Below are positions 1-64,000 of a stretch of DNA of 64,000 bases, piece after piece; the first letter of the stretch is position 1; each line of letters opens with the position of its first letter. Both the position numbers and the translations under genes were made by a program. The DNA comes from Novosphingobium sp. CF614 (lineage in GTDB: Bacteria; Pseudomonadota; Alphaproteobacteria; Sphingomonadales; Sphingomonadaceae). Below the pieces are notes generated by a model that saw only the letters and a list, made by a program, of their open reading frames with translations, had not been told where the DNA came from and made no database searches. The DNA is taken from contig NZ_FOOR01000001.1 in the NCBI RefSeq assembly GCF_900113255.1, positions 310,001-374,000 of the forward strand. The letters are read 5' to 3'.

Positions 1-509
1 TTGGTGCCGTCGATCGCGGTCGAGGTCAGCGTGATCGTCTCGCCCGAGTTGGCGCCGGTCTGGATGTCGAAAGTGACGTCGGTGCCCGAGGTGGTCGAGA
101 ACAGCGTGTTGCCGTTGAACTCGGTCTGCGAGAGGACGTCGTCGATCTGCTCGGTCAGCGCGGTGACTTCAGACTGCATCGCGGTGCGGTCGGTATCCTG
201 GTAGGTCGCCGAGGAACCCTGGACCGCCAGTTCGCGGACGCGCTGGAGCATGTTGCTGACTTCCGAGAGCGCGCCATCGGCGGTCTGGGCCAGCGAAATG
301 CCGTCGTTGGCGTTGCGGATGCCCTGGCTCATGCCCTTGATCTGCGAGGTCATCGAGGTGGAGATGGCGAGGCCGGCGGCATCGTCCTTGGCCGAGTTGA
401 TGCGCTTGCCGGTGGACAGGCGCTCCATGACCGTGCTCTGCATCTTGCTGGCCGCGGTCGACGCGTTGGAAGCGCGGATCGCGCTGATGTTGGTATTGAT
501 GACTGACAT
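1..509 (-). CDS. fliC: Flagellin, N-terminal part (runs off left edge)
   Basis: This is the amino-terminal 169 or so residues of a flagellin, the subunit of the extracellular flagellar filament. Reading leftward from the ATG at 507-509, the protein begins [17 protein letters not shown] and contains the conserved N-terminal D0/D1 block ([21 protein letters not shown], followed by a [14 protein letters not shown] helix), which is diagnostic of flagellins. A GGGAGC Shine-Dalgarno lies at 516-521. The 3' end is outside the window, so length and C-terminal D0 domain cannot be judged. It is divergent from the sigma-54 activator gene at 780. The 270-bp gap between them carries repeat and palindrome motifs that are plausible operator sites. 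Which flagellin paralogue this is cannot be told. Confidence 0.96.
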
Positions 510-617
510 GTAAAAGCTCCCGTTAAGTGTCCCGAACTCCGGGCACCCTTGCCGGCCCATCCGGCGTGGCTGCCAACGCATAGACCGGCAACGGACCGGC
601 AAAATTAAGCCGCTTCG

Positions 618-650
618 TTGCCGGATGCTTGCCGGACGCTTGCCGGATGC
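618..650. repeat. Three tandem 11-bp repeats in flagellin/flbD intergenic region
   Basis: Three head-to-tail copies of TTGCCGGAYGC occupy 618-628, 629-639 and 640-650 and differ only at one pyrimidine. The 11-bp period is about one helical turn, so each copy presents the same face of the DNA. A related TTGCCG core recurs at 662-667. The location between a flagellin gene and its presumed activator suggests protein-binding sites (inference). Confidence 0.75.
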
Positions 651-661
651 CCTGCAGACGC

Positions 662-678
662 TTGCCGATTTACGGCAA
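662..678. promoter_or_regulatory. Palindromic operator candidate TTGCCG-N5-CGGCAA
   Basis: A perfect 6-bp inverted repeat, TTGCCG at 662-667 and CGGCAA at 673-678, is separated by ATTTA. It shares its half-site with the adjacent 11-bp repeats. It lies between the divergent flagellin and flbD-like genes, so it could be an autoregulatory or activator site for the FlbD-like protein. No convincing -24/-12 element could be fixed beside it. On the minus strand the best match has GG and GC 9 nt apart rather than 10. Confidence 0.4.
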
Positions 679-779
679 ATTTAGGGGTTAATACGGGGAC
701 TTAAATTTTCGATCCTTTGGACGTTTGGAACCCATAAGCGCCCTTGGAACTGGTTAATTCCACGGGGGACAATCGAGAC

Positions 780-2081
780 ATGGCCGCTCTGGCTCTTAAC
801 GATAAATTCGTGCGCCTGCATGGCCCGTTGGCCCAGCGCGCGGGGGCAATCGCAACTTCGCTTTTCGATTGTGGTGCAATCGAATTGCGCGACATCGCCG
901 ACGCTTCGCCGCTTCACCCGAAGATGCGCACCGTGCGGCTCGCCCGGGGACAGGCGACCGCGATCGGGCGCACCGGGCCGGAACAGGTCGATCTGACTTA
1001 CGGCGATCCGGTCAGCGAAGCCTCGCTCGCCATGCTGCTCGCCGCGATGGCCGGCCCCGAGGACCCGATCGCCGCCGATCCGGAAAGCCTTTCCGTCTTC
1101 GCGCTGGCCGAGCGACTCGCCGCCAGCAACATCCCGGTGCTCATCAACGGCCCGACCGGCACCGGCAAGGAAGTGCTCAGCCGCTTCATCCATTCGCGCA
1201 GCGATCGCCGCGACCGCCCGTTCATCGCCGTCAACTGCGCGGCGATGCCGGAAACCATGCTGGAGGCGATGCTGTTCGGCCACCAGAAGGGCGCCTTCAC
1301 CGGCGCCACCCAGGCGAGCGAAGGCTTCATGCGCGCCGCCGACGGCGGCACCCTGCTGCTCGACGAGATCGCCGAATTGCCGCTCCTGCTCCAGGCCAAG
1401 CTGCTGCGCGCGCTGCAGGAACAGGAAGTGGTGCCGATCGGCTCGACCCGTCCGATCAAGATCGACGTGCGGGTGATCGCCTGCGCCAACCGCGACCTGC
1501 CCACCGAAGTCGCCGAAGGCCGTTTCCGCGCCGACCTCTTCTATCGCCTCAACGTCTTCCCGCTGACGCTGAGCCCGCTGCGCGAACGCCCTGACGACAT
1601 CGCCCCGCTGGCTTTCGCGATGGCGCTGCGCCACGCGCCCGACCAGGCCCGCGTGCCGGTGCTGTCGGAAGGCGCCCTGGCCATGCTCAAGCTGCATTCC
1701 TGGCCGGGCAACGTGCGCGAACTGGAAAACGTCGTGCGCCGCGCGCTGCTGCTGTCCTTCGGCAAGGGCGTGATCGCCCCCGAGCACGTGGTCTTCGACA
1801 GCCCCGCCCGCCTCATCAACGCCCCGACGGCCGGATTCGGAGCCGGGTTCGGAACCGGCGGCGCGGAAATGCCGGAAGCCGAAACGCCCCGCAGGCTTTC
1901 CAGCGTGGTGCAGATCTCCGAAGCCCGCGCGATCATGGAAACGCTCGATGCCTGCGGTGGCAGCCGCATACGCGCCGCCCGCGAACTGGGCATTTCCGAA
2001 CGCACCTTGCGCTATCGCCTCGCTTCGCTGCGTGAGGCCGGGATCGAGATCGGCCGTACCGCCATGGGCGGCCGGCGATGA
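780..2081 (+). CDS. flbD: Sigma-54-dependent flagellar transcriptional activator (FlbD/FleQ-like)
   Basis: This is an enhancer-binding activator that remodels sigma-54 RNA polymerase, expected to switch on middle and late flagellar genes. The AAA+ core is intact: Walker A GPTGTGKE at about residues 124-131, the sigma-54 contact loop GAFTGA at 171-176, Walker B LLLDEIAEL, and a Fis-type helix-turn-helix near the C-terminus (ELGISERTLRYRL). The first 100 or so residues do not look like a normal phosphorylatable receiver, which resembles the degenerate receivers of FlbD/FleQ-type flagellar regulators. I chose ATG 780 because a GGGGGA lies about 10 nt upstream. A TTG-initiated start at 744 would add 12 residues. 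The stop overlaps fliE by 4 nt. Confidence 0.9.
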   Translation: MAALALNDKFVRLHGPLAQRAGAIATSLFDCGAIELRDIADASPLHPKMRTVRLARGQATAIGRTGPEQVDLTYGDPVSEASLAMLLAAMAGPEDPIAADPESLSVFALAERLAASNIPVLINGPTGTGKEVLSRFIHSRSDRRDRPFIAVNCAAMPETMLEAMLFGHQKGAFTGATQASEGFMRAADGGTLLLDEIAELPLLLQAKLLRALQEQEVVPIGSTRPIKIDVRVIACANRDLPTEVAEGRFRADLFYRLNVFPLTLSPLRERPDDIAPLAFAMALRHAPDQARVPVLSEGALAMLKLHSWPGNVRELENVVRRALLLSFGKGVIAPEHVVFDSPARLINAPTAGFGAGFGTGGAEMPEAETPRRLSSVVQISEARAIMETLDACGGSRIRAARELGISERTLRYRLASLREAGIEIGRTAMGGRR

Positions 2082-2455
2082 GCGGCATCTCCGGGATCGG
2101 CGGGGGCGCCGGCGGCATCCAGCAGATCATGGCCATGCGCCAGCAGATCATCCAGCGCAACGACCTGCTCAAGCAGCTCCATTCCACCCAGGGAACGGAC
2201 GCCGCCGCCGGCGCCACCAATGTGCAGGCCCCGGCGCAGGGCTTTGCCGACACGCTGAAGAACGCCCTCGACGGCGTCAACGCGGTGCAGGACAAGGCCG
2301 ATGGGCTGACCGAGGCCTACCAGAAAGGCGAAGTGACCGACGTCGCCAAGGTCATGCTCGCCCGCCAGGAAGCCGGCGTCGCCTTCGAGGCGACCCTGCA
2401 GGTCCGCAACAAGCTGCTGTCCGCCTACCAGGACATCATGCGGATGGGAGTCTGA
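2078..2455 (+). CDS. fliE: Flagellar hook-basal body protein FliE
   Basis: FliE joins the MS ring to the proximal rod and is exported by the flagellar type III apparatus. The 125-residue length is close to the family. The C-terminal half (DVAKVMLARQEAGVAFEATL, then VRNKLLSAYQDIMRMGV) is the conserved FliE block that packs like rod proteins, and the N-terminus is Gly-rich and flexible. The start overlaps the regulator stop in an ATGA, suggesting translational coupling. fliF follows 6 nt later. Confidence 0.95.
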   Translation: MSGISGIGGGAGGIQQIMAMRQQIIQRNDLLKQLHSTQGTDAAAGATNVQAPAQGFADTLKNALDGVNAVQDKADGLTEAYQKGEVTDVAKVMLARQEAGVAFEATLQVRNKLLSAYQDIMRMGV

Positions 2456-2461
2456 TAGGAC

Positions 2462-4234
2462 ATGTCCGATCTCGTTCCCGCGACATCCGGCGGCGCCCAG
2501 GGTTCCACGCTTCCCCCACGCTCCTCGATGTTCGCGCCCTTCACCGATCCGGCCGGCGGCAGCGTGCTCACGCGCCTGTCCGCCTTCACCGCCCAGCCTC
2601 CGGTCAGGAAGATGCTTCCCGTCTTCGTCGGTCTGTCGGCGGTCGGCGGCGCGCTGCTTGCCTGGAGCGCGATGGCGCCATCGCCGCAGCGCACGCTCTA
2701 CGCGCAGCTCGGCGACAGCGAGCGCGCCGGTGTTGCCGCCGCGCTCGACCAGGCCGCGATCGACTATCACATCGACAGTTCGACCGGCGCGCTGACCGTC
2801 TCCGAGGGCGATTTCTACAAGGCGCGCATGCTGGTCGCTTCCGATGGCGCGCTGGCAACGCCCGAGACCGGCGACCAGATGCTCGACAAGCTGCCGATGG
2901 GCGCCAGCCGCACGCTGGAGGGCGAGCGCCTGCGTTCGGCGCGCGAGCGCGATCTGCAGCTCACCATCATGGAGATCGACGGCGTCGATTCGGTTCGCGT
3001 CCATCTGGCCCAGGGCGAAAAGTCCGTCTTCGTGCGTGACAACACACCGCCCACCGCCTCGGTCATGGTGCGCCTGAAATCCGGCCGGCAGCTGAGCGAA
3101 AGCCAGGTCAGCGCGATCGTCAACCTCGTCGCCGGGTCGGTCCCGGGCCTTTCGGCCGATGCGGTGCGCGTGGCCGACCAGCACGGCCGCCTGCTTTCCG
3201 AAAGCGGCGGGGCCGAATCCGATCGGCTCGACTTGCAGACACGCATGGAAAGCAAGCTGCGCGACCAAGTTTCCCAATTGCTGGGCCCAATGCTGGGCGA
3301 CGGCAACTTCACGTCCGAGATCCAGGTCGAGCTCGACATGAACGAAGTGACCGCCGCGCGCGAAAGCTACGACAAGGACGGCGTGGTCCGTACCGAGACA
3401 CAGCAGCAGTCGCAATCGACCGGCCCCGGACAGGCGGCCGGCGTGCCCGGCGTGCTCGCCAATACCCCGCCATCGGCGACCCAGGCGACGCCAACGGCGC
3501 CGCAGGGCACCCCGCCCGCGCCGGCCACCCCATCGAACAACGGTGAATCATCCACTTCCCGCACTTACGAGCTCGGCCGCGAGGTTTCGGTCTCGAACAG
3601 CGGCCCGGGCGCCATCAAGCGCCTCTCGGTCGCCGTCGCGATCAGCGCCGACGCCATGAAAGGCGCCAAGGCCCAGGATCTCAAGGACCTGGAAGCGCTG
3701 GTCAGCGCCGCGGTCGGCGCCAGCGCACAGCGCGGCGACCAGGTCAAGGTCCTGACCCGCAGCTTCGAGCAGGGGCCCGACGACGAGGCGCTGCCGTTCT
3801 ACGAGACCGGCTGGTTCGCCATGATCGTGCGCAACGGCGCGGCGGTCCTGGCCGTGCTGCTGGTCCTGATGCTCGGCGTGCGGCCGATGGTCAAGGCGCT
3901 GCGCGGCGACAAGCCCGAGAAGGCCAAGACAGGGAAAGGCAAGAAGGCCAGCGGCGCCGATGGCGATGACGGGCCGGACGACGACGATCTGGGCGAAGCC
4001 CCGCCGCGCGGCCGCGAGGGCCAGCCGGCTCCGCCGCCGCCGTTGCCGCGCCGGTCCGAGATTCCGGGCGTGGACGGCGTCGATATCGAGATCAACCGCT
4101 CCGACGTCCTGAGCCGCCAGCTCGACCTTGCCCAGCGGCTCGTCGCCGAGCGGCCGGGCAGCGCCGTCGCGGCGCTGCGCCAGATGCTCAACGATCCTCC
4201 GGCCGAGGCCAATCCCAAGCAGGAAGCCGCCTGA
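2462..4234 (+). CDS. fliF: Flagellar MS-ring protein FliF
   Basis: FliF assembles the inner-membrane MS ring on which rotor and export apparatus are built. The 590 residues show the expected plan. There is a cytoplasmic N-terminus, then a first transmembrane helix near residues 46-66. The periplasmic ring-building region contains the family block RTLEGERLRSARERDLQLTI, followed by a Pro/Thr-rich insert at about 320-360. A second membrane helix lies near 448-470. The acidic cytoplasmic tail includes a Lys/Asp-rich linker and a C-terminal segment that docks FliG. It is joined to fliG by a 1-nt overlap (TGATG). Confidence 0.97.
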   Translation: MSDLVPATSGGAQGSTLPPRSSMFAPFTDPAGGSVLTRLSAFTAQPPVRKMLPVFVGLSAVGGALLAWSAMAPSPQRTLYAQLGDSERAGVAAALDQAAIDYHIDSSTGALTVSEGDFYKARMLVASDGALATPETGDQMLDKLPMGASRTLEGERLRSARERDLQLTIMEIDGVDSVRVHLAQGEKSVFVRDNTPPTASVMVRLKSGRQLSESQVSAIVNLVAGSVPGLSADAVRVADQHGRLLSESGGAESDRLDLQTRMESKLRDQVSQLLGPMLGDGNFTSEIQVELDMNEVTAARESYDKDGVVRTETQQQSQSTGPGQAAGVPGVLANTPPSATQATPTAPQGTPPAPATPSNNGESSTSRTYELGREVSVSNSGPGAIKRLSVAVAISADAMKGAKAQDLKDLEALVSAAVGASAQRGDQVKVLTRSFEQGPDDEALPFYETGWFAMIVRNGAAVLAVLLVLMLGVRPMVKALRGDKPEKAKTGKGKKASGADGDDGPDDDDLGEAPPRGREGQPAPPPPLPRRSEIPGVDGVDIEINRSDVLSRQLDLAQRLVAERPGSAVAALRQMLNDPPAEANPKQEAA

Positions 4235-5241
4235 TGAGTGAAGTCGTACCCCTGCGCGCGGCGGACAATGCCGCGGTCATGATGATGCTGCTCGACGAGG
4301 ACCAGACCACCCGGATCCTGGCCGAGCTGGAGCCCGAGGAACTGCGCCTGCTGGGCGAGAAGATGTGCGCCCTGGGCGAGATCGGGCCGGAAGTGATCGC
4401 CGAGGCGATCGCCGGTTTCGTCGACAAGACCGAGAAGCTCGGCCTGGTCGCGCACAACCGCGTCGGCCAGGTGCGCTCGATGATGAACCGCGCGATCGGC
4501 GAGGTGAAAACCGAGAACACGATGCGCTGGATCCTGCCCGACGAACCGCAGGGATCGACCCTGGAACTGGCGCGCTGGCTCACGCCCGAGGCGCTGGTGC
4601 CGCTGGTCAAGGGCGAGCATCCGCAGGCCATCGCCGTGCTGCTGGTCCAGCTCGACCCCGAAGTCGCCGCCGAAGTGCTGCATTCGCTTCCGCCCCAGGC
4701 GCAGCCCGAGATCGTCCACCGCATCGCCACGCTGGGTCCCGTCGCGCCCGAGGCGATCGAGATGCTGGAGGAACTGCTCGCTCGCCGCATCACCGAATGC
4801 CACGGCCAGCGCCCCTTGCAGATGGGCGGCACGCGCGAGGCGGCGGATATCATCAACGGCGCCGGAAAGGTTGCCGAAAAGCGCATCATGGGCGAACTCA
4901 ACAAGCTCGACAAGGCACTCGCCAAGAAGATCGAGGAGGAAATGTTCAAGTTCGAACACCTCTTCGTGCTCGATCCGATGGCCATGGGCACGCTGCTGCG
5001 CGACATTCCCAACGACACCCTGATCGATGCCCTCAAGGGCATCGGCGAGGAGGAACGCAACGTCTTCTTCCGCGCCATGTCGAGCCGCGCCGCCGACGGC
5101 GTCAAGGACGAGATCGCCGCCCGCGGCCGTACCAAGCTGGCCGATGTCGTCTCCGCGCAGAAGGAAATCGTGATGATCGCCCGCAGGCTCGCGGCGGACG
5201 GCTCGATCGTGTTCGGTTCGGGCGATGACGACTATGTCTAA
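4234..5241 (+). CDS. fliG: Flagellar motor switch protein FliG
   Basis: FliG is the rotor component that contacts the stator. At 335 residues it has normal length. The middle ARM domain carries the EHPQAIAVLLVQLDP motif around residues 128-143. The C-terminal domain contains the charged torque helix region (FVLDPMAMGTLLRDIPNDTLI and SRAADGVKDEIAARG). It lies between fliF and fliH as in most alphaproteobacterial operons. Its 3' end overlaps fliH by about 17 nt. Confidence 0.97.
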   Translation: MSEVVPLRAADNAAVMMMLLDEDQTTRILAELEPEELRLLGEKMCALGEIGPEVIAEAIAGFVDKTEKLGLVAHNRVGQVRSMMNRAIGEVKTENTMRWILPDEPQGSTLELARWLTPEALVPLVKGEHPQAIAVLLVQLDPEVAAEVLHSLPPQAQPEIVHRIATLGPVAPEAIEMLEELLARRITECHGQRPLQMGGTREAADIINGAGKVAEKRIMGELNKLDKALAKKIEEEMFKFEHLFVLDPMAMGTLLRDIPNDTLIDALKGIGEEERNVFFRAMSSRAADGVKDEIAARGRTKLADVVSAQKEIVMIARRLAADGSIVFGSGDDDYV

Positions 5242-5863
5242 CCTGGGGTTTCCGGTTCCCAGGCCCGGCTTCAACCTGCTCGAAGTGCTGGGACAGGCCG
5301 GCGGGTTCACGCCCGATACGCGTTTCGGCGGGACTTTGCCGATACCCGAGCCGGCGCCCCGGCCCGAACCGGTGGCCATCGAGGAAGAGGCACCCGATCC
5401 GGTCGCCGAGGCCTTTGCCGCCGGCTTCGCCGCCGGCCACGAGCAGGCGCGCGGCGAAGCCGAGGCCCGCGCCGCCGCCGATGCCGCCGCGCGGGAAGGG
5501 CTGATGCTTTCGTTCCACCGGTTCGACAACGCGCTGGAAGAGGAACTGCGCCTGCGCCTGCGCGATACCGTCGCCGCGCTGTGCGAGGCTTCGATCGCGC
5601 CGCTCGCGCTCGACGAGGAAGCGCTGCTGCGCCGCATCGCCCGCGCCGTCTCGATGCTCGCCCGCGCTGACGACGAGCGGGTGATCCGTCTCCATCCCGA
5701 AGATCTCGGCCTGGTCTCCCCGCGCCTTTCCGCCGAATGGCAGGTGCAGCCCGATCCGAAGCTGGAACGCGGCACGATCCGCATCGAAAGCGCCAACGGC
5801 GGCGTCGAGGACGGTCCCGCGACCTGGCGGCTGGCCATTGCCGAGGCGCTTCAGCAATGCTGA
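5225..5863 (+). CDS. fliH: Flagellar export ATPase regulator FliH
   Basis: FliH binds the export ATPase FliI and tethers it at the base of the export gate. The 212-residue protein has an N-terminal Pro-rich segment, then an Ala/Glu-rich helical stretch with AxxxG-like spacing at about 57-90 (AEAFAAGFAAGHEQARGEAE) typical of FliH. The globular C-terminal domain ends with DGPATWRLAIAEALQQ. A second ATG nine nucleotides downstream (5234) is an alternative start. The family is poorly conserved, so the call also rests on its place between fliG and fliI. Confidence 0.85.
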   Translation: MTTMSNLGFPVPRPGFNLLEVLGQAGGFTPDTRFGGTLPIPEPAPRPEPVAIEEEAPDPVAEAFAAGFAAGHEQARGEAEARAAADAAAREGLMLSFHRFDNALEEELRLRLRDTVAALCEASIAPLALDEEALLRRIARAVSMLARADDERVIRLHPEDLGLVSPRLSAEWQVQPDPKLERGTIRIESANGGVEDGPATWRLAIAEALQQC

Positions 5864-7179
5864 AGCTGTGGGAACCCATCCTCACCGACATGGCGGTCGA
5901 ACGGGTCGATCTGGCGCCGCGCCGCTTCGGCCGCGTCACCGCCTGCGACGGCGGCCTGCTGGAAGTGAGCGGGTTGACGGTGCCGGTCGGCGCGATGTGC
6001 CGCATCGTCCAGGGCCGCAACACGACGCTGTCCGCCGAAGTCATCGGCTTTCGCAACGGCCGCACCATGATGATGTTGCTGGGCGACACCATCCTGCTGC
6101 GCCCCGGCGCCCGCGTCTGTCCGCAGGGACGGCCCGGCATGCTGCCGGTGGGCGAGAGCTTTCTGGGCCGCGCGGTCGACGGCGAGGGCCTGCCGATCGA
6201 CGGCGGGGCGCCGATCCACAGCCGGCTCGAATGGCCGGCCGGCGGCGTGCGCACTTCCGCGCTGGACCGCAGCCCGGTGCGCGAATGCTTCGACACCGGC
6301 GTGCGCGCGCTCAATGCGCTCACCACCTTCGGCGTCGGCCAGCGCATCGGCGTGATGGCCGGCTCGGGCGTCGGCAAGTCGGTGCTGATCGACATGATCG
6401 CGCGCGGCTCCAGCGCCGATATCGTCATCGTCGGCCTCATCGGCGAGCGCGCGCGCGAGGTGTCGGACTTCGTCGAGCGGCACATGAACGCCGACAAGAA
6501 GGACAAGACCGTGGTGGTAGCCGTGCCTGCCGACCACGCCCCCAACCTGCGTCTGCGCGGGGCGATGCTCGCAACCTCGATGGCCGAGCATTTCCGCGCC
6601 CAGGGCAAGCGGGTGCTGCTCATCATGGACAGCCTGACCCGCGTCGCCCATGCCGCGCGCGAGATCGGCCTGCTGCTGGGCGAACCCGGCGCGGCGCGTG
6701 GCTATCCGCCCTCGGCGCTCGCCACGATCACCAAGCTGGTGGAGCGCGCGGGCAATTCGGCGGCGACCGGGGGCTCGATCACCGGGCTCTACACGGTGCT
6801 CGCCGACGGCGACAACCAGGACGACCCGGTGGTCGATACCGCCCGCTCGATCCTTGACGGGCATATCGTGCTCTCGCGCGACCTCGCCCAGCGCGGCCAG
6901 TATCCGGCGGTCGACATCGCCGCCTCGCTCAGCCGCGTGATGAACGACATCGTCCCGCCCCGCCACCAGCAGCTCGCCCGCGAGTTCCGCGCCCTGACCG
7001 CCAGCTACGAGGCCAACCGCGACCTGGTGCTGATGGGCGCCTACCGCGCCGGCGCCGACCACCAGCTCGACCGCGCCATCGCCATGCACGAATTGCTGAC
7101 CGCATTCCTGTGCCAGCCGGCCCGCGACACCATCGACCTCGACGACAGCGCGGCGCAGCTTTCGGCGCTGCTGGGATGA
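5857..7179 (+). CDS. fliI: Flagellum-specific ATP synthase FliI
   Basis: FliI is the hexameric F1-beta-like ATPase of the flagellar type III export machine. The 440-residue protein begins MLKLWEPILTDMAVERV. It has Walker A GSGVGKS at about 169-175, the RAREVSDFVERH region, Walker B VLLIMDSLTRVA, and the family signature GEPGAARGYPPS. I used the ATG at 5857, which overlaps the end of fliH by 7 nt, rather than an upstream in-frame ATG buried in fliH. It is followed by a 286-nt gap holding a long inverted repeat. Confidence 0.97.
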   Translation: MLKLWEPILTDMAVERVDLAPRRFGRVTACDGGLLEVSGLTVPVGAMCRIVQGRNTTLSAEVIGFRNGRTMMMLLGDTILLRPGARVCPQGRPGMLPVGESFLGRAVDGEGLPIDGGAPIHSRLEWPAGGVRTSALDRSPVRECFDTGVRALNALTTFGVGQRIGVMAGSGVGKSVLIDMIARGSSADIVIVGLIGERAREVSDFVERHMNADKKDKTVVVAVPADHAPNLRLRGAMLATSMAEHFRAQGKRVLLIMDSLTRVAHAAREIGLLLGEPGAARGYPPSALATITKLVERAGNSAATGGSITGLYTVLADGDNQDDPVVDTARSILDGHIVLSRDLAQRGQYPAVDIAASLSRVMNDIVPPRHQQLAREFRALTASYEANRDLVLMGAYRAGADHQLDRAIAMHELLTAFLCQPARDTIDLDDSAAQLSALLG

Positions 7180-7264
7180 CGTCCGGCGCGGCATCTTCCC
7201 CGGGCGCGAGTCGGATTCCTTCGAAGTTTCACGCGGCGGCGCGGGCGCGCGGAACAGAAAAGGA

Positions 7265-7415
7265 TTTCGCGCAAAGGCGCAAAGGCGCGAAGGGACCGTG
7301 CTTGCGGCGAAGCCGTTTTCCAGACATCCGCCCGCTTCAGGCACAACGTTTGGTCGGTATAAAAGCGCCTGCGGCGCAGCGCGACCCCTTCGCGCCTTTG
7401 CGCCTTTGCGCGAAA
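7265..7415. repeat. Perfect 30-bp inverted repeat flanking a 91-nt spacer
   Basis: The arms at 7265-7294 and 7386-7415 are exact reverse complements over 30 bp and are themselves built from the unit GCGCAAAGGC. They flank 91 nt with no ORF of note. The element sits between fliI and fliJ, inside an otherwise tightly packed operon. It could form a very large hairpin in the transcript, or be a REP/MITE-like dispersed element (inference). Confidence 0.9.
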
Positions 7416-7465
7416 CTCAAATTCTCCGCGTCTCCGCCCCCCCGCCCCTCCGCGAGGCCGGGGAT

Positions 7466-7891
7466 ATGAAGGAAGAGCGCAAGCGGCTCGCCCGGCTCCA
7501 CCGGCTGGAAAAAATCCGCGACATCGCCAAGCAGACCGCCGCTGCGGAAGCGGCGCGGGCGGAAAGCACGCTTTCGCAGTTGCGCACCCTCTCCGATCGC
7601 ACGCGGCGGCTCGCCTCCGACTATGCCAACCGCCGCGAAGCCGCGGACGGCGCCGCGCTGCACCAGCTGGGCAGCTTCGTCAGCGGCTTGCAGGCGCTCA
7701 GCCGCACCACCGACGGCGACGCCCTGCGCGCGCAGTCGATCGCCGATGCCAAGCAGCAGCAGCTCGCCGAGGCCGAGCGCCGCCGCGCCGCCATCGAGGA
7801 ACGCGCCGCGCTTCAGGCGCGCCTGATCGCCAAGGCCGCGCACCAGCCCATCCTGAGCGGCAGAAAGACATCTGGCACGGGTCTTGAATAG
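7466..7891 (+). CDS. fliJ: Flagellar export protein FliJ-like
   Basis: This is a small, highly charged helical protein of 141 residues, starting MKEERKRLARLHRLEKIRDIAKQ. It has heptad-rich coiled-coil segments over most of its length, a hallmark of FliJ, the central stalk of the FliI ATPase and escort for export chaperones. The ATG at 7466 is taken because upstream in-frame codons fall in the inverted-repeat element and look non-coding. Primary sequence is weakly conserved in this family, so location between fliI and fliK is the main support. Confidence 0.75.
   Translation: MKEERKRLARLHRLEKIRDIAKQTAAAEAARAESTLSQLRTLSDRTRRLASDYANRREAADGAALHQLGSFVSGLQALSRTTDGDALRAQSIADAKQQQLAEAERRRAAIEERAALQARLIAKAAHQPILSGRKTSGTGLE
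7873..7888 (+). promoter_or_regulatory. Candidate sigma-54 promoter upstream of fliK
   Basis: TGGCACG-N4-TTGAA matches the -24/-12 consensus TGGCACG-N4-TTGCA except for A in place of the -12 C. GG is at 7874-7875. The element overlaps the last codons of fliJ, and predicted transcription would start near 7899, about 27 nt before the fliK ATG. A FlbD/FleQ-like activator is encoded in the same cluster. The imperfect -12 dinucleotide lowers confidence. Confidence 0.5.
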
Positions 7892-7925
7892 AGTCCGGCG
7901 TCGCCACGACGAGGACCCCTGTCGC

Positions 7926-9404
7926 ATGATCCAATCCACTGCCCCCACGCTTGCCGCCGGCCTCTCGCAGGTCATCGGCAATGCTTCCCCGGGTGCCGCG
8001 AAGGCGGTGGGAATGGGCAGCTTTTCCGCGATTCTGGGGGATACCGACAGCCCCGACACGATGCCTGCCGAGCCAGCTGTCGAAGCCGGCGCCGCGCTGG
8101 CCGCACTGCTGCCGCGCGCGGCCGGCAATGCCCTCGGCAAGATGGGCGGCAAGATCGACGGCAACATCGACGGCAAGGCGGGCGGCAAGATTCTGCCGGA
8201 TACGGCCAAGGACCTGTCCGGCAGGACCGAGACCGAAACCGAAACCGATTCCGCTCCCGTGGAAGCGACCCCTGCCGACGTATCGCTGACGCTTGCCGGC
8301 ATCCTGTCGCTTCCCGTCCCACCGCTGCCCGGGACCAGTCCCGTCACCATTACCCAGTCCCGGGCAGCGGGCCCCGTTTCCACCGCGAACACCGGCGCGC
8401 CGGCACTCGCTCAAGCGGCCGCCAGCGCGGTTGGCGCCGCGAGCGCAAACGTCGCCGCCATCGGCATGCCCGCCGCGCCGCATGGCAATGGAACCGCGAA
8501 CGATCCCGCCATCACGCTGGCCCCGATCGAGATCGTCGCCGAAGGAACGGCGCCGGCAACCGGCGACCGGCCGGCCGCGACCGCCGCGCAGCTGGCCCTG
8601 CGCGCATCGGCGGGCGACGAGGCCGCGACGGCCGCGCCCATCGCGGTTTCGGCGAACGGCACCTCGCAGACCCGGTCCGAGACAGATCGTCAGCGCGGCG
8701 CCCGCGCGCTCGATCCCCGCGCTTCGCTTGCCGCCCCCGCCGCCAGCGCCGGGTCCGCCGTGCCAACCGCGCAGCCCGTTGCCGCCAGCGACAGCGCGCT
8801 CTCGCCGATGGCCGACCCCGGCCAGGCCCAGGCTTCGCAGGCCGCGGCTTCCCAGGCCCAGGCTTCCACCACCTCCGTGCCCACCGCCGCCGGGGCCGCA
8901 TCCGCCGCGCAGCCGGCCGAAGCACCGCAGGACTTCGCCACGCTCGTCGCGCGCCTTGCCGAAGCCCGCGCCGAAGCCCGCGAGACGGCGAGCCCGCACC
9001 TGGTACGCACCGCCATCGCCCATGCCGAGTTCGGCCAGATCTCGCTGCAATTCCGGCATGAGGGCAGCGCCCTTTCCGTCACCATGGCAAACAGCGATCC
9101 GGGCTTCGCGGGCGCGGTGCAGGCCGCCGCCAGCGCCGCGCTGGCGAACGGTGCCAACGGCAACGGCGACAGCCCAGCGCAGCAGCAACCGCAGCATTAC
9201 AGTCCGGCTTCGGCCCAGCAGCAGGCCGCCGCCAGCGGCACCGGCGCCGGAACCGGCCAGAACCAGAACCAGCAGACCCGCGCCGACCAGGCCGGACAAT
9301 CGACGAACCGCGAGCAGGCAGCGGCATCCCGCCCGCAAGACCAAGAGGCGTCCGCGCCCCGCCAGACCCGGGACGGCACCCGGCGCGCCGGCATCTACGC
9401 CTGA
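7926..9404 (+). CDS. fliK: Flagellar hook-length control protein FliK-like
   Basis: This is a 492-residue, Ala/Pro/Gln-rich protein with a long low-complexity N-terminal ruler region. A compact conserved C-terminal hook-length domain at about 340-400 contains LVRTAIAHAEFGQISLQFRHE followed by LSVTMANSDPGFAGAV. It would measure hook length and switch export specificity at FlhB. The Gln/Asn/Arg-rich tail (residues about 420-490) is also typical. Start ATG 7926 (MIQSTAPTLAAG) is preferred over an ATG 42 nt upstream that overlaps fliJ. A candidate sigma-54 promoter lies just before it. Confidence 0.85.
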   Translation: MIQSTAPTLAAGLSQVIGNASPGAAKAVGMGSFSAILGDTDSPDTMPAEPAVEAGAALAALLPRAAGNALGKMGGKIDGNIDGKAGGKILPDTAKDLSGRTETETETDSAPVEATPADVSLTLAGILSLPVPPLPGTSPVTITQSRAAGPVSTANTGAPALAQAAASAVGAASANVAAIGMPAAPHGNGTANDPAITLAPIEIVAEGTAPATGDRPAATAAQLALRASAGDEAATAAPIAVSANGTSQTRSETDRQRGARALDPRASLAAPAASAGSAVPTAQPVAASDSALSPMADPGQAQASQAAASQAQASTTSVPTAAGAASAAQPAEAPQDFATLVARLAEARAEARETASPHLVRTAIAHAEFGQISLQFRHEGSALSVTMANSDPGFAGAVQAAASAALANGANGNGDSPAQQQPQHYSPASAQQQAAASGTGAGTGQNQNQQTRADQAGQSTNREQAAASRPQDQEASAPRQTRDGTRRAGIYA

Positions 9405-9432
9405 TCTTTCGAATACCAGGGGGAATTTTTGA

Positions 9433-10017
9433 ATGAGTGAGAAACCTGCCAAGGGCGAAAAGACCAAGGGCAAGGGCAAGCTGGGATTGATCCTGGTTGC
9501 CGCGGCCATGCTCGTGCTCGGTGGCGGCGGGGTCTTCGGCCTCGTCATGGCTGGCGTGATCGGCGGCGGCCATGGCGAGGAGAAGAAGGAAACCGGCCCG
9601 CAGCTGATCCGCAAGGGCGAGGAAGATCCCTATCTGCCCAAGGCCAAGGAAGGCGAAGGCGATGGCGCGCTGGAAGTCGAGGGGGACGGCGGGGACGAAT
9701 ACCGCACCGTCTATTACACCTTCTCCGACGATTTCACCTCGAACCTCAAGAACTCCGACGCGCTGATCCAGACCAGCATCGCCTGCTCCACCCGCCGCGA
9801 CGGCCGCGTGTTGCAGTGGCTGAAAAAGCACGAACTGGCGATCCGCTCCAGGCTGCTCCAGATCCTGGCCGACACGCCCGAGGATGAGATCTACACGATC
9901 CCGGGCAAGGAACGCCTGCAGAAGCGCATGACGGCGGCGATCAACCAGGTTCTGATCGGGAAGGAAGGCTTCGGCGGTGTCGATGCCGTCTACTTCCGCA
10001 CCTTCATCATCCAGTGA
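9433..10017 (+). CDS. fliL: Flagellar basal body-associated protein FliL
   Basis: FliL surrounds the stator units and supports torque. This 194-residue copy has a Lys-rich cytoplasmic N-terminus, one transmembrane helix at about residues 18-42 (LGLILVAAAMLVLGGGGVFG) and an acidic linker. Its periplasmic stomatin-like domain contains YYTFSDDFTSNLKNSDALIQ and ends TFIIQ, as FliL proteins do. A Shine-Dalgarno-like GGGGGAA precedes the ATG. fliM follows after 18 nt containing the short duplication TGATCGGGCA. Confidence 0.93.
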   Translation: MSEKPAKGEKTKGKGKLGLILVAAAMLVLGGGGVFGLVMAGVIGGGHGEEKKETGPQLIRKGEEDPYLPKAKEGEGDGALEVEGDGGDEYRTVYYTFSDDFTSNLKNSDALIQTSIACSTRRDGRVLQWLKKHELAIRSRLLQILADTPEDEIYTIPGKERLQKRMTAAINQVLIGKEGFGGVDAVYFRTFIIQ

Positions 10018-10035
10018 TCGGGCAGTGATCGGGCA

Positions 10036-10926
10036 ATGACGATGAGAACCGCACATTCCGGCCAGCGGACCAGGGCAAAGCACTGCTCCGAGCTGCTGAA
10101 CGCCGGCCCCACCATCGACGAGCTGGTGCCGGCGCTCTCGCTGCTGGGCGAAAAGCTGTCCCGCGCGCTGCCCGCCGGGCTGTCCCGCTTCTCCGGCGGT
10201 GAGCCGCCGCTGGTGCGCACCGGCATGCCGATGGACTGCACGCTCGGCTCGATCCAGGCCGAGATCGAAACGCTGGCCGCGCACACGCTGATGACGGTCG
10301 GCCCCAAGCGCCTGCCGCTGCTCGCCACTTTCGAGGCCGCGCCGGTGCTGCGCCTGGTCGATCGCGCCTTCGGCGGACGCGGCGTGGTGCCCGAACCCCT
10401 GCCCGATACCTTCCCGCTCTCCGCCGAACTGCTGCTCACCCGCATCGAGGAAGCCGTGGCCGACGCGCTCACCGCCGTGTTCGGCGAGCAGCACAAGGTC
10501 CGCACGCTGCGCCGCGACACCAGCCTGCGCCAGCTCAACCCCTTCGACAAGCGCGAGGAACTGCTGCAACTCTCGCTCGAAGTGGAAGAGCCGGGCGTCA
10601 CCCCGTGGTCGCTCTCGCTCGCCTTTCCCCAGGCGACGCTTGCCGCGGTCATGGCGGTGCCGCGCCATCCGGTCCGGGGCCGCGCGCGTCCGGCCGCGCC
10701 CGATCCCGCCAGCGAGCCCTTCGCCTCGATGCCGGTTTCAGTCAACGCGGTGCTGGTCGACATGACGATCGGCTTCTCGCGCCTTTCGTCGCTGAAGCCG
10801 GGCGACGTGCTGCCCGTCGCGGTGGCGCGTTCGGTGCCGCTCCAGGTCGAAGGGCGCACGATCGCCACCGGCACCATCGGCGAAGTCGAGGATCGCGTCG
10901 CGGTCCAGATCCTTCAAGCATTCTGA
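10036..10926 (+). CDS. fliM: Flagellar motor switch protein FliM (short, no CheY-binding N-terminus)
   Basis: FliM forms the C-ring wall with FliG and FliN. The 296-residue product has the FliM middle domain (LVDRAFGGRG, PLSAELLLTRIEEA) and a C-terminal SpoA domain (VDMTIGFSRLSSLKPGDVLP). It is shorter than the roughly 330 residues of typical FliM. Its N-terminus (MTMRTAHSGQRTRAKHCSEL) lacks the LSQxEIDALL motif that binds phospho-CheY, and no in-frame upstream extension can supply it because fliL ends 18 nt before. Switching may therefore use another contact (inference). Confidence 0.88.
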   Translation: MTMRTAHSGQRTRAKHCSELLNAGPTIDELVPALSLLGEKLSRALPAGLSRFSGGEPPLVRTGMPMDCTLGSIQAEIETLAAHTLMTVGPKRLPLLATFEAAPVLRLVDRAFGGRGVVPEPLPDTFPLSAELLLTRIEEAVADALTAVFGEQHKVRTLRRDTSLRQLNPFDKREELLQLSLEVEEPGVTPWSLSLAFPQATLAAVMAVPRHPVRGRARPAAPDPASEPFASMPVSVNAVLVDMTIGFSRLSSLKPGDVLPVAVARSVPLQVEGRTIATGTIGEVEDRVAVQILQAF

Positions 10927-10946
10927 TACACGGAAAGAGCCATCCC

Positions 10947-11249
10947 ATGACCATTCATCCCCGTGGCCTCGATTTCCTTCGCGATGTCGACGTCCGCCTC
11001 TCCGTCGAACTCGGCCGCACCCAGATGAAGCTGAAGGAGGTCCTCTCGCTCGGGCCGGAAAGCCTCGTCGTGCTCGACCGGATGACCGACGAACTGCTCG
11101 ACGTGCTGGTCAACGGCAAGCCGATCGCCAAGGGCGAGGTCGTCTCGCACAATGGCCGCTTCGGGCTGCGCATCGTCGAGATGGTCGGCATCGAGGATTC
11201 CGCGTCGGCGGCCGCCCCGGCTGCCCTGCCGGACAGCGACGAGGCCTGA
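10947..11249 (+). CDS. fliN: Flagellar motor switch protein FliN
   Basis: This is a 100-residue SpoA-domain protein: DVDVRLSVELGRTQMKLKEV then LVNGKPIAKGEVV and the closing NGRFGLRIVEMV, the classic FliN/YscQ signature. FliN lines the bottom of the C ring and docks FliH for export. ATG 10947 is used, with a GGAAAGAG Shine-Dalgarno at 10932-10939. The upstream in-frame ORF is a shadow of fliM. It lies between fliM and fliO as expected. Confidence 0.95.
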   Translation: MTIHPRGLDFLRDVDVRLSVELGRTQMKLKEVLSLGPESLVVLDRMTDELLDVLVNGKPIAKGEVVSHNGRFGLRIVEMVGIEDSASAAAPAALPDSDEA

Positions 11250-11254
11250 TCGCC

Positions 11255-11539
11255 ATGCTCTGGTACATCCTCAAGCTCATCATCCTGCTGCCGCTGATCG
11301 GCCTCCTGGCCTGGGGCTGCCTGAAGCTGGCCAAGAAGCTGCAGGACCGCGCCGGCATCGGCGCCGGCTCGAAATCGATCCGCATCGTCGAAACCACCAT
11401 GCTTTCGCCCACGCTCAAGCTGGCGGTGATCGAGTTCCATGGCCGCGAGATCCTCGTCTCGTCGTCGCGCCAGGGCCTCACCCGCCTTGCCGAGGCCCCG
11501 GCGCGCGAAAGGCCCCAGGCGGAAGGCCTGCCCCGGTGA
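11255..11539 (+). CDS. fliO: Flagellar biosynthesis protein FliO
   Basis: This 94-residue protein has one N-terminal membrane helix (LWYILKLIILLPLIGLLAWG) and a small cytoplasmic domain with the FliO-type core KSIRIVETTMLSPTLKLAVI. FliO is the assembly factor that stabilises the FliP pentamer in the export gate. Its stop overlaps the GTG start of fliP. The family is short and variable, and position between fliN and fliP supports the call. Confidence 0.85.
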   Translation: MLWYILKLIILLPLIGLLAWGCLKLAKKLQDRAGIGAGSKSIRIVETTMLSPTLKLAVIEFHGREILVSSSRQGLTRLAEAPARERPQAEGLPR

Positions 11540-12336
11540 AGCGCCTCCTCTCCCTGATCGCGGCGGCGCCGGCGCTGCTCCTCCCGGCGGTGGCCTACGC
11601 CCAGGTCCAGGCCCAGACCCAGGCTCAGGCCCAGGCAATGGCCGCTCCCAGCGCCATCCCCGGCGCGCTCGACCGCGCCTTCGGCTCGCTGGGCGGGACC
11701 GAGGGCCCCGGCATGAACCTTTCGCTGCAGCTGCTCCTCATCATGGGGCTGCTGACGATCCTGCCCAGCCTGATCCTGATGATGACCAGCTTCACCCGCA
11801 TCCTGGTGGTGCTGGCGATCCTGCGCCAGGCGGTGGGGCTGCAGCAATCGCCGCCCAACCAGGTGCTGATCGGGCTGGCGATGTTCCTTTCGCTGTTCGT
11901 GATGGCGCCCACGCTGGAGAAGGTGAACGCCAACGCCATCGCGCCCTACTCCGCCGACCAGATCAACGCCGAGCAGGCCATCGCCAATGCCGGCAAGGAA
12001 TTCCACGCCTTCATGATCCGCCAGACCCGCGAGCGCGACCTCACGATGTTCGCGGACATGGCCAAGGCGCCCAAGTTCGCCAGCGCTGCCGAGGTGCCCT
12101 TCTCGATCCTGCTGCCCGCCTTCGTCACCAGCGAGCTCAAGACCGCGTTCCAGATCGGCTTCATGCTGTTCCTGCCGTTCCTGGTGATCGACCTGGTGGT
12201 CTCCTCGGTCCTGATGTCGCTGGGCATGATGATGATGAGCCCGATGGTGGTATCGCTGCCCTTCAAGCTGCTGCTGTTCGTGATGGTCGATGGTTGGGCC
12301 CTGCTGATGGGCTCGCTGGCGGCGAGCTTCGGATGA
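11536..12336 (+). CDS. fliP: Flagellar export gate protein FliP
   Basis: FliP is the core channel subunit of the flagellar type III export gate. The 266-residue product has a cleavable-type signal sequence (VKRLLSLIAAAPALLLPAVAYA), four further hydrophobic helices and the conserved blocks SFTRILVVLAILRQAVGLQQ and PFLVIDLVVSSVLMSLGMMM. The GTG at 11536 overlaps the fliO stop (GTGA), and a GTG start gives a sensible signal peptide directly. An 82-nt gap with GC-rich palindromic sequence separates it from fliQ. Confidence 0.97.
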   Translation: MKRLLSLIAAAPALLLPAVAYAQVQAQTQAQAQAMAAPSAIPGALDRAFGSLGGTEGPGMNLSLQLLLIMGLLTILPSLILMMTSFTRILVVLAILRQAVGLQQSPPNQVLIGLAMFLSLFVMAPTLEKVNANAIAPYSADQINAEQAIANAGKEFHAFMIRQTRERDLTMFADMAKAPKFASAAEVPFSILLPAFVTSELKTAFQIGFMLFLPFLVIDLVVSSVLMSLGMMMMSPMVVSLPFKLLLFVMVDGWALLMGSLAASFG

Positions 12337-12418
12337 GGGACGCGGACGTGTCTGGACCGGCACGCGGCGCTCGCGGCGAGACCCCGCCCCTGACGGGGAG
12401 GGGAGCGAAAGCCTGACC

Positions 12419-12709
12419 ATGGAAGACATCACCACCCTTCTCGCGCTGGCGGACAAGATGCTGTGGGTGACCGCGCTGGTGGCCGCACCGGTGCTGATCG
12501 CCGCGCTGGCCGTGGGCCTTGCCGTGGGCGTCGTCCAGGCGGCGACCTCGGTCAACGAACAGACCCTGACTTTCGTGCCCAAGCTGGCCGTCGTCGCGCT
12601 GGTGCTGGTGCTGTTCGGCAGTTCGATGATGACGCTGATCGGCGACTTCACGCAGGAAATCTTCGCGCAGATCGCCAGCACCGGCCAGGCCGAGCAGGTC
12701 GCCCCGTGA
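12419..12709 (+). CDS. fliQ: Flagellar export gate protein FliQ
   Basis: This 96-residue protein has two hydrophobic helices, the characteristic FliQ hairpin. The conserved AATSVNEQTLTFVPKL block lies at about residues 41-56. FliQ packs around the FliP/FliR complex in the export gate. The stop codon overlaps the GTG start of fliR, which implies coupled translation. Confidence 0.96.
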   Translation: MEDITTLLALADKMLWVTALVAAPVLIAALAVGLAVGVVQAATSVNEQTLTFVPKLAVVALVLVLFGSSMMTLIGDFTQEIFAQIASTGQAEQVAP

Positions 12710-13488
12710 TTAACCTGGACTTCGGCTTCGGTCCGCTCGAGGCCGAGTTCTGGCGGCTGCTCTTCGTCATGACCCGGATCGGCGCGGCCCTGGTCGCGGC
12801 GCCGATGTTCGGAACCGTTTCGGTGCCGCCGCAGCTGCGGGTGATCGGCGCCGGCGCGATCGCCGTGATGATCTGCGCCTGGACCGACGTCCAGGCCCCG
12901 GCGGCGCTGTTCTCGCTTGCCGGCATGCTCAGCGTCGCCGGCGAGGTGCTGGTGGGCCTGACGCTGGGCTTCGTGCTCCAGCTTTCGTTCGCCGCGCCGG
13001 TCGTCGCCGCCGAAGTCATCGGCGGCGGCATGGGCCTGAACATGGCGATGGCGGTCGATCCCACCTCGGGCACCCAGTCGCCCGCGCTCGGCCAGTACTT
13101 CATGGTGGTGCTGACGCTGATCTTCCTGGCGCTGGGCGCGCATCTGCAATGGTTCGCGCTGGTGGTGGACAGCTACCGGGCCTTTCCGCCCGGCCACACC
13201 TGGCTTGGCGCCGAGCGCTTCGCCACGGTCGCCGGCTTCGCCACGCAGATGTTCGTGACCGCCGTCACCATCGCGCTGCCGGTCAGCCTGGTGCTGCTGA
13301 TCGTCCAGATCGTGACCGGCGTGCTCAGCCGCTCGGCCCCCTCGCTCAACTTGTTCTCGCTCGGCCTGCCCGCCGGCGTCATGGCCGGCATCGCCGCGCT
13401 GGTGCTGTCCGCGCCGGTGCTTACCGACCTCGTCGTGCGGCTTTCCGCCGACGCCATCACCGCCACATCGGAGATCATGCGCAAATGA
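12706..13488 (+). CDS. fliR: Flagellar export gate protein FliR
   Basis: This 260-residue polytopic membrane protein contains FliR signatures: MTRIGAALVAAPMFG near the N-terminus, GLNMAMAVDPTSGTQSP in the middle and SAPSLNLFSLGLPAGV toward the C-terminus. FliR adds one subunit to the FliP5 ring. The GTG at 12706 sits in a GTGA overlap with the fliQ stop. The 3' end overlaps flhB by 4 nt. Confidence 0.96.
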   Translation: MINLDFGFGPLEAEFWRLLFVMTRIGAALVAAPMFGTVSVPPQLRVIGAGAIAVMICAWTDVQAPAALFSLAGMLSVAGEVLVGLTLGFVLQLSFAAPVVAAEVIGGGMGLNMAMAVDPTSGTQSPALGQYFMVVLTLIFLALGAHLQWFALVVDSYRAFPPGHTWLGAERFATVAGFATQMFVTAVTIALPVSLVLLIVQIVTGVLSRSAPSLNLFSLGLPAGVMAGIAALVLSAPVLTDLVVRLSADAITATSEIMRK

Positions 13489-14621
13489 GCGAGCAGGGCG
13501 GCGAGAAAAGCTTCGCGCCAACCGAAAAGCGCAAACGCGACGCCGCCCAGAAGGGCGACGTCATCCGCTCGCGCGAGCTGGCGACGGCCGCCTCCGTCGC
13601 CATCGGCGCGGCCTGGCTCCTCATTGCCGGGCCCTGGCTGCTGGGCCTGCTTGCGGACTCGCTGCGCGCCGGCTTCACCTGGGACCGCGCCACCCTGGAC
13701 GACTTCACGCCCGGGCGGATGCTGACCGCCGCGCTGATCGGCATCCTGCCGCCGGTGCTGGTGCTGGGCGTGGCGGTGATCCTTGCCTCGCTGGTATCCC
13801 AGCTCGGCTTCGGCGAGGGGCGGTGGATCGGCGGCAACCTGGCGCCCAAGGGTTCGCGGATCGATCCGCTTGCCGGGCTCAAGCGCATGTTCGGGCCGAA
13901 CGGATGGATCGAGATCGGCAAGGGCCTCGCCAAGGTGGCGCTGCTCGGCACCATTGCCTGGACCTGGGCGAACGGCCGCATCGCCACTTTCGCGCGGCTT
14001 GGCCAGGGAGACCTGCTGGACCAGCTTTCCTGGGCCTGGGACGCGGTGATCCTGCTGCTGTTCTGGCTTGCCGCCGGCCTCTTCGTGATCGCGCTGTTCG
14101 ATCTGCCGGTGCAGCTGTTCCGCCGCCTGACCCGCCTGAAGATGACGCTGCAGGAAGTGCGCGACGAACAGAAGGATGCCGAAGGCGCGCCGGAGAAGAA
14201 GGCCGCGATCAAGGACCGCCAGCGCAAGATCGCCATGGGCGGCCTGGTCCCGGCAATGAAGGAGGCCCAGTTCGTCATCACCAACCCGACACACTTCTCG
14301 ATCGCCCTCGCCTACGATCCAGGGAAGGCCTCCGCGCCGATCGTGCTGGCCAAGGGGCGCGGCGACAAGGCGCTGGCCATGCGCGAGCTCGCCGCCGAAT
14401 ACGCGGTGCCGGTGCTCGAATACCCGGCGCTCGCCCGGTCGGTCTTCTACACCACCCGCGAACGCCAGGTGATCCGCGAGGAACATTACGCCGCCGTCGC
14501 CGCGATCCTGGCTTTCGTGCTCGCGCTCAAGCGCGGCGAGAAGCGGACCGCGCCGCAAGTCTCGGTGCCGGTCACACTGCGCTTCGATGCCGACGGCCGG
14601 CTCGACCCGGCCAGCGTGTGA
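13485..14621 (+). CDS. flhB: Flagellar export switch protein FlhB
   Basis: FlhB controls the switch from hook to filament export. The 378-residue protein begins with the family N-terminus (FAPTEKRKRDAAQKGDVIRS). It has four membrane helices and a cytoplasmic domain with the autocleavage motif NPTH at 267-270 (cut between Asn267 and Pro268). The post-cleavage part (VLEYPALARSVFYTTRERQV) is also conserved. The ATG at 13485 overlaps the fliR stop. Confidence 0.97.
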   Translation: MSEQGGEKSFAPTEKRKRDAAQKGDVIRSRELATAASVAIGAAWLLIAGPWLLGLLADSLRAGFTWDRATLDDFTPGRMLTAALIGILPPVLVLGVAVILASLVSQLGFGEGRWIGGNLAPKGSRIDPLAGLKRMFGPNGWIEIGKGLAKVALLGTIAWTWANGRIATFARLGQGDLLDQLSWAWDAVILLLFWLAAGLFVIALFDLPVQLFRRLTRLKMTLQEVRDEQKDAEGAPEKKAAIKDRQRKIAMGGLVPAMKEAQFVITNPTHFSIALAYDPGKASAPIVLAKGRGDKALAMRELAAEYAVPVLEYPALARSVFYTTRERQVIREEHYAAVAAILAFVLALKRGEKRTAPQVSVPVTLRFDADGRLDPASV

Positions 14622-14695
14622 ACCGCGGCCAGGGCACCCCGCAAGAACCCGCTATCCGCCCTTAACCTCCCCTCCCGGAAGCCGTCCTAGAACCC

Positions 14696-16138
14696 ATGGC
14701 CACCACCACTTCAACCACCAGCACCACGTCCGCCAGCTCGACGCTGAAGACCACGTCGCTCGTGACGGCGCTGGGCGGCGGCAGCGGCATCGACATGGCG
14801 GCCCTGGCCAACAACCTGGCCACCGCCCAGTTCGAGGCCCGGTCCGCGCGGCTCACCGACAAGTCGGAAACGCTCACCACCAAGGTCTCGACCGCGTCCA
14901 ACATCAAGTCGATGCTGCTCAGCCTCGACACCTCGCTGGGCACGCTGGTGCGCTCCGGCAGCCTCGCGCGCACGCCCAGCGTTGCCAACAGTTCGGTGGC
15001 CACCGCCACGCTCTCGGGCTCCAGCCAGCCCACCGGCAGCTATTCGCTCGAAGTCACCCAGGTGGCCAACGGCCAGCGGCTTGCCGGCAGCGTCTACGGT
15101 TCCTCCACCAGCACCGTCGGCGCCGGTACGCTCACCTTGCGCTTCGGCACGGTGGCGGGCAGCAGTTTCACCGAGGACACCAGCCAGTCGTCGATCGACA
15201 TCACCGTCGAAAGCGGCGATACCCTCGCCGATGTCGCCACCGCCATAAACGCCTCCGGCGCCGGCATCACCGCCTATGTCGCCACCACCTCCAGCGGGGC
15301 GCAGCTCGTCCTCAAGGGCCAGGAAGGCACGACCAACGGCTTCATCATCGAGGCCGGCGATTCCAGCCTGTCCAATCTCGCCTGGTCCCCCGGCGCCTCC
15401 ACCGGGACGCTGCTCGCCACCGCGCAGGACGCGACCTTCGAGATCGACGGGCTTTCCTACACATCGGCGTCGAACACCATCACCGACGCCATCCCGGGGG
15501 TGAAGCTCCAGCTTACCGGCACCAATTCAGGCACGCCCACCACCGTCAGCTTCAGCGACCCGTCCGACAGCATCGCCAGCTCGATGCAGGACTTCACCGA
15601 CGCGCTCAACGAACTGATGACCGAACTCAACACCGCCACGGCGCTCGGCGGCGACCTCGTCAACGATGCCGGCGCCCGCTCGCTGAAACGCGCGCTCGCG
15701 GGGCTGGCCGGGACCACGGTCATGCCCAACGCGACAGGCGCCGCCAAGACCCTGGCGGACCTTGGCCTCTCGACCCAGCGCGACGGCACCTTCACGCTCG
15801 ATACCAGCCGCCTCTCGGCCACGCTGGCGGCCGACCCGGAAGGCGTCGCGGCGATGTTCACCAACGGCGTCTACGGCGTCTACGCAAGTTACGACAAGAT
15901 CTACCGCGCCGCCATTTCCACCACCAACTCCAATTCGCTGGGTGGGTCGATCACGCGTTACAACAAGCAGCTCACGCAGGTCACCGAGGACCAGAGCGAC
16001 CTCGCCACCCAGCAGGAAGCCTTGCGCGCCCGGCTCGCGTCGCAGTTCACCGTTTCCGAAAGCAGGATCGGCGTGCTGAAATCGACGCTGACCATGATCG
16101 AGAACCAGATCGCCCAGTGGAACAAATCGAGCAGTTGA
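14696..16138 (+). CDS. fliD: Flagellar filament cap protein FliD
   Basis: FliD caps the growing filament and folds flagellin. This 480-residue protein starts with a Ser/Thr-rich stretch followed by the FliD N-terminal motif TALGGGSGIDMAALANNLA, then a D2/D3 region with SYSLEVTQVANGQRL. The C-terminal coiled coil runs near 430-475 (LTQVTEDQSDLATQQEALRA, IENQIAQWNKS). It comes 74 nt after flhB, and fliS begins immediately after its stop. The AT/GC makeup matches its neighbours. Confidence 0.95.
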   Translation: MATTTSTTSTTSASSTLKTTSLVTALGGGSGIDMAALANNLATAQFEARSARLTDKSETLTTKVSTASNIKSMLLSLDTSLGTLVRSGSLARTPSVANSSVATATLSGSSQPTGSYSLEVTQVANGQRLAGSVYGSSTSTVGAGTLTLRFGTVAGSSFTEDTSQSSIDITVESGDTLADVATAINASGAGITAYVATTSSGAQLVLKGQEGTTNGFIIEAGDSSLSNLAWSPGASTGTLLATAQDATFEIDGLSYTSASNTITDAIPGVKLQLTGTNSGTPTTVSFSDPSDSIASSMQDFTDALNELMTELNTATALGGDLVNDAGARSLKRALAGLAGTTVMPNATGAAKTLADLGLSTQRDGTFTLDTSRLSATLAADPEGVAAMFTNGVYGVYASYDKIYRAAISTTNSNSLGGSITRYNKQLTQVTEDQSDLATQQEALRARLASQFTVSESRIGVLKSTLTMIENQIAQWNKSSS

Positions 16139-16139
16139 C

Positions 16140-16511
16140 ATGCTGGTCCAGCAATCCCCCCATGAAGCCTATCGCCGCGTCGACTTCGACGCCCGCGTGA
16201 ACGGCGCCAAGCCGGCCGAACTCGTCCACTTGTGCTACGAGCATCTCGTCAGCGCGCTGGGCACGGCGATCCATGCCAACCGCAACGGCGACAATGGACT
16301 CAAGAGCCGTTCGATGACGCGCGCGCTGACCGCGGTCACCGCGCTGCAGATGGGCGTTTCCAGCGAGCACGGCGTGGCCACGGCGCTCAACCAGCTTTAT
16401 GAAGGCGCGCGCCGCACCATCCTCGACAGCGCGTTGGCGTTCGATTCGCAGCGGATCGAGACACTGCGGGACGACTTCGCCGAAATCGGCCGCGCGCTCC
16501 TGGCTGGATAA
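16140..16511 (+). CDS. fliS: Flagellin chaperone FliS
   Basis: This 123-residue all-helical protein has the FliS pattern AYRRVDFDARVNGAKPAELV followed by a LCYEHLVSAL helix and the tail LYEGARRTILDSALAFDS. FliS binds flagellin C-termini in the cytoplasm to prevent premature polymerisation. It starts 1 nt after the fliD stop, the usual fliD-fliS arrangement. It lies at the end of the structural block. Confidence 0.93.
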   Translation: MLVQQSPHEAYRRVDFDARVNGAKPAELVHLCYEHLVSALGTAIHANRNGDNGLKSRSMTRALTAVTALQMGVSSEHGVATALNQLYEGARRTILDSALAFDSQRIETLRDDFAEIGRALLAG

Positions 16512-16542
16512 ATCCGCCGATCGGGCCGGATGTGGACCTTTC

Positions 16543-16558
16543 CGGCGCACGATTTGCA
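16543..16558 (+). promoter_or_regulatory. Candidate sigma-54 promoter upstream of the LuxR-type regulator
   Basis: CGGCGCACGATTTGCA has GG at 16544-16545 and GC at 16556-16557 with the required 10-nt spacing, and a good -12 element TTTGCA. Transcription would begin near 16569, about 110 nt before the ATG at 16682. It lies in the 170-nt intergenic region directly after fliS, consistent with flagellar sigma-54 control. Confidence 0.5.
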
Positions 16559-16681
16559 CAAGATTACCACCGCGTTAGGCATTACAATTCCCGGCAGTCG
16601 GTCGATTCCGGAGCAGGTCGCGCGCGCGTTCGCGGGCCGATGCGAATATCTCCCTAGGCACAAACCGCAGGGAGCAGGCCC

Positions 16682-17284
16682 ATGGAGCGCATCTCGAATC
16701 TGATCCTCATCGACAGCGACACCCGCCGGCGCGCGACGATCAGCCACGCGCTGTCATCGGCCGGCATCCACGTCGAACCCTTCGAGAACATCCTGGAGCT
16801 TGCGGGCGCCTGGCCGCGTTCGGGCGTGATCCTGATCCATGACCAGGCCGGTGCGATCGACGATCTGATCGAGAACATGGCCCATTACGGCGAATGGTTC
16901 CCGATCATCGCCTTCAGCGAGGACCCCGGCGCCCAGCGCATCGTCCAGGCCGTGCTGGACGGCGCGATCGACTACATCGCATGGCCCATCACCGCCGACG
17001 AGCTGACCACGACGCTCTCCCACGCGATCGAGCGCGCCGAGAACGTGGGCAACGCGAAGCTGCGCGAGGTCATGGCCCGCGCCCGGGTTGATCGCCTGAC
17101 CCGGCGCGAGCGCGAAGTGCTGGGCGGCGTCGCCAGCGGCCTGTCCAACCGCCTGATCGGCGAGAAGCTTTCGATCAGCCCGCGCACGGTCGAAATCCAC
17201 CGCGCCAACATGCTGAACAAGCTGGGCGCCAACCACACCTCCGACGCCATCCGCATCGCCATCGAGGCGGCGCTGGTCGGTTGA
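16682..17284 (+). CDS. FixJ/LuxR-family response regulator with degenerate receiver
   Basis: This 200-residue protein has an N-terminal receiver-like domain (1-120) and a C-terminal LuxR helix-turn-helix at about 138-195 (LTRREREVLGGVASGLSNRL, ISPRTVEIHRANMLNKLGA). In the receiver the acid pair (Asp11, Asp13) and a candidate phospho-Asp54 remain. The nearly invariant Lys of the KP motif is Trp101 (YIAWPIT), so normal phosphorylation signalling is doubtful. The gene closes the flagellar block and has its own candidate sigma-54 promoter. It may tune flagellar or surface-related genes (inference). Target genes cannot be inferred. Confidence 0.85.
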   Translation: MERISNLILIDSDTRRRATISHALSSAGIHVEPFENILELAGAWPRSGVILIHDQAGAIDDLIENMAHYGEWFPIIAFSEDPGAQRIVQAVLDGAIDYIAWPITADELTTTLSHAIERAENVGNAKLREVMARARVDRLTRREREVLGGVASGLSNRLIGEKLSISPRTVEIHRANMLNKLGANHTSDAIRIAIEAALVG

Positions 17285-17293
17285 GGCGGTGCG

Positions 17294-17358
17294 GCAATCC
17301 AGAGTGCCGGCCAGGACGGTTTTGTACTGCCCTGGATTGCTTCGGCGGCGTCGCCGCC
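17294..17358. repeat. Palindromic intergenic element after the LuxR-type gene
   Basis: GCAATCCAG at 17294-17302 is the exact inverse of CTGGATTGC at 17332-17340, and the second arm is followed by the near-perfect palindrome GGCGGCG-T-CGCCGCC at 17344-17358. The element sits between convergent genes (ends at 17284 and 17424), so it may terminate transcription in both directions, though there is no T-tract. It also resembles dispersed GC-rich repeats common in alphaproteobacteria. Confidence 0.5.
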
Positions 17359-17423
17359 TCGCGGGCGACGGGGGGAGGAGATGAGTCTCGCTTCAAGAAA
17401 CCTGGTATCAGCCCCGCGACCCC

Positions 17424-17873
17424 TCAGTGCAGCCGCGAGGTCGGGCGCTGGAAGGGGGTGGGCCCATTGCGGTCGAACCCGGTCAGCAGGCCCGTCGCGT
17501 AGGCGGCCAGCAGGGCCAGGGCCAGCGTCGAGCCTTCCGCCGCCACTTCCTCCACGCCGTCCGGACCATCCGGGCCGTCCGTCACGATCATCGTCACCAG
17601 GCAGGTGCTGCTGCCCCCGCGCGAAAGCATGAACACCGCTTCCGGGCCGATCAACGCCAGGACCGCGCTTTCGGCCGCGCCGCAGGCCAGCATCGCTTCC
17701 AGCACGACGGGATCGACGCCGCCGGCGCCGTCGCGCTGAAACAGCAGCGCGGCCTCGCGCACGCGCTGCAATTCCTCGCACGGCGTGCTCGCCACGCAAT
17801 CCTGCACGAAGTCGCGCAGGCGCGCGGCCCATGCCTGGGGATTGGGAGCCTTGTCGTCCATGGTGCCCGTCAT
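17424..17873 (-). CDS. Uncharacterised 149-aa protein
   Basis: I do not recognise this protein. It begins MTGTMDDKAPNPQAWAARLR and has an N-terminal helical half. A more hydrophobic C-terminal half has a Gly/Asp turn (TDGPDGPDG) and an Ala/Leu-rich helix (LALALLAAYATGL). No signal peptide is evident. The chosen ATG has CAGGCGG about 7 nt upstream, and an internal Met four codons on is an alternative. An in-frame extension to 17927 is possible but looks less protein-like. A perfect -35-like TTGACA is present on this strand at 17929-17934 but without a good -10. It faces the flagellar regulator convergently. Confidence 0.65.
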   Translation of the reverse strand: MTGTMDDKAPNPQAWAARLRDFVQDCVASTPCEELQRVREAALLFQRDGAGGVDPVVLEAMLACGAAESAVLALIGPEAVFMLSRGGSSTCLVTMIVTDGPDGPDGVEEVAAEGSTLALALLAAYATGLLTGFDRNGPTPFQRPTSRLH

Positions 17874-18000
17874 CAAGATGCCGCCTGTCCGCGTCGGGGG
17901 AGCGCCACAGTCCCGAACCAGCTCCAACTGTCAATCCGCACTACAGCGGAATGCGCTCAGGTTGAGGCAGATCCCGCTCCATTTGTTGTTTATTTTCAGT

Positions 18001-18040
18001 ATTTTGGGAGTCGTCGGGCGATACCGCCCGACTTCAAAAT
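18001..18040. repeat. Nested hairpin in the gap 17928-18139
   Basis: An inner perfect stem GTCGGGCG/CGCCCGAC (18013-18020 and 18025-18032, loop ATAC) is nested in an outer pair ATTTTG (18001-18006) and CAAAAT (18035-18040). It lies 99 nt beyond the aminotransferase stop on the minus strand, where it would be followed by an AT-rich stretch, so it is a plausible terminator of the aminotransferase/lyase transcript. Confidence 0.5.
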
Positions 18041-18139
18041 GCTCTGATCCCGGAGGATAAGACCACATACCAGGTTGCTGCAAGCTGACCGGATGTGGTG
18101 AAGGCACCGTTCAGCTTTATCCCGGCGGGAACGCGCGGC

Positions 18140-19270
18140 TCACCGCCGCGCGGCGAACCAGGGCACCATCCGTTCGATCGCCTGCTCCACCAGCGGGGTC
18201 GAAACCGCGAAGCTGAAACGGATGAAGCGGTTGCCGTCGACCGGATCGAAGTCGATCCCCGGCGCGGCGGCGACGCCGGTTTCGCGCAGCAGTTGCCGGC
18301 ACAGGGAAAGGCTGTCGTTGGTCAGGTCGCCGACGTCGGCATAGATGTAGAACGCCCCGTCCGGCGGCGCGATGCGCCCCAGGCCCAGGCGCGGCAGCGC
18401 GGCCAGCAGCAGCTCGCGGTTGCGGGCATAGGCGCGCACATGGCCTTCCAGCTCCTCGCGGCAGTCGAAGGCGACCAGGCCGGCATGCTGCGCCAGGACC
18501 GAAGGCGTCAGGAACAGGTTGGTCATGCGCGCCCGCGCCGTGGCCACCAGCTCCGGCGGCACCAACAGCCAGCCCAGCCGCCAGCCGGCCATGCTGTAGT
18601 ACTTGGAGAAGCTGTTCACCACCAGGGCGTCGGCCGAATGCTGCAGGATCGATTGCGCGGCCTCGGTATAGCAAAGGCCGTGGTAGATCTCGTCCGAAAC
18701 CACGCGGATGCCCTTGCGCGCGCAGACCGCGGCGATGGCGGCCAGTTCCCCCGGCGCGATGATCGTGCCGGTGGGATTGGCCGGGCTGGCGACGATCACG
18801 CCCTGGGGCACGGGATCGAGCGCGTCGAGCGCGGCGGCGGTGATCTGGTAGCGCTCGGCCGGGCCGCAGGGCACCTCCACCGGCTCGATGTAGAGCGCCC
18901 GCAGCGTATTGCGGTAGGCGACGTAGCCGGGCCGCGCTAGCGCCACCCGCGCGCCCGGCTCGAACAGGCTGGACAGCGCCAGCACGAAGGCCGGCGAGGC
19001 GCCGCAAGTGAGGAGCACCTGCTCGCTTTCGACCGCCACGCCATAAGCCTCGCCATAGTGGCGGGCGATGCGCTCCATCAGCGCGGTACTTTCCCAGTAG
19101 CCGCCGGGATCGCTGTCCAGCACTTTATGCGCCGCGGCGATCGCCGCGGCCGGGGCCCCGGTGGAAGGCTGGCCGTACTCCATGTGGATCACGTCCTGCC
19201 CGGCCTCCGCCAGCGCATAGGCGAGCCGGCCGATGGCGACCGCGTGGAAGGGTTCGACTTGAGCAACCAT
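18140..19270 (-). CDS. PLP-dependent class I/II aminotransferase
   Basis: This 376-residue fold-type I aminotransferase is of the AspAT/AAT-like group. Visible landmarks are the N-terminal YGQPSTGAPAA, the substrate loop SPANPTGTI, PLP-binding SDEIYHGL and SFSKYYSMAGWRLGW with the Schiff-base lysine at about Lys223. The C-terminal RFSF contains the carboxylate-binding Arg. It is a cytosolic enzyme moving an amino group between an amino acid and a 2-oxoacid; the substrate cannot be predicted. The CoA-ester lyase gene upstream is co-directional with a gap of about 76 nt, so the two may form an operon. Confidence 0.9.
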   Translation of the reverse strand: MVAQVEPFHAVAIGRLAYALAEAGQDVIHMEYGQPSTGAPAAAIAAAHKVLDSDPGGYWESTALMERIARHYGEAYGVAVESEQVLLTCGASPAFVLALSSLFEPGARVALARPGYVAYRNTLRALYIEPVEVPCGPAERYQITAAALDALDPVPQGVIVASPANPTGTIIAPGELAAIAAVCARKGIRVVSDEIYHGLCYTEAAQSILQHSADALVVNSFSKYYSMAGWRLGWLLVPPELVATARARMTNLFLTPSVLAQHAGLVAFDCREELEGHVRAYARNRELLLAALPRLGLGRIAPPDGAFYIYADVGDLTNDSLSLCRQLLRETGVAAAPGIDFDPVDGNRFIRFSFAVSTPLVEQAIERMVPWFAARR

Positions 19271-19346
19271 GCCCGCGTGCTAGGCGTGCGTAGAGCGATG
19301 CACAAGCGGGTCGCTGGGATGCCGGCTGTGTCGCGCCAGACCGCGT

Positions 19347-20270
19347 TTAGACCCCGGTGGGACCCCGGTGGGACCCCGGTTGGGTCGGTCGGGCCTGCCG
19401 CAGCAGGCGCTCGGCACGGGCGAGGTAAGGCCGGTCGAGCATGCCCCCCCTCCAGCCGATCGCGCCGGCGCCCGGGTTGGCGGAAAAAAGGTCAACGATT
19501 TCCTGCGCTTCCGCCACCTCCTCGGCCGTGGGGGTGAAAGCCGCGTTGATGACCGGCACTTGCGCCGGATGAATCGCCAGCATCCCGCGAAAACCATCAC
19601 GCCGCACCCTCCCGGCCCGGATCGCCAGGGCATCGAGATCCTTGAAGTCGGCGCTGATCGTATCGATCGCCGTGACCCCGGCGGCGGCCGCGCCCAGAAG
19701 GGTCAGGCTGCGCGCAAGTTCGTAAGTGAAGGCATAGGAACCGTCGGCATTCAGGTTCGACGACGCGCCGATCGCATCCGCCAGGTCCTCCGCACCCCAG
19801 GTCAGCGCGACGACGCGCGGCGCGCCCTTGTAGTCGCCGGTGCGGAACATCGCCTCGGCGGTTTCGGTGATGAGCACGATGACCGGGGTCGAACCTTCCT
19901 CGATCCCGTTGGCCACCTCGAGCGCGGACAGGCAGTGATCCAGCTTCTCCACATCGGCGCGCCCATGGACCTTGGGCAGCATGATCCCGCCCGGGCTGGC
20001 CGGCATGATCGCGGCCAGATCGGCCAGGGTGTGGGAACCGTCGAACGGATTGACGCGCACCCAGAGCCGGCGGCGCTGCTCCGGGCGGGCCTGGATGAAA
20101 TCGCGCACCATGGTCCGGGCGGCGGCCTTGTTGCCGGGCGCGACGGCATCCTCGAGGTCGATCAGGACGATATCCGCCTCGCCTTCCATCGCCTTGGCCA
20201 TCTTCTTCTCGCTGTCCCCCGGCGCGAACAGCCAGGAGCGGGCGGAAACGGGTTCGTGGCGGTAGGGCAT
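19347..20270 (-). CDS. HpcH/HpaI (CitE-type) CoA-ester lyase
   Basis: This 307-residue TIM-barrel enzyme belongs to the citrate lyase beta/malyl-CoA lyase family. It begins MPYRHEPVSARSWLFAPGDS and shows the catalytic and Mg-binding motifs LIDLEDAV near residue 39, RVNPFDG with its conserved Arg, and the acidic cluster after ITETAEAM. Typical substrates are malyl-, methylmalyl- or citramalyl-CoA; the exact one is not evident. The ATG at 20270 is preceded by GAGAGGA at a good distance, so an ORF extension 72 nt upstream is rejected. The last codons run through three copies of an 11-bp tandem repeat (19351-19383), giving an odd GSHRGPTGV tail. Confidence 0.88.
   Translation of the reverse strand: MPYRHEPVSARSWLFAPGDSEKKMAKAMEGEADIVLIDLEDAVAPGNKAAARTMVRDFIQARPEQRRRLWVRVNPFDGSHTLADLAAIMPASPGGIMLPKVHGRADVEKLDHCLSALEVANGIEEGSTPVIVLITETAEAMFRTGDYKGAPRVVALTWGAEDLADAIGASSNLNADGSYAFTYELARSLTLLGAAAAGVTAIDTISADFKDLDALAIRAGRVRRDGFRGMLAIHPAQVPVINAAFTPTAEEVAEAQEIVDLFSANPGAGAIGWRGGMLDRPYLARAERLLRQARPTQPGSHRGPTGV
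19351..19383. repeat. Three 11-bp tandem repeats at the 3' end of the lyase gene
   Basis: ACCCCGGTGGG occurs at 19351-19361 and 19362-19372, with a near-copy at 19373-19383. The array encodes the C-terminal tail of the lyase just before its stop. Copy-number slippage of an 11-bp unit would shift frame and change that tail. Confidence 0.85.
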
Positions 20271-20796
20271 GAACGGATAGTCCTCTCGATCGGCCGCCGC
20301 GAGGCCTGCGCCGCGCGGAATCGCGAAACCGCTTCCTATCAACTTCGCCGCGATGCTGAAGCTGTTTCAAGCCCGCGACTTGCGGCGAAGGGGGGCTCGG
20401 ACCGGCGACTCGGGAACCTGCCGACGCGGTTCGGCGCCCGCTCCGCATCCCCGCCCGGCCACGGCAGCCCCGCCCCGGGTGCACCGCACCATGACTTTGC
20501 GGCAAACGCGAAGAAATACGCCGCAAGGCGCGCGAATCCACGAGAAATCAACTTTCAGACTGGTTTTCGATTTGGTAACCGCCAACCACCCACCGCAACA
20601 GAAACTCGCCTCGTCGAGTTACCTCAACAATATCCTAACAGTGATCGTCATGTTGCCATGCCGTGATGGCGATGGTAGCTATTGCTGTGTGTAGTTGTGG
20701 TCGCTCAGTACTCTTACATAACTGTCACAATAACCATCGATTCGGTGCAAAATTGAGCCACTCTTCAACAATGAAGAGGGGAGAAGGAGAGTTTTG
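20271..20796. other. AT-rich leader between the lyase and the eCIS operon
   Basis: These 526 bp separate the minus-strand lyase from the plus-strand eCIS operon, so promoters for both must lie here. No convincing gene is present. From about 20500 the base composition becomes clearly more AT-rich than anything in the operon, with a weak -35/-10-like pair (TTGTGG about 20694, CATAAC about 20716). A small hairpin CTCTTC-AACAAT-GAAGAG at 20761-20778 is immediately followed by the strong Shine-Dalgarno GGAGAAGGAGAG. The hairpin could gate translation of the sheath gene (inference). Confidence 0.6.
20761..20778 (+). promoter_or_regulatory. Hairpin abutting the sheath-gene ribosome binding site
   Basis: A 6-bp perfect stem, CTCTTC (20761-20766) and GAAGAG (20773-20778) with loop AACAAT, ends 2 nt before the purine-rich Shine-Dalgarno region that precedes the ATG at 20797. 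Its place suggests an RNA-level control point or mRNA-stabilising 5' structure for the eCIS transcript. Confidence 0.4.
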
Positions 20797-22785
20797 ATGC
20801 CTATCGTACCGACTTATCCCGGCGTCTACGTCGAAGAACTGAGCAGCGGCGTGCGCCCGCTTGCCGGGGTCCCCACCGCCATTGCCGCCTTCGTCGGCTA
20901 TACCGCGCGCGGGCTGGACAACCGGGCGACGACGATCTTCAGTTACGCGGACTACGAACGCGGATTCGGCGGGCTCGCCGCCAACAGCGAACTCAGCTAC
21001 GCGGTCCAGCAGTTCTTCCAGAACGGCGGCGGCCAGGCGATCGTCGTGCGCGTGCCCAAGAGCGACGGCGTGGCCGCGAAGATCGACCTCAAGGAAGGCA
21101 TCTCCAATCCCGCCAAGGTGAGCTTTACCCTCACCGCGACCAGCAAGGGCGCCTGGGGCAACAAGATCATCGCCGACGTCGACTATGACGGCGCCGCCGC
21201 GAACAACTTCAACCTGACGCTGACCGACCTGGGCACGGGCGAGACCGAGCGCTGGGCCGATCTCAGCGTCTCGACCGCGTCCACCCGCTTCATCGAGGCC
21301 ATTCTCAACGATCCGGCCAACGGCTCGAAGCTGGCGACGGCGAAGATTCCCGCGGCCAATCCCGGCGCCCGGCCGGCGGAAAGCGGCGTGGTCGGCACCG
21401 ACTTCACGGTGACCGGCGCCGGCATCACCGGCCTTGCCAACGACAAGGACTACAAGGTCCTGGTCACCGCCAATCGCCCGGCAGGGGCGATCGCCAACCT
21501 CAGCGTGACGCTCATCAAGCAGAACGAGACGCTGCCGACTTCGGTAGTCGCGCTGGCCCGCCTGCTCGAACGCCGCTTCAACGAAGCGCTCGGCGCGGCG
21601 CTGCCGGGGGCGGCGGTCAGGGTCGGCGTCACCGGATCGGGCAAGGGCCTGCGCATCGTGCCGACGTTCGATCCGGCGCTGCTGCCGGCCGCGACCGACA
21701 CCATGCTTTCGCTGGCCGATGGCGCACCGGCAGGCGCGCTGGCCATGCTCAAGCTGCCCTCGGCCAACTTCAACGTCGGCCGCTACCGGCTCGGCACCGG
21801 CACGGCGGAAGCGGCGCAGCGTACTCCGGTCGCCGGCGCGGACGGCGTCCAGCTTCCCCAGAGCGCTGACCTGATCGGCAATGCCGCCGCCTTCACCGGC
21901 ATCCATGCGCTGGAAAAGGCCGATATCTTCAACATCCTGATCCTGCCCGACGCCACGCGCGCCAGCCCGAGCGATCCCAACGCGCTCGCCAGCGGGCTCG
22001 ATCCGAATGCGATCTACCAGGCCGCGCTCGATTATTGCGCGAAGCGCCGCGCTTTCCTGCTGATCGATCCGCCGCCGACCGTGAACACGGTGGACCGCGC
22101 CTTCGAGTGGATATCCTCCGGGCTGACCGTCAAGGGTCCCAATGCCGCCGCCTATTTCCCGCGCGTGCGCATGGCCGATCCGCTCAATGACTTCCAGCTG
22201 CGCACGTTCGGGCCTTCCGGCGCGATCGCCGGGCTCTATGCCCGCACCGACGCCGAGCGCGGCGTGTGGAAGGCGCCCGCCGGCACCGACGCCCAGCTGC
22301 GCGGCGTGCGCGGGCTGGTCTACAAGCTTTCCGACAGCGAGAATGGACTGCTCAATCCGCTCGGGCTCAACTGCATCCGCGCGCTGCCGGTCTATGGTAC
22401 GCTTTCATGGGGCACCCGCACCCGCGTGGGCGCCGATGTCGAGGCGAACCAGTGGAAGTACGTGCCGGTCCGCCGCCTGGCGCTGATGATCGAGGAAAGC
22501 CTGTTCCGGGGCACCCAGTGGGTGGTGTTCGAACCCAATGACGAACCGCTCTGGGCGCAAGTCCGGCTCAACCTCACCACGTTCATGCACGGGCTGTTCC
22601 GCCAGGGCGCGTTCCAGGGGCAGACCCCGCGCGACGCCTACCTGGTCAAGTGCGACAAGGAGACGACGACGCAGGCCGACATCGATCGCGGCATCGTCAA
22701 CATCCTCGTCGGCTTCGCGCCGCTCAAGCCGGCGGAATTCGTGATGATCCGCATCCAGCAGCTCGCCGGCCAGGCGACATCGTAA
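20797..22785 (+). CDS. eCIS contractile sheath protein (Afp2-4/Pvc2-4-like)
   Basis: This is a phage-tail-sheath family protein of 662 residues. It starts with the family motif YPGVYVEELSSGVRPLAGVPT and a FVGYTARG/YADYERGFGG segment. The C-terminal sheath core includes GTLSWGTRTR, MIEESLFRGTQWVVFEPNDEPLW and FRQGAFQG. It polymerises around the inner tube and contracts to drive it through a target envelope. It is longer than many eCIS sheaths; an added surface domain probably lies around residues 170-340. It is the only sheath gene in the locus, whereas Afp/PVC systems have three. The start ATG 20797 is set by the strong GGAGAAGGAGAG. Confidence 0.95.
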   Translation: MPIVPTYPGVYVEELSSGVRPLAGVPTAIAAFVGYTARGLDNRATTIFSYADYERGFGGLAANSELSYAVQQFFQNGGGQAIVVRVPKSDGVAAKIDLKEGISNPAKVSFTLTATSKGAWGNKIIADVDYDGAAANNFNLTLTDLGTGETERWADLSVSTASTRFIEAILNDPANGSKLATAKIPAANPGARPAESGVVGTDFTVTGAGITGLANDKDYKVLVTANRPAGAIANLSVTLIKQNETLPTSVVALARLLERRFNEALGAALPGAAVRVGVTGSGKGLRIVPTFDPALLPAATDTMLSLADGAPAGALAMLKLPSANFNVGRYRLGTGTAEAAQRTPVAGADGVQLPQSADLIGNAAAFTGIHALEKADIFNILILPDATRASPSDPNALASGLDPNAIYQAALDYCAKRRAFLLIDPPPTVNTVDRAFEWISSGLTVKGPNAAAYFPRVRMADPLNDFQLRTFGPSGAIAGLYARTDAERGVWKAPAGTDAQLRGVRGLVYKLSDSENGLLNPLGLNCIRALPVYGTLSWGTRTRVGADVEANQWKYVPVRRLALMIEESLFRGTQWVVFEPNDEPLWAQVRLNLTTFMHGLFRQGAFQGQTPRDAYLVKCDKETTTQADIDRGIVNILVGFAPLKPAEFVMIRIQQLAGQATS

Positions 22786-22801
22786 GAGAGGGGGTGCTCC
22801 A

Positions 22802-23326
22802 ATGGCTCAGTTCAATGTCAACGCCCAGCGTTTCGACCCTTACAAGAACTTCAAGTTCCGGGTGAAATGGGATGGCCGGTATGTCGCCGGCGTCAGCAAG
22901 GTGAGCGCGCTCAAGCGCACCACCGAAGTGGTCAAGCACCGCGAGGGCGGCGATCCGTCGTCCAGCCGCAAGTCGCCCGGCCGCAGCGAGTTCGAGGCGG
23001 TCACCCTCGAACGCGGCGTCACCCACGACGTCGAGTTCGAACGCTGGGCTAACAAGGTGTGGAACTTCGGCTCCGCGCTCGGCGCCGAAGTCTCGCTGGC
23101 CGATTTCCGCAAGGACATCACCATCGAGCTTTACAACGAGGCCGGACAGCCCGCGATCGTCTACCGCCTGTTCCGCTGCTGGATCAGCGAGTTCCAGTCG
23201 ATGCCCGATCTTGACGCCAATGCCAACGCGGTGGCGATCCAGCACATCAAGATCGAAAACGAAGGCTGGGAGCGCGACTATGCGGTGACGGAACCGTCCG
23301 AGCCGAGCTTCGTCGAACCGCAGTAG
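22802..23326 (+). CDS. eCIS inner tube protein (gp19/Hcp-like, Afp1/Pvc1 type)
   Basis: This 174-residue member of the T4 gp19 tail-tube family has an N-terminus of FDPYKNFKFRVKWDGRYVAG, a loop with KHREGGDPSSSRKSPGR, LERGVTHDVEFERWANKV, and a C-terminal LDANANAVAIQHIKIENEGW. It stacks as hexameric rings inside the sheath and carries cargo. It follows the sheath gene by 16 nt with its own GAGGGGG Shine-Dalgarno. A single tube gene is present. Confidence 0.95.
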   Translation: MAQFNVNAQRFDPYKNFKFRVKWDGRYVAGVSKVSALKRTTEVVKHREGGDPSSSRKSPGRSEFEAVTLERGVTHDVEFERWANKVWNFGSALGAEVSLADFRKDITIELYNEAGQPAIVYRLFRCWISEFQSMPDLDANANAVAIQHIKIENEGWERDYAVTEPSEPSFVEPQ

Positions 23327-23330
23327 TGCC

Positions 23331-24050
23331 ATGTTGGACAATCCGGTCGAGAACCTGCTCGCCCTTTGGGAGGCGGGCACGAACCCGCTCACCCTGCTTT
23401 CGGCGGCGCGCGTGGAGAGCGGCGACACCCCACTCGCCGCGCTGCCCCTGGGCGCGCGCGACGCCGCGCTGATCGAGGTCCAGCGCGGCCTGTTCGGCCC
23501 GGCGATCGAAACCACCGTGCCTTGCCCCGCCTGCGGCGAGACGGCGGAAGTCGTGCTCGACGCGGGGGACCTGCTGGCATCGGCCCGGGCGCCGGATCGG
23601 GGCGCCACCCTCCCCCGCGTTTCGATGGCGGGCTGGGAGATCGAGGCACGCCCGGCCGACAGCCGCGACATGGCCACGATCGCCGGGCTCGGTGACGTGG
23701 ACGAAGCGGCCCGCGCCCTGACCAGCCGGCTGGTCACCTCCTGCCGCCACCATGGCCGCGAAGCCGACCCCGCCACGTTGCCCGCCGAGGTGATCGCGGC
23801 GCTGGGCAATGCCCTGGAAGCCGCCGACCCGCTTGCCGCCATCGCGGTCGAGATCGCCTGCCCCGGGTGCGGGGGGCCGATCGCCGCCCTGCTCGATCCG
23901 GCCCACCACCTCGCCCGCTCGGTCGCCGCCGAGGCGCACCGCCTGCTCGGTGAAGTCGCCACCCTGGCGCGCTTCTACGGCTGGCGCGAGGCCGATATCC
24001 TGGCGCTCAGCCCGATGCGGCGCGGCGCCTACCTGGAGCTGGCGCAATGA
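23331..24050 (+). CDS. Zinc-ribbon baseplate (hub assembly chaperone-like) protein
   Basis: This is a 239-residue protein with two CxxC knuckles, CPACGE near residue 65 and CPGCGG near 180, spaced as paired zinc-binding ribbons. It has a helical C-terminus ending in FYGWREADILALSPMRRGAYL. This arrangement is seen in phage T4 baseplate hub assembly chaperone-like proteins found next to tube genes in contractile systems. It probably acts in baseplate assembly or tube loading rather than in DNA binding. It overlaps the next gene by 4 nt. Family assignment is by pattern only. Confidence 0.7.
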   Translation: MLDNPVENLLALWEAGTNPLTLLSAARVESGDTPLAALPLGARDAALIEVQRGLFGPAIETTVPCPACGETAEVVLDAGDLLASARAPDRGATLPRVSMAGWEIEARPADSRDMATIAGLGDVDEAARALTSRLVTSCRHHGREADPATLPAEVIAALGNALEAADPLAAIAVEIACPGCGGPIAALLDPAHHLARSVAAEAHRLLGEVATLARFYGWREADILALSPMRRGAYLELAQ

Positions 24051-24895
24051 ACGGTTATTTCGCCGGCATCGCCTCCCGCGCGCTGGGCCGCGCCACGGTG
24101 CTGACCCCGCGCCCGCGATCGCTGTTCGAGCGATCCGGGCCGGAAGCCGGCTTCGAGGAACTGGAGAACGAACGCCGCGCCGCGCCGGCATCGCGTTCGC
24201 CAGCGCCGCCGCCGCCGGAAACGATCACGGAGCCCGCCCCGCCGATGCCGGCTGCCGCCCTCCCGCGACCGACCCCGGCGCGCCGCGATGGGGCGCCGGC
24301 GCCGGAACCGGTGCCCGCCATCACCCGGATCTTCGTGACCGCGCCGGCATCGACCCCGCCCCGACAGGTCCATCCAAGCCCACCACAAGCGGCGATGGAA
24401 AGCCGGCCGGCAGCACAGACCCCGCAAGGCCCCGCGCCGGCCGAACCATCCGCCCCCGCCGCGATACCCGCCGCGCCGCCAGTACCCGCCCCTTCGCGCG
24501 AAGCTTCCGCGAGGCCAGCCGCCATGCCGGAGCACCGGGAACCGGTCCGCTCCAGGGACCTGGAAACCCGCACCGTGATCCGCGAGGCCGCCACCGCCAG
24601 GGGCGAACAGGACGTATCGCCGCAACGGCCCCCCGCGGTGCCGCCGCCCTCCGCACCCATGGCGACAGCCCGGTCCACGCCGGCATCCCTGCCCCCGCCC
24701 GCCACTGCCGCCACGCCTCGCCGCCCCGCGCCGACGGCGCGCGGCGAACCGCCGGTCGTGGTGCGGATCGAGCGGATCGACATCCACGCCGCTCCGCCCG
24801 CGCCCTCCCCCGAGCGTCGCCGGCCCGCGCCCGCCGCACCCGCCGCGCCGGGCCCCTCGCTCGCCGAATTCCTCGCCGCCGGGGATCGCCGATGA
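24047..24895 (+). CDS. Pro/Ala-rich disordered eCIS accessory protein
   Basis: This 282-residue protein has no recognisable enzyme domain. A short conserved-looking N-terminal helix (GYFAGIASRALGRATVLTPR) is followed by about 200 residues of Pro/Ala/Arg-rich disorder. The tail carries two compact motifs, VVVRIERIDIHA and SLAEFLAAGD. Short terminal motifs linked by disorder suggest a flexible tether or scaffold in the particle or its assembly (inference). It overlaps both neighbours by 4 nt, so it is translated with the structural genes. It is unlikely to be spurious because the frame stays open with good codon usage. Confidence 0.75.
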   Translation: MNGYFAGIASRALGRATVLTPRPRSLFERSGPEAGFEELENERRAAPASRSPAPPPPETITEPAPPMPAAALPRPTPARRDGAPAPEPVPAITRIFVTAPASTPPRQVHPSPPQAAMESRPAAQTPQGPAPAEPSAPAAIPAAPPVPAPSREASARPAAMPEHREPVRSRDLETRTVIREAATARGEQDVSPQRPPAVPPPSAPMATARSTPASLPPPATAATPRRPAPTARGEPPVVVRIERIDIHAAPPAPSPERRRPAPAAPAAPGPSLAEFLAAGDRR

Positions 24896-26196
24896 GCACG
24901 CCTTATGCCCTTGCCGCCGTCACCATGGTGCTGCGCCAGCAGATCGTCGAGGGCCTCGCGCTCGACAAGGTAGGCGACGCGGTCGGCACCATCGGGGTCA
25001 GCGCCGGCCCGCCCGACCAGGTGGTCAAGCCGAACCAGGCCGAACCGACCCGGGTCAATATCTATCTCCACCAGGTCACCCCCAACGCGGCCTGGCGCAA
25101 CGTGGGCCTGCCCACCCGCGACAGCCGGGGCGACGTGATCTCGGCACCGCCGCTGGCGCTGACGCTGCACTACCTCGTCACCACGTTCGCCGCCGACATG
25201 TATGTCGCCGAAGTGCTGCTGGGGCACACGCTGCGCATTCTCCACGAGAACGCCGTGCTCACCCGCGAGGCGGTGCGCCGCGCACTGGTGCCGCCCAGCG
25301 CCAGCGCGCTCAACTCGGCGATCGAGGCTTCGGGGCTGGCCGACCAGATCGAGCTTATCAAGCTCACGCCCACGGCCATCGCGCTGGAAGACATGTCGCG
25401 CATCTGGTCGGCGTTCCAGGCGCACTACCGCACCACCGTCGCCTACGAGGCGACCGTGGTGCTGATCGATCCGCGCGCCAAGGCCCGGCCCGCGCTGCCC
25501 GCCGCTGCCCGCGCCGTCTTCGGCGAGACTTTGGCGCTGCCCGAGATCGCGCGCACGGGCGCCCCGGACGATCCGCAAGCGCCAGTGACCACCGAGGACA
25601 TGCTGGCGGTGACGGGCGCGCGGCTGCTGGCAAGCGCGAATACGGTGGTGCGCATCGGCGATACCGACCGCGCGCCGGCGCCGGATTCCCGGCCCGACGA
25701 ACTGCGCGTGGACCTTGCCGCCGCGCCGCGCCCGCGCGCCGGTGTGCAGAGCGTCACGGTCATCCACCCGCGCCAGATGGGCGAACCGGCGACCGCGCAC
25801 GAAGGCGTGTTCTCCAACGCCGCCGCCCTGATCCTGCGTCCGGCGGTGACCGGCGTGGTGATCGCCAACAGCGCCACGCGCACGGTGGACGGCGTCGACT
25901 ATGCCGACGGCACGCTGACCATCGATGCCGCCCGTGCGATCGGCCGCGACCAGCGCGTCGAAGTCCTGCTCAACGAACGCGGCGCCCCGGCCTCGCGCCC
26001 GCCGCGCGGCTATGTGATCGCGGCGCCCGCGGCCAATGGATTCGCCGCCGGTGTCGACGAGGCCTTGCAAGTCGCGGTGCCCTATGCCGCCGTGGCGCGC
26101 GGCGACTACCTCGTGCGGCTGCGCGTCGATGGCGCCGACAGCCTGCTGACGGTGGGCGGCGACGGCCGCTATGCCGCGCCGCTGGTGACGATATGA
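24892..26196 (+). CDS. DUF4255 family eCIS cap/terminator protein (Pvc16-like)
   Basis: This is a 434-residue protein. The N-terminal DUF4255-type domain (about 1-190) contains TRVNIYLHQVTPNAAWRN, LALTLHYLVTTFA and LLGHTLRILHENAVL. In Afp/PVC-type systems this family caps the distal end of the sheath-tube. A longer C-terminal region (250-434) has Ig/IPT-like beta sequence (VQSVTVIHPRQMGEPA, RDQRVEVLLNER). It lies directly before the AAA+ ATPase, the usual eCIS order. Start ATG 24892 lies in an ATGA overlap. Confidence 0.88.
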   Translation: MSTPYALAAVTMVLRQQIVEGLALDKVGDAVGTIGVSAGPPDQVVKPNQAEPTRVNIYLHQVTPNAAWRNVGLPTRDSRGDVISAPPLALTLHYLVTTFAADMYVAEVLLGHTLRILHENAVLTREAVRRALVPPSASALNSAIEASGLADQIELIKLTPTAIALEDMSRIWSAFQAHYRTTVAYEATVVLIDPRAKARPALPAAARAVFGETLALPEIARTGAPDDPQAPVTTEDMLAVTGARLLASANTVVRIGDTDRAPAPDSRPDELRVDLAAAPRPRAGVQSVTVIHPRQMGEPATAHEGVFSNAAALILRPAVTGVVIANSATRTVDGVDYADGTLTIDAARAIGRDQRVEVLLNERGAPASRPPRGYVIAAPAANGFAAGVDEALQVAVPYAAVARGDYLVRLRVDGADSLLTVGGDGRYAAPLVTI

Positions 26197-28130
26197 CCGC
26201 CGATACCCAGCCGCTCGCCCGCGAGATGGCGGTGATCGAGGCCCGGCTCGCGCTCGCGGCGGCGCTGAGCGGATCCGAGGACGACATCGCTCAGGCCGAT
26301 GCCCTGCTGGAGGCGGCGCTGGCGGGGCTGGGCGCCGGCGGCCCCGCGCGCCGGCTGGCCGAGCGACTGGGCCTGGGCGCTTTCGAGCGGGACTGTCTGC
26401 TGCTTGCCGCCGGCCCCCATCTCAACCCCCGCGTGGCGCCCCTGTGCGCCCGTTTCTCCGGAGACCCGCAAGGCCGCGTGACCGCCGCCGTCGCCATGGC
26501 CGCGCTGCCCGGCGCGCAGTGGTCGGCGCTGCGCCCCGACGCGCCCCTGCGCGCGCTGCGCTGCCTGCGCCTGGCCGATCCCGACCGCCCAACCTTGTCC
26601 GAGCTGCTCATAGACGAGCGCATGCTGCTCGCGCTCCTGGGCGAGGACGCGATGGACGAGCGGCTCGCGCCGCTGGTGCAGCCCGTCGGCGCCTCCGGGA
26701 CCTTGCCCGATACCGGCCGCCAGGCGGTGACCCGGCTGGTCGAGCGCTGGTGGGCGGTGCGCGCGGGCGAGCAGGCTCCGGTGCTCCAGATCCGCCATGG
26801 CGAGGGCGAAGGCGCCGACGCGCGGATGATCGCCGCCGCCATCGCCGAGCGGCTGGGACGCCGACTCCATGCGCTGAGCCCCGCCAACCTGCCGCCAACG
26901 TCCGCCGAGCGCCATGGCTTTGCCGCGCTGTGGCGGCGCGAACAGCTGCTGGGCGGGCTCGCCCTGCTGATCGAGCTGCCCGACGATCCCTCTCCCGACC
27001 AGCTCGCCATGACCGCCGACATGGCCGACCGGCTCGACGACCTCGTGGTGGTCACCGGCCAGGGCGCCCTGCCCTGCCGCCGCGCGCTGGTCGGCGAAAC
27101 GCTGGCCCGGCCCGACGTGCAGGAGCGCCACGCGCTGTGGGCCCAGGGCCTGGGCCGCGAAGCCACCGCCAGGCTCAACGGCGCGACCGAGGCGCTGGCC
27201 CGGCAGTTCGAACTCGGCGCCACCGCGATCGGCCGCCTGAGCGCGCTGGCGCGGGGAATGGAGCCGGACATCGCCAAGGACCTCCTCAACCGCGAGGCCC
27301 GCGCGCATGCGCAGTCGCGCATCGCCGCGATCGCCGATGTGATCCATCCGGCGGCGAGCTGGGACGACCTGGTCCTCCCCCCGGATCTCAAGGCGGTGCT
27401 CAAGGGCATCGCCGCGCAAGTCCGCCACCGCGCGCAAGTGCATGACGACTGGGGCTTCGCCGCGCGCGGTTCGCGCGGGCTGGGCATCGCCGCGCTGTTC
27501 GCGGGACCGAGCGGCACCGGCAAGACCATGGCCGCCGAAGTGATCGCCGGAGATCTCCGCACCGATCTCGTCCGCGTCGACCTGGCCGGGGTGGTCAGCA
27601 AATACATCGGCGAGACCGAGAAGAACCTCTCGCGCGTGTTCGCCGCCGCCGAGGGCAGCGGCGCGGTGCTGCTGTTCGACGAGGCCGACGCGCTGTTCGG
27701 CAAGCGCAGCGAAGTCTCCAGCGCGCATGACCGCTACGCCAATATCGAGGTGAGCTATCTGCTTCAGCGGATGGAGAGCTACACCGGCCTTGCCATCCTC
27801 ACCACCAACCAGCGCGAATCGCTCGACGGGGCGTTCTTCCGGCGGCTGCGCTTCGTGCTGGGTTTCCCGTTCCCCGATGCCCCGCTGCGCCGCGCGGTCT
27901 GGGAACGCGCCTTCCCCGCGCAGACCGAAACGCAGGGGCTCGACCTGGAGCAGCTGTCGCGGCTCAACGTCGCGCCCGGCAATATCCGCGGCATCGCCAT
28001 CAATGCCGCCTTCCTGGCCGCCGCCCAGGCGCAGCCCGTCACCATGCGCCACGTGCATGAGGCCGCCGTGCTCGAATGCCGCAAGCTGGAACGCCCGGTG
28101 ACCGCCGCCGAGCTGGGAGGCTGGCTGTGA
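26193..28130 (+). CDS. eCIS AAA+ ATPase (Pvc15-like)
   Basis: This 645-residue protein ends in one AAA+ module: Walker A GPSGTGKT at about 438-445, Walker B LLFDEADALFGKR around Asp496-Glu497, then a NIEVSYLLQRMESY helix and NQRESLDGAFFRRLRF with arginine-finger candidates. The N-terminal 400 residues are helical and specific to the eCIS ATPase family. These ATPases are encoded in almost every eCIS locus and are thought to act in assembly or cargo loading, not contraction. It overlaps the DUF4255 gene and the next small gene by 4 nt. Confidence 0.93.
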   Translation: MTADTQPLAREMAVIEARLALAAALSGSEDDIAQADALLEAALAGLGAGGPARRLAERLGLGAFERDCLLLAAGPHLNPRVAPLCARFSGDPQGRVTAAVAMAALPGAQWSALRPDAPLRALRCLRLADPDRPTLSELLIDERMLLALLGEDAMDERLAPLVQPVGASGTLPDTGRQAVTRLVERWWAVRAGEQAPVLQIRHGEGEGADARMIAAAIAERLGRRLHALSPANLPPTSAERHGFAALWRREQLLGGLALLIELPDDPSPDQLAMTADMADRLDDLVVVTGQGALPCRRALVGETLARPDVQERHALWAQGLGREATARLNGATEALARQFELGATAIGRLSALARGMEPDIAKDLLNREARAHAQSRIAAIADVIHPAASWDDLVLPPDLKAVLKGIAAQVRHRAQVHDDWGFAARGSRGLGIAALFAGPSGTGKTMAAEVIAGDLRTDLVRVDLAGVVSKYIGETEKNLSRVFAAAEGSGAVLLFDEADALFGKRSEVSSAHDRYANIEVSYLLQRMESYTGLAILTTNQRESLDGAFFRRLRFVLGFPFPDAPLRRAVWERAFPAQTETQGLDLEQLSRLNVAPGNIRGIAINAAFLAAAQAQPVTMRHVHEAAVLECRKLERPVTAAELGGWL

Positions 28131-28360
28131 GCCGGGTGCGCATCGAAGTGGGCGAACTGGTGTTCCACGGGCTGGACCGCGACGCGGCGCAGGCGGCCGG
28201 CGCGGCCTTTTCGGCCGAACTCGAACGGCTGGTGACGCAGCGCGGCATCGGCCGTCCCGCGCCCGCGCCGCGTCTCAGCGCCCGGCCGGGCCCCGCCGAT
28301 CTCGGCCGGGCAGCGGCGGCCCGGGTCCATGCCAGGATCGCCCGGGGAGCCAGCGTGTGA
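28127..28360 (+). CDS. Small 77-aa eCIS-associated protein
   Basis: This short protein starts at GTG 28127 (VSRVRIEVGELVFHGLDRDA) and contains a predicted beta hairpin followed by a helix (AAGAAFSAELERLVTQRG) and a basic tail. It has 4-nt overlaps with both neighbours, so it is very probably translated. I recognise no catalytic motif. A GxLVxxG-helix layout between the ATPase and a DUF4157 gene suggests an adaptor linking the two (inference). Confidence 0.7.
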   Translation: MSRVRIEVGELVFHGLDRDAAQAAGAAFSAELERLVTQRGIGRPAPAPRLSARPGPADLGRAAAARVHARIARGASV

Positions 28361-31300
28361 GCGAGCGCGCGCCCGACATCGTGCCGGAGGCACGGCACGA
28401 AGCGGCCCGCACCGCCGTTTCCGGGCTTGCGCCCGCGCTCGGCCTGGCGCCCGAGCATGTCGACCTCAGGCTCGATCGCGAGGGCGACCGCCTGCTTGCC
28501 GATGCCGGCGCGCGCGGGGCGGCGCGCGGCAATGTCGTGTGGTTGCGCGACTTCGATCCGCGGGCGAGCGCCAGCCGGCTGACGCTGGCGCACGAGCTGG
28601 TCCATGTTGCCCAGGCGCGCCTTCCTTCCGATCGACCGCACTCACGGCGCGCGGCCGAACGCGAGGCGGAGCGGCTGGCCGAGGCGCTGGTGGCGGGCGG
28701 CATGGTCCCGCTGCCCCGCGCGGCGGTGGGCGATGCGCTCCACTTCGACGGCGAGGACCCGCCCCGACAACGCTCGCTCGACGATCTGGTACGCGAAAGC
28801 TACCGCGATGAATGCGACGACATGGACCGGCTACTGGAGGACGAGGAACCTTCCAGCGGCAATGTGACGCGCGTGCTGGAAATCCTCGCCCCGCTCCAGT
28901 TCGAGACCGCCGCCGCGCTGGCGGGATGCCTCGCGGCGCCGCGCCTCGCCGCACTCGCCAACGGGCTTGGCGAGGACCATGCGCTCGGCAACCGGCGCGA
29001 AGTCCTGGCCGCCGCCAGCAATTTCACCGCCGCGATGCTGGCCGCCAACCGCAACGGGCTGCGCATCTTCGAGCACATGCGGATCGATCTCGTCTCGTTC
29101 ACGCCGGCCGAGCAGCATGCCGCCGTCACCACCCTGCGCGCCATGCCCGAGGAAGACCTGGCCCGGCTGGATGCCAGCGACAACGGCCCCGCTTTCCGCA
29201 CCCTGCGCACGTCCCCCTTGCCCGAATACGACCGCGACGAGGCCCAGGCGCGCGCCGCCCGGATCGAGGCGCGGCGGCGCGGGGTGGGCATCGACCTCAG
29301 CCGGCTGGAAGACGACCTGCACCAGGCGCTGTCCGCCGCGCTGGCGCGGATCGATCGCGCCCATGCCCAGCGCGCGCTGGAAATGCTCGCCGAGAATCCG
29401 GCGCTGGCAGTGCCGGACCCGCGCTTCAGCGGCGCGCCCGCGCCGGGCCGCGACGATCCGCTGCCCGCCCTGCCCGAGGCGAGCCTGCAGAACGTCATCG
29501 CCCGGCTCGACAATGATGGGCTGGTCGCACGCTGGATCGGCGCGCTCGAACCCGAGGACCGCGCGGGCGATGCCGCCGTGGCACGCGGCTTCGCCGCGCT
29601 GGTGCGCGCGCGCCGGCCGGACCGCAATATCGCCCGCCTGCGCCAATTGTTCAGCACCGGGTTCTGGGACTGGGCGGTGCGCGACTGGGAAGCGCGGCTC
29701 GGCTGGGACATCCTGCGCAACATGCCGCCCGCCGAGCAGGTGCGCTTCCAGACGCTCGACGACGGCCGGCTCTACTTGCGCCTGATCGAGGAACTGCCCG
29801 ACGACTTGCGCGGCGAGGCGGGCATGGCCGGGCTGATCCTGGTGCGCGGAGAGGATGGTTCGCTGACCGACCTCACCGGCAGCGCCGCCGCCCTGCTGCG
29901 CGAGCAGGAAGACCTGATCCGAGCCTTCCGCGCCTTCGACGGCAGCCACGAGCAGGCTTACGAGCTGTTCGTCCGTCTCGTCGCGCTGGGCGCGCCCGCG
30001 CCGGCTTCCACCACCGAGACGGCGCGGACGGGCACGGCGGGCGGCAGCGCTCCGGGCAGCACCGCGCGTCCGGCGCCATCGATCACGGTGCTCCAGGCGG
30101 TGGTCCACCGGCTGGACGTGCTGGGGCTGATCGGACGGTTGTTCGAAGGGCTGTCCGACGGGGTCAAGCAGGACCGGCGCTATTGGAACGACATCGCGCT
30201 GGTGCTGGGCGCGCGCGATCCGGTGTTCAGCCGCGCGGACTTGCGCCGCCTGCTGCACGTCAGCAGCTTCCTGTGGATCTTCACCATCGATTCGGTGAGC
30301 TTCGAGGAAGCGCTGTTCGCCTTCCACGTCCTGCGCGTGCTGCCCCCCGACCAGCGCCACGCCTTCGAGCTGGAGGACGGCGGCTCCTACGCCGGGCGGC
30401 TGGCGGGCTCGCTCTCGCAGTCGATGATGCAGGAAGCCGGGCTGAGCTTCGCCTTCACCCGGCCGGACGAGCGCGGCGAGACTCCGCTGCGCCGCCAGCT
30501 CGCCGATCCCGCCGCCTGGTCGGGCGAGAACCCGCAGGACCTTGCGCTGATGATCCAGATGGACATCGCGGCGGGCGATTTCGACTGGGTGTTCGAGCAA
30601 TCCCGCCGCCAGCGCGCCTGGACGGTCGAAGCGCTGGGCACGCTGGTCGATCGCTTCGCGCTCTACGATCCGCGCGTCGGCCGCACGTTCCCGCGCCCGC
30701 ATACCGTCAGTGCCGCCCGCGCCAGCATGAGCTATCTCGGCATGCTGTTCGGCACCGGGGCCTACGAGCTGGAAATGTATACGCGCCCCGTCCAGGGCGT
30801 CGATCCTTTCACCGGCGAGCCGACCACCTATGCCGAGACCACCGGCGTGCGCATGACGGTGGATCTCGAACAGCTCGAACGCAACGCCGGCGCCCCGCTC
30901 TCGGCCGGCATGGTGCTGGCGCGCACTCCGGGCGAGCGTACCTCGATCGGCATGGACAATCGTGAGACGGCGCTTGGCCAGCCCAATGTCATCGACATCG
31001 AGCTGAACGAGCCGGCCGGGTTCATGCGGGTGCGCGCAAGCCGTATCAACCTTGCCCGCTTCGCCTCGGTCTCGACCGGCTCCACCCTGCGCACCGGCCC
31101 GATCTCGGTCAGCGATCTCGACTTCGAGCTGACTTTCATGCCCGAGGACATGCGCAGCCCGCGCGGCGGGCGCTTCCACATGAACAGCGCCTCCATCGAC
31201 GAGATCGTCTATACCGGCGCCGGCCAGGCGGACGTGACCGGCCTGCGCCACCTGGGCATCGACGGGGTGGACGCCAGCGCCACGTTCCAGACCGCGCCGC

Positions 31301-34300
31301 TGCCCGATTCCCCGGTGCTGGGGCATGTCTTCGGGCTGCTCTGGGACCTGGTGCTCAACCGCGACCAGCTGACCGACAGCGTGCGGCACCGTTCCTCGCT
31401 CGGCAATGCGACGATCAAGGTGGGGCGGATCGACGCGCAAGGCCTCAGGATGGGCGACATCCGCCTGGCCAGCCTTTCGGTGCAGGGCATCACCGTGGCC
31501 GCCGCCGGCAATCGCGCGGCGCACCTTCGCGCGCAGATCTTCGTGCTCGACAGCCGCATCGAGCGCGCCCGCCGCGATGCGCCGGACAGCGTGGCAGACC
31601 TGCTTGCCGAACAGCAGCAGCTGCGCACGCGGCTGCGCGAGCTGGAGCCGCTGGAGACCGAGCTGCTGCTGCTGATGGGCAAGGTCCAAACCGGACAGAG
31701 ACTGACCGAGACGGAGCAGCGGCGGCTCGACCAGCTGCAAAGCGAAACCGGCGTCGGCGCGGCGGGCGGGCTGGCGGTGTACATCGCCTCGTTCTCGATC
31801 GACGAGCTGGACGGGCCAGTCCGGCTCGGCCATGCCTCGCTCACCAATATCCACGGCGGCGGCGAGAGCGCGGCGCTCGCCTTCCAGCAGCTCACCAGCG
31901 CCGAGGCGATCCGCCGCTTCGTCACCGCCGGCACCCCGGCCCGCTCGCGCTTCGGCGCCGGCATGGCCGACCAGGGGATGAGCTTCACCGCCGACGACTT
32001 CTCCCTGCGCGACCTGTCGCTGCCGGCGACGATCCCGACGCTGGCCGAGATCGAGGATCGGCTGCGCGCCGCGCCGCCGCCGCCGCTCGCCGAACGCAAC
32101 CACCTCCAGACCCTGCTGCCGCTGGTGCGGCGTTACGAGAGCCTGCGGGCGCTCTCGCTCGACACTTCCATCCACGGCGCCGCCGCCCGCTCGCCGCAGG
32201 ACCAGCGCGAGCTGCTGGAAGTTTCCCGCCAGCTTGGCGAGATCCTGGACATCCGCGTGCGCGAGGTCACCGTCACGCATCCGATCGTCTCGATCGGCGA
32301 GAACGAGGGCATGGTCAGCGCCGGGGCGATCGCCGGGCGGATCGAGGCACGCGGCATCCGCGCCGGGGGCTACACCATCGATTCGATCGACGCGCTGCAT
32401 CCCAGCGGCGCGCTGGTGCTGACCGCCGACAGCGTGGGCGACGTCACCGGCAGCCAGGTGGGCGAGCAGTTCCATGCCCGCATCGCCGCCACCGAGCTGA
32501 CCATCCGCGGCATCCACGGCCCCGGCATCGCCGACCGCGAGGGCCAGTCGCTGACGCTATCGGGCATCCACGCGTATCTGCGCATGGATACCGACGGGCT
32601 GCATATCGAGGGCCTGGCGGTGCGCCAGCTCGACATCCAGGCGCTGGAATACAACAACGGCACCCACCACTTGTGGTCCACCAACCCGAGCAGCGCGCTG
32701 GACATCACCGCCGACATCCTGATCCGCCGCCGGGAAGACGGCGCGGCCGGCTTCGGCGGGCTGGACTATCGCAACATCCATATCGAGACGTTCCGCATCG
32801 GCCGCGTCGAAGGCGCCGGGCTGGGCTACGAGCGGCTGGAAGGCGGCACCCGCAAGTTCGTGGTGGAGATCGAATCGGGCGCGCTCCTGGGCATCGCGCT
32901 CAGCAACTTCGACATCGACATGCGCAGCGCCGAAACGCAGATCAGCGGCGGCGTCAGCATCGACGGGTTCGACCAGACGCGGTTCCGCTTCGCCATGCGC
33001 GACATGCTGGAGGCCCACGGGCAGCTCGACCGCGCCGTCACCAGCACCCCGGGCGTGCGCGTCGGCATGGCGACCGACGGCACCCAGACCATCGACCTGG
33101 ACGCGCTGGTCGCCACCGATACCGACGTAACCTATCACGGCGCCGGCGGCAGCGGCGGCGGCCTGCACATCACCCGGGGCGACCTGTCCGGCCAGATCGT
33201 GATGCAGGGCAACGACATCCGGCTGAACAGTCTGAGGCTCGAATCGATCGAGTTCAGCCGCATCAACTGGCGCACCGCAGGCGGCACCACGATCCGTGCC
33301 GACGGGCCCACCACCGCGACCGGCGTGCGCTTTTCGGGGCGCTATTCGACCCTTGACGACACCCGCAGCGAATTCGCCATCGACAGCCTCCACGTCGATC
33401 GCATCACCGCCGCCCACATCGTCGTCGACGCCGGATCGCTGCACCTGGAGCTGCCCGAGCCGCGCCCCGGCGGCGGCTATGCGCCGGGCGACGCGGCGAC
33501 GCTGACCGGCATCGACATCTCCAACCTGCTGATCGGCATGGACGGCGGCGCCACCCGCATCGGCCCGACACCCGGCAATGCCCGCGCGCATGGATCGATC
33601 GCCACCACGTCCGCCAACTTCCTGGCCCAGTACACGACGCAGCTGCGCGCCTCGGGCATGCTGCAGGCCGGCCAGATCGACTTCTGGTTCGATCCCGGCA
33701 ACGTCATCGAGGCGCGCGCCACCGGCCTTTCGGGCGCCGGGGTGGTCCGCTACGGCAGCGGCGCGCTGCCCGGCACCGGCGCGCGCGACACCAGCGTGGA
33801 GACCGGCTTCGGCTTCAGCGGGCTGGACAGCGGGCTGATCCGCTATGCCGGCAACGTCGTGTCGATCGGCGCGAACGGCGGCGCGCCGCTGCACATGGAC
33901 CGGCTGACGCTGTCGCAGCTCGAACTCGCCGGCCCGTCGATGGAGATTTACGCCCCCGACACCAGCGACATCACCGCCACCAACATCGGCGCCCGGATGG
34001 AAGTCCACCTCCATCCCGACGCGGCGGCGGCGGCGGCCGCCGGCACGCCTTACGAACGCATCGTCATCAACGAACTGACCGTGGGCAACCTCGCCGCCTC
34101 CGGCATGCGCATCCACCTCAAGAACCTGGACTTGTGGCTGGACCTGCCGATGGACGAGGTGTTCAACGTCGGGCCGATCCTGGTCGGCGGGCCCGCCGAT
34201 CCCGTCACCAACGAACCGCTGACGATCGAGCCCGGCGCCAGCGGCACCGCGATCACCGGCCGGGTACGCGCCGAGGCGCTGCGCGGCGACCGGCTGCAAG

Positions 34301-35790
34301 CGCAACTGGTGGGCACGCTCAACGCGCGGATGAACTTCGCCGCCGATGCGCTGGAGGCGAACTTCGCCGGCAACGGCCCGATGTCCGTCGACCTGCTGAA
34401 CTGGTCGGCAACCCAGATCTCCGGCTATGTCATGGGCGATCCCGACCAGCGCATCCGCCTGCGCGCCGGCCCGGGCGGCACCCGCCACGACCTGGGCGGC
34501 GATACGGCCGGCATCGGCGCCGACCGGCTGAGCTACAACGAGGCCGACGGCGGGCACGTCTTCGTCAGCGGCCTCAACGCGCGCGGCATGCGCTATGACG
34601 ACGATGCCGCCGGCATCCACCTCGACATCCGCCGCATCGACGCGCCCGACGTCGCCGTCGACCTGGGCGGGACCAACGGCGGGCGGCGCATCATCGAGAT
34701 TCCCTCGGCCACGATCACCGACGCGTGGTTCCGGATGGATCGCATATCCTCGGGATCGGGCAGCTCCAGCGCCTCGCGCTTCGCGGTCGGCAATGCCGCC
34801 GCCGCATGGCTCGCCGCCAACCACGCGCTGTTCCAGAACGTCAACGGCAACTTCGCCATGCGCGGCGCCTACGGCGTCGACGGCGCGATCGGCATTCCCG
34901 GCTTCGACTATACCTTCAACTTCAACGTGCCGATCACCAACGGCGCGATCAACTATCGCGACCTTGAAGGCCAGATCCCCAACCTGGTGGACGCCGCGGT
35001 CGATTTCCACCTGGAAGGCTCCACGCTGTACATCGGCGCCGGCTTCCATATCTACCCGCCGGGCGATCCCGAAAGCATGGAACCGCCGCCCGATCCGATC
35101 CCGGTCTACAAGAACTTCTTCGAATGGAACCTGGATTCAGGGCACCTGGCGCAAGTCCAGGGCGGCCAGATCGACTTCGACACCTTGCTGCGCGCCGAAG
35201 CCAGCGGCGCGCCGTCCGCACCGGGCGGGACCGATTACATCGCGCCGCTGATGATCGACCAGCTCTCGCTCGGCCTGTCGATCGACAACGGCGCCGACCT
35301 GCCGGTCAGCCTGGGCTCGATGGGCACCGCCACGCTGGCACCGCATGCGCTTTCCGGCCTGTCCGTCACCGGCGCGCTGCAACCGCTGCCGGACATCTTC
35401 AACGCCTACCCCAGCCTGCGCGAACAGGGGATCACCAATCCCAACCGCCCCGGCGGGCTGCTGGTGAGCCTCGATCACTTCAACCTCAGTTCGCTCGACC
35501 TGCGCTTCCCGACGCGCGGGCGCGGATCGCGCGATGTCCGCACCGGCGAAGTCCATGTCGGCCGGATCGCCAATGCCGAGATCGGTTTTTCCGGCCTTTC
35601 CCCGCGCACCGCCGAAGGCACCCTCACCGAGGCGAGCGTCTCCAACCTGGTGGTGACGATCAGCCCGGACCGCATCTGCCCGATACCCGAAACCCCGACG
35701 CCGCGCCGCGCCGGCGCCCCCGCGCTCGACAGCCCCGGCACGTTCCGGCCGCTCGACGACAACGGACGACCAGTGGAGAGACGGCCATGA
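28357..35790 (+). CDS. Giant 2477-aa DUF4157-domain protein of the eCIS
   Basis: This is the largest gene of the window. Its N-terminus (about 1-125) is a DUF4157-type pseudo- or metallopeptidase domain with HELVH at residues 79-83 in LAHELVHVAQ. A largely helical region of about 750 residues follows, with a Thr/Gly/Pro linker near 550-575. Next comes a coiled-coil stretch at about 1066-1140 (LLAEQQQLRTRLRELEPLET). The rest to the C-terminus is a long beta-rich region with recurring short strands such as VRQLDIQAL and LNSLRLESIEF, reminiscent of AsmA/TamB-like or beta-helical arrays. There is no signal peptide. The GTG start overlaps the upstream gene. DUF4157 is known to be strongly associated with eCIS loci. 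The role is unknown: effector, cargo scaffold or length ruler. Confidence 0.88.
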   Translation: MSERAPDIVPEARHEAARTAVSGLAPALGLAPEHVDLRLDREGDRLLADAGARGAARGNVVWLRDFDPRASASRLTLAHELVHVAQARLPSDRPHSRRAAEREAERLAEALVAGGMVPLPRAAVGDALHFDGEDPPRQRSLDDLVRESYRDECDDMDRLLEDEEPSSGNVTRVLEILAPLQFETAAALAGCLAAPRLAALANGLGEDHALGNRREVLAAASNFTAAMLAANRNGLRIFEHMRIDLVSFTPAEQHAAVTTLRAMPEEDLARLDASDNGPAFRTLRTSPLPEYDRDEAQARAARIEARRRGVGIDLSRLEDDLHQALSAALARIDRAHAQRALEMLAENPALAVPDPRFSGAPAPGRDDPLPALPEASLQNVIARLDNDGLVARWIGALEPEDRAGDAAVARGFAALVRARRPDRNIARLRQLFSTGFWDWAVRDWEARLGWDILRNMPPAEQVRFQTLDDGRLYLRLIEELPDDLRGEAGMAGLILVRGEDGSLTDLTGSAAALLREQEDLIRAFRAFDGSHEQAYELFVRLVALGAPAPASTTETARTGTAGGSAPGSTARPAPSITVLQAVVHRLDVLGLIGRLFEGLSDGVKQDRRYWNDIALVLGARDPVFSRADLRRLLHVSSFLWIFTIDSVSFEEALFAFHVLRVLPPDQRHAFELEDGGSYAGRLAGSLSQSMMQEAGLSFAFTRPDERGETPLRRQLADPAAWSGENPQDLALMIQMDIAAGDFDWVFEQSRRQRAWTVEALGTLVDRFALYDPRVGRTFPRPHTVSAARASMSYLGMLFGTGAYELEMYTRPVQGVDPFTGEPTTYAETTGVRMTVDLEQLERNAGAPLSAGMVLARTPGERTSIGMDNRETALGQPNVIDIELNEPAGFMRVRASRINLARFASVSTGSTLRTGPISVSDLDFELTFMPEDMRSPRGGRFHMNSASIDEIVYTGAGQADVTGLRHLGIDGVDASATFQTAPLPDSPVLGHVFGLLWDLVLNRDQLTDSVRHRSSLGNATIKVGRIDAQGLRMGDIRLASLSVQGITVAAAGNRAAHLRAQIFVLDSRIERARRDAPDSVADLLAEQQQLRTRLRELEPLETELLLLMGKVQTGQRLTETEQRRLDQLQSETGVGAAGGLAVYIASFSIDELDGPVRLGHASLTNIHGGGESAALAFQQLTSAEAIRRFVTAGTPARSRFGAGMADQGMSFTADDFSLRDLSLPATIPTLAEIEDRLRAAPPPPLAERNHLQTLLPLVRRYESLRALSLDTSIHGAAARSPQDQRELLEVSRQLGEILDIRVREVTVTHPIVSIGENEGMVSAGAIAGRIEARGIRAGGYTIDSIDALHPSGALVLTADSVGDVTGSQVGEQFHARIAATELTIRGIHGPGIADREGQSLTLSGIHAYLRMDTDGLHIEGLAVRQLDIQALEYNNGTHHLWSTNPSSALDITADILIRRREDGAAGFGGLDYRNIHIETFRIGRVEGAGLGYERLEGGTRKFVVEIESGALLGIALSNFDIDMRSAETQISGGVSIDGFDQTRFRFAMRDMLEAHGQLDRAVTSTPGVRVGMATDGTQTIDLDALVATDTDVTYHGAGGSGGGLHITRGDLSGQIVMQGNDIRLNSLRLESIEFSRINWRTAGGTTIRADGPTTATGVRFSGRYSTLDDTRSEFAIDSLHVDRITAAHIVVDAGSLHLELPEPRPGGGYAPGDAATLTGIDISNLLIGMDGGATRIGPTPGNARAHGSIATTSANFLAQYTTQLRASGMLQAGQIDFWFDPGNVIEARATGLSGAGVVRYGSGALPGTGARDTSVETGFGFSGLDSGLIRYAGNVVSIGANGGAPLHMDRLTLSQLELAGPSMEIYAPDTSDITATNIGARMEVHLHPDAAAAAAAGTPYERIVINELTVGNLAASGMRIHLKNLDLWLDLPMDEVFNVGPILVGGPADPVTNEPLTIEPGASGTAITGRVRAEALRGDRLQAQLVGTLNARMNFAADALEANFAGNGPMSVDLLNWSATQISGYVMGDPDQRIRLRAGPGGTRHDLGGDTAGIGADRLSYNEADGGHVFVSGLNARGMRYDDDAAGIHLDIRRIDAPDVAVDLGGTNGGRRIIEIPSATITDAWFRMDRISSGSGSSSASRFAVGNAAAAWLAANHALFQNVNGNFAMRGAYGVDGAIGIPGFDYTFNFNVPITNGAINYRDLEGQIPNLVDAAVDFHLEGSTLYIGAGFHIYPPGDPESMEPPPDPIPVYKNFFEWNLDSGHLAQVQGGQIDFDTLLRAEASGAPSAPGGTDYIAPLMIDQLSLGLSIDNGADLPVSLGSMGTATLAPHALSGLSVTGALQPLPDIFNAYPSLREQGITNPNRPGGLLVSLDHFNLSSLDLRFPTRGRGSRDVRTGEVHVGRIANAEIGFSGLSPRTAEGTLTEASVSNLVVTISPDRICPIPETPTPRRAGAPALDSPGTFRPLDDNGRPVERRP

Positions 35791-37223
35791 CCGCGCCGGG
35801 CCCGCACCCCTCCGGCCCCCACACCGCGGCCCAGAACCAGGTGTCGAACCGGGCGTCGAGCCGGGCGCCCGCCCGCAACACCCCGGTGCTGGAGGCGCGC
35901 GCCCGCGACACCGCCGTGCGCGGCCTCGCCTCGCCCGGGCTGCTGGGGCCGCTCCCGGCCGCGCGGCGCACCGCGCCCGACGCCGCCGGCCTGCTGCCGC
36001 GTGGTTCCGGCCGGCCGCTGCCCGAGGCGACCCGGCGGCGCGCCGAGGCACGGCTCGGCCTCGACCTGGCCGGCGTGCGCCTGCACACCGGCGCCCAGGC
36101 GGCCGCGCGCGCCGAGGCACTGGGCGCCAATGCCTTCGCGCTGGGCGACGACGTGGTCATGGGCGATGGCCGCTTCGCGCCCGAGACGCGCGAGGGCGAG
36201 GCGCTGCTGATGCACGAGCTGTCCCACGTCGCCCAAGCCCGCACCGGTGCCGCGACCGGGGCCGAGCCGCTCCATGACGATCCGCCCCGCCCGCGCGGCA
36301 TCGGCGCGGCGCCGCCGCGCGAAGCCTTCGATGTCGGCGAGGGCGTCATGCCGGAGACCAACCACGTCCTGTTCGAACGCGACAGCGCCGATCTCGATCC
36401 GGGCGACCTCGCCACCATCGAAGCGCTGTTCCGCGATCGCACCCGCCGCCTGTGGATCGATGTCTACGGCTATGCCTCGATGGAGGGCGACGCGGCCTAC
36501 AACGCCAACCTCTCCGCCCATCGCGGCGTCGCCGTGCGCCATGCGATCGAGCCGCTGATGCCGCCCGGCTCGCTGCTCGACGTCCATGCCCAGGGCGAAA
36601 CGGGGGACTTCGGTTCGATCGAGGAGAACCGGCGCGCGGGCATCCGCGTGCGCGAGGCCCCCGACCTGCTCTCGCTGCCGCCGCTGGGGCCGGGGCTGCT
36701 GGGCGACTGGCGGTTCCGCCTCGATCCCGGCTTGCTGACGCCGCCGTCGCTCGATCCGGCGGCACCGCGCGACGGGGACGTGACGGCCGAACCGGCCGCC
36801 CCGGTAACGGCGCCGCAGTTCAACCCGTTCGTGATACCGCCGCTGTTCCCCGGCCCGTTCCTGACGCGCCCCGACCCGCTTGCCGCGCCGCCGCCGATCT
36901 TTACCGGCGAGGGTGTCGACTGGACCGCCTTGGCCCGCTCGGCGACGCTGCGGGGCGGTTCCGTCGATCCGCGCGACGCCGAGGCCGCCGACCGGCTGTA
37001 CCTGGGCCTGTTCCCGTTCTGGAGCTGGCTGCTCGGCCCCGACCTTGGCGACACGCTCAGCCGCGGCTCCGTCTCCCGCGCCTACGAATCCTACCAATAC
37101 CGCCAGAATCCGACCCAGTGGGACCGCTGGATGCAGGAAGACGAGGCGCGCGGCACTTCGGTGCGCGGGCTCTCGATCGACCTGCTCGATCCGCCCTGGG
37201 CCCGCAAGAAGAAGAAACCCTAG
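35787..37223 (+). CDS. DUF4157-OmpA-like fusion protein of the eCIS
   Basis: This 478-residue protein has three parts. The first is a Pro/Ala-rich leader of about 85 residues. The second is a DUF4157 domain with RRAEARLGLDLAGVRLHTG and HELSH at 143-147 (MHELSHVAQARTG). The third is an OmpA-like peptidoglycan-associating domain at about 190-288 (LFERDSADLDPGD, DVYGYASMEGD, EENRRAGIRV). A 190-residue C-terminal region (FPFWSWLLGPDLGDTLSRG) is unassigned. There is no Sec signal, so the OmpA-like module would reach peptidoglycan only if delivered by the particle or after lysis. The ATG overlaps the giant gene stop by 4 nt. Confidence 0.88.
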   Translation: MTAPGPHPSGPHTAAQNQVSNRASSRAPARNTPVLEARARDTAVRGLASPGLLGPLPAARRTAPDAAGLLPRGSGRPLPEATRRRAEARLGLDLAGVRLHTGAQAAARAEALGANAFALGDDVVMGDGRFAPETREGEALLMHELSHVAQARTGAATGAEPLHDDPPRPRGIGAAPPREAFDVGEGVMPETNHVLFERDSADLDPGDLATIEALFRDRTRRLWIDVYGYASMEGDAAYNANLSAHRGVAVRHAIEPLMPPGSLLDVHAQGETGDFGSIEENRRAGIRVREAPDLLSLPPLGPGLLGDWRFRLDPGLLTPPSLDPAAPRDGDVTAEPAAPVTAPQFNPFVIPPLFPGPFLTRPDPLAAPPPIFTGEGVDWTALARSATLRGGSVDPRDAEAADRLYLGLFPFWSWLLGPDLGDTLSRGSVSRAYESYQYRQNPTQWDRWMQEDEARGTSVRGLSIDLLDPPWARKKKKP

Positions 37224-37330
37224 GACGATGGATATTCACCTCATCCCCAACCCCTTCCCCGAAGGGCAGGGCCCGATCCGCCCGAAGCGGCGCGATCCGG
37301 TTTCAGGCAGTTAGCAAAGGCGCGAAGATC

Positions 37331-37987
37331 ATGGCCAGTTCCCCTCTCACGCCCCGCTTGCTCAAGGCCGGCCTCGTGCGCGTCGACGGCGCCACCGGAG
37401 CGCTGATCGAGGTGGTGCCCTTGCAGTACAACCCCGATACGCTCAGCCGCACGCTGCAACCGCGCGGCGCCGGGGACGGCGCGCCGAGCGAGGAGGCGAC
37501 CCGGCTGACCGGCCCGCCGACCGAGACTTTCACGGTCGAGGCCGAACTCGACGCCACCGACGCGCTCGAAGCCGCCGGGCCAACCGACGATGTCGCCACC
37601 GTGGGCCTGTGGCCGCAGCTCGCGATCCTCGAACGCATGCTCTACCCCGGGGTGGAGGCGATGCGCGCCGCCAACGCGCAGGCCGCGCGCGGATCGATCG
37701 AAGTGCTGCCCGCGCCCGAGCCGCTGACCGTGTTCGTCTGGGGCCGCTCGCGGGTCATGCCGGTGCGGCTGACCGACATGACCATCACCGAGGAAGCCTT
37801 CGACACCGCGCTCAACCCGATCCGCGCCAAAGTGAAAGTGTCGATGCGGGTGCTGAACGCCAACGACCTCGGCTTTTCGAGCTGGGCGGCCTCGCTCTAC
37901 CTTGCCTACCAGACGCGCAAGGAAGGGCTGGCCGCGCAGTTCGGCGGGCGGGCGCTGACCGACCTCGGGCTGGAGGCGCTGCAATGA
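37331..37987 (+). CDS. eCIS tube-initiator/baseplate protein (Afp7/Pvc7-like, Gp7 type)
   Basis: This 218-residue protein has the conserved entry motif IEVVPLQYNPDTLSRTLQPRG and RLTGPPTETFTVEAELDATD, plus LPAPEPLTVFVWGRSRVMPV. These match the CIS tube protein family that starts the tube at the baseplate. In Afp7-type proteins a LysM follows; here the downstream 122-aa ORF may supply that part separately. A 107-nt gap before this gene is the largest within the operon and contains a short CCCCTTCCCCGAAGGG palindrome. Confidence 0.85.
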   Translation: MASSPLTPRLLKAGLVRVDGATGALIEVVPLQYNPDTLSRTLQPRGAGDGAPSEEATRLTGPPTETFTVEAELDATDALEAAGPTDDVATVGLWPQLAILERMLYPGVEAMRAANAQAARGSIEVLPAPEPLTVFVWGRSRVMPVRLTDMTITEEAFDTALNPIRAKVKVSMRVLNANDLGFSSWAASLYLAYQTRKEGLAAQFGGRALTDLGLEALQ

Positions 37988-38352
37988 GCGTGCCCGAACT
38001 TCCCAGCCTGACCGGTCTGATGCCGGGCGGCGAGCCGGCCTTCGGGCAGACCAGCCGCTATTCCGGCCTGCCGATCGCCAGCGTCACCCTGCCCGACGGC
38101 AGCGACGCCGCCTATGTCACCCGCCGGCTGATCCCGCCGCCCACGGCCTTCTCCATCGCCGGCACCGCCCAGGTCGAAGTGGGGGACCGGCCCGACCTCG
38201 TCGCCGCACGGGCCTATGGCCGCCCCGAGTTCGACTGGCGGCTGGCCGATGCCGCCGGGGCGAGCGATCCCGAAACGCTGACGGCGGCGCCGGGCACGCG
38301 CCTGGCGGTGCCGCTGCCCGGCCCGACGCATCAGGCGGACGGCGATGCTTAG
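37984..38352 (+). CDS. Short baseplate protein, LysM-like part of Afp7 type (probable)
   Basis: This 122-residue protein has SRYSGLPIASVTLPDGSDAA, then VTRRLIPPPTAFSIAGTAQV and DRPDLVAARAYGRPEFDWRL, a layout resembling phage tail X/LysM-type proteins that couple tube initiator and hub. It starts in a 4-nt overlap with the Gp7-type gene and overlaps the hub gene by 8 nt. Together these suggest that a protein fused in Afp/PVC is split here. Domain call is by context and pattern, with moderate certainty. Confidence 0.7.
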   Translation: MSVPELPSLTGLMPGGEPAFGQTSRYSGLPIASVTLPDGSDAAYVTRRLIPPPTAFSIAGTAQVEVGDRPDLVAARAYGRPEFDWRLADAAGASDPETLTAAPGTRLAVPLPGPTHQADGDA

Positions 38353-39526
38353 AGGCGCCCAGCTCTCGATCCGAACCGGGTTCATCACCCACGACCCGGT
38401 GCCGCAGGCGCTGATCGACGCGATCACCGAACTGCAGATCACCCGGCAATCGCCGCGCGGCGGCTTCCAGATGAAGCTGCGCCTCGCCAAGGGCGGCCCG
38501 GTGGAGACCGAAATGCTGCCGGGCGGCATGTTCACGCCGGGCAAGCGCTTCATCTTCTCGCTGATGATCGACGGGGTGAGGACGGTGCTGCTCGACGGCT
38601 TCGTCGCCCGCTACGACGTCGCCCAGGCCAACGATGCGGGCAAGGCCACGCTCAGCGTCACCGGGGGCGACGTGACCCAGCTGATGGACCAGTACGACAT
38701 CACCGGCCTGCCGATGCCGGGCATGCCGCCGATGGGGCAGGTCGCCTTCATCCTCGCGCGCTGGACGCCGCTGGGGGTGATCCCGGCGATCCTGCCGCCG
38801 CCGAGCTGGACCATTCCCAACCCGGTCAACGGCTGGCACATCCAGCAGGGCACCGACTATGGCCACGTCAACCGCCTGGCGCGCGCCTGCGGCTATGTGT
38901 TCCTGGTGGAGCCGACCGAGCAGGAAGGCGTCACCACCGCCTATTGGGGGCCGGACCTGGGCGGGCTGACGCCGGGCGGCAACTTCAACAGCCAGGGCCT
39001 GTCGATGCTGCCGGCGCTGACCGTCAACATGGACCAGGCCTCCAACGTGGAAACGCTCAGCTTCAGCTTCGACGGCACGCAGAAGCTGCTGCCCTACCTG
39101 CTCAGCCAGGAAATCCGCGCGACCGGCCTGACCATCCCGATCCCGATCCCCGGCGAAATCCTGAGCCCGCCGATGGGGCCGGGCTGGATCCCCTATGCGC
39201 GCTTTTCCAAGCTGGCGGACCTCGGCCGCAATTCCGACCGCGAAACCCAGGCCCGGCTCGACATTCCCGAGCTGGTCATGCGCGGCCTGGGAGAGGCGGC
39301 GCAGGCCAGCCGCGTGATCGGCGCCTCGGGCACGCTCGACCTGGCCCGCTACGGCCGGGCGCTGGTGCCGGGGCGGCTGGTGCCGGTGCGCGGGGCGGGG
39401 CCGCACCACGACGGCGTCTACCTCGTCAAGTCGGTGACGACCTCGATCAAGCGCGGCTCGCTCAAGCAGAACTTCCAGCTCTCCAAGAACGCCCATGGAT
39501 CATACACACAGGAGGTGGCGGCGTGA
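38345..39526 (+). CDS. eCIS baseplate hub protein (gpD/gp27-like half of VgrG)
   Basis: This 393-residue protein is of the late-control D/gp27 type. It includes FSLMIDGVRTVLLDGFVARY, SVTGGDVTQLMDQYDITGLP, QQGTDYGHVNRLARACGYVF and a C-terminal YLVKSVTTSIKRGSLKQNFQ. It should form the trimeric hub on which the spike sits. The needle and OB-fold parts are in the following gene, so the VgrG equivalent is split. It overlaps both neighbours. Confidence 0.88.
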   Translation: MLRGAQLSIRTGFITHDPVPQALIDAITELQITRQSPRGGFQMKLRLAKGGPVETEMLPGGMFTPGKRFIFSLMIDGVRTVLLDGFVARYDVAQANDAGKATLSVTGGDVTQLMDQYDITGLPMPGMPPMGQVAFILARWTPLGVIPAILPPPSWTIPNPVNGWHIQQGTDYGHVNRLARACGYVFLVEPTEQEGVTTAYWGPDLGGLTPGGNFNSQGLSMLPALTVNMDQASNVETLSFSFDGTQKLLPYLLSQEIRATGLTIPIPIPGEILSPPMGPGWIPYARFSKLADLGRNSDRETQARLDIPELVMRGLGEAAQASRVIGASGTLDLARYGRALVPGRLVPVRGAGPHHDGVYLVKSVTTSIKRGSLKQNFQLSKNAHGSYTQEVAA

Positions 39527-40038
39527 CCGAGACCCGGCGCTACTACGGAAAATATCGCGGGACTGTAATCAACAACATCGATCCCATGCAGACCGGCCGG
39601 CTGATGGTGCAGATCCCCGACGGCCCCGGCCTGGCGCCCTCCACCTGGGCCGAGCCCTGCTTTCCCGCGACCGGCAAGCAGATGGGCATGCACTGGCTGC
39701 CGCAGATCGGCGCCGGGGTCTGGGTGGAATTCGAGCAAGGCGATCTCAACTACCCGATCTGGACCGGCTGCTATTACCACAGCACCGCCGAAGTGCCGCC
39801 GCTCGCCATGGCCGGCACCCCGGGCCTTTCCAACTTCGTGATCCAGACCACCGGGCAGAACACGCTGATGATAAGCGACACCCCCGGACCCACCGGGGGC
39901 TTCCTGCTCAAGACCCTCACCGGCGCGATGATTTCCATCAACGACATCGGCATCACCATCACCAACGGCAAGGGCGCGACGATCATGCTCACGGGACCGA
40001 CCGTGACCGTGAACCAGGGCGCGCTGGTGGTGACCTGA
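39523..40038 (+). CDS. eCIS spike protein (gpV/gp5-like OB-fold)
   Basis: This 171-residue protein has a gp5/gpV OB domain (YGKYRGTVINNIDPMQTGRL, PQIGAGVWVEFEQGDLNYPI, WTGCYY). A short repeat-containing beta-needle follows (NDIGITITNGKGATIMLTGP). The GTG start at 39523 has a strong GGAGG at 39511-39515. It would form the central spike below the hub, with the PAAR-like protein encoded next as its tip. Confidence 0.9.
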   Translation: MTETRRYYGKYRGTVINNIDPMQTGRLMVQIPDGPGLAPSTWAEPCFPATGKQMGMHWLPQIGAGVWVEFEQGDLNYPIWTGCYYHSTAEVPPLAMAGTPGLSNFVIQTTGQNTLMISDTPGPTGGFLLKTLTGAMISINDIGITITNGKGATIMLTGPTVTVNQGALVVT

Positions 40039-40382
40039 TGCCGGGCCCCGTCCTTCACGTCGGTGCGGTGGGCATGTGCCCGCACGCCGGCCAGATGGCG
40101 ATCGCGCCGGGCAATCCGCGCGTGATGCTCGGCGGCATGCCGGCCGCGACCATGGCCGACGTGGCGACCATCGCCGGCTGCGTGTTCCAGGTGCCGATCC
40201 CGGGCGGCACCAAGCCGCAGCCCTGCGTCACCGTGCAATGGCTGGTCCCGGCCACCCGCGTCACCGCCGGCGGACAGCCGCTGATCCTCTCCACCTCGCC
40301 CGGCCTGTGCAAGAGCGCGGAGCAGATCCCGCAAGGCCCGCCCACCGTCACCACCGTCCAGATGAGGGTCATAGCGCAATGA
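40038..40382 (+). CDS. PAAR-like spike tip protein
   Basis: This 114-residue protein has the PAAR-like pattern of a short N-terminal strand (MPGPVLHVGAVGMCPHAGQ), Gly/Pro turns and scattered Cys/His (CPH near 14, CVF near 48, CVTVQW, CKSAEQIPQG) that could bind a metal. PAAR-type proteins sharpen the spike tip and can carry effectors. No effector domain is fused. It overlaps the spike gene by 1 nt and gp25 by 4 nt. Confidence 0.85.
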   Translation: MPGPVLHVGAVGMCPHAGQMAIAPGNPRVMLGGMPAATMADVATIAGCVFQVPIPGGTKPQPCVTVQWLVPATRVTAGGQPLILSTSPGLCKSAEQIPQGPPTVTTVQMRVIAQ

Positions 40383-40741
40383 CTCATATAGCCTTCCCGC
40401 TGACCTTCGATTCCGGCGGCCGCAGCGCCGCGACGGGCACCGAGGCCTATGTCCGCATGCTGATCGGACAATTGCTGCTCACCTCCCCCGGCGAGCGGGT
40501 GATGCGGCCCGAGTTCGGCAGCGGGCTGCGGCAGATCCTGTTCGGCGGCAGCGATCCCTCGATCGCGATCGCCGTCGAACTGGGGCTGCAAGGCGCGCTC
40601 AACCAGTGGCTCGGCGATCTCGTCGAAGTCGGGCAAGTGCAGGTGACGAGCGACGAGGCCACCTTGCGCGTCAGCGTCGCCTATACCTTGCGCGGCACCG
40701 GCGAGGGCAAGATCGCAACCATCGAAAGGCCGGTGGCATGA
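40379..40741 (+). CDS. eCIS baseplate wedge protein gp25-like
   Basis: This 120-residue protein is of the gp25/lysozyme-like baseplate family. It contains VRMLIGQLLLTSPGERVMRP followed by EFGSGLRQILFGG, the hallmark R-P-E-F-G segment. gp25 connects the sheath to the wedge. It overlaps PAAR and the first baseplate J gene by 4 nt each. Confidence 0.93.
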   Translation: MTHIAFPLTFDSGGRSAATGTEAYVRMLIGQLLLTSPGERVMRPEFGSGLRQILFGGSDPSIAIAVELGLQGALNQWLGDLVEVGQVQVTSDEATLRVSVAYTLRGTGEGKIATIERPVA

Positions 40742-43155
40742 GCGCGCGCTATCTCTGCCGCGAGGCCCGCCGCGTCGCCGCCGTGCGCGATACGTTCGAC
40801 AACCCGCAGCCGGACCCGATCAACGGCTTCGACTACCTGGAGGTGGTCTCCTCCGACCAGACCGTGCTGGACGTGTTCTTCGTCCACCCGCTGCCCGGCG
40901 AGGCCGGCGGCATCCCCGCCGCCCCGGCACTGACCGCGGCGAACTTCGTCATCACGGGCGGCGACCGGATCACCGGCATCAGCATCGAGGAAGTGGTCGA
41001 GACCGACGGCAACCGGATCCGCCTGCGCGTAGACGCGGCGGGGGATTTCTCGACTTATGTCCTCCACCTGATCCGCGCGAGCGGAGAGAGCGAGCCGCCG
41101 CAGTTCTTCGATCCGCGGCTCGCCGGGATCGAGTTCCTGTTCAAGGCCGGCTGCCCCAGCGACTTCGACTGCGCGCCCGTCCACCGCTGTCCGCCAGCGG
41201 CACCCGAAGAGCCGCGCATCGACTACCTCGCCAAGGATTACGAAAGCTTCCGCCGGGTCATGCTCGACCGGCTGGCGGTGCTGATGCCCGGCTGGCAGGA
41301 CCGCTCGGCGGCCGATCCCTACCTGGCCATGGTCGAGACGCTGGCCTACCATGCCGACCGCCTGAGCTACGCCCAGGACGCCGCCGGGACCGAGGCCTAC
41401 CTGGGCACCGCGCGCAGCCGCATCTCGCTGCGCCGCCACGCCCGCCTCGTCGACTATGCCATCGACGAGGGCGCCAATGCCCGCACGCTTGTCCACTTCA
41501 CGGTCGCGCCGGCTTCCGCCGCCGACGGCACGGTGCTGCCCGCCGGTCAGCTCGTCGCCGGCTTGCAGCCAGGCGCGGGGGCGGTGCTCGATGCCGCCGC
41601 GCGCGACGCCGCGCTGCGCTCCGAGGCCGCCAAGTTCGAGACCATGGCCGACGTTTCGCTCTCCTCCGCGCACAACGAGATCGCGCTGCACACCTGGTCG
41701 GACACCGCGTGCTGCCTGCCCCCCGGCGCGCTCGGCGTCACCCTGAAGGACAATCCCAAGCTCTCGCTGGCGCCCGGCGACCTGCTGCTGCTGGCCCAGA
41801 GCACCGATCCCGAGACCGGCGCGCGCGCCGATGCCGATCCGCGCCTGCGCCACGCGGTGCGGCTCACCGCCGTGCGCTACGGCACCGATCCGGTCGATGC
41901 GACGCCGGTCTGCGAGGTGGCCTGGGCGGAAGCCGACGCGCTGCCCTTCGCGCTGCCGGTCGACAGCATGAGCGTGGACGGCGAAGTGCTCCGCTGCGCC
42001 GTCGCCATGGCCAATCTCGCCCCCGCCGATGCCGGCTACTGGGCGCCCGACGCCGCGCTGCTGCCCGACACGGTGCTGGAGGACGACCGTCCCTATCGCC
42101 CGCTGCTGGGGCATCGCGGGGTGGTGTTCGCCGCCGGGTTCGATCCCGAGGGACCGGTCGCGGAGCTGCTCGCCCCGCCGGCCGGCGCACCCACCCAGGC
42201 GGCGATCCGGGTGGCCAGCCAGGGCGACGACTGGGACGCCTTGCCCGACCTCTTCGCCGCCGACCGTTTCGCCCGCGCCTTCGTCCCCGAAGTGGAGCAT
42301 GACGGCACCGTGGTGCTGCGCTTCGGCGACGATACGCTCGGCGCCCGGCCGGCACCGGGCACCAGCTTCACCGCCGCCTACCGGGTGGGCGGTGGCGCGG
42401 CGGGCAATGTCGGGCTGGACGTGCTGCGCCATGTCGCAACGCCGCCCAGACCCGGCATTGTCGCCGTCACCAACCCGCTCCCCGCGCGCGGCGGCCGCGA
42501 TGGGGAGAGCGCCACGCATATCCGCCGCTTCGCCCCGGCCCGGGTGGCCCAGCAGGACCGCGCCGTCACCGAGGCCGACTATGCCGCCGCCGTGGAGGAA
42601 CTGCCCGGCGTGCAGCGCGCCCAGGCCCGCATCCGCTGGACCGGCAGCTGGTACACCGTGTTCCTCATCGTCGACCGCATCGGCGGCCAGTCCGCCACCG
42701 GCGATCCGGCCTTCGCGGCAACCCTGCTCGAACACCTCGAACGCAAGCGCATGGCCGGCTTTGATCTGGACATCGCCGATCCGGTTCACGTCGCGCTCGA
42801 CCTGGAACTGCACGTCTGCGTCCAGCTCGACGCGATCCGGGCCAACGTGCGCCAGCGGCTGGAAGAACTGTTCAGCGCCCGCACCGGCTCCGACGGCACG
42901 CTGGGCTTCTTCCATCCCGATCGCCGCAGCTTCGGCGATCCGGTCTATGCCAGCGCAATCCTGGCCGCCGCCGTGGGCGTGGAGGGCGTGCGATCGGCCG
43001 CGCTGACACGCTTCGGCCGCGCCGGGGCGCCGCCGGTCGATCCCGTGCTCGATGGCGTCATCACCCCGTCGAACACCGAACTGCTGCGGCTCGACAACGA
43101 TCCGGACCACCCGGACATGGGCCGCATCCGCTTTGACCTGGAGGGAGGACGATGA
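40738..43155 (+). CDS. eCIS baseplate J-like wedge protein 1 (gp6 type)
   Basis: This 805-residue protein has the baseplate J core (IDYLAKDYESFRRVMLDRLA, ADRLSYAQDAAGTEAYLGTA, RLVDYAIDEGANART) and a C-terminal wedge portion (VTEADYAAAVEELPGVQRAQ, VHVALDLELHVCVQLDAIRA). It probably corresponds to Afp11/Pvc11-type wedge proteins. An N-terminal 150-residue extension precedes the J core. It overlaps the next J-type gene by 4 nt. Confidence 0.92.
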   Translation: MSARYLCREARRVAAVRDTFDNPQPDPINGFDYLEVVSSDQTVLDVFFVHPLPGEAGGIPAAPALTAANFVITGGDRITGISIEEVVETDGNRIRLRVDAAGDFSTYVLHLIRASGESEPPQFFDPRLAGIEFLFKAGCPSDFDCAPVHRCPPAAPEEPRIDYLAKDYESFRRVMLDRLAVLMPGWQDRSAADPYLAMVETLAYHADRLSYAQDAAGTEAYLGTARSRISLRRHARLVDYAIDEGANARTLVHFTVAPASAADGTVLPAGQLVAGLQPGAGAVLDAAARDAALRSEAAKFETMADVSLSSAHNEIALHTWSDTACCLPPGALGVTLKDNPKLSLAPGDLLLLAQSTDPETGARADADPRLRHAVRLTAVRYGTDPVDATPVCEVAWAEADALPFALPVDSMSVDGEVLRCAVAMANLAPADAGYWAPDAALLPDTVLEDDRPYRPLLGHRGVVFAAGFDPEGPVAELLAPPAGAPTQAAIRVASQGDDWDALPDLFAADRFARAFVPEVEHDGTVVLRFGDDTLGARPAPGTSFTAAYRVGGGAAGNVGLDVLRHVATPPRPGIVAVTNPLPARGGRDGESATHIRRFAPARVAQQDRAVTEADYAAAVEELPGVQRAQARIRWTGSWYTVFLIVDRIGGQSATGDPAFAATLLEHLERKRMAGFDLDIADPVHVALDLELHVCVQLDAIRANVRQRLEELFSARTGSDGTLGFFHPDRRSFGDPVYASAILAAAVGVEGVRSAALTRFGRAGAPPVDPVLDGVITPSNTELLRLDNDPDHPDMGRIRFDLEGGR

Positions 43156-45887
43156 GCGCCGATCCCGAATGCGCCTGCTTCGGCGGCGCCCCGGCATCCC
43201 CCGACCCGCAGCCGGGCCTCACCCGCATTCCCTGGCGGCTGGCGACCCACGGCACCTTCAACGGCGCCATGCTGGACCAGTTGCACAAGGCCCCGGCGCT
43301 CGCGCGGCTGACCACGCGCGATCCCTCCGACCCGGCGATCGCGCTGCTCGACGGCTGGGCGGTGACGCTCGACATCCTGGCCTTCTACAACGAACGCATC
43401 GGCAACGAGGGCTTCCTGCGCCCCGCCACCGAGCGCCGCTCGGTGCTCGAACTGGCGCGGCTGATCGGGTATTCCCCCGCGCCGGGGGTCTCCGCCTCGA
43501 CGTTCCTGGCGGTGAACTGCGACACCATTCCCGGCTCGCCGGAGCAGGTGACGCTGCCCGCCGGGGCCGGGGTGATGAGCGTGCCCGGCCCCGGCGAGAA
43601 GCCGCAGATCTTCGAGACCGACGCCGAGATCGTCGCTCGCCCGGCCTGGCAGGATCTGCACGCCCAGAGCGTCCACTACGTCGCCCCGGCGGCGGGCGAT
43701 ACCCGGCTGATGCTCTATCCGCCCACCCAGCTCAAGACCGGCGACATGGTGCTGGTGGTAGGGGGCGAACGCATCGCCGATGCACAGAGCCCGCGCTGGC
43801 AGGCGCGCCGCGTCGCGGGCGTGGAGGACATTCCCGCCGACCCGATTGACCAGGTGCCGCCACGCAGCGAAGTGCTGCTGGAATCCGCGCTGGGCGCCGC
43901 TGCCACCATCCCGCTGCAATCGCCGCGCGTCTATGCGATGCGCCAGCGCACCAATATCTTCGGCCACAACGCCCCGGCCTGGGAATCGCTGCCGATCGTG
44001 CTGCGCGTGGGCGAGTTCCTGCCGATCGCCGTGGCCGCCCAGACGGTGCCCGCGCTCCAGGCGCTGGAGGCTAGCAAACAGTCCAGCAACGCGATCGTAT
44101 CGTTCGCGCCGGGCGGACCATCCGGGGCGATGTCGGAGATGGCGGCGGGCGGCGGCACCGCGTCGCTCGGCTATGGCGGCATCCTGGACGACATCACCAA
44201 CATCATGGAGTTCGACGCCACCCGCAAGCTGGCGCCGGGCATCTACGCCGGCCGCCGGACGAGCTGGGCCGACGCCCCGTTCCCCGCCGGCCGGGACTAC
44301 ATCGACCTCGACCAGGTCTACGACCGCTTCGTGGCGGGAAGCTGGATCGTGCTGCGCGCGGGCACCACCATGCAGGCCTACCAGGTGACCGAGGCGACCG
44401 AGATCAGCGTCAGCGACTTCGGCATGTCGGCCAAGGTCACGCGCCTCAAGCTGCGCGGCCCCTCGCTCTCGTCGTTCTCGCCGCGCTCGACCTCGGTCCA
44501 TGGCGTCAGCGAATTGATCCCCTGGGGAATGACACCGATCACCACCCCGGTTGCAGGGCGCGAAGTCACGCTCAGCAAGCCGGTCGAGGGCCTCGCGGCA
44601 GGCCAGCGGGTCGCGCTCACCGGCAGCGAGGCCGCGAGCGGGAATGCCGCCGCGCGGATCCTGACGATCGAGCAGGTTTCCACCGTCCCGGCGGGCGGCG
44701 ACGCGGCCCAGCTCGCCCCGCCCGCGACCATGACCACGCGGCTGCGCTTCACATCCGACATCGCCCCGGGGCTGGCGCCGCGCTCGGTGCGCATCAACGC
44801 CAATGTCGTTTCCGCCAGCCACGGCGAAACGCGCGAGGACGCGATCGGCAACGGCAACGCGGCGATCGCCTTCCAGACGGTGCCACTGCCCAGCAAGCCG
44901 CTCACCTGGGTCTCCTCGTCGAACCCGCCGGGCCGCGCGACCACGCTGCGGGTGCGGATCGGCGCGAGCTGGTGGAACGAGGTGCACAGCTTCGTCGGCG
45001 CCGGCCCGCGCGACCGTGTCTTCACCACCCGCACCGCAGACGACGGCACCGTCACCGTCCAGTTCGGCGACGGCGTGACCGGTGCCCGTCTGCCGAGCGG
45101 CAAGGGCAACATCATGGCCCGCTATCGCACCGGCACGGGCCTGGCGGGCATGCTCAAGGCCGGCCAGCTCAGCCAGCCGCTGCAACGCCCGGCGGGCTTT
45201 GCCGGCGTGGTCAACCCACTGCCGACCGGTGGCGCCGAGGACCCCGAAAGCCTCGATGCCGCCCGCGCCAACGCGCCGGTCACGGTGCGCGCGATGGAGC
45301 GCATCGTCAGCCTGGCCGACGTCGCCGACTATGCCCGCGCCTTCGCCGGGATCGGCAAGGCCGACGCGGCGCTGGTGCGCGACGGCACCTGGCGCAGCAT
45401 CGTCCTGACGATCGCCGACACCGGCGGCGGCATGCCCGCGGCGGGCGACACGCTGTTCGACAATCTGGAGGAATCGATCGCAGCGGTGCGCAGCGGCGGC
45501 GACTATGCCGGCCAGCGCCATGGCTTGCCGATCACCCTTGCCGGATACCGGGCGCGGGGCTTCGCGCTCCGTTCCGAGCTGATCCTGGCGAGCGACGCGG
45601 TTGCCGCCACCGTGCTCGCAGCGGCGCGCGCGGCGCTGCTCCAGGCCTTCGGCTTCGCGGCACGGCAATTCGCCCAGCCCGCCAGCCTGGCCGAGGCATC
45701 GGCGGTGCTGCACGGCGTCGGCGGCGTGCGCGCCGCGCGCTTCACCCGCTTCCACCGGCTCGACCAGCCGGCCGGCGTCGCGCCCGTGCTGCCCTCGGCC
45801 ATGGCCGGACGGCTGGGCAACGGCTGGCAGGGGGCGGAACTGCTCACCCTCGATCCGGATCAACTCGTGCTGACGCAGGTGCAATGA
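43152..45887 (+). CDS. eCIS baseplate J-like wedge protein 2
   Basis: This 911-residue second J-family protein has DGWAVTLDILAFYNERIGNE and RRSVLELARLIGYSPAPGVS near the N-terminus. The middle is long and beta-rich (250-600). The C-terminus has TVQFGDGVTGARLPSGKGNI and VSLADVADYARAFAGIGKAD, which match baseplate J family landmarks. Afp11/Pvc12-like wedge dimers commonly use two such proteins. It overlaps both neighbours by 4 nt. Confidence 0.9.
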   Translation: MSADPECACFGGAPASPDPQPGLTRIPWRLATHGTFNGAMLDQLHKAPALARLTTRDPSDPAIALLDGWAVTLDILAFYNERIGNEGFLRPATERRSVLELARLIGYSPAPGVSASTFLAVNCDTIPGSPEQVTLPAGAGVMSVPGPGEKPQIFETDAEIVARPAWQDLHAQSVHYVAPAAGDTRLMLYPPTQLKTGDMVLVVGGERIADAQSPRWQARRVAGVEDIPADPIDQVPPRSEVLLESALGAAATIPLQSPRVYAMRQRTNIFGHNAPAWESLPIVLRVGEFLPIAVAAQTVPALQALEASKQSSNAIVSFAPGGPSGAMSEMAAGGGTASLGYGGILDDITNIMEFDATRKLAPGIYAGRRTSWADAPFPAGRDYIDLDQVYDRFVAGSWIVLRAGTTMQAYQVTEATEISVSDFGMSAKVTRLKLRGPSLSSFSPRSTSVHGVSELIPWGMTPITTPVAGREVTLSKPVEGLAAGQRVALTGSEAASGNAAARILTIEQVSTVPAGGDAAQLAPPATMTTRLRFTSDIAPGLAPRSVRINANVVSASHGETREDAIGNGNAAIAFQTVPLPSKPLTWVSSSNPPGRATTLRVRIGASWWNEVHSFVGAGPRDRVFTTRTADDGTVTVQFGDGVTGARLPSGKGNIMARYRTGTGLAGMLKAGQLSQPLQRPAGFAGVVNPLPTGGAEDPESLDAARANAPVTVRAMERIVSLADVADYARAFAGIGKADAALVRDGTWRSIVLTIADTGGGMPAAGDTLFDNLEESIAAVRSGGDYAGQRHGLPITLAGYRARGFALRSELILASDAVAATVLAAARAALLQAFGFAARQFAQPASLAEASAVLHGVGGVRAARFTRFHRLDQPAGVAPVLPSAMAGRLGNGWQGAELLTLDPDQLVLTQVQ

Positions 45888-48070
45888 TGCGCATGGATGG
45901 AGACCGCCTCTACACCGCCCTGCCCGCCTACTTGCACGAGGCCGACCTTGAAGCGGGCGGGGCCGTCGAAGCGCTGTTCGGCATCATGGGCGGCGAGGCC
46001 GACCGGCTCGGACGCGCCATCGACGCGATGGCCGAAAGCTGGTTCATCGAAACCTGCCCCGAATGGGCGGTGCCCTATATCGCCGACCTGCTGGCGGTGC
46101 GCGCGCTCACCCAGACCGACGGCTTTTCCGAACGCGCCTGGGTGGCGCAGACGGTGGCCCTGCGGCGGCGCAAGGGAACGCTCGGGATCATCGGCACGCT
46201 GACCCGCGCGACCACCGGCTGGCCGGCGCTGCCGGTGGAGATGTTCCAGCGGCTCGCCACCACCCAGTCGCTGAGCCACTTGCGGCCCGGCGCGCCGGCC
46301 AGCGCCCTGGTGCGCGAGCCGGAGCGGATGCGGCGGCACGATACCGCGTTCGACGCCCTGCCGCACACGCTGGACATCCGCTCCATCGCGCGCGGCCAGG
46401 GGCGCTACAACGTGCCCAACATCGGCATCTTCGGCTGGCGCCAGCAGGTCTATCCGCTGGAGGCGGTGGAAGCCGCGCCGGCCGGCGCCGGGCGTTTCCT
46501 GTGCGATCCGGCCGGGCGCGCGCTGCCCTTGTGGAACCCGCCCGGCCCGCTGGCCTCCGCCGCCCCGCGCGAGGCGGACCTGCCGGCCCTGCTCGACCGC
46601 CGCACGCTCTATCTCGAACTGGAGGCCCTGCGCGCCGACAGCGCCGCCGGGCGCACCCCCGCCCCCGCCTGGTTCGATGACGAACCGCCGCTCCGCCTCT
46701 GGGTGCAGGACGCGGACGGCGATCCCTGGACCGAGATCCCGCGCGAGGAACTGGCGAGCGCGGACCTGCACGACGTGGCCGACGCGCGCGGCTGGCGCCG
46801 TCCGCCGGCCTCGCTCGATTACCCCGACGCCGGCGGCAACCCCGTCGCCCGCGCCATCCGTGCCGCCTTCGATCCGGTACGCGGCCGCATCGCCTTTCCC
46901 GATGGGATCGCCCCCCACGCCGTGCATTGCAGCCACGCGCTCGCCGCGCCGGGCGACCTCGGCGCCGGCCCCTATGACCGCACCGCGACCGTCGCGGGCC
47001 TGCTCGCGGGCCGGTCGATCACCTGGCAGGTCGGCGTCAGCCGCCGCCGCGCGGCGGTGCCGGGGGTGATCTTCGCCACCGTGGCCGAAGCGGTGGCCGA
47101 ATGGAACACGCTGCCCCCCGGCACCGTCGGCGCTATCGCCCTGCTCGACAACGACCGTTTCGACGAGGACTTGTCCGGCCCGCGGACGATCGTCGTGCCG
47201 CAGGGCAGCCTGCTGCTGCTGGTCAGCGCCGACTGGCCCGAGACCCCGCGCGAGGGCGGCGGCAGCGACCTGCTGCCCGGATCGCTCACCCCGCGCGATC
47301 GCCGCGCCGCGATCACCGGCAACGTGGCGGTCGCCGGCAGCGCCCCGGCCGAGGCGCTCGATCCCGGCGCGCTGGTGCTCGACGGGCTGCTGGTGGGCGG
47401 CGCGGTGCTGGCATCCCCGGATGACGGCGCCAACCTGGGCGAGCTGGTGGTCTCCAACTGCACCGTGCTCGGCGGCCAGGGCGTGACGATCGAGGGCGAC
47501 CACGAACGGCTCACGCTTACCCTGCGGCGCAGCGTCTGCACCCTGGTCTCGGCCCCTGCCACGGTGCCGGGGCTGGAAGGGCGCGAAACGGTGGTGCTCG
47601 GCCCGCTGGCGATGCCGGGGGCGCGGGCCTCGCTCGCCGGGATGACCGTGACCGGGCTGGCGCAGCTGCAATCGGTCTCCGCCACCGACACCATTTTCGC
47701 CCGGACGCTGATCGCGACCCGCCGCCAGGTGGGATGCCTGCGCTTCTCTTACGTTCCCCCCGGCTCGTCCGGCCCGCGCCAGTTCCGCTGCCAGCCCGAC
47801 CTGGCCATCAAGGAGGCGGGAGCCGGCGCCGACGCGGCCGCGATCGCCGCGCGGCTGGGCCTCGCCTTCGATACGCTGGAGCCCGGCGCGGCCGGCTTCG
47901 CCCGCCTGTCCTGGCGCTGCGATCCGGCCATCACCGCAGGCGCGGAAAGCGGCGGGGCCATGGGCGTCTGGCGTTTCCTCGAGGAAACCCAGCGCCGCGC
48001 CAATCTCGATATCGCACTCGACGAATACCTGGGCCTGGGCCTGGAAGCCGGACTGATACCGGCCAGCTGA
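45884..48070 (+). CDS. Enlarged tail protein I-like baseplate protein (728 aa)
   Basis: The N-terminal 200 residues fit phage tail protein I/Afp12-type proteins: LYTALPAYLHEADLEAGGAV, WFIETCPEWAVPYIADLLAV, LRRRKGTLGIIGTLTRATTG. Those proteins are usually about 200 residues when free-standing, so this one carries about 500 extra residues. The extension contains strand-turn repeats in its second half (VVSNCTVLGGQGVTIEGDHE, MTVTGLAQLQSVSATDTIFA) that look like a right-handed beta-helix. This resembles a tail-fibre or receptor-binding appendage fused to the wedge (inference). Two adjacent ATGs are possible starts. Confidence 0.85.
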   Translation: MMRMDGDRLYTALPAYLHEADLEAGGAVEALFGIMGGEADRLGRAIDAMAESWFIETCPEWAVPYIADLLAVRALTQTDGFSERAWVAQTVALRRRKGTLGIIGTLTRATTGWPALPVEMFQRLATTQSLSHLRPGAPASALVREPERMRRHDTAFDALPHTLDIRSIARGQGRYNVPNIGIFGWRQQVYPLEAVEAAPAGAGRFLCDPAGRALPLWNPPGPLASAAPREADLPALLDRRTLYLELEALRADSAAGRTPAPAWFDDEPPLRLWVQDADGDPWTEIPREELASADLHDVADARGWRRPPASLDYPDAGGNPVARAIRAAFDPVRGRIAFPDGIAPHAVHCSHALAAPGDLGAGPYDRTATVAGLLAGRSITWQVGVSRRRAAVPGVIFATVAEAVAEWNTLPPGTVGAIALLDNDRFDEDLSGPRTIVVPQGSLLLLVSADWPETPREGGGSDLLPGSLTPRDRRAAITGNVAVAGSAPAEALDPGALVLDGLLVGGAVLASPDDGANLGELVVSNCTVLGGQGVTIEGDHERLTLTLRRSVCTLVSAPATVPGLEGRETVVLGPLAMPGARASLAGMTVTGLAQLQSVSATDTIFARTLIATRRQVGCLRFSYVPPGSSGPRQFRCQPDLAIKEAGAGADAAAIAARLGLAFDTLEPGAAGFARLSWRCDPAITAGAESGGAMGVWRFLEETQRRANLDIALDEYLGLGLEAGLIPAS

Positions 48071-48089
48071 ACTTGCAGGAGAAAATAGG

Positions 48090-51000
48090 ATGAAAGGCGA
48101 TTTTTCCCGGCTGCGGTTCGATCCGACCCGGCAATACGACGCGGTCCTGCTGCAGCAGGGCCGGGTGGCGCTGGACGCCGACGCGAACGAGGCCGCCGTG
48201 ATCGCGCTCGATCGCGACCGGCGTACCAGCGCCGACGTGATCGGCAAAGTCGGCGCCCCGCAGGACACCCCCGGCTTCGGCATCTCGGTCGAGCCCGCCG
48301 GCAAGCTCGGCGTCGGCGCCGGCACGCTCTATGTCGACGGCATCCGCTGCATTAACCCGGCCAAGTACCTGCACGACGCGCAGCCCTACCTGCCAGCCGG
48401 CGCCCCCGTCTTCGTCGCGCCGGACGGCACGCTTTCCGCCGCGCCCGCCGACGGCCGCTACATCGGCTTCGTCGACGTCTGGCACCGCCACGTCACCGCG
48501 CTGGAAGACGACGCGCTGATGGAGGAGGCGCTGGGCGTCGATACCGCCACGCGCCTGCAAGTGATCGAGCAGGTCCGCTTCCTGCGGGCGGGCAACGCCG
48601 GGGACGCGGCGATCACCTGCGACGCGGCGGTGCCGGCGTGGAACACCCTCGTCACCCCGCCCGACGGCACCATGGCCGCGCGCGGCAAGCCGGCCGATGC
48701 CGAGGCCAACCCTTGCGCGTTCCCCGAAACCGCCGGCTACCAGCGCCTTGAGAACCACTTGTACCGGGTGGAAATCCACAAGAGCGGCACCGTCGCCAGC
48801 GGCGCCACGTTCAAGTGGTCGCGCGACAATGCCGCCTTCGCCACGCGCTGGCTGGAAAGCAATGGCGATACCCTGACGCTCGCCGACACCGGCCGCGACG
48901 CCCAGAGCGGCCTCAAGCCGGGCCAGTGGATCGAACTGACCGACGACGACAAGGAACTGTCCGGCCGGCCCGGCACGCTGGTGCGCATCCTCAGCCTGAT
49001 CGGCACCCGCGTGCGGCTCGACACGCCGACCGCCGACGGCCCGATCGCGATCGCCCAGTTCGGCCGCAACCCCAAGGTTCGCGCCTGGGATTCCCCGGGC
49101 GCCGTCGCCATCACCGTCCCCGCCGGCAACGACGGTTTCCTGCCGCTCGAAAGCGGGCTGGAAGTCCTGTTCGCGGCGGGCAGGAAGTACCGTTCCGGGG
49201 ACTGGTGGGTGGTCCCGGCGCGCAGCGGCAGCGGCATCGACTGGCCTGAGGCCGGCGGCGTGCCCCAGGCCAAGCCGCCTTGCGGGGTCGAGCACTCCTA
49301 CGCCAGGCTCGCGGTGCTGGACCGCGTGGCCGGCGTCTGGACGCTGATCGGCGATTGCCGGCCGCTGTTCCCGCCGCTCACCGCGATGAAGCAGCTCGCC
49401 ATGCTCGGCGGCGACGGGCAGGAAGCGCTGCCCGACCCCACCCAGCCGGCACTGCTCTGCCCGCTCGCCGACCCGCTGCGGGTCGGCGTGTTCCGGGGCA
49501 CCACCCCGGTGGCCGGCGCGCGGGTGCGCTTCCGCATCCTTACCGGGGGCGGCAAGCTCGATCCGGTGCTGCCCTCGGGCGGGGCCACCAGCGTCATCCG
49601 CGTGACCGACCCCCAGGGCGAGGCGACCGCGCCCTGGGCGCTGGACGCGACGACCCCCACGCAGCAGGTCCGCGCCGAGCTGCTCGATTCCACCAATACC
49701 CCGATCGGCCTCGCCGTGACCTTCGGCGCCAGCCTTTCCACTGCCGCGCATGTCTCGTTCGATCCCGCGCCCGCGCCCAGCCTGGCCGGAATCGTCACCG
49801 TCCAGCGCGCGATCGAGGAACTGGCCAAGCGCGTGGGCGGCGGCTGCGTGGAAGTGACGCTTTCGCCCGGCACCGACTGGGGCAAGATCCTGCGCGACCT
49901 GCCCAAGGGCGAGGATGCGACCATCTGCTTCCGCCAGGGTGACTTCACCACCGACGAGCCGGTGGTGATCGAAGGGCTGGGCCATGTCGTGATCCACGGC
50001 GGCGGCGCGGCCACCCGCGTCACCGGCACCAAGAACGAGCGCGTGCTGGAATTCCTGGACTGCGCCAGCCTGACGATGCGCGACCTGACGATCGCCGCCG
50101 TGCAGGATTTCCACGAGCACCTCGAGCACCGCGGCGGCGCGCTCACCGTCACCGGATGCCCGGTCGTCTCGCTGGAGAACCTCGTCGTCACTTGCGGGGC
50201 CTCGCTGGGGAACGAGCGCACGTGCGTGACGGTGCGCGGCGGCGACAACGACGGGCAGACCGTCCCGGTCGAGCACGTCGAGGTTTCCGGTTGCCGCTTC
50301 GTCGCGGGTTTCGGGCAAGGCGGGCTGCTCGTCACCGACGCGATCGATTCGGTGATCCGCGACAACAGCCTCGCGGTGGCGCCGCTGCCTTCGACGATCA
50401 GCTTCGAGGAACTGGCGACCGACCCCGAACGCATGGGCCTGCTGGCCCGCCAGCTCGCCCGCGACTTCGCGCCGGCGGACGCCGTCAGCACGGCGCCGGC
50501 CGGATCGGTGATCGTCGGCAACTATGCGATAAGCATGGCCTCGATGGTCGATACCAAGGACTGGCAGACGCTGATCGCCGCCAATCCGCCCGCCGAGGCG
50601 GAGGCCAGGAGCGTCGACGGTGTTCAATCCTACATGAAGCGCATCACCGACAAGGCCTTGTCGGAAACCTCGGACACCTCGGGCACGGCTCGGGCATTCA
50701 CGTCCTCCGCCTCGCAGATGCGCAAGGTCATGGGCCGCCAGACCGGCTTCGAGATGTCCTCCGAACTGCTCGGCGACCTGATCCGGGGCGGCGACATGCA
50801 AGTGGTGGAAGTGCCGGGCGGCGCCAACGCGGCGGGCGGGCGGATCGTCATCCCGGTGGGCCAGTGGCGCGTGAGCTTCGAATCGGAAATCGGCCAGGAA
50901 GCCTGGACCCAGATCGCCCGCACGCATGTGGAGGAACTGACCGCCCAGAGCGAACAGGAGGCCGAGGAGGCGATCGACCGCCTCGTCAAGCGCTTCGTCA

Positions 51001-51587
51001 CCGATGCCGAACTGCGCAAGACCTCCCCGGCGGTCAGCGCCTGGTTCAACGACCTGAAGAAGAACCTGGGCGTGGTCGGCGCCCAGGCGATCGTGGTCGC
51101 CGGCAGTCTCGGCCGCATGACCCGGATCGAGCGCAACGAGGCCGATCACTTCCTCGAAGGCGTCCACGTCGCGCTGGCCCGCCGGGGGGACGGCGCGGGC
51201 GACCACGTCGATTTCGGCAGCATCGCGGTGATCGCCAACCGCCTGCGCCTGCGCCTGCCGGTCGAGTACTTGTGGGGCGGCCACGGCATCTACGTGGGCA
51301 ACGCGGCGCGCGTGCGCGTGAACGACAACGAGATCGACATGGCCACCGGCGATCCGCAGGCGCTGCGCTTTCACGAAGGCATCCGCATCTGGGGCTACCT
51401 CGGCAACTTCGTCCACGTCCTGGCCAACGCGATCACCCTTGCCCGCGTCGGCATCCGCGTCGTCGCCGAGCGCGAGCCGCAGGACTACAAGTCGCTGCAA
51501 TGGCTCGCCGCCGACAACCTCGCGGTGGACGCCAGCACCACGGTGGATGCGCCGGAATGGATGCGCCTGCGCGACAACGCGCCGTGA
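48090..51587 (+). CDS. DUF6519/right-handed beta-helix tail-fibre-like protein
   Basis: This 1165-residue last gene of the eCIS operon begins MKGDFSRLRFDPTRQYDAVL with LQQGRVALDADANEA, the DUF6519 signature found in contractile-system loci. An Ig-like segment follows at about 470-550 (PVAGARVRFRILTGGGKLDP). A beta-helix with rungs such as VVIHGGGAATRV, LTMRDLTIAAVQD and VEHVEVSGCRFVAG runs from about 590 to 760. A helical insertion lies near 950, and a second helix-like block (GIYVGNAARVRVNDNEIDMA) is near the C-terminus. It is probably a fibre or surface-binding component. A GGAGAAAA Shine-Dalgarno precedes the ATG. Confidence 0.85.
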   Translation: MKGDFSRLRFDPTRQYDAVLLQQGRVALDADANEAAVIALDRDRRTSADVIGKVGAPQDTPGFGISVEPAGKLGVGAGTLYVDGIRCINPAKYLHDAQPYLPAGAPVFVAPDGTLSAAPADGRYIGFVDVWHRHVTALEDDALMEEALGVDTATRLQVIEQVRFLRAGNAGDAAITCDAAVPAWNTLVTPPDGTMAARGKPADAEANPCAFPETAGYQRLENHLYRVEIHKSGTVASGATFKWSRDNAAFATRWLESNGDTLTLADTGRDAQSGLKPGQWIELTDDDKELSGRPGTLVRILSLIGTRVRLDTPTADGPIAIAQFGRNPKVRAWDSPGAVAITVPAGNDGFLPLESGLEVLFAAGRKYRSGDWWVVPARSGSGIDWPEAGGVPQAKPPCGVEHSYARLAVLDRVAGVWTLIGDCRPLFPPLTAMKQLAMLGGDGQEALPDPTQPALLCPLADPLRVGVFRGTTPVAGARVRFRILTGGGKLDPVLPSGGATSVIRVTDPQGEATAPWALDATTPTQQVRAELLDSTNTPIGLAVTFGASLSTAAHVSFDPAPAPSLAGIVTVQRAIEELAKRVGGGCVEVTLSPGTDWGKILRDLPKGEDATICFRQGDFTTDEPVVIEGLGHVVIHGGGAATRVTGTKNERVLEFLDCASLTMRDLTIAAVQDFHEHLEHRGGALTVTGCPVVSLENLVVTCGASLGNERTCVTVRGGDNDGQTVPVEHVEVSGCRFVAGFGQGGLLVTDAIDSVIRDNSLAVAPLPSTISFEELATDPERMGLLARQLARDFAPADAVSTAPAGSVIVGNYAISMASMVDTKDWQTLIAANPPAEAEARSVDGVQSYMKRITDKALSETSDTSGTARAFTSSASQMRKVMGRQTGFEMSSELLGDLIRGGDMQVVEVPGGANAAGGRIVIPVGQWRVSFESEIGQEAWTQIARTHVEELTAQSEQEAEEAIDRLVKRFVTDAELRKTSPAVSAWFNDLKKNLGVVGAQAIVVAGSLGRMTRIERNEADHFLEGVHVALARRGDGAGDHVDFGSIAVIANRLRLRLPVEYLWGGHGIYVGNAARVRVNDNEIDMATGDPQALRFHEGIRIWGYLGNFVHVLANAITLARVGIRVVAEREPQDYKSLQWLAADNLAVDASTTVDAPEWMRLRDNAP

Positions 51588-51692
51588 AGGATTGATGCCA
51601 CACCGCCTTCGCCGGCTCGCGGGCGACGAAAGCAAGGAGGACAAGAGTTCCGATCAATGAGATTGGGCATGACGCCAGGCCGCGCATGAAAA

Positions 51693-51717
51693 AGGGCGGC
51701 GCAGATCGCGCCGCCCT
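51693..51717 (-). terminator. Rho-independent terminator of the PEP-CTERM-like gene
   Basis: A perfect 10-bp GC stem (AGGGCGGCGC/GCGCCGCCCT) with a 5-nt loop is followed on the minus strand by a run of T (+ strand AAAAA at 51689-51693). It lies 69 nt after the stop of the minus-strand gene at 51786. In the plus direction there is no T-tract, though the stem may also reduce readthrough from the eCIS operon. Confidence 0.8.
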
Positions 51718-51785
51718 CCCGTCCGGGCCCGCCCCCCAGCGGTTCCCGTCCCCCCATGTGATTGGAGCTATGTTTCGATTGCCCG

Positions 51786-52706
51786 TCAGTCTTCCCTGGC
51801 GCGCGCGATCCGGCGGCGGCCCACGATCGTCGCGGCGGCGGCGCCGAACAGGATCAGCATCGGCGGCGCCGGCACGTCCGTGCCGCCCGAGCTGCTGGTG
51901 GTCGATCCGCCCGAGGACGAGGAGCTGGACGAAGAAGAGGACGAGGAAGAGCTGCTCGAAGTCGAACCGGAGCCCCCCGAACTGCTGGAGCTCGAGGAGC
52001 CCGAGCTCGACGAACCGCCGCTCGACGATCCGCTGGAAGTCGCTCCGCCCGAGGAACTCGACGACGAACTCGACGAAGACGAACTGCTCGAGGACGACGA
52101 GGAACTGGAGCTGCTGGTCACGCCGCCGGTGCTGGTCGAGACGTTGCCCGAAGTGCTGGTGACATTTCCCGAACTGGTCGAAGTCGTCGACGTCACGCCC
52201 CCGGTCGAGGTCGAAGTGGAACCGCCGGTGGTGGTGGAAGTCAGTCCGCCCGAGGAGGACGAGGTCGATCCGCCGCTGGTGGTGGAACTGATTACAACGT
52301 TGCCGCCGCTCGAACCGCCGCCGCCGAAGAACCCGCCGAAGAACCCGCCGCCGAAGCCGCCCATGCCGCCGCCGCCGATCACCACCGGAACGCCGCCGCT
52401 GCCGCCCTGGAAGGCCTGCGGGGGGGCCGGCGGGATGTAGGGCGGGGGAAGCGGGATCATCGCCATCTGCTGCTGTTCGCAGCAGGTGCGCTTGATGATC
52501 TTGCGCACGCGCTTGGTCATGCGCGGCTTTTCCTTCCGGACGATCCGCTTGACCGGCATGACCGGCTGCGCCGTCTTGGCCATCTTCACCTTGCGGTATT
52601 CGGTGGTCTTCGACTGCGTCTCCGCCACGTGAACGGCGCCGCCACCGACGATCGCGCAGCCCGCCGCGCAGGCAGACAGTTTCGCAAGGGCCATCCGAAC
52701 CGACAT
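51786..52706 (-). CDS. Ser-rich exported protein with PEP-CTERM-like anchor
   Basis: This 306-residue protein has a signal-like N-terminus (MALAKLSACAAGCAIVGGGA) and a basic segment (KRIVRKEKPRMTKRVRKIIK). Next come a Pro/Gly segment, about 170 residues of nearly pure Ser/Thr/Gly low complexity, and a C-terminal VPAPPMLILFGAAAATIVGR-RRI. That ending matches the PEP-CTERM pattern (VPxPx, hydrophobic helix, Arg cluster), so it is probably sorted to the surface by an exosortase. The Ser-rich part may be heavily glycosylated (inference). The reverse strand also has a Glu-rich ORF, which is a shadow. Upstream DNA holds TTAAC-rich repeats. Confidence 0.8.
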   Translation of the reverse strand: MSVRMALAKLSACAAGCAIVGGGAVHVAETQSKTTEYRKVKMAKTAQPVMPVKRIVRKEKPRMTKRVRKIIKRTCCEQQQMAMIPLPPPYIPPAPPQAFQGGSGGVPVVIGGGGMGGFGGGFFGGFFGGGGSSGGNVVISSTTSGGSTSSSSGGLTSTTTGGSTSTSTGGVTSTTSTSSGNVTSTSGNVSTSTGGVTSSSSSSSSSSSSSSSSSSSSSSGGATSSGSSSGGSSSSGSSSSSSSGGSGSTSSSSSSSSSSSSSSSSGGSTTSSSGGTDVPAPPMLILFGAAAATIVGRRRIARARED

Positions 52707-52941
52707 AAGCGATGCTCTCTATTGTTTCCTTTTGGAAGTTCCGATCCCGCGAAGGGAGCTCGGGCATTCCATCTGCCAGAAACAACGCAGAGTCCGGTTA
52801 ACGGGACAACGGTGTTAACCGTGAATCGAGCGTCCCGATGTGAGAAATCGGGTTAATTGATACAGCTTACCGATCGGGTGTGCCAAAACGGGACTTGCCG
52901 GTCTGTGGTTTGTAAACTGTACCGACACATTTCCAGTAATT
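52707..52941. promoter_or_regulatory. Regulatory region of the PEP-CTERM-like gene
   Basis: This 235-bp gap holds an inverted repeat CGGTTAAC (52795-52802) / GTTAACCG (52814-52821) with an 11-nt spacer, another GGTTAATT at 52851-52858 and a GTTTGTAAAC palindrome near 52909. On the minus strand a weak TTGGCA/TATCAA pair about 18 bp apart could be a promoter. The repeated GTTAA(C) units suggest an operator (inference). Confidence 0.45.
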
Positions 52942-53985
52942 TCAAGACTCTTCGTCAGGTCCGCTCGAATCGAACAGGCCGCCTTGCGGGGCCACCGGCG
53001 GGGTCATCCCCAGGTGCTTCCAGCCCCGGTCGTTAAGGCATCGCCCACGCGCGGTGCGCGCCACCAGGCCGAGCTGGATCAGGAAAGGTTCGATCACTTC
53101 CTCGATCGTGTCGCGCGGTTCGGACAGGCCGGCCGCCAGCGTCTCCACCCCGACCGGACCGCCCTTGTAGATATCCGCGATCATCCGCAGATAGCGGCGA
53201 TCCTGCGCGTCGAGGCCCAGGCTGTCCACTTCCAGCCGGTTGAGGGAATCGTCGGCGATGGCGCGGGTGATCGTCTCGCTGCCGGCGACATGGGCGAAAT
53301 CGCGCACGCGGCGCAGCAGCCGCCCGGCGACGCGCGGTGTCCCGCGCGAACGCCGCGCGATCTCGGTCGCGCCGCCCTTGTCGATGCCGAAGCCCAGCAG
53401 GCCCGCGCCGCGCGTCACCACGTGCTCCAGCTCGGGCACGGTGTAGAACTGAAGCCGCACCGGGATGCCGAAACGGTCGCGCAGGGGGGTTTGCAGCAGG
53501 CCCTGCCGCGTGGTCGCGCCGATCAGCGTGAAGGGCGGCAGGTCGATCCGCACCGACCGCGCCGAAGGCCCCTCGCCGATGATGAGATCCAGCGCACGGT
53601 CCTCCATCGCCGGGTACAGCACTTCCTCGACCACCGGATTGAGCCGGTGGATCTCGTCGATGAACAGTACGTCGCCCTGCTCGAGATTGGTGAGCAGCGC
53701 GGCGAGATCGCCTGCCTTGGCGATCACCGGCCCGGACGTGGCGCGAAAGCCCACGCCCAGCTCGCGCGCGACGATCTGCGCCAGGGTCGTCTTGCCGAGG
53801 CCCGGCGGCCCGAAGAACAGCACATGATCCATCGCCTCGCGCCGCGAGCGGGCGGATTCGATGAACACGCCAAGGTTGTCCTTGGCCCCCGCCTGCCCGA
53901 CGAATTCGGCAAGCGTCTTGGGCCTGAGCGCGGCGTCGGCGTCCTCGGGCTGGCGGGAGGAGGTGAGGATGGGGTTGTCGGTCAT
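52942..53985 (-). CDS. ruvB: Holliday junction branch migration helicase RuvB
   Basis: RuvB is the hexameric motor of RuvAB branch migration in recombination repair. The 347-residue protein shows Walker [10 protein letters not shown] at about residues 60-68, Walker [12 protein letters not shown], sensor [18 protein letters not shown] and the C-terminal winged-helix region [12 protein letters not shown]. Length and order of motifs are canonical. ruvA lies 76 nt upstream on the same strand, and the Ser-rich protein gene lies downstream. Confidence 0.98.
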
Positions 53986-54061
53986 GGGATCAGCGCGTGC
54001 GGCACGATGGGCCCTGAAACGAGTTCAGGGCGACGAAGCGAGGCGGGGAGAACAAGGCGTG

Positions 54062-54661
54062 TCACCCCGCCGCCCGCTTCAGCGCCACGCGCACGAGGTC
54101 GTTCAGCCCCGCCCCATCGCCCAGTTCGCCGATCGCCTGCGCGACGGCGGCGCTGGCCACGACCGGCTTGAAGCCCAGGTTCTGGAGCGCCGAGACGGCA
54201 TCGGCGCTGGCCGAGCCGGCCGGCGCGGCAGCCACCGCGATGCCCGCCGCGTTTGGCAAGGCGCCGGCTTTGTCCTTCAGTTCATTGACGATGCGGCTCG
54301 CCAGCTTGGGCCCCACGCCGTTGGCCCGCGCGACCATCGCGGCGTCGCCGCCGGCGCAGGCGCGCTGGAGTTCATCGGTGGTCAGCGCCGAAAGGATCGC
54401 CAGCGCCACTTTCGAGCCGACGCCCTGGATCGCGGTAAGCAGCCGGAACCAGTCACGCTCGGCGGCGGAACCGAAGCCGATCAAGCGCTGGTCGGTCTCG
54501 GACACTTGCATCTCGGTATGGACCACCACCCGGTCCCCGCGAATGCCGAACCGGTCCAGCGTGCGCGCCGAGCAGTGGACGAGGTAACCCACCCCGTTGA
54601 CGTCGATGATCGCCCAATCGGGGCCGGTATCGTCGAGCAGGCCTGTAAGCTTGGCGATCAT
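54062..54661 (-). CDS. ruvA: Holliday junction DNA-binding protein RuvA
   Basis: This 199-residue protein starts [20 protein letters not shown], contains the OB-fold [14 protein letters not shown], the helix-hairpin-helix blocks [17 protein letters not shown] and [20 protein letters not shown], and the C-terminal RuvB-binding domain ([20 protein letters not shown]). The ORF runs 50 codons further upstream, but the ATG at 54661 is the family start. It is divergent from a glycosyltransferase gene that separates it from ruvC. Confidence 0.97.
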
Positions 54662-54765
54662 GGTTTGTTCTATGGCACAGAGGGGAGTCGCAGAAAAGGG
54701 GGCAAACACCCGCCTGGCATAGCCCGGACCATGACAAGGCGATTCGCCTCGGCTAATGCAAAGCA

Positions 54766-56274
54766 ATGGGGACAAGGCTCGAACGCGGCGTGGGGGACAG
54801 GCCGCCAGCATGGGTGATGCCCGCCGCGATGGCAGTGGCCGCGATGGGCATCGCCTTGCGGATCGCCGCCTTCTCCCCCCTGGACATCATGCATGCCGAC
54901 GAGCTCATGCAATATCTTGAGCAGGCCAACCGCCTGGCTACCGGGTACGGAATCGTTCCCTGGGAGGCCCGGTTCGGCCTGCGGAATGCATTGATCGAGC
55001 AGTTCCTGGCGCCATTCCTGTGGCTGGGCGGCACGCTGGCGCCGGGCACGCTGCTGGGCGTTTATCTCGCGCGCGGTGCCTTCGCGGCGATGACCCTGCT
55101 GGTGCTGCCCGCGGCATGGCGGCTCGGTGCGCTCGCCTCATGGCGCCATGCCATGGTGGCGCTGCTGGTCGCCGCGGCATGGTGGGAAAGCGTGCTGTTC
55201 AGCGAGTTGCTCCTGTCGGAAAGCCTGGCAAGTGCCCTGCTGCTGCTCGCCGCCGCACCGCTGCTGGAGGAGCCTCGGAGCCGTACCGTAGATCAGCCTG
55301 CCTTGCGACTAAGCGGCTTCCTGCTCGGGCTCGGGGTGCTGGTGCGATTGCAATACGCGCCCTTCGCGGTGATGCTGGCGCTCGGCACGCTGCGGTTCGA
55401 CCGGGCGCGCTGGCGGCCGGTCTTCATTGGCGGCATGCTGGCCCTGCTGCTTGGCGCGGCGAGCGACCTGGCGATGGGGCGGATGCCATTTGCGTGGATG
55501 CTGGTCAACGTGACCATAAACATCGGCCAGGGCGCGGCAAACCGGTTCGGCATCTCGGGACCCTTCGCCCACCTGGCAGGGCTTTATGTTCACCTGGCAC
55601 CGGTCGGCGTCGCGGTGCTGATGGGGGCACTGTTCGCGCGGCGGCGCTACCGGCCGTTGCTGGCCGCCGCTCTGGTCAACCTGCTTGTCCACAGCCTCAT
55701 CGCGCACAAGGAATACCGCTTTGTCTGGCTGACCACGCTCACCCTGCTACTGCTCGCCGCCGTGACCAGCGTCGATTTGGTAGACCGCATCGCGTCGCGG
55801 CGCGCCCGGCAGCCTGGCGGCGGCAGTCCAGCGGTCCTGGTGCTGCTGTGCCTGGTCTGGCTGGCCGCCTCGGCCATTTCCCAACATGTCAGCGGAGGAT
55901 TCCGGGCATTTCGCGGCGGCGGCGGGGTGCCGAAGCTTGCGATAGAGGCCGTGGAAGACCCCGGGATCTGCGGCATCGGGCTCGACTTCGAACTCAGGGC
56001 CCACCTCGTACCCAGCCTGCTGACGCGCCGGGTGCCGATTGCGCTTGTGCCGCTAGGCCCGGCGCTGCACGGCGATTCGCTGCCACGCGACCTCGCGCCT
56101 GCGGTCAATGCCCTGATCCTGACCAGCCCGCCCAACGCCGCGGAGGGCTATCATGTCGCTTCGTGCCGCCCGCTGGGCGCAAGCCAGGTGTGCCTCTACC
56201 GCCGCGCGGGGACATGCCGGCCGAGCCAAGCCTGGGACTATCAGCAGGTGCTCGACAGAACCGACAAGTTATAG
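54766..56274 (+). CDS. GT-C membrane glycosyltransferase (GT22/mannosyltransferase-like)
   Basis: This 502-residue polytopic protein has about 10-12 hydrophobic segments. The first periplasmic loop carries the acidic motif [12 protein letters not shown] at residues 43-54, the place of the HPDE motif of GT22/PIG-B-type mannosyltransferases that use polyprenyl-phosphate sugars. A Cys-containing soluble C-terminal part follows the last helix. Substrate and acceptor are unknown; it probably glycosylates a lipid or surface polymer. It is transcribed against ruvA and ruvC and interrupts the usual ruvCAB order. The base composition is somewhat less GC-extreme than its neighbours, hinting at later insertion (inference). 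Confidence 0.75.
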
Positions 56275-56301
56275 ACAGTTATAAATGCAAATCCCGTGAC
56301 T

Positions 56302-56778
56302 TTACCTGTGGCTGCCCAGCATGTTGGCATGGGTGATCGCCACCGCCAGCGCGTCCGAGGCGTCCTCGCCGGCCAGTTTGACGCCGGGCAGAAGCACCTT
56401 GAGCATGGCCTGGACCTGCTGCTTTTCCGCGCCGCCGGTGCCGACCAGCGCCTTCTTGATGACCTTGGTCGAATATTCCGCCACCGGCATTCCGGCGCGC
56501 GCCAGCGCCAGCATGGCGACACCCCGCGCCTGCCCGAGCTTGAGCGTCGACTGCGGGTTCACATTGACGAAGACTTCCTCCACCGCGCCGGCATCGGGGC
56601 GGTGGCGCAGGATCACGTCGGTCAGTTCGGCATCGAGTTCGACCAGGCGCTGCGCCATGCCCGCCTTGGTATCGGTGCGGATCTGCCCGTTGGCGACATG
56701 GCTGAGCCGGCTGCCGGCCTTGGCGACCACGCCCCAGCCGGTGCAGGTAAGGCCGGGGTCGAGGCCGATGATAATCAT
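56302..56778 (-). CDS. ruvC: Crossover junction endodeoxyribonuclease RuvC
   Basis: RuvC is the Holliday junction resolvase. The 158-residue protein begins [18 protein letters not shown] with catalytic Asp7. It has [20 protein letters not shown] with the second acidic residue, and the C-terminal [16 protein letters not shown] carries the final acidic pair. Length is canonical. It lies after yebC on the minus strand, about 150 nt apart, and is separated from ruvA by the convergent glycosyltransferase gene. Confidence 0.97.
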
Positions 56779-56783
56779 CGATC

Positions 56784-56925
56784 CTCCCCGTCCCGGGAAG
56801 GGGAGCCATGCCAGGCATGGGGGAGGGGGTCATTCTCCTCCAGGCGCGGCCCTTCCAGGCGCGGCATCGAGGCGAGAGCCCCCTCCACCGCCGTTCCGGC
56901 GGCCTCGCTCCCCGTGCCGGGAAGG
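56784..56925. repeat. Duplicated palindromic element between ruvC and yebC
   Basis: CTCCCCGTCCCGGGAAGG at 56784-56801 is repeated at 56908-56925 as CTCCCCGTGCCGGGAAGG. Each copy is itself partly palindromic, so the ends also read as inverted repeats starting GATCCT. The 142-bp unit fills almost all of the intergenic space and has no gene. It looks like a small dispersed REP/MITE-type element. Confidence 0.6.
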
Positions 56926-56926
56926 A

Positions 56927-57670
56927 TCAGGAGAGTTTCTCCATGACTTCGTCGGAGATTTCGTAATTGCCCCAGACGGCCTGCACATCGTCGTCGTCGT
57001 CGAGGGTGTCGACCAGCTTGAGCAAGGTCCTGGCGGTGTCCTCGTCGACATCGACCTTGAGACCGGGCCTCCAGGCAAGCTTCACGCCCTCAGCCTCGCC
57101 GAGCACCTTTTCCAGCTCGCGGGCCACGCCGTGGAGGTTCTCCACCGAAGTCCAGACCGAGTGGCTGTCCTCGTCGCTCTCGACATCGTCGGCGCCTGCC
57201 TCGATGGCGGCTTCCAGGACTTTGTCCTCGTCGCCCGCGGAACCGGGGTATTCGATCAGGCCGAGGCGATCGAAGCCATGCGAGACCGCGCCGCTGGCAC
57301 CCAGGTTGCCGCCGTTCTTGGCGAAGGCGGTGCGCACGTTGGTGGCGGTGCGGTTGCGGTTGTCGGTCAGCGCCTCGACGATCAGCGCGACGCCGCCGGG
57401 GCCGTAGCCCTCGTAGCGCACTTCCTCGTAGTTCTCGCCGTCGCCCTTCGAAGCCTTGTCGATGGCGCGCTGGATGTTGTCCTTGGGCATCGACTGCGCC
57501 TTGGCGGCATTGACCGCGGCGCGCAGGCGCGGGTTCATGTCCGGATCGGGCATGCCCATCTTGGCCGCGACGGTGATCTCGCGCGAGAGCTTGGAAAACA
57601 TCGCCGAGCGCTTCTTATCCTGCGCGCCCTTGCGATGCATGATGTTCTTGAATTTGGAATGGCCTGCCAT
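56927..57670 (-). CDS. yebC: YebC/PmpR family translational/transcriptional regulator
   Basis: This 247-residue protein is typical YebC: N-terminal [20 protein letters not shown], then [60 protein letters not shown] and an acidic C-terminus ([20 protein letters not shown]). The family acts as a DNA-binding regulator and in some species helps ribosomes at proline runs. It sits upstream of ruvC on the same strand, a widely conserved neighbourhood. Confidence 0.97.
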
Positions 57671-57730
57671 GGGTCCGTTCGTCTTGCTGGTCTGGTGTGA
57701 AGTTCGGCGCCCTTACAACAGGCGCGGGCG

Positions 57731-58222
57731 CTAGAGCAACCGCTGCCACCAACCCACGTCACGCCAGGCGCCAAGCTTCCAGCCGACCTCGCGATAGATG
57801 CCCACCGGCGTGAAGCCCATCGCCTCGTGCAAACCCACGCTGCCGGCGTTGGGCAGCGCGATCCCGGCAAAGGCGGCATGGAAGCCACTGTCCTTCAGGC
57901 GCGGCAGCAGCGCGGCATAGAGCGCCCGCCCGATGCCCTGGCGGCCATGTGCCGGATCGACATAGACCGCGACGTCGCACGATGAAGCATAAGCGGCGCG
58001 GGTCCGGTGCGGGGAAGCGTAGGCATAGCCGATGACATGCCCCCCGGCCTCAGCCACGAGCCATGCGTGCGAGGCGCCGTATTCCGCGATGCGCCGCGCC
58101 ATTTCGGCGGCATCGGGCGCCTCGGTCTCGAAGCTGACGAAACTGTCGCCGACAAAGGGCGCATAGATCGCCGCGCAACCGGACGCGTCGGCGCTCACCG
58201 CGGGGCGAATGACCGGAGACAT
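57731..58222 (-). CDS. GNAT N-acetyltransferase (Pat/phosphinothricin acetyltransferase-like)
   Basis: This 163-residue GNAT-fold enzyme has the phosphinothricin/methionine-sulfone acetyltransferase layout: FVSFETEAPDAAEMARRIAE near the N-terminus, VIGYAYASPHRTRAAYASS, the CoA-binding loop HGRQGIGRALYAALL and LPNAGSVGLHEAMGFTPVG near the C-terminus. It uses acetyl-CoA to acetylate a small amine; the native substrate is unknown. The ATG at 58222 gives the family N-terminus, while a TTG-initiated start 15 nt upstream is less likely. Confidence 0.9.
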   Translation of the reverse strand: MSPVIRPAVSADASGCAAIYAPFVGDSFVSFETEAPDAAEMARRIAEYGASHAWLVAEAGGHVIGYAYASPHRTRAAYASSCDVAVYVDPAHGRQGIGRALYAALLPRLKDSGFHAAFAGIALPNAGSVGLHEAMGFTPVGIYREVGWKLGAWRDVGWWQRLL

Positions 58223-58267
58223 AGGCCATGATAGCAAAATTCGTCTCCGGAACCAGCCCGATCGGGG

Positions 58268-58504
58268 TCACTCCAGCCCGAGCGCCGCCTTGTAGGTATC
58301 CAGCACCATTTCCATTTCGCGCCGGTCATCGGGCTTCATTTTCCGCAGGCGCACGATCTGGCGCATGATCTTGACGTCGTAACCCACTGCCTTGCCTTCG
58401 TTATAGACGTCGCGGATATCGTCCGAGATGCCCTTCTTTTCCTCTTCGAGGCGCTCGACGCGCTCGATCAGCAGGCGCAGGCGGTCGTCGGTGGTTTCGG
58501 CCAT
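58268..58504 (-). CDS. gapR: GapR family DNA-binding protein (DUF2312)
   Basis: This 78-residue protein is entirely helical, with an N-terminal coiled coil (LRLLIERVERLEEEKKGISD) and the conserved GKAVGYDVKIMRQIVRLRKM followed by DRREMEMVLDTYKAALG. GapR-type proteins are nucleoid-associated tetramers in alphaproteobacteria that clamp overtwisted DNA and help replication and transcription. The length and motif order match. Its presence is one of the supports for an alphaproteobacterial host. Confidence 0.95.
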   Translation of the reverse strand: MAETTDDRLRLLIERVERLEEEKKGISDDIRDVYNEGKAVGYDVKIMRQIVRLRKMKPDDRREMEMVLDTYKAALGLE

Positions 58505-58620
58505 GGGGTTCGTGCTCCGGTCATGTCGTGGTGAATCGGTTGGCGGGGCTGATAGCCGCAGAGCCGGATTCGGGCAAAGCGCACGGCTGTGGAAAATCTC
58601 CGGCGCAAGGCGCGGGCACG

Positions 58621-58657
58621 AAAACCCCGGCCTTCCGCAGGAGAAGGCCGGGGTTTT
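58621..58657. terminator. Strong bidirectional rho-independent terminator
   Basis: A perfect 14-bp inverted repeat, AAAACCCCGGCCTT (58621-58634) and AAGGCCGGGGTTTT (58644-58657), encloses a 9-nt loop. It gives a GC stem ended by T-runs in both directions. It lies 34 nt after the minus-strand DUF2171 gene stop (58692), which it terminates, and upstream of gapR on the same strand. Confidence 0.92.
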
Positions 58658-58691
58658 ATCCGAAGCGGGCGGATCGGCCGCCCGCGCCGCG

Positions 58692-58919
58692 TCAATCGGC
58701 GCCGACGCCCATCGGGATCGGCGTGCCCTGCTTCAGATAGACGCGATTGTCGTGGATCTTCTCGACGTCGGCCAGCGCGATGTAGTGGTGCGCGCCGTCC
58801 GAACTGTCGGACCGGGTCAGCTTGATCTGGTCGTCCTTGACTTCATCGACCGTGCCGACATGCTGGCCGGCACTGGTGGCGACTTCCATGTGCTCGTGGA
58901 TGCGGAACTTCTCGAACAT
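58692..58919 (-). CDS. DUF2171 family small protein
   Basis: This 75-residue protein reads MFEKFRIHEHMEVATSAGQH, then VGTVDEVKDDQIKLTRSDSS and HHYIALADVEKIHDNRVYL, matching the PRC-barrel-like beta layout of DUF2171. These small cytoplasmic proteins are often stress-associated in sphingomonads. The ATG at 58919 is taken because GGAGA lies upstream and the longer ORF reads through promoter DNA. A GGAAC-N16-CGTT promoter lies 40-64 nt upstream, and a strong terminator follows, so it is a monocistronic general-stress gene (inference). Confidence 0.88.
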   Translation of the reverse strand: MFEKFRIHEHMEVATSAGQHVGTVDEVKDDQIKLTRSDSSDGAHHYIALADVEKIHDNRVYLKQGTPIPMGVGAD

Positions 58920-58958
58920 CGGGGTTCTCCATTGCTGTTCGGGGACGTGTAGCGAGTC

Positions 58959-58983
58959 AACGGGCCGGCCCGGCAAGTGTTCC
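58959..58983 (-). promoter_or_regulatory. EcfG-type (general stress response) promoter
   Basis: On the minus strand GGAAC (58979-58983) and CGTT (58959-58962) are separated by exactly 16 nt, which is the consensus of EcfG sigma-factor promoters in alphaproteobacteria. Transcription would start about 30 nt upstream of the DUF2171 ATG. Both elements match fully. Confidence 0.75.
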
Positions 58984-59137
58984 GGGGCTGGTCTCAGCCC
59001 GGGCACGGTTCGTGGAAGTTGATCGACATCATACCATTTGCGACAAATTCCGGCTTGAGCGGGCGCCGTGGATGCGCTTGCGTTGCGTGCACGTGTCACG
59101 CCCGCCCGCCGGGCTTTCGGGAAACGGATTTCGACAA

Positions 59138-59521
59138 ATGCGCAAATGGCACCGCTGGCTTTCGATCTTCTTCGGTATCTTCATGCTCTGGATCGCCGTC
59201 ACCGGCGTGCTGAGCCAGGTCGCGGCGCTGTGGCCCGCCGGCGAGGCCGGGCAGGCCGTCGCCGCCGCCCCGCCGCCGGGCTTCGCCTGCCCCGAAGGCT
59301 GGCGCTGCATGCCCCCGCGCGCGGAGGGCGGGATGCGATCGCTGGTGGGGCTGTTCCACCATCTCCATTCGGGCGAGAGCTTTGGTCCCATCGGCACGGT
59401 GATCTCGGTGCTTTCGGGTCTGGCGCTGATCTTCTTCTCGATCTCCGGGCTCTGGCTCTACGTTCAGATGTGGCGCTTCCGCAAGGATCGCAGCCTGGCG
59501 CCGCGCTGGTTCTGGAAATGA
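59138..59521 (+). CDS. PepSY-associated membrane protein (small)
   Basis: This 127-residue protein has an N-terminal MRKWHRWLSIFFGIFMLWIA helix, a 45-residue periplasmic loop with two Cys (CPEGWRCMPP) and a C-terminal helix FGPIGTVISVLSGLALIFFS followed by WLYVQMWRFRKD. The HRWLSIFFG...ISGLWLY arrangement is the PepSY-associated TM family pattern, often near iron or copper uptake genes. Here it stands alone. The ATG at 59138 starts the membrane domain cleanly, and upstream in-frame codons have no family match. Confidence 0.75.
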   Translation: MRKWHRWLSIFFGIFMLWIAVTGVLSQVAALWPAGEAGQAVAAAPPPGFACPEGWRCMPPRAEGGMRSLVGLFHHLHSGESFGPIGTVISVLSGLALIFFSISGLWLYVQMWRFRKDRSLAPRWFWK

Positions 59522-59807
59522 CCTGAACGGCGGCTGGAACCGCCCTCGCCTCCCCTCCGTACCCCTGTTGTCCCCCCTCTGGCCCCCTCGGCCGGGGCAT
59601 GCTCGCGGCCGCGCGCCGCCGCGATAACCGCAATTGCTCCCCACCCCTTGCGTCCCCATATCCACCGGGCCGCAAGATATGCCCTCACACGCCTGTGGAT
59701 GGTTGCACGGGGGTCACTGCTCTTGCGCCCGAATTTGGTTATCGTGAGGTTTCGCATCCAGAATCCTCGCGGTCGCGGATGCATCGCAATTCCTGCCGGA
59801 GCCGCCC
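59522..59807. promoter_or_regulatory. nrdB upstream region with two DnaA-box-like sites
   Basis: The 286 bp before nrdB contain no gene. ATATCCACC at 59659-59667 and TGTGGATGG at 59694-59702 each match the DnaA box (TTATCCACA or its complement) at 7 of 9 positions, in opposite orientation about 35 bp apart. Ribonucleotide reductase genes are DnaA-linked in some bacteria. No clear NrdR box pair was found. The sites are imperfect, so this is tentative. Confidence 0.35.
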
Positions 59808-60869
59808 ATGCCTCTTCTCGAAGCCCGCAAGACCTACAAGCCCTTCGAATATCCCTGGGCCTACGACTTCTGGAAACGCCAGCAGCAAGTCCACTGGCTG
59901 CCGGAGGAAGTGCCGCTGGGCGAGGATTGTCGCGACTGGGCGCAGAAGATCAGCGAGCACGAACGCAACCTGCTCACCCAGATCTTCCGCTTCTTCACCC
60001 AGGCCGACGTGGAAGTGCAGGACTGCTACCACGACAAGTACGCCCGCGTGTTCAAGCCGACCGAGATCAAGATGATGCTGACCGCCTTCTCCAACATGGA
60101 GACGGTGCACATCGCCGCCTACAGCCACCTCCTCGACACCATCGGCATGCCCGAAAGCGAATATGGCATGTTCCTGGAATACGAGGAGCTGAAGGCCAAG
60201 CATGACTACATGCATACCTTCGGCGTCGATACGGACGAGGACATCGCCCGCACCCTGGCGATGTTCGGCGGCTTCACCGAAGGGCTGCAACTGTTCGCCA
60301 GCTTCGCCATGCTGATGAACTTCCCGCGCTTCAACAAGATGAAAGGCATGGGCCAGATCGTCAGCTGGTCGGTCCGCGACGAATCGCTGCACTGCGAAGG
60401 CATCACCAAGCTGTTCCACACTTTCGTGAAGGAGCGCGGCTGCCTGACCAAGGCGGTGAAGGAAGACATCATCGACTGCTGCCAGAAGACGGTGCGCCTG
60501 GAAGACGCGTTCATCGACCTCGCGTTCGAGATGGGTCCGGTGCCCGGCATGAGCGCCAAGGACATCAAGAAGTACATCCGTTACATCGCCGACTGGCGCC
60601 TGGGCCAGCTCGGCCTGCCCGCGATCTTCATGATCGAGGAACATCCCCTGCCCTGGCTGACCCCGCTCCTGAACGGCGTGGAGCACGCGAACTTCTTCGA
60701 AACCCGCGCGACGGAATACTCCAAGGGCGCCACCCGCGGCGACTGGAACACGGTGTGGACGAACTTCGACCAGCGCCGCAAGGCCAAGGCCAACGACGTC
60801 GACGAGGTGGACGACGGAAGCGAGCCGGACATGTTCGGCGGTGCCGGCGGGGCGCAGGCGGCGGAGTGA
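59808..60869 (+). CDS. nrdB: Ribonucleoside-diphosphate reductase small subunit (class Ia)
   Basis: This 353-residue R2 protein holds the diiron-tyrosyl centre that generates the radical for dNTP synthesis. The ligand motif ETVH at 98-101 and radical Tyr105 (HIAAYSHLLDTIG) are present, as are NLLTQIFRFFTQADVEVQDC and SVRDESLHCEGITKLFH with the second ligand set. The C-terminus is acidic and tails off with Ala/Gly, used for NrdA docking. nrdA is not in the window. A GGAG Shine-Dalgarno lies 9 nt before the ATG. Confidence 0.96.
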   Translation: MPLLEARKTYKPFEYPWAYDFWKRQQQVHWLPEEVPLGEDCRDWAQKISEHERNLLTQIFRFFTQADVEVQDCYHDKYARVFKPTEIKMMLTAFSNMETVHIAAYSHLLDTIGMPESEYGMFLEYEELKAKHDYMHTFGVDTDEDIARTLAMFGGFTEGLQLFASFAMLMNFPRFNKMKGMGQIVSWSVRDESLHCEGITKLFHTFVKERGCLTKAVKEDIIDCCQKTVRLEDAFIDLAFEMGPVPGMSAKDIKKYIRYIADWRLGQLGLPAIFMIEEHPLPWLTPLLNGVEHANFFETRATEYSKGATRGDWNTVWTNFDQRRKAKANDVDEVDDGSEPDMFGGAGGAQAAE

Positions 60870-60986
60870 CCCAGGCTTGCCCCGCGAAGCCGTGATACTC
60901 CCGATGCCGGGCCGGATACCGCGGGCGTGGAGAAGTGATGTATCCGGACCCCAGGAACGGAACGAAGTTTCAAACAAGCAATAGGG

Positions 60987-62138
60987 TCAACGCGCGGGCC
61001 AGGTCCATCGGAAGTGACAATCGTCATCGCTATGAACGCGTGTCTCGCCGCAGTCTTTTTCCAAACGGAAAGTTCGGGTGGCCCTGTTGTCGGCAAGGGC
61101 GGCGACCAGCCGTTCGCTATGGGACACCACCACGATCCGGCAGCTTTCCGACGCCTTGGTCAGAAGCCTGGCAAGGGGATCGAGCAGGGAGGGATGCAGG
61201 CTTGACTCCGGCTCGTTCAGGATAAGTATCTCGGGCTTGCTCGGCGCCAGCAATGCCGCGCACAGCATGATGTAGCGCAAGGTTCCATCGGACAACTCGC
61301 TGGCACGAAGCGGACGAAGCAGCCCGCGTTGCTGCATGGTGACACTACCATCTTCACCGCTGCCGACCCACGATCCTGGAAAAGCATCCCCGATCGCCTC
61401 TTCGAAAGCCTGGGCATCACCCATGATCCGGATGGTTGTTATCGCCGCCATCAGATCGGAACCGTCGTTGGCCAACGCCGGCGTATATGTAAGAATGTGA
61501 GGGCGCCGTGCAGGCGCATCCATGTCGGTTCGCAGGCTGTCGTAGAACCTCCAGTTGCGCATGCGTTCACGCATGAGGAGCATTTCCAGCCCATCTTCGC
61601 GATCGGATGAATGAGTGACCATGCTGTCGAAGGGGCGCAGGTCCTCCAGGCCGGTCCGCCATTCGCCGGTCGATATTCGGCGAAGGCGCACCATCTTGCC
61701 GCGACGCTCCGCAAACAGGTTCGATCGGCCCAGAAGGCCTCCGTTCCACATGGCTTCCACCTTGATCTCGGGATCGAGCCCGAAGGCAGAGCCGGGAGAC
61801 GGCAATCCCAGATCGATCGCATAGCCCAGATCATCACCGGCGAAACCGAGGCGGAGGCTGACGCGACTGGACCTGACGGTGCCCTGGATGGGCGTTCTGC
61901 CGGTCCGCATGTCATGGCTGATGCGTTCGGGGCCGGCCCACAGCGTCGAATGCAGGCCGCCTTCCTTGGCCAACGAGTTGACCAGACGCCCCTGCGCGAC
62001 ATCGGCCAGGAGATGCAGGGCGCGATAGATGCTGGATTTTCCAGTGCCATTGGCACCCGTGATTATCGTCAGCGCGCCAAGCGGCAGCCTGATATCCCGC
62101 AGCGAGCGATATCCGGATATGGCCAGTTGCGAAATCAA
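60987..62138 (-). CDS. OLD/RecF-like AAA ATPase (TTG start)
   Basis: This 383-residue P-loop protein has MISQLAISGYRSLRDIRLPL, Walker A GANGTGKSS at about 29-37, an ABC-type signature (ELSDGTLRYIMLCAALL), Walker B ILILNEPESSLHPSLLDPLA and VVVSHSERLVAALADN. This is the SMC/RecF/OLD core with no TOPRIM nuclease attached and no partner gene beside it. Its function is unknown; relatives act in DNA repair or phage defence. The start is TTG at 62138, preceded by a strong GGAGGAG (62146-62152) at 7 nt. Confidence 0.85.
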   Translation of the reverse strand: MISQLAISGYRSLRDIRLPLGALTIITGANGTGKSSIYRALHLLADVAQGRLVNSLAKEGGLHSTLWAGPERISHDMRTGRTPIQGTVRSSRVSLRLGFAGDDLGYAIDLGLPSPGSAFGLDPEIKVEAMWNGGLLGRSNLFAERRGKMVRLRRISTGEWRTGLEDLRPFDSMVTHSSDREDGLEMLLMRERMRNWRFYDSLRTDMDAPARRPHILTYTPALANDGSDLMAAITTIRIMGDAQAFEEAIGDAFPGSWVGSGEDGSVTMQQRGLLRPLRASELSDGTLRYIMLCAALLAPSKPEILILNEPESSLHPSLLDPLARLLTKASESCRIVVVSHSERLVAALADNRATRTFRLEKDCGETRVHSDDDCHFRWTWPAR

Positions 62139-62677
62139 GGACGAACTCCTCCGTTCAGATTCATGGATGTGTGCTTGCCTTTTCCTCGTACCAAGTCTCT
62201 TGAAGGGAGACTCGTTTTTCCCTTTCGTCGCCGCGAGGCGGCAAAGGAAAAGGAAACGACGTTTCGATCGATGAGGTCTGGTATCGGCTTCGCGCCTGAA
62301 CGGGCAGGTGTCCGCTTGTTCCAGGGCAGCGCGCGCATAGTTCGCGTTTTCATCGCCCCCGGCGAAAAACGGTACAGGCGCCGATATCGTGGATCATGCT
62401 GCCGGCAATCATGATGATGATGGTGTGGGCGGTGCGCTGAAATCACGCCGCCAGGCGGACGAATCCCACGACAATGTCGCGCCCGGATGGCCCGTGGCGC
62501 CACGCCTCATCGGTGGCATCTTGTCGCCGCCCATATGCTTCAACTCCGGTCCGGATACCTGGCCAGCATGCCGTACAAACCGGCCCGGGAACACCCGCGA
62601 TCATGGATCATGACGGCTGCGGGCCGGCCCAGCGTTTATATTGGCCCCGTTTATATTGGTCCCGTGGAGCGGCACGG
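62139..62677. other. Non-coding stretch upstream of the ATPase gene
   Basis: These 539 bp hold no convincing gene on either strand. Short ORFs in it have no start signals or recognisable motifs. The only structures are the ATPase Shine-Dalgarno at the left end and a 15-bp tandem duplication near the right end. It presumably contains the ATPase promoter, but no clear -35/-10 could be assigned. Confidence 0.5.
62634..62663. repeat. 15-bp tandem duplication after the L7/L12-like gene
   Basis: GTTTATATTGGCCCC (62634-62648) is followed at once by GTTTATATTGGTCCC (62649-62663), with a single mismatch. It lies 15 nt beyond the stop codon of the minus-strand gene at 62678. Confidence 0.85.
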
Positions 62678-62950
62678 TCAGCGACGCTCCATCGATTCCA
62701 CGGCTTCCTTGGACTCCTGCAAGCCCATGCCGGTCGCCTCGCGCAGAAGTTTGATGGCGTCGATCTTGTGGCCGGAAGCGATCGCCGTTTCGATCTCCGC
62801 CCGTATGGAGGGGCCGAGCTGGTCGAAGGCGCGCGTCGGCCCGGCGAGGGGGCGCGGGCCGGACAAGTCGCGTCCGCCATAGCTGCGGCCGGCCACCCAG
62901 CCCAGCGCGAAGACCATCAGGGCGCCCAGCACGATCACCGCCCAGCTCAT
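62678..62950 (-). CDS. Membrane protein with ribosomal L7/L12-like C-terminal domain
   Basis: This 90-residue protein starts with one transmembrane helix (SWAVIVLGALMVFALGWVAG). It ends with a module SGHKIDAIKLLREATGMGLQ-ESKEAVE that matches the factor-binding half of ribosomal protein L7/L12. It is not the ribosomal protein because the stalk dimerisation domain is missing and a membrane anchor is present. Function is unknown. Its ATG overlaps the stop of a 36-codon ORF (ATGA), implying coupled expression. Confidence 0.82.
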   Translation of the reverse strand: MSWAVIVLGALMVFALGWVAGRSYGGRDLSGPRPLAGPTRAFDQLGPSIRAEIETAIASGHKIDAIKLLREATGMGLQESKEAVESMERR

Positions 62951-63057
62951 CGGCGCAGTTCCCGCGCCCTGACGCCCCGCATCTGCGCGAAGCCACCCTT
63001 GGGCAGGTCAAGCGCGAGCTGGAAGCGGAAAGGCCGCGCGCTGGATTCAGAAGACAT
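62947..63057 (-). CDS. Small 36-aa leader ORF coupled to the L7/L12-like gene
   Basis: This ORF begins MSSESSARPFRFQLALDLPK and ends FAQMRGVRARELRR. A GGAGA Shine-Dalgarno lies about 8 nt before its ATG at 63057, and its stop overlaps the next ATG by 4 nt. Such placement points to a real short peptide or a translational leader. I recognise no family. A longer in-frame ORF reaching 63129 has no ribosome binding signal. Confidence 0.5.
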   Translation of the reverse strand: MSSESSARPFRFQLALDLPKGGFAQMRGVRARELRR

Positions 63058-63693
63058 TCCGATTCTCCCCAGGTTCGCACATGCAGCATAGCATGGAACG
63101 GAGAAAAGCCCCCATGAACCTATGTTCACGCCCGCGTCTTTTCATTTCGCACCCCCCTGAACGGATACTGCGAACGGACTTGCCGCGCACGGTGCGCCCC
63201 GAACCGCCGTCCCCTGGGGGGGGAGAGGGGACGGCGGCCGGCGCAGCATTGCGGCTGCGCCTGGGGGCGGGGCGATGGTCGGGGCGGGCGGGAAAATTGC
63301 CGGCGGCGCCATTCGCAAATTCATGTCGCGTTCGGAAAGTTCGATCAGCCGCCCGCCATCGGCGAGCATTCCGTCCACCATTCGCAAATCCTCCGGACAG
63401 TCAATCAAACTACCGGCATTTTGAACTTGGACAAGTTAAAATAGGTTAGCCCGTTTCCAGGCGAAATCGATTGACTCGATACTTCTGTGGATAAAGCACA
63501 AGTGCATGAATGACTACATAATTCTGGGCTCACCACAACTTCGCGAGGATGATTAGTCATGTTAGCTACAATACCAGATAACACCGATCGCGTTATGTGG
63601 TTCCAGCACCCGGGCATGATCGAACAGATCCGCCCCCAATGGCGCGGATCAGACGTGGTTCATGCAAGATCGGCCGAATTAAGATCCGCGGTA
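63058..63693. other. Intergenic region with an AT-rich part and one DnaA box
   Basis: No gene could be supported in these 636 bp. The left half is GC-rich, repetitive and partly palindromic. The segment 63410-63600 is notably AT-rich and contains TGTGGATAA at 63486-63494, a perfect DnaA box on the minus strand, plus a GACTC site. A single box does not make an origin. A minus-strand ORF at 63142-63408 (88 codons) is Pro-rich and judged non-coding. Confidence 0.5.
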
Positions 63694-64000
63694 TCAGATC
63701 GTCCAGGACCCCGGATTGGGCATCGGCAAGTGCTTTTGGGCATTGAGCAGGCTCAGCACGCTGCGCACGATCACCAGGATCGCCACGGCGGCGATCAGCA
63801 GGAACCCGATCAGCACGATCATCAGCAGCATTCCCGCGACGGTGCCGGCAATGGCGATCCAGAAGCTGTTGATGTGATACTGGTAATGCGAGACTTCCCA
63901 GTCCGCCCTGGGATCGCCGCGCCAGACGAAGGCGAGCACGACGCCGATGATGCCGGTCAGCCCGCCCGTTACATAGGAGGCGAGGTAGAGCAGACTGATA
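63694..64000 (-). CDS. DUF4870-family membrane protein (cut by right edge)
   Basis: The visible 100 or so residues are a small polytopic membrane protein. Helix pairs include LASYVTGGLTGIIGVVLAFV and SFWIAIAGTVAGMLLMIVLI, and the end is VLSLLNAQKHLPMPNPGSW. The layout with H-x-YQYHINSFW between helices is the DUF4870 pattern. The reading frame continues beyond 64000 without a start in view; an internal Met at 63939 is not the real start. Function is unknown. Confidence 0.8.
   Translation of the reverse strand, partial: ISLLYLASYVTGGLTGIIGVVLAFVWRGDPRADWEVSHYQYHINSFWIAIAGTVAGMLLMIVLIGFLLIAAVAILVIVRSVLSLLNAQKHLPMPNPGSWTI

Follow-up and report, generated by a model that had tools for sequence, protein, structure and literature searches.

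A DUF6519/Tail_P2_I-type contractile injection system with a 2,477-residue eCIS_core protein in a likely cargo slot

Within the 64,000-nucleotide stretch of Novosphingobium sp. CF614 DNA that we analyzed (the window), 19 co-directional genes on the + strand, at 20797-51587, make up a contractile injection system block according to profile scans with Pfam, NCBIfam and PHROGs. The explanation that we favor on balance, with modest confidence, is a system of the DUF6519/Tail_P2_I type whose likely cargo slot holds a 2,477-residue eCIS_core protein (the giant) predicted to form a long amphipathic beta groove. Predicted cargo of such machines is marked by the signature domain DUF4157; in the counts of Danov et al. 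2024 (PMC11297309), 983 of 1,130 predicted toxins with this domain carry no further annotated one. The locus points to one giant family that occupies a variable slot, is found at whole length in three phyla and has a body predicted to be a lipid groove, and it makes a concrete question testable, namely whether an eCIS can deliver lipid-transfer machinery.

Gene content and type of the injection system

The genes of the block, with starts as chosen in this analysis, are listed here with their profile E-values:

20797-22785, +, tail sheath, 662 aa (PF17482 7.8e-11; PHROG_23 tail sheath 1.3e-54; PDB sheath matches; 90-91% identity to N. resinovorum)
22802-23326, +, tail tube, gp19/Hcp-like, 174 aa (PF06841 8e-46; TIGR02241 6e-44; identical in N. 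resinovorum)
23331-24050, +, Zn-ribbon protein, weakly T4_baseplate-like, 239 aa (weak PF12322/CPXCG matches below cut-off; position conserved)
24047-24895, +, proline-rich protein, 282 aa (no family match in Pfam, NCBIfam or PHROGs; 35-41% identity to N. resinovorum)
24892-26196, +, Pvc16/DUF4255 cap (tube-terminator), 434 aa (PF14065, Pvc16_N, 2.4e-42)
26193-28130, +, AAA+ ATPase with winged-helix domain (WHD), Pvc15-like, 645 aa (PF00004 6e-24; PF22977 2.5e-12)
28127-28360, +, small protein, 77 aa, with a 4-bp overlap with the start of the giant (ORF; 67-71% identity in N. resinovorum)
28357-35790, +, giant eCIS_core/DUF4157 protein, 2,477 aa, predicted cargo (PF13699 2.9e-8; AlphaFold models)
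35787-37223, +, second eCIS_core/DUF4157 protein with OmpA-like domain, 478 aa (PF13699 1e-25; PF00691 3e-5, below cut-off)
37331-37987, +, CIS_tube tube initiator, 218 aa (PF19266 3.5e-6, 27.3 bits at a cut-off of 27; 45-50% identity to distant loci)
37984-38352, +, 122-aa protein at the LysM/tail-X position (no Pfam match; position conserved; the gene at this position in S. europaeiscabiei is annotated 'tail protein X')
38345-39526, +, hub, N-terminal half of a split VgrG, 393 aa (position; weak PHROG_52 tail protein match 0.0085; no Pfam or NCBIfam match; 92% identity to N. resinovorum)
39523-40038, +, spike, VgrG OB/beta-helix half, 171 aa (TIGR01646 1.4e-9, below cut-off)
40035-40382, +, PAAR tip, 115 aa (PF05488 0.006, below cut-off, in a larger ORF)
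40379-40741, +, gp25 baseplate wedge, 120 aa (PF04965 1.4e-12, in a larger ORF)
40738-43155, +, baseplate J-like protein 1, 805 aa (TIGR02243 8e-77; 9gtp baseplate 2.4e-9)
43152-45887, +, baseplate J-like protein 2, 911 aa (TIGR02243 7.6e-59)
45884-48070, +, Tail_P2_I/TIGR02242-like fibre adaptor, 728 aa (TIGR02242 2.5e-4 and PF09684 0.0026, both below curated cut-off)
48090-51587, +, DUF6519 (eBAP5) fibre, 1,165 aa (PF20129 1.1e-57)

All the structural parts that an earlier note on this DNA had named, and its two DUF4157 proteins, are thus present on the + strand in the order given there, with the DUF4255 gene lying further along and not directly after the tube gene, and the divided VgrG is borne out by a spike gene separate from the hub gene. 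Four genes come in addition, namely those for the Zn-ribbon, proline-rich, 77-aa and 122-aa proteins, and the giant size of the first DUF4157 protein, the most unusual part of the block, had been overlooked. Sheath, tube, baseplate and cap are complete as described there, but the word is limited to these parts, because none of the proteins compared with Pfam (17 of 19), NCBIfam (18) or PHROGs (10) matched a tape-measure family. A single operon, also claimed, is likely to judge by the gene spacing, since 4- or 8-bp overlaps occur at 14 of the 18 junctions and the widest intergenic gap, between the second DUF4157 gene and the CIS_tube gene (37223-37331), measures 107 bp. The same gene order was found in N. 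resinovorum, Micromonospora, Bryobacter, Lysobacter, Bradyrhizobium and others, and this repetition argues against chance.

One cluster therefore holds sheath, tube, Pvc16/DUF4255, AAA+ ATPase, CIS_tube, baseplate J/gp25 and DUF4157, and its gene content speaks for an eCIS-type contractile injection system and against a myophage or T6SS. The flanks agree with this assignment: one side carries flagellar, aminotransferase and aldolase genes and the other ruvB, ruvC, yebC and ribonucleotide reductase, nine of ten flanking ORFs compared with Pfam match housekeeping or flagellar families and one matches nothing, and genes for phage heads, packaging or integration were not seen among these ten. The lack of a T6SS membrane complex is true of the locus and not of the genome, in which a profile search for IcmF (TssM) gave its sole match on contig C28, the locus being on contig C21. 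A second phage-sheath gene lies on contig C29. No lysis family appeared among the matches that these general profile scans gave.

As read from its sequence, the chassis is of a known kind, the DUF6519 (eBAP5)/Tail_P2_I type, and is not Afp/PVC-like. In a similarity ranking, which is not a tree, the solved sheaths 8bky, 9ezm and 8bl4 scored 253-244 bits against the window's sheath, followed by Pvc2 (156 bits), 7b5h, which we take to be the Anabaena sheath (144), Afp3 (136), 7adz, presumably the AlgoCIS sheath (130), and pyocin (35); with Afp/PVC at 156 bits or less, the nearest relatives in this ranking are not Afp2-4 or Pvc2-4. The block has a single sheath gene and a single gp19 tube gene; Afp and PVC differ from it in these gene numbers, in keeping with the names of the PDB entries matched. 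Sheath, tube, hub-spike, PAAR, gp25, J, Pvc16 and AAA+ are common to both, whereas the split VgrG, Tail_P2_I, the DUF6519 fibre and the lower sheath similarity set the window apart. The Tail_P2_I-like gene lies directly 5' of the DUF6519 gene in the window, and a homologous gene precedes that for DUF6519 in Streptomyces. Nachmias et al. 2026 (PMC12923769) distinguish the baseplate type with Tail_P2_I and DUF6519 from the Afp/PVC type; one eBAP5 fibre that they present, from Rhizobium grahamii, is a 'mega pectin lyase'. The window shares with their eBAP5/DUF6519 eCIS the DUF6519 fibre, Tail_P2_I-like adaptor, J, gp25, DUF4157, Pvc16 and CIS_tube; the excerpted text of that paper mentions no giant beta-groove cargo, whereas the window has a candidate for one. 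A lineage apart from Afp/PVC, as proposed in the earlier note, is thus backed by the sheath ranking and by Tail_P2_I with DUF6519, but it is not new, since it is already in print as the eBAP5/DUF6519 type.

The slot between the ATPase and the tube initiator

The giant family was examined in 20 named loci. In all 12 fetched loci that hold both the AAA+ and the CIS_tube gene (L006, L007, L009-L011, L013-L015, L017, L019, L021 and L022), from three phyla, the giant lies between the two. Two contigs (L016 and L018) begin inside the giant and continue with CIS_tube, the giant of L020 is positioned after the fibre, and five of the 20 giant loci have no adjoining chassis gene. Pvc16_N was present in each of the five genomes tested (that of L020 and those of four of the five loci lacking an adjoining chassis gene) and in none of 14 control genomes.

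For comparison, chassis loci were fetched by routes other than the giant. Their slot holds eCIS_core proteins of 693 aa in R. leguminosarum, 1,164 aa in Streptomyces NBC_00299, 2,296 aa in Cupriavidus, 1,419 aa with a second core ORF in Ensifer, and 729 and 867 aa in G434, and these proteins have only eCIS_core in common with the giant. In five other loci (G478, G199, G034, S. anthocyanicus and NBC_01643) the slot measures merely 62-429 bp, and eCIS_core genes stand after the fibre in four of them; in Streptomyces anthocyanicus it is the giant itself that follows the fibre, at the 3' end. Given these varying slot contents and the 3' position in Streptomyces anthocyanicus, the giant is most likely cargo, and the slot is likely a cargo slot. 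The second eCIS_core/DUF4157 protein is possibly a cargo adaptor; proteins with DUF4157 are reported to serve a CIS either as its cargo or as an adaptor (PMC11126660, PMC13277306).

Sequence and predicted fold of the giant

The giant, encoded inside the eCIS locus, bears an N-terminal eCIS_core (PF13699) with an HExxH motif. This motif, HELVH, spans residues 79-83; H79, E80 and H83 are invariant in an alignment of 12 proteins including the window's, and glutamates downstream of it are conserved. Conservation in the slot across three phyla extends over the whole length, and with distant members the last 100 residues are still aligned, though their occupancy is lower (0.57). Of 1,456 ORFs, an identical set of 21 is matched by the profiles of the helical, beta1 and beta2 modules, and this set includes no other slot protein; the eCIS_core profile matches 43. 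No variable or terminal toxin domain was recognised in the giant by Pfam or in the alignment, and no PHROGs profile, tape-measure profiles included, matched it at E 0.01.

AlphaFold models were made separately for residues 1-1190 and 1280-2477. They predict a zincin-like head with HELVH, a helical part up to about residue 770 and then mainly long amphipathic antiparallel strands, interrupted by a helical insertion at about residues 987-1131. With the model of residues 1280-2477 (pLDDT 75, pTM 0.58), Foldseek probabilities above 0.6 were found only for bridge-like lipid-transfer proteins among the best 50 matches listed for each of two libraries, and the TM-scores of these matches were low. LPD-3 (9cap) had a probability of 0.95 (E 2.6e-4, sixth by E among the matches listed), and two giant-virus chorein (chorein/VPS13-like) proteins, first and second by E among the matches listed, had 0.97 and 0.89; LPD-3 was not among the VIA rows listed. 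LptD (E 1.2e-5) and teneurin-3 (E 1.8e-5, probability 0.15) precede LPD-3 by E-value and OspA matches too, but the probabilities of these three are at most 0.51.

Alternation at the strand angle gave a ratio of 1.21 (z 4.1, 4.2) for the C half of the giant and 1.35 (z 7.2) for an 852-aa TamB piece from the same genome, against 0.98-1.05 for eight other locus proteins. The window's giant had no Pfam match to the RBG or AsmA family, and hhalign against one TamB sequence returned a probability of 0.2 (a single sequence, with little power). With LPD-3/BLTP1, VPS13 and TamB/AsmA the giant shares great length and predicted long amphipathic antiparallel strands, and it differs from them in its eCIS_core head, its place within an injection-system block and the undetected sequence homology. 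The second half is predicted to fold as a long one-sided groove like that of lipid-carrying bridge proteins, and lipid handling stays a prediction because of the low TM-scores and because no sequence homology was found.

Proposed function and alternative explanations

In the explanation that we favor, sheath and tube would polymerise on the baseplate, with Pvc16 as cap, and the eCIS_core head would lead the giant to the tube initiator and spike, perhaps with help from the AAA+ ATPase and from the second protein with eCIS_core, as reported for other DUF4157 cargo. The DUF6519 fibre would bind the target, contraction would push tube and giant through the target envelope, the groove would there take up lipids or bridge them from one membrane to another, and the metallopeptidase-like head would act in release or maturation. 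A more far-reaching proposal, which we offer tentatively and regard as doubtful, is that the system fires a folded, bacterially encoded lipid-transfer protein of the bridge-like kind. Its groove of 2,500 residues, tens of nanometres long, would travel in the tube lumen and, once inside the target, would move or extract lipids between target membranes and would have been exchanged among at least three phyla. With the giant in a likely cargo slot and a lipid groove predicted, what the machine injects would be a rod that handles lipids and not an ordinary enzyme toxin; if true, this would be an injected effector class working as a lipid conduit. In the open-licence literature we found nothing linking contractile injection with lipid transfer protein, DUF4157 with AsmA, or contractile injection with Novosphingobium; contractile injection with AsmA gave only a nanomaterial review (by title), and with Sphingomonas nothing on eCIS (by title or start of abstract).

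The giant might instead be structural, a lumen ruler or tape measure of this chassis clade that sets tube length and is ejected passively without being an effector, which we consider unlikely. Its constant place before the tube initiator in the 12 loci with both flanking genes would suit a ruler, as would the congruent trees (Mantel r 0.87), its presence in 15 of the 17 chassis-clade members in the tree (all but the window's fetched via the giant), the lack of any other tape-measure family among the proteins scanned, and the case of S. davawensis, whose DUF4157 effector, encoded at a comparable place, is described as tape-measure-related (PMC11126660). A ruler is harder to reconcile, however, with the nearly empty slots in five chassis-type loci that are more distant, with slot proteins that share only eCIS_core (two such loci fall inside the clade), with giants placed after the fibre in S. 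anthocyanicus and L020, and with a giant that is predicted to be beta-rich in its second half and matches no PHROGs tape-measure profile.

It is also improbable, in our estimate, that the beta half serves as a protective shell or adhesive scaffold, in the manner of Rhs/teneurin shells or an OspA-like single-layer sheet, with no lipids involved and with activity residing in the metallopeptidase head or in the helical part between. The matches to LptD, teneurin-3 and OspA, the first two at lower E than LPD-3, point that way, together with the HExxH and its conserved downstream glutamates; against them stand the Foldseek probabilities, a strand alternation above that of eight other locus proteins, and an alignment that reaches the last 100 residues with no variable C-terminal toxin domain recognised. 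Linkers behind DUF4157 are occasionally longer than 1,000 aa (Geller et al. 2021, PMC8213781), and the giant of an otherwise ordinary, known-type eCIS could be such a linker between DUF4157 and a toxin domain. This we hold to be decidedly unlikely, as the architecture is conserved in three phyla, the three body profiles always co-occur in the ORFs tested, and no terminal toxin domain was recognised.

The Streptomyces davawensis CIS effector Tme, a DUF4157 protein of at least 2,247 aa whose gene immediately precedes those of the baseplate, has been described as about 70% disordered, with transmembrane helices, coiled coils and an endonuclease at its C terminus (PMC11126660). The S. davawensis CIS and the window are alike in a clade across distant phyla and in one large DUF4157 gene before the baseplate genes, whereas the giant of the window, with no 19-residue window above KD 1.6 and a predicted beta-rich second half, is set apart by that description of Tme. 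Judged by tape-measure homology and transmembrane helices, the window's giant does not resemble phage tape measures or Tme-like effectors, as it has neither a PHROGs match at the above threshold nor such a hydrophobic window. Strongly hydrophobic segments are present in some relatives of the giant (e.g. L011, L016 and P0010).

The gene block and its genomic setting

The injection-system block that the earlier note placed at 20797-51587 was correctly recognized: mechanical ORF calls, codon-position GC and scans for protein families give 19 consecutive, co-directional genes on the plus strand, and its part list is correct both in content and in order. The DUF4255/Pvc16 gene, rightly reported as present, had to be repositioned, as Zn-ribbon and proline-rich genes separate it from the tube gene. 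The coordinates of this gene and of the giant are:

24892-26196, +, DUF4255/Pvc16 cap gene (family scans)
28357-35790, +, giant, the first DUF4157 gene, 2,477 residues (ORFs and family scans)

A 77-aa gene lies directly 5' of the giant gene. The second eCIS_core protein (core2; 35787-37223) carries an OmpA-like domain of the peptidoglycan-binding type, matched below the cut-off, and could be an anchor or adaptor. The block sits on a 617-kb contig, with flagellar (fliG, fliD), aminotransferase and HpcH-type aldolase genes to its left and the ruvB, ruvC, yebC and ribonucleotide reductase genes beyond its right end, which makes a chromosomal location probable. The 10 flanking ORFs scanned for families included no phage head gene. 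Elsewhere in this genome, contig C28 (94794-95669) holds a T6SS IcmF/TssM-type gene in a 1,278-aa frame, so the bacterium probably carries a T6SS in addition to the eCIS. A second phage-sheath gene (PF04984, 1.7e-17) on contig C29 (56686-57159) is perhaps that of a prophage or tailocin.

Relatives and spread of the chassis

The machine itself is of a known type. Its DUF6519 fibre and Tail_P2_I-like adaptor fit the eBAP5/Tail_P2_I baseplate type described by Nachmias et al. 2026 (PMC12923769), and the solved sheaths scoring highest against the window's were 8bky, 9ezm and 8bl4, with PVC, Afp, 7b5h and 7adz lower. Its distribution is patchy: counting the window genome, a sheath match occurred in 9 of 98 genomes (7 of 59 within the genus) and, among 398 Pseudomonadota genomes, 9 had a tube matching at E ≤1e-30. 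Only one other of the 98, from the same genus (G029), had a sheath at least 90% identical over its whole length. Three of the nine genomes with a tube match (G424, G128 and G133) had solitary gp19-like tube genes, 51-68% identical to the window tube, with no other eCIS or chassis gene matched nearby.

N. resinovorum SA1 carries the same block on a megaplasmid, pSA1. DNA similarity between the two (blastn, E 1e-10) begins at the sheath start codon, 20797, and none was found in the 20 kb compared upstream. In a chassis tree of five proteins from 27 loci, the window and N. resinovorum were joined by Streptomyces NBC_00299 (support 0.92), and a Burkholderiales MAG grouped with Bryobacter, a member of the Acidobacteriota (support 1.0). 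Movement of the block across phyla would be expected to produce such groupings.

The giant and its gene slot

The giant is the unusual element of the locus. A search of ~5.8 billion proteins, in which only the ~8,000 candidates sharing most words were scored for each query, returned 12 giants including the window's, at 0.55-1.75 times its length, versus 4,156 sheath relatives. The profile of residues 1-1190, run against 398 genomes, matched along its length in the window genome only and over the eCIS_core stretch alone in six others. Distant giants align along their whole length at 17-26% identity, and alignment occupancy is lowest, at 0.57, in the final bin. The N-terminal HExxH region is absent or out of frame in the records of L009, L012 and L023. 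Hydrophobic 19-residue segments (KD 2.7-2.8) occur in the giants of L011 (residue 1032), L016 (731) and L018 (871) and in P0010 (1031); the window giant has none of these strongly hydrophobic segments.

One scan of named genomes, using just two short peptide patterns, gave 20 giant loci. The giant lay between the AAA+ ATPase and CIS_tube genes in all 12 with both flanking genes, which span Pseudomonadota, Actinomycetota and Acidobacteriota by record titles, with lineages for three genera. Two stretches (L016, L018) start inside the giant with CIS_tube next, and in L020 the giant follows the baseplate and fibre genes. No chassis gene was found in the stretches examined of L008, L012, L023, L024 and L025 (the last two being one assembly), save a core2-like match in L008. 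Pvc16_N was present in the genomes of L008, L012, L020, L023 and L024 (5/5) versus 0/14 controls.

The slot between ATPase and CIS_tube was compared in other chassis-type loci, drawn from 22 stretches of which 10 were dropped and 2 were duplicates; its occupants varied.

Contents of the slot in other loci
Rhizobium leguminosarum: one eCIS_core protein, 693 aa
Streptomyces NBC_00299: one eCIS_core protein, 1,164 aa
Cupriavidus: one eCIS_core protein, 2,296 aa
Ensifer: 1,419-aa eCIS_core protein and a second core ORF
G434: two eCIS_core proteins, 729 and 867 aa

In five loci (G478, G199, G034, S. anthocyanicus and NBC_01643) the slot spans just 62-429 bp. Four of these have eCIS_core genes 3' of the fibre, that of S. 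anthocyanicus being a giant, and the G034 stretch stops within the fibre. In an Ensifer adhaerens stretch (L031, 11466-18488), a 2,340-aa ORF ends ~2 kb before the sheath match; it matched neither eCIS_core nor giant profiles, and its final third shows strand-type alternation (1.19).

The giant as putative cargo

Three profiles, made from the helical, beta1 and beta2 parts of the giant, all matched one set of 21 ORFs out of 1,456 and none of them matched any other slot protein. Three of the 21 are from N. resinovorum, and only that of S. anthocyanicus is independent of the profile's species. The eCIS_core profile matched 43 ORFs, including 17 of the 21 giants; in the other four the ORF starts within the gene, or the head is missing or frame-shifted out of it. 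Thus eCIS_core is common to the cargo candidates, and the giant body is present or absent as one unit. In the chassis tree, for which giant loci had been retrieved through the giant itself, only R. leguminosarum and NBC_00299 are giant-less members of the giant-bearing clade; the remaining giant-less loci fall outside (support 0.95). Giant and chassis trees are congruent (Mantel r 0.87, n=15) but differ in where they place Bradyrhizobium (L022).

Judging from the gene families present, the particle would assemble, be loaded with cargo through eCIS_core and the ATPase, and then contract and deliver. A DUF4157 protein of S. lividans was assayed for binding spike-complex proteins (PMC13277306), another, from S. 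davawensis, co-eluted with spike and tube initiator (PMC11126660), and effector loading was facilitated by Pvc15 (PMC11495950). Cargo is the giant's probable role, and its body is predicted to form a lipid groove; lipid handling, deduced from the predicted fold, would be the boldest step of this mechanism.

Compared with N. resinovorum, the giant has a dN/dS of 0.32, indicative of purifying selection. Tube, spike, sheath and hub all lie below it (0.00-0.11), core2 (0.36), the LysM-position gene (0.35) and the Zn-ribbon gene (0.33) lie near it, and the proline-rich gene, at 0.51, lies above.
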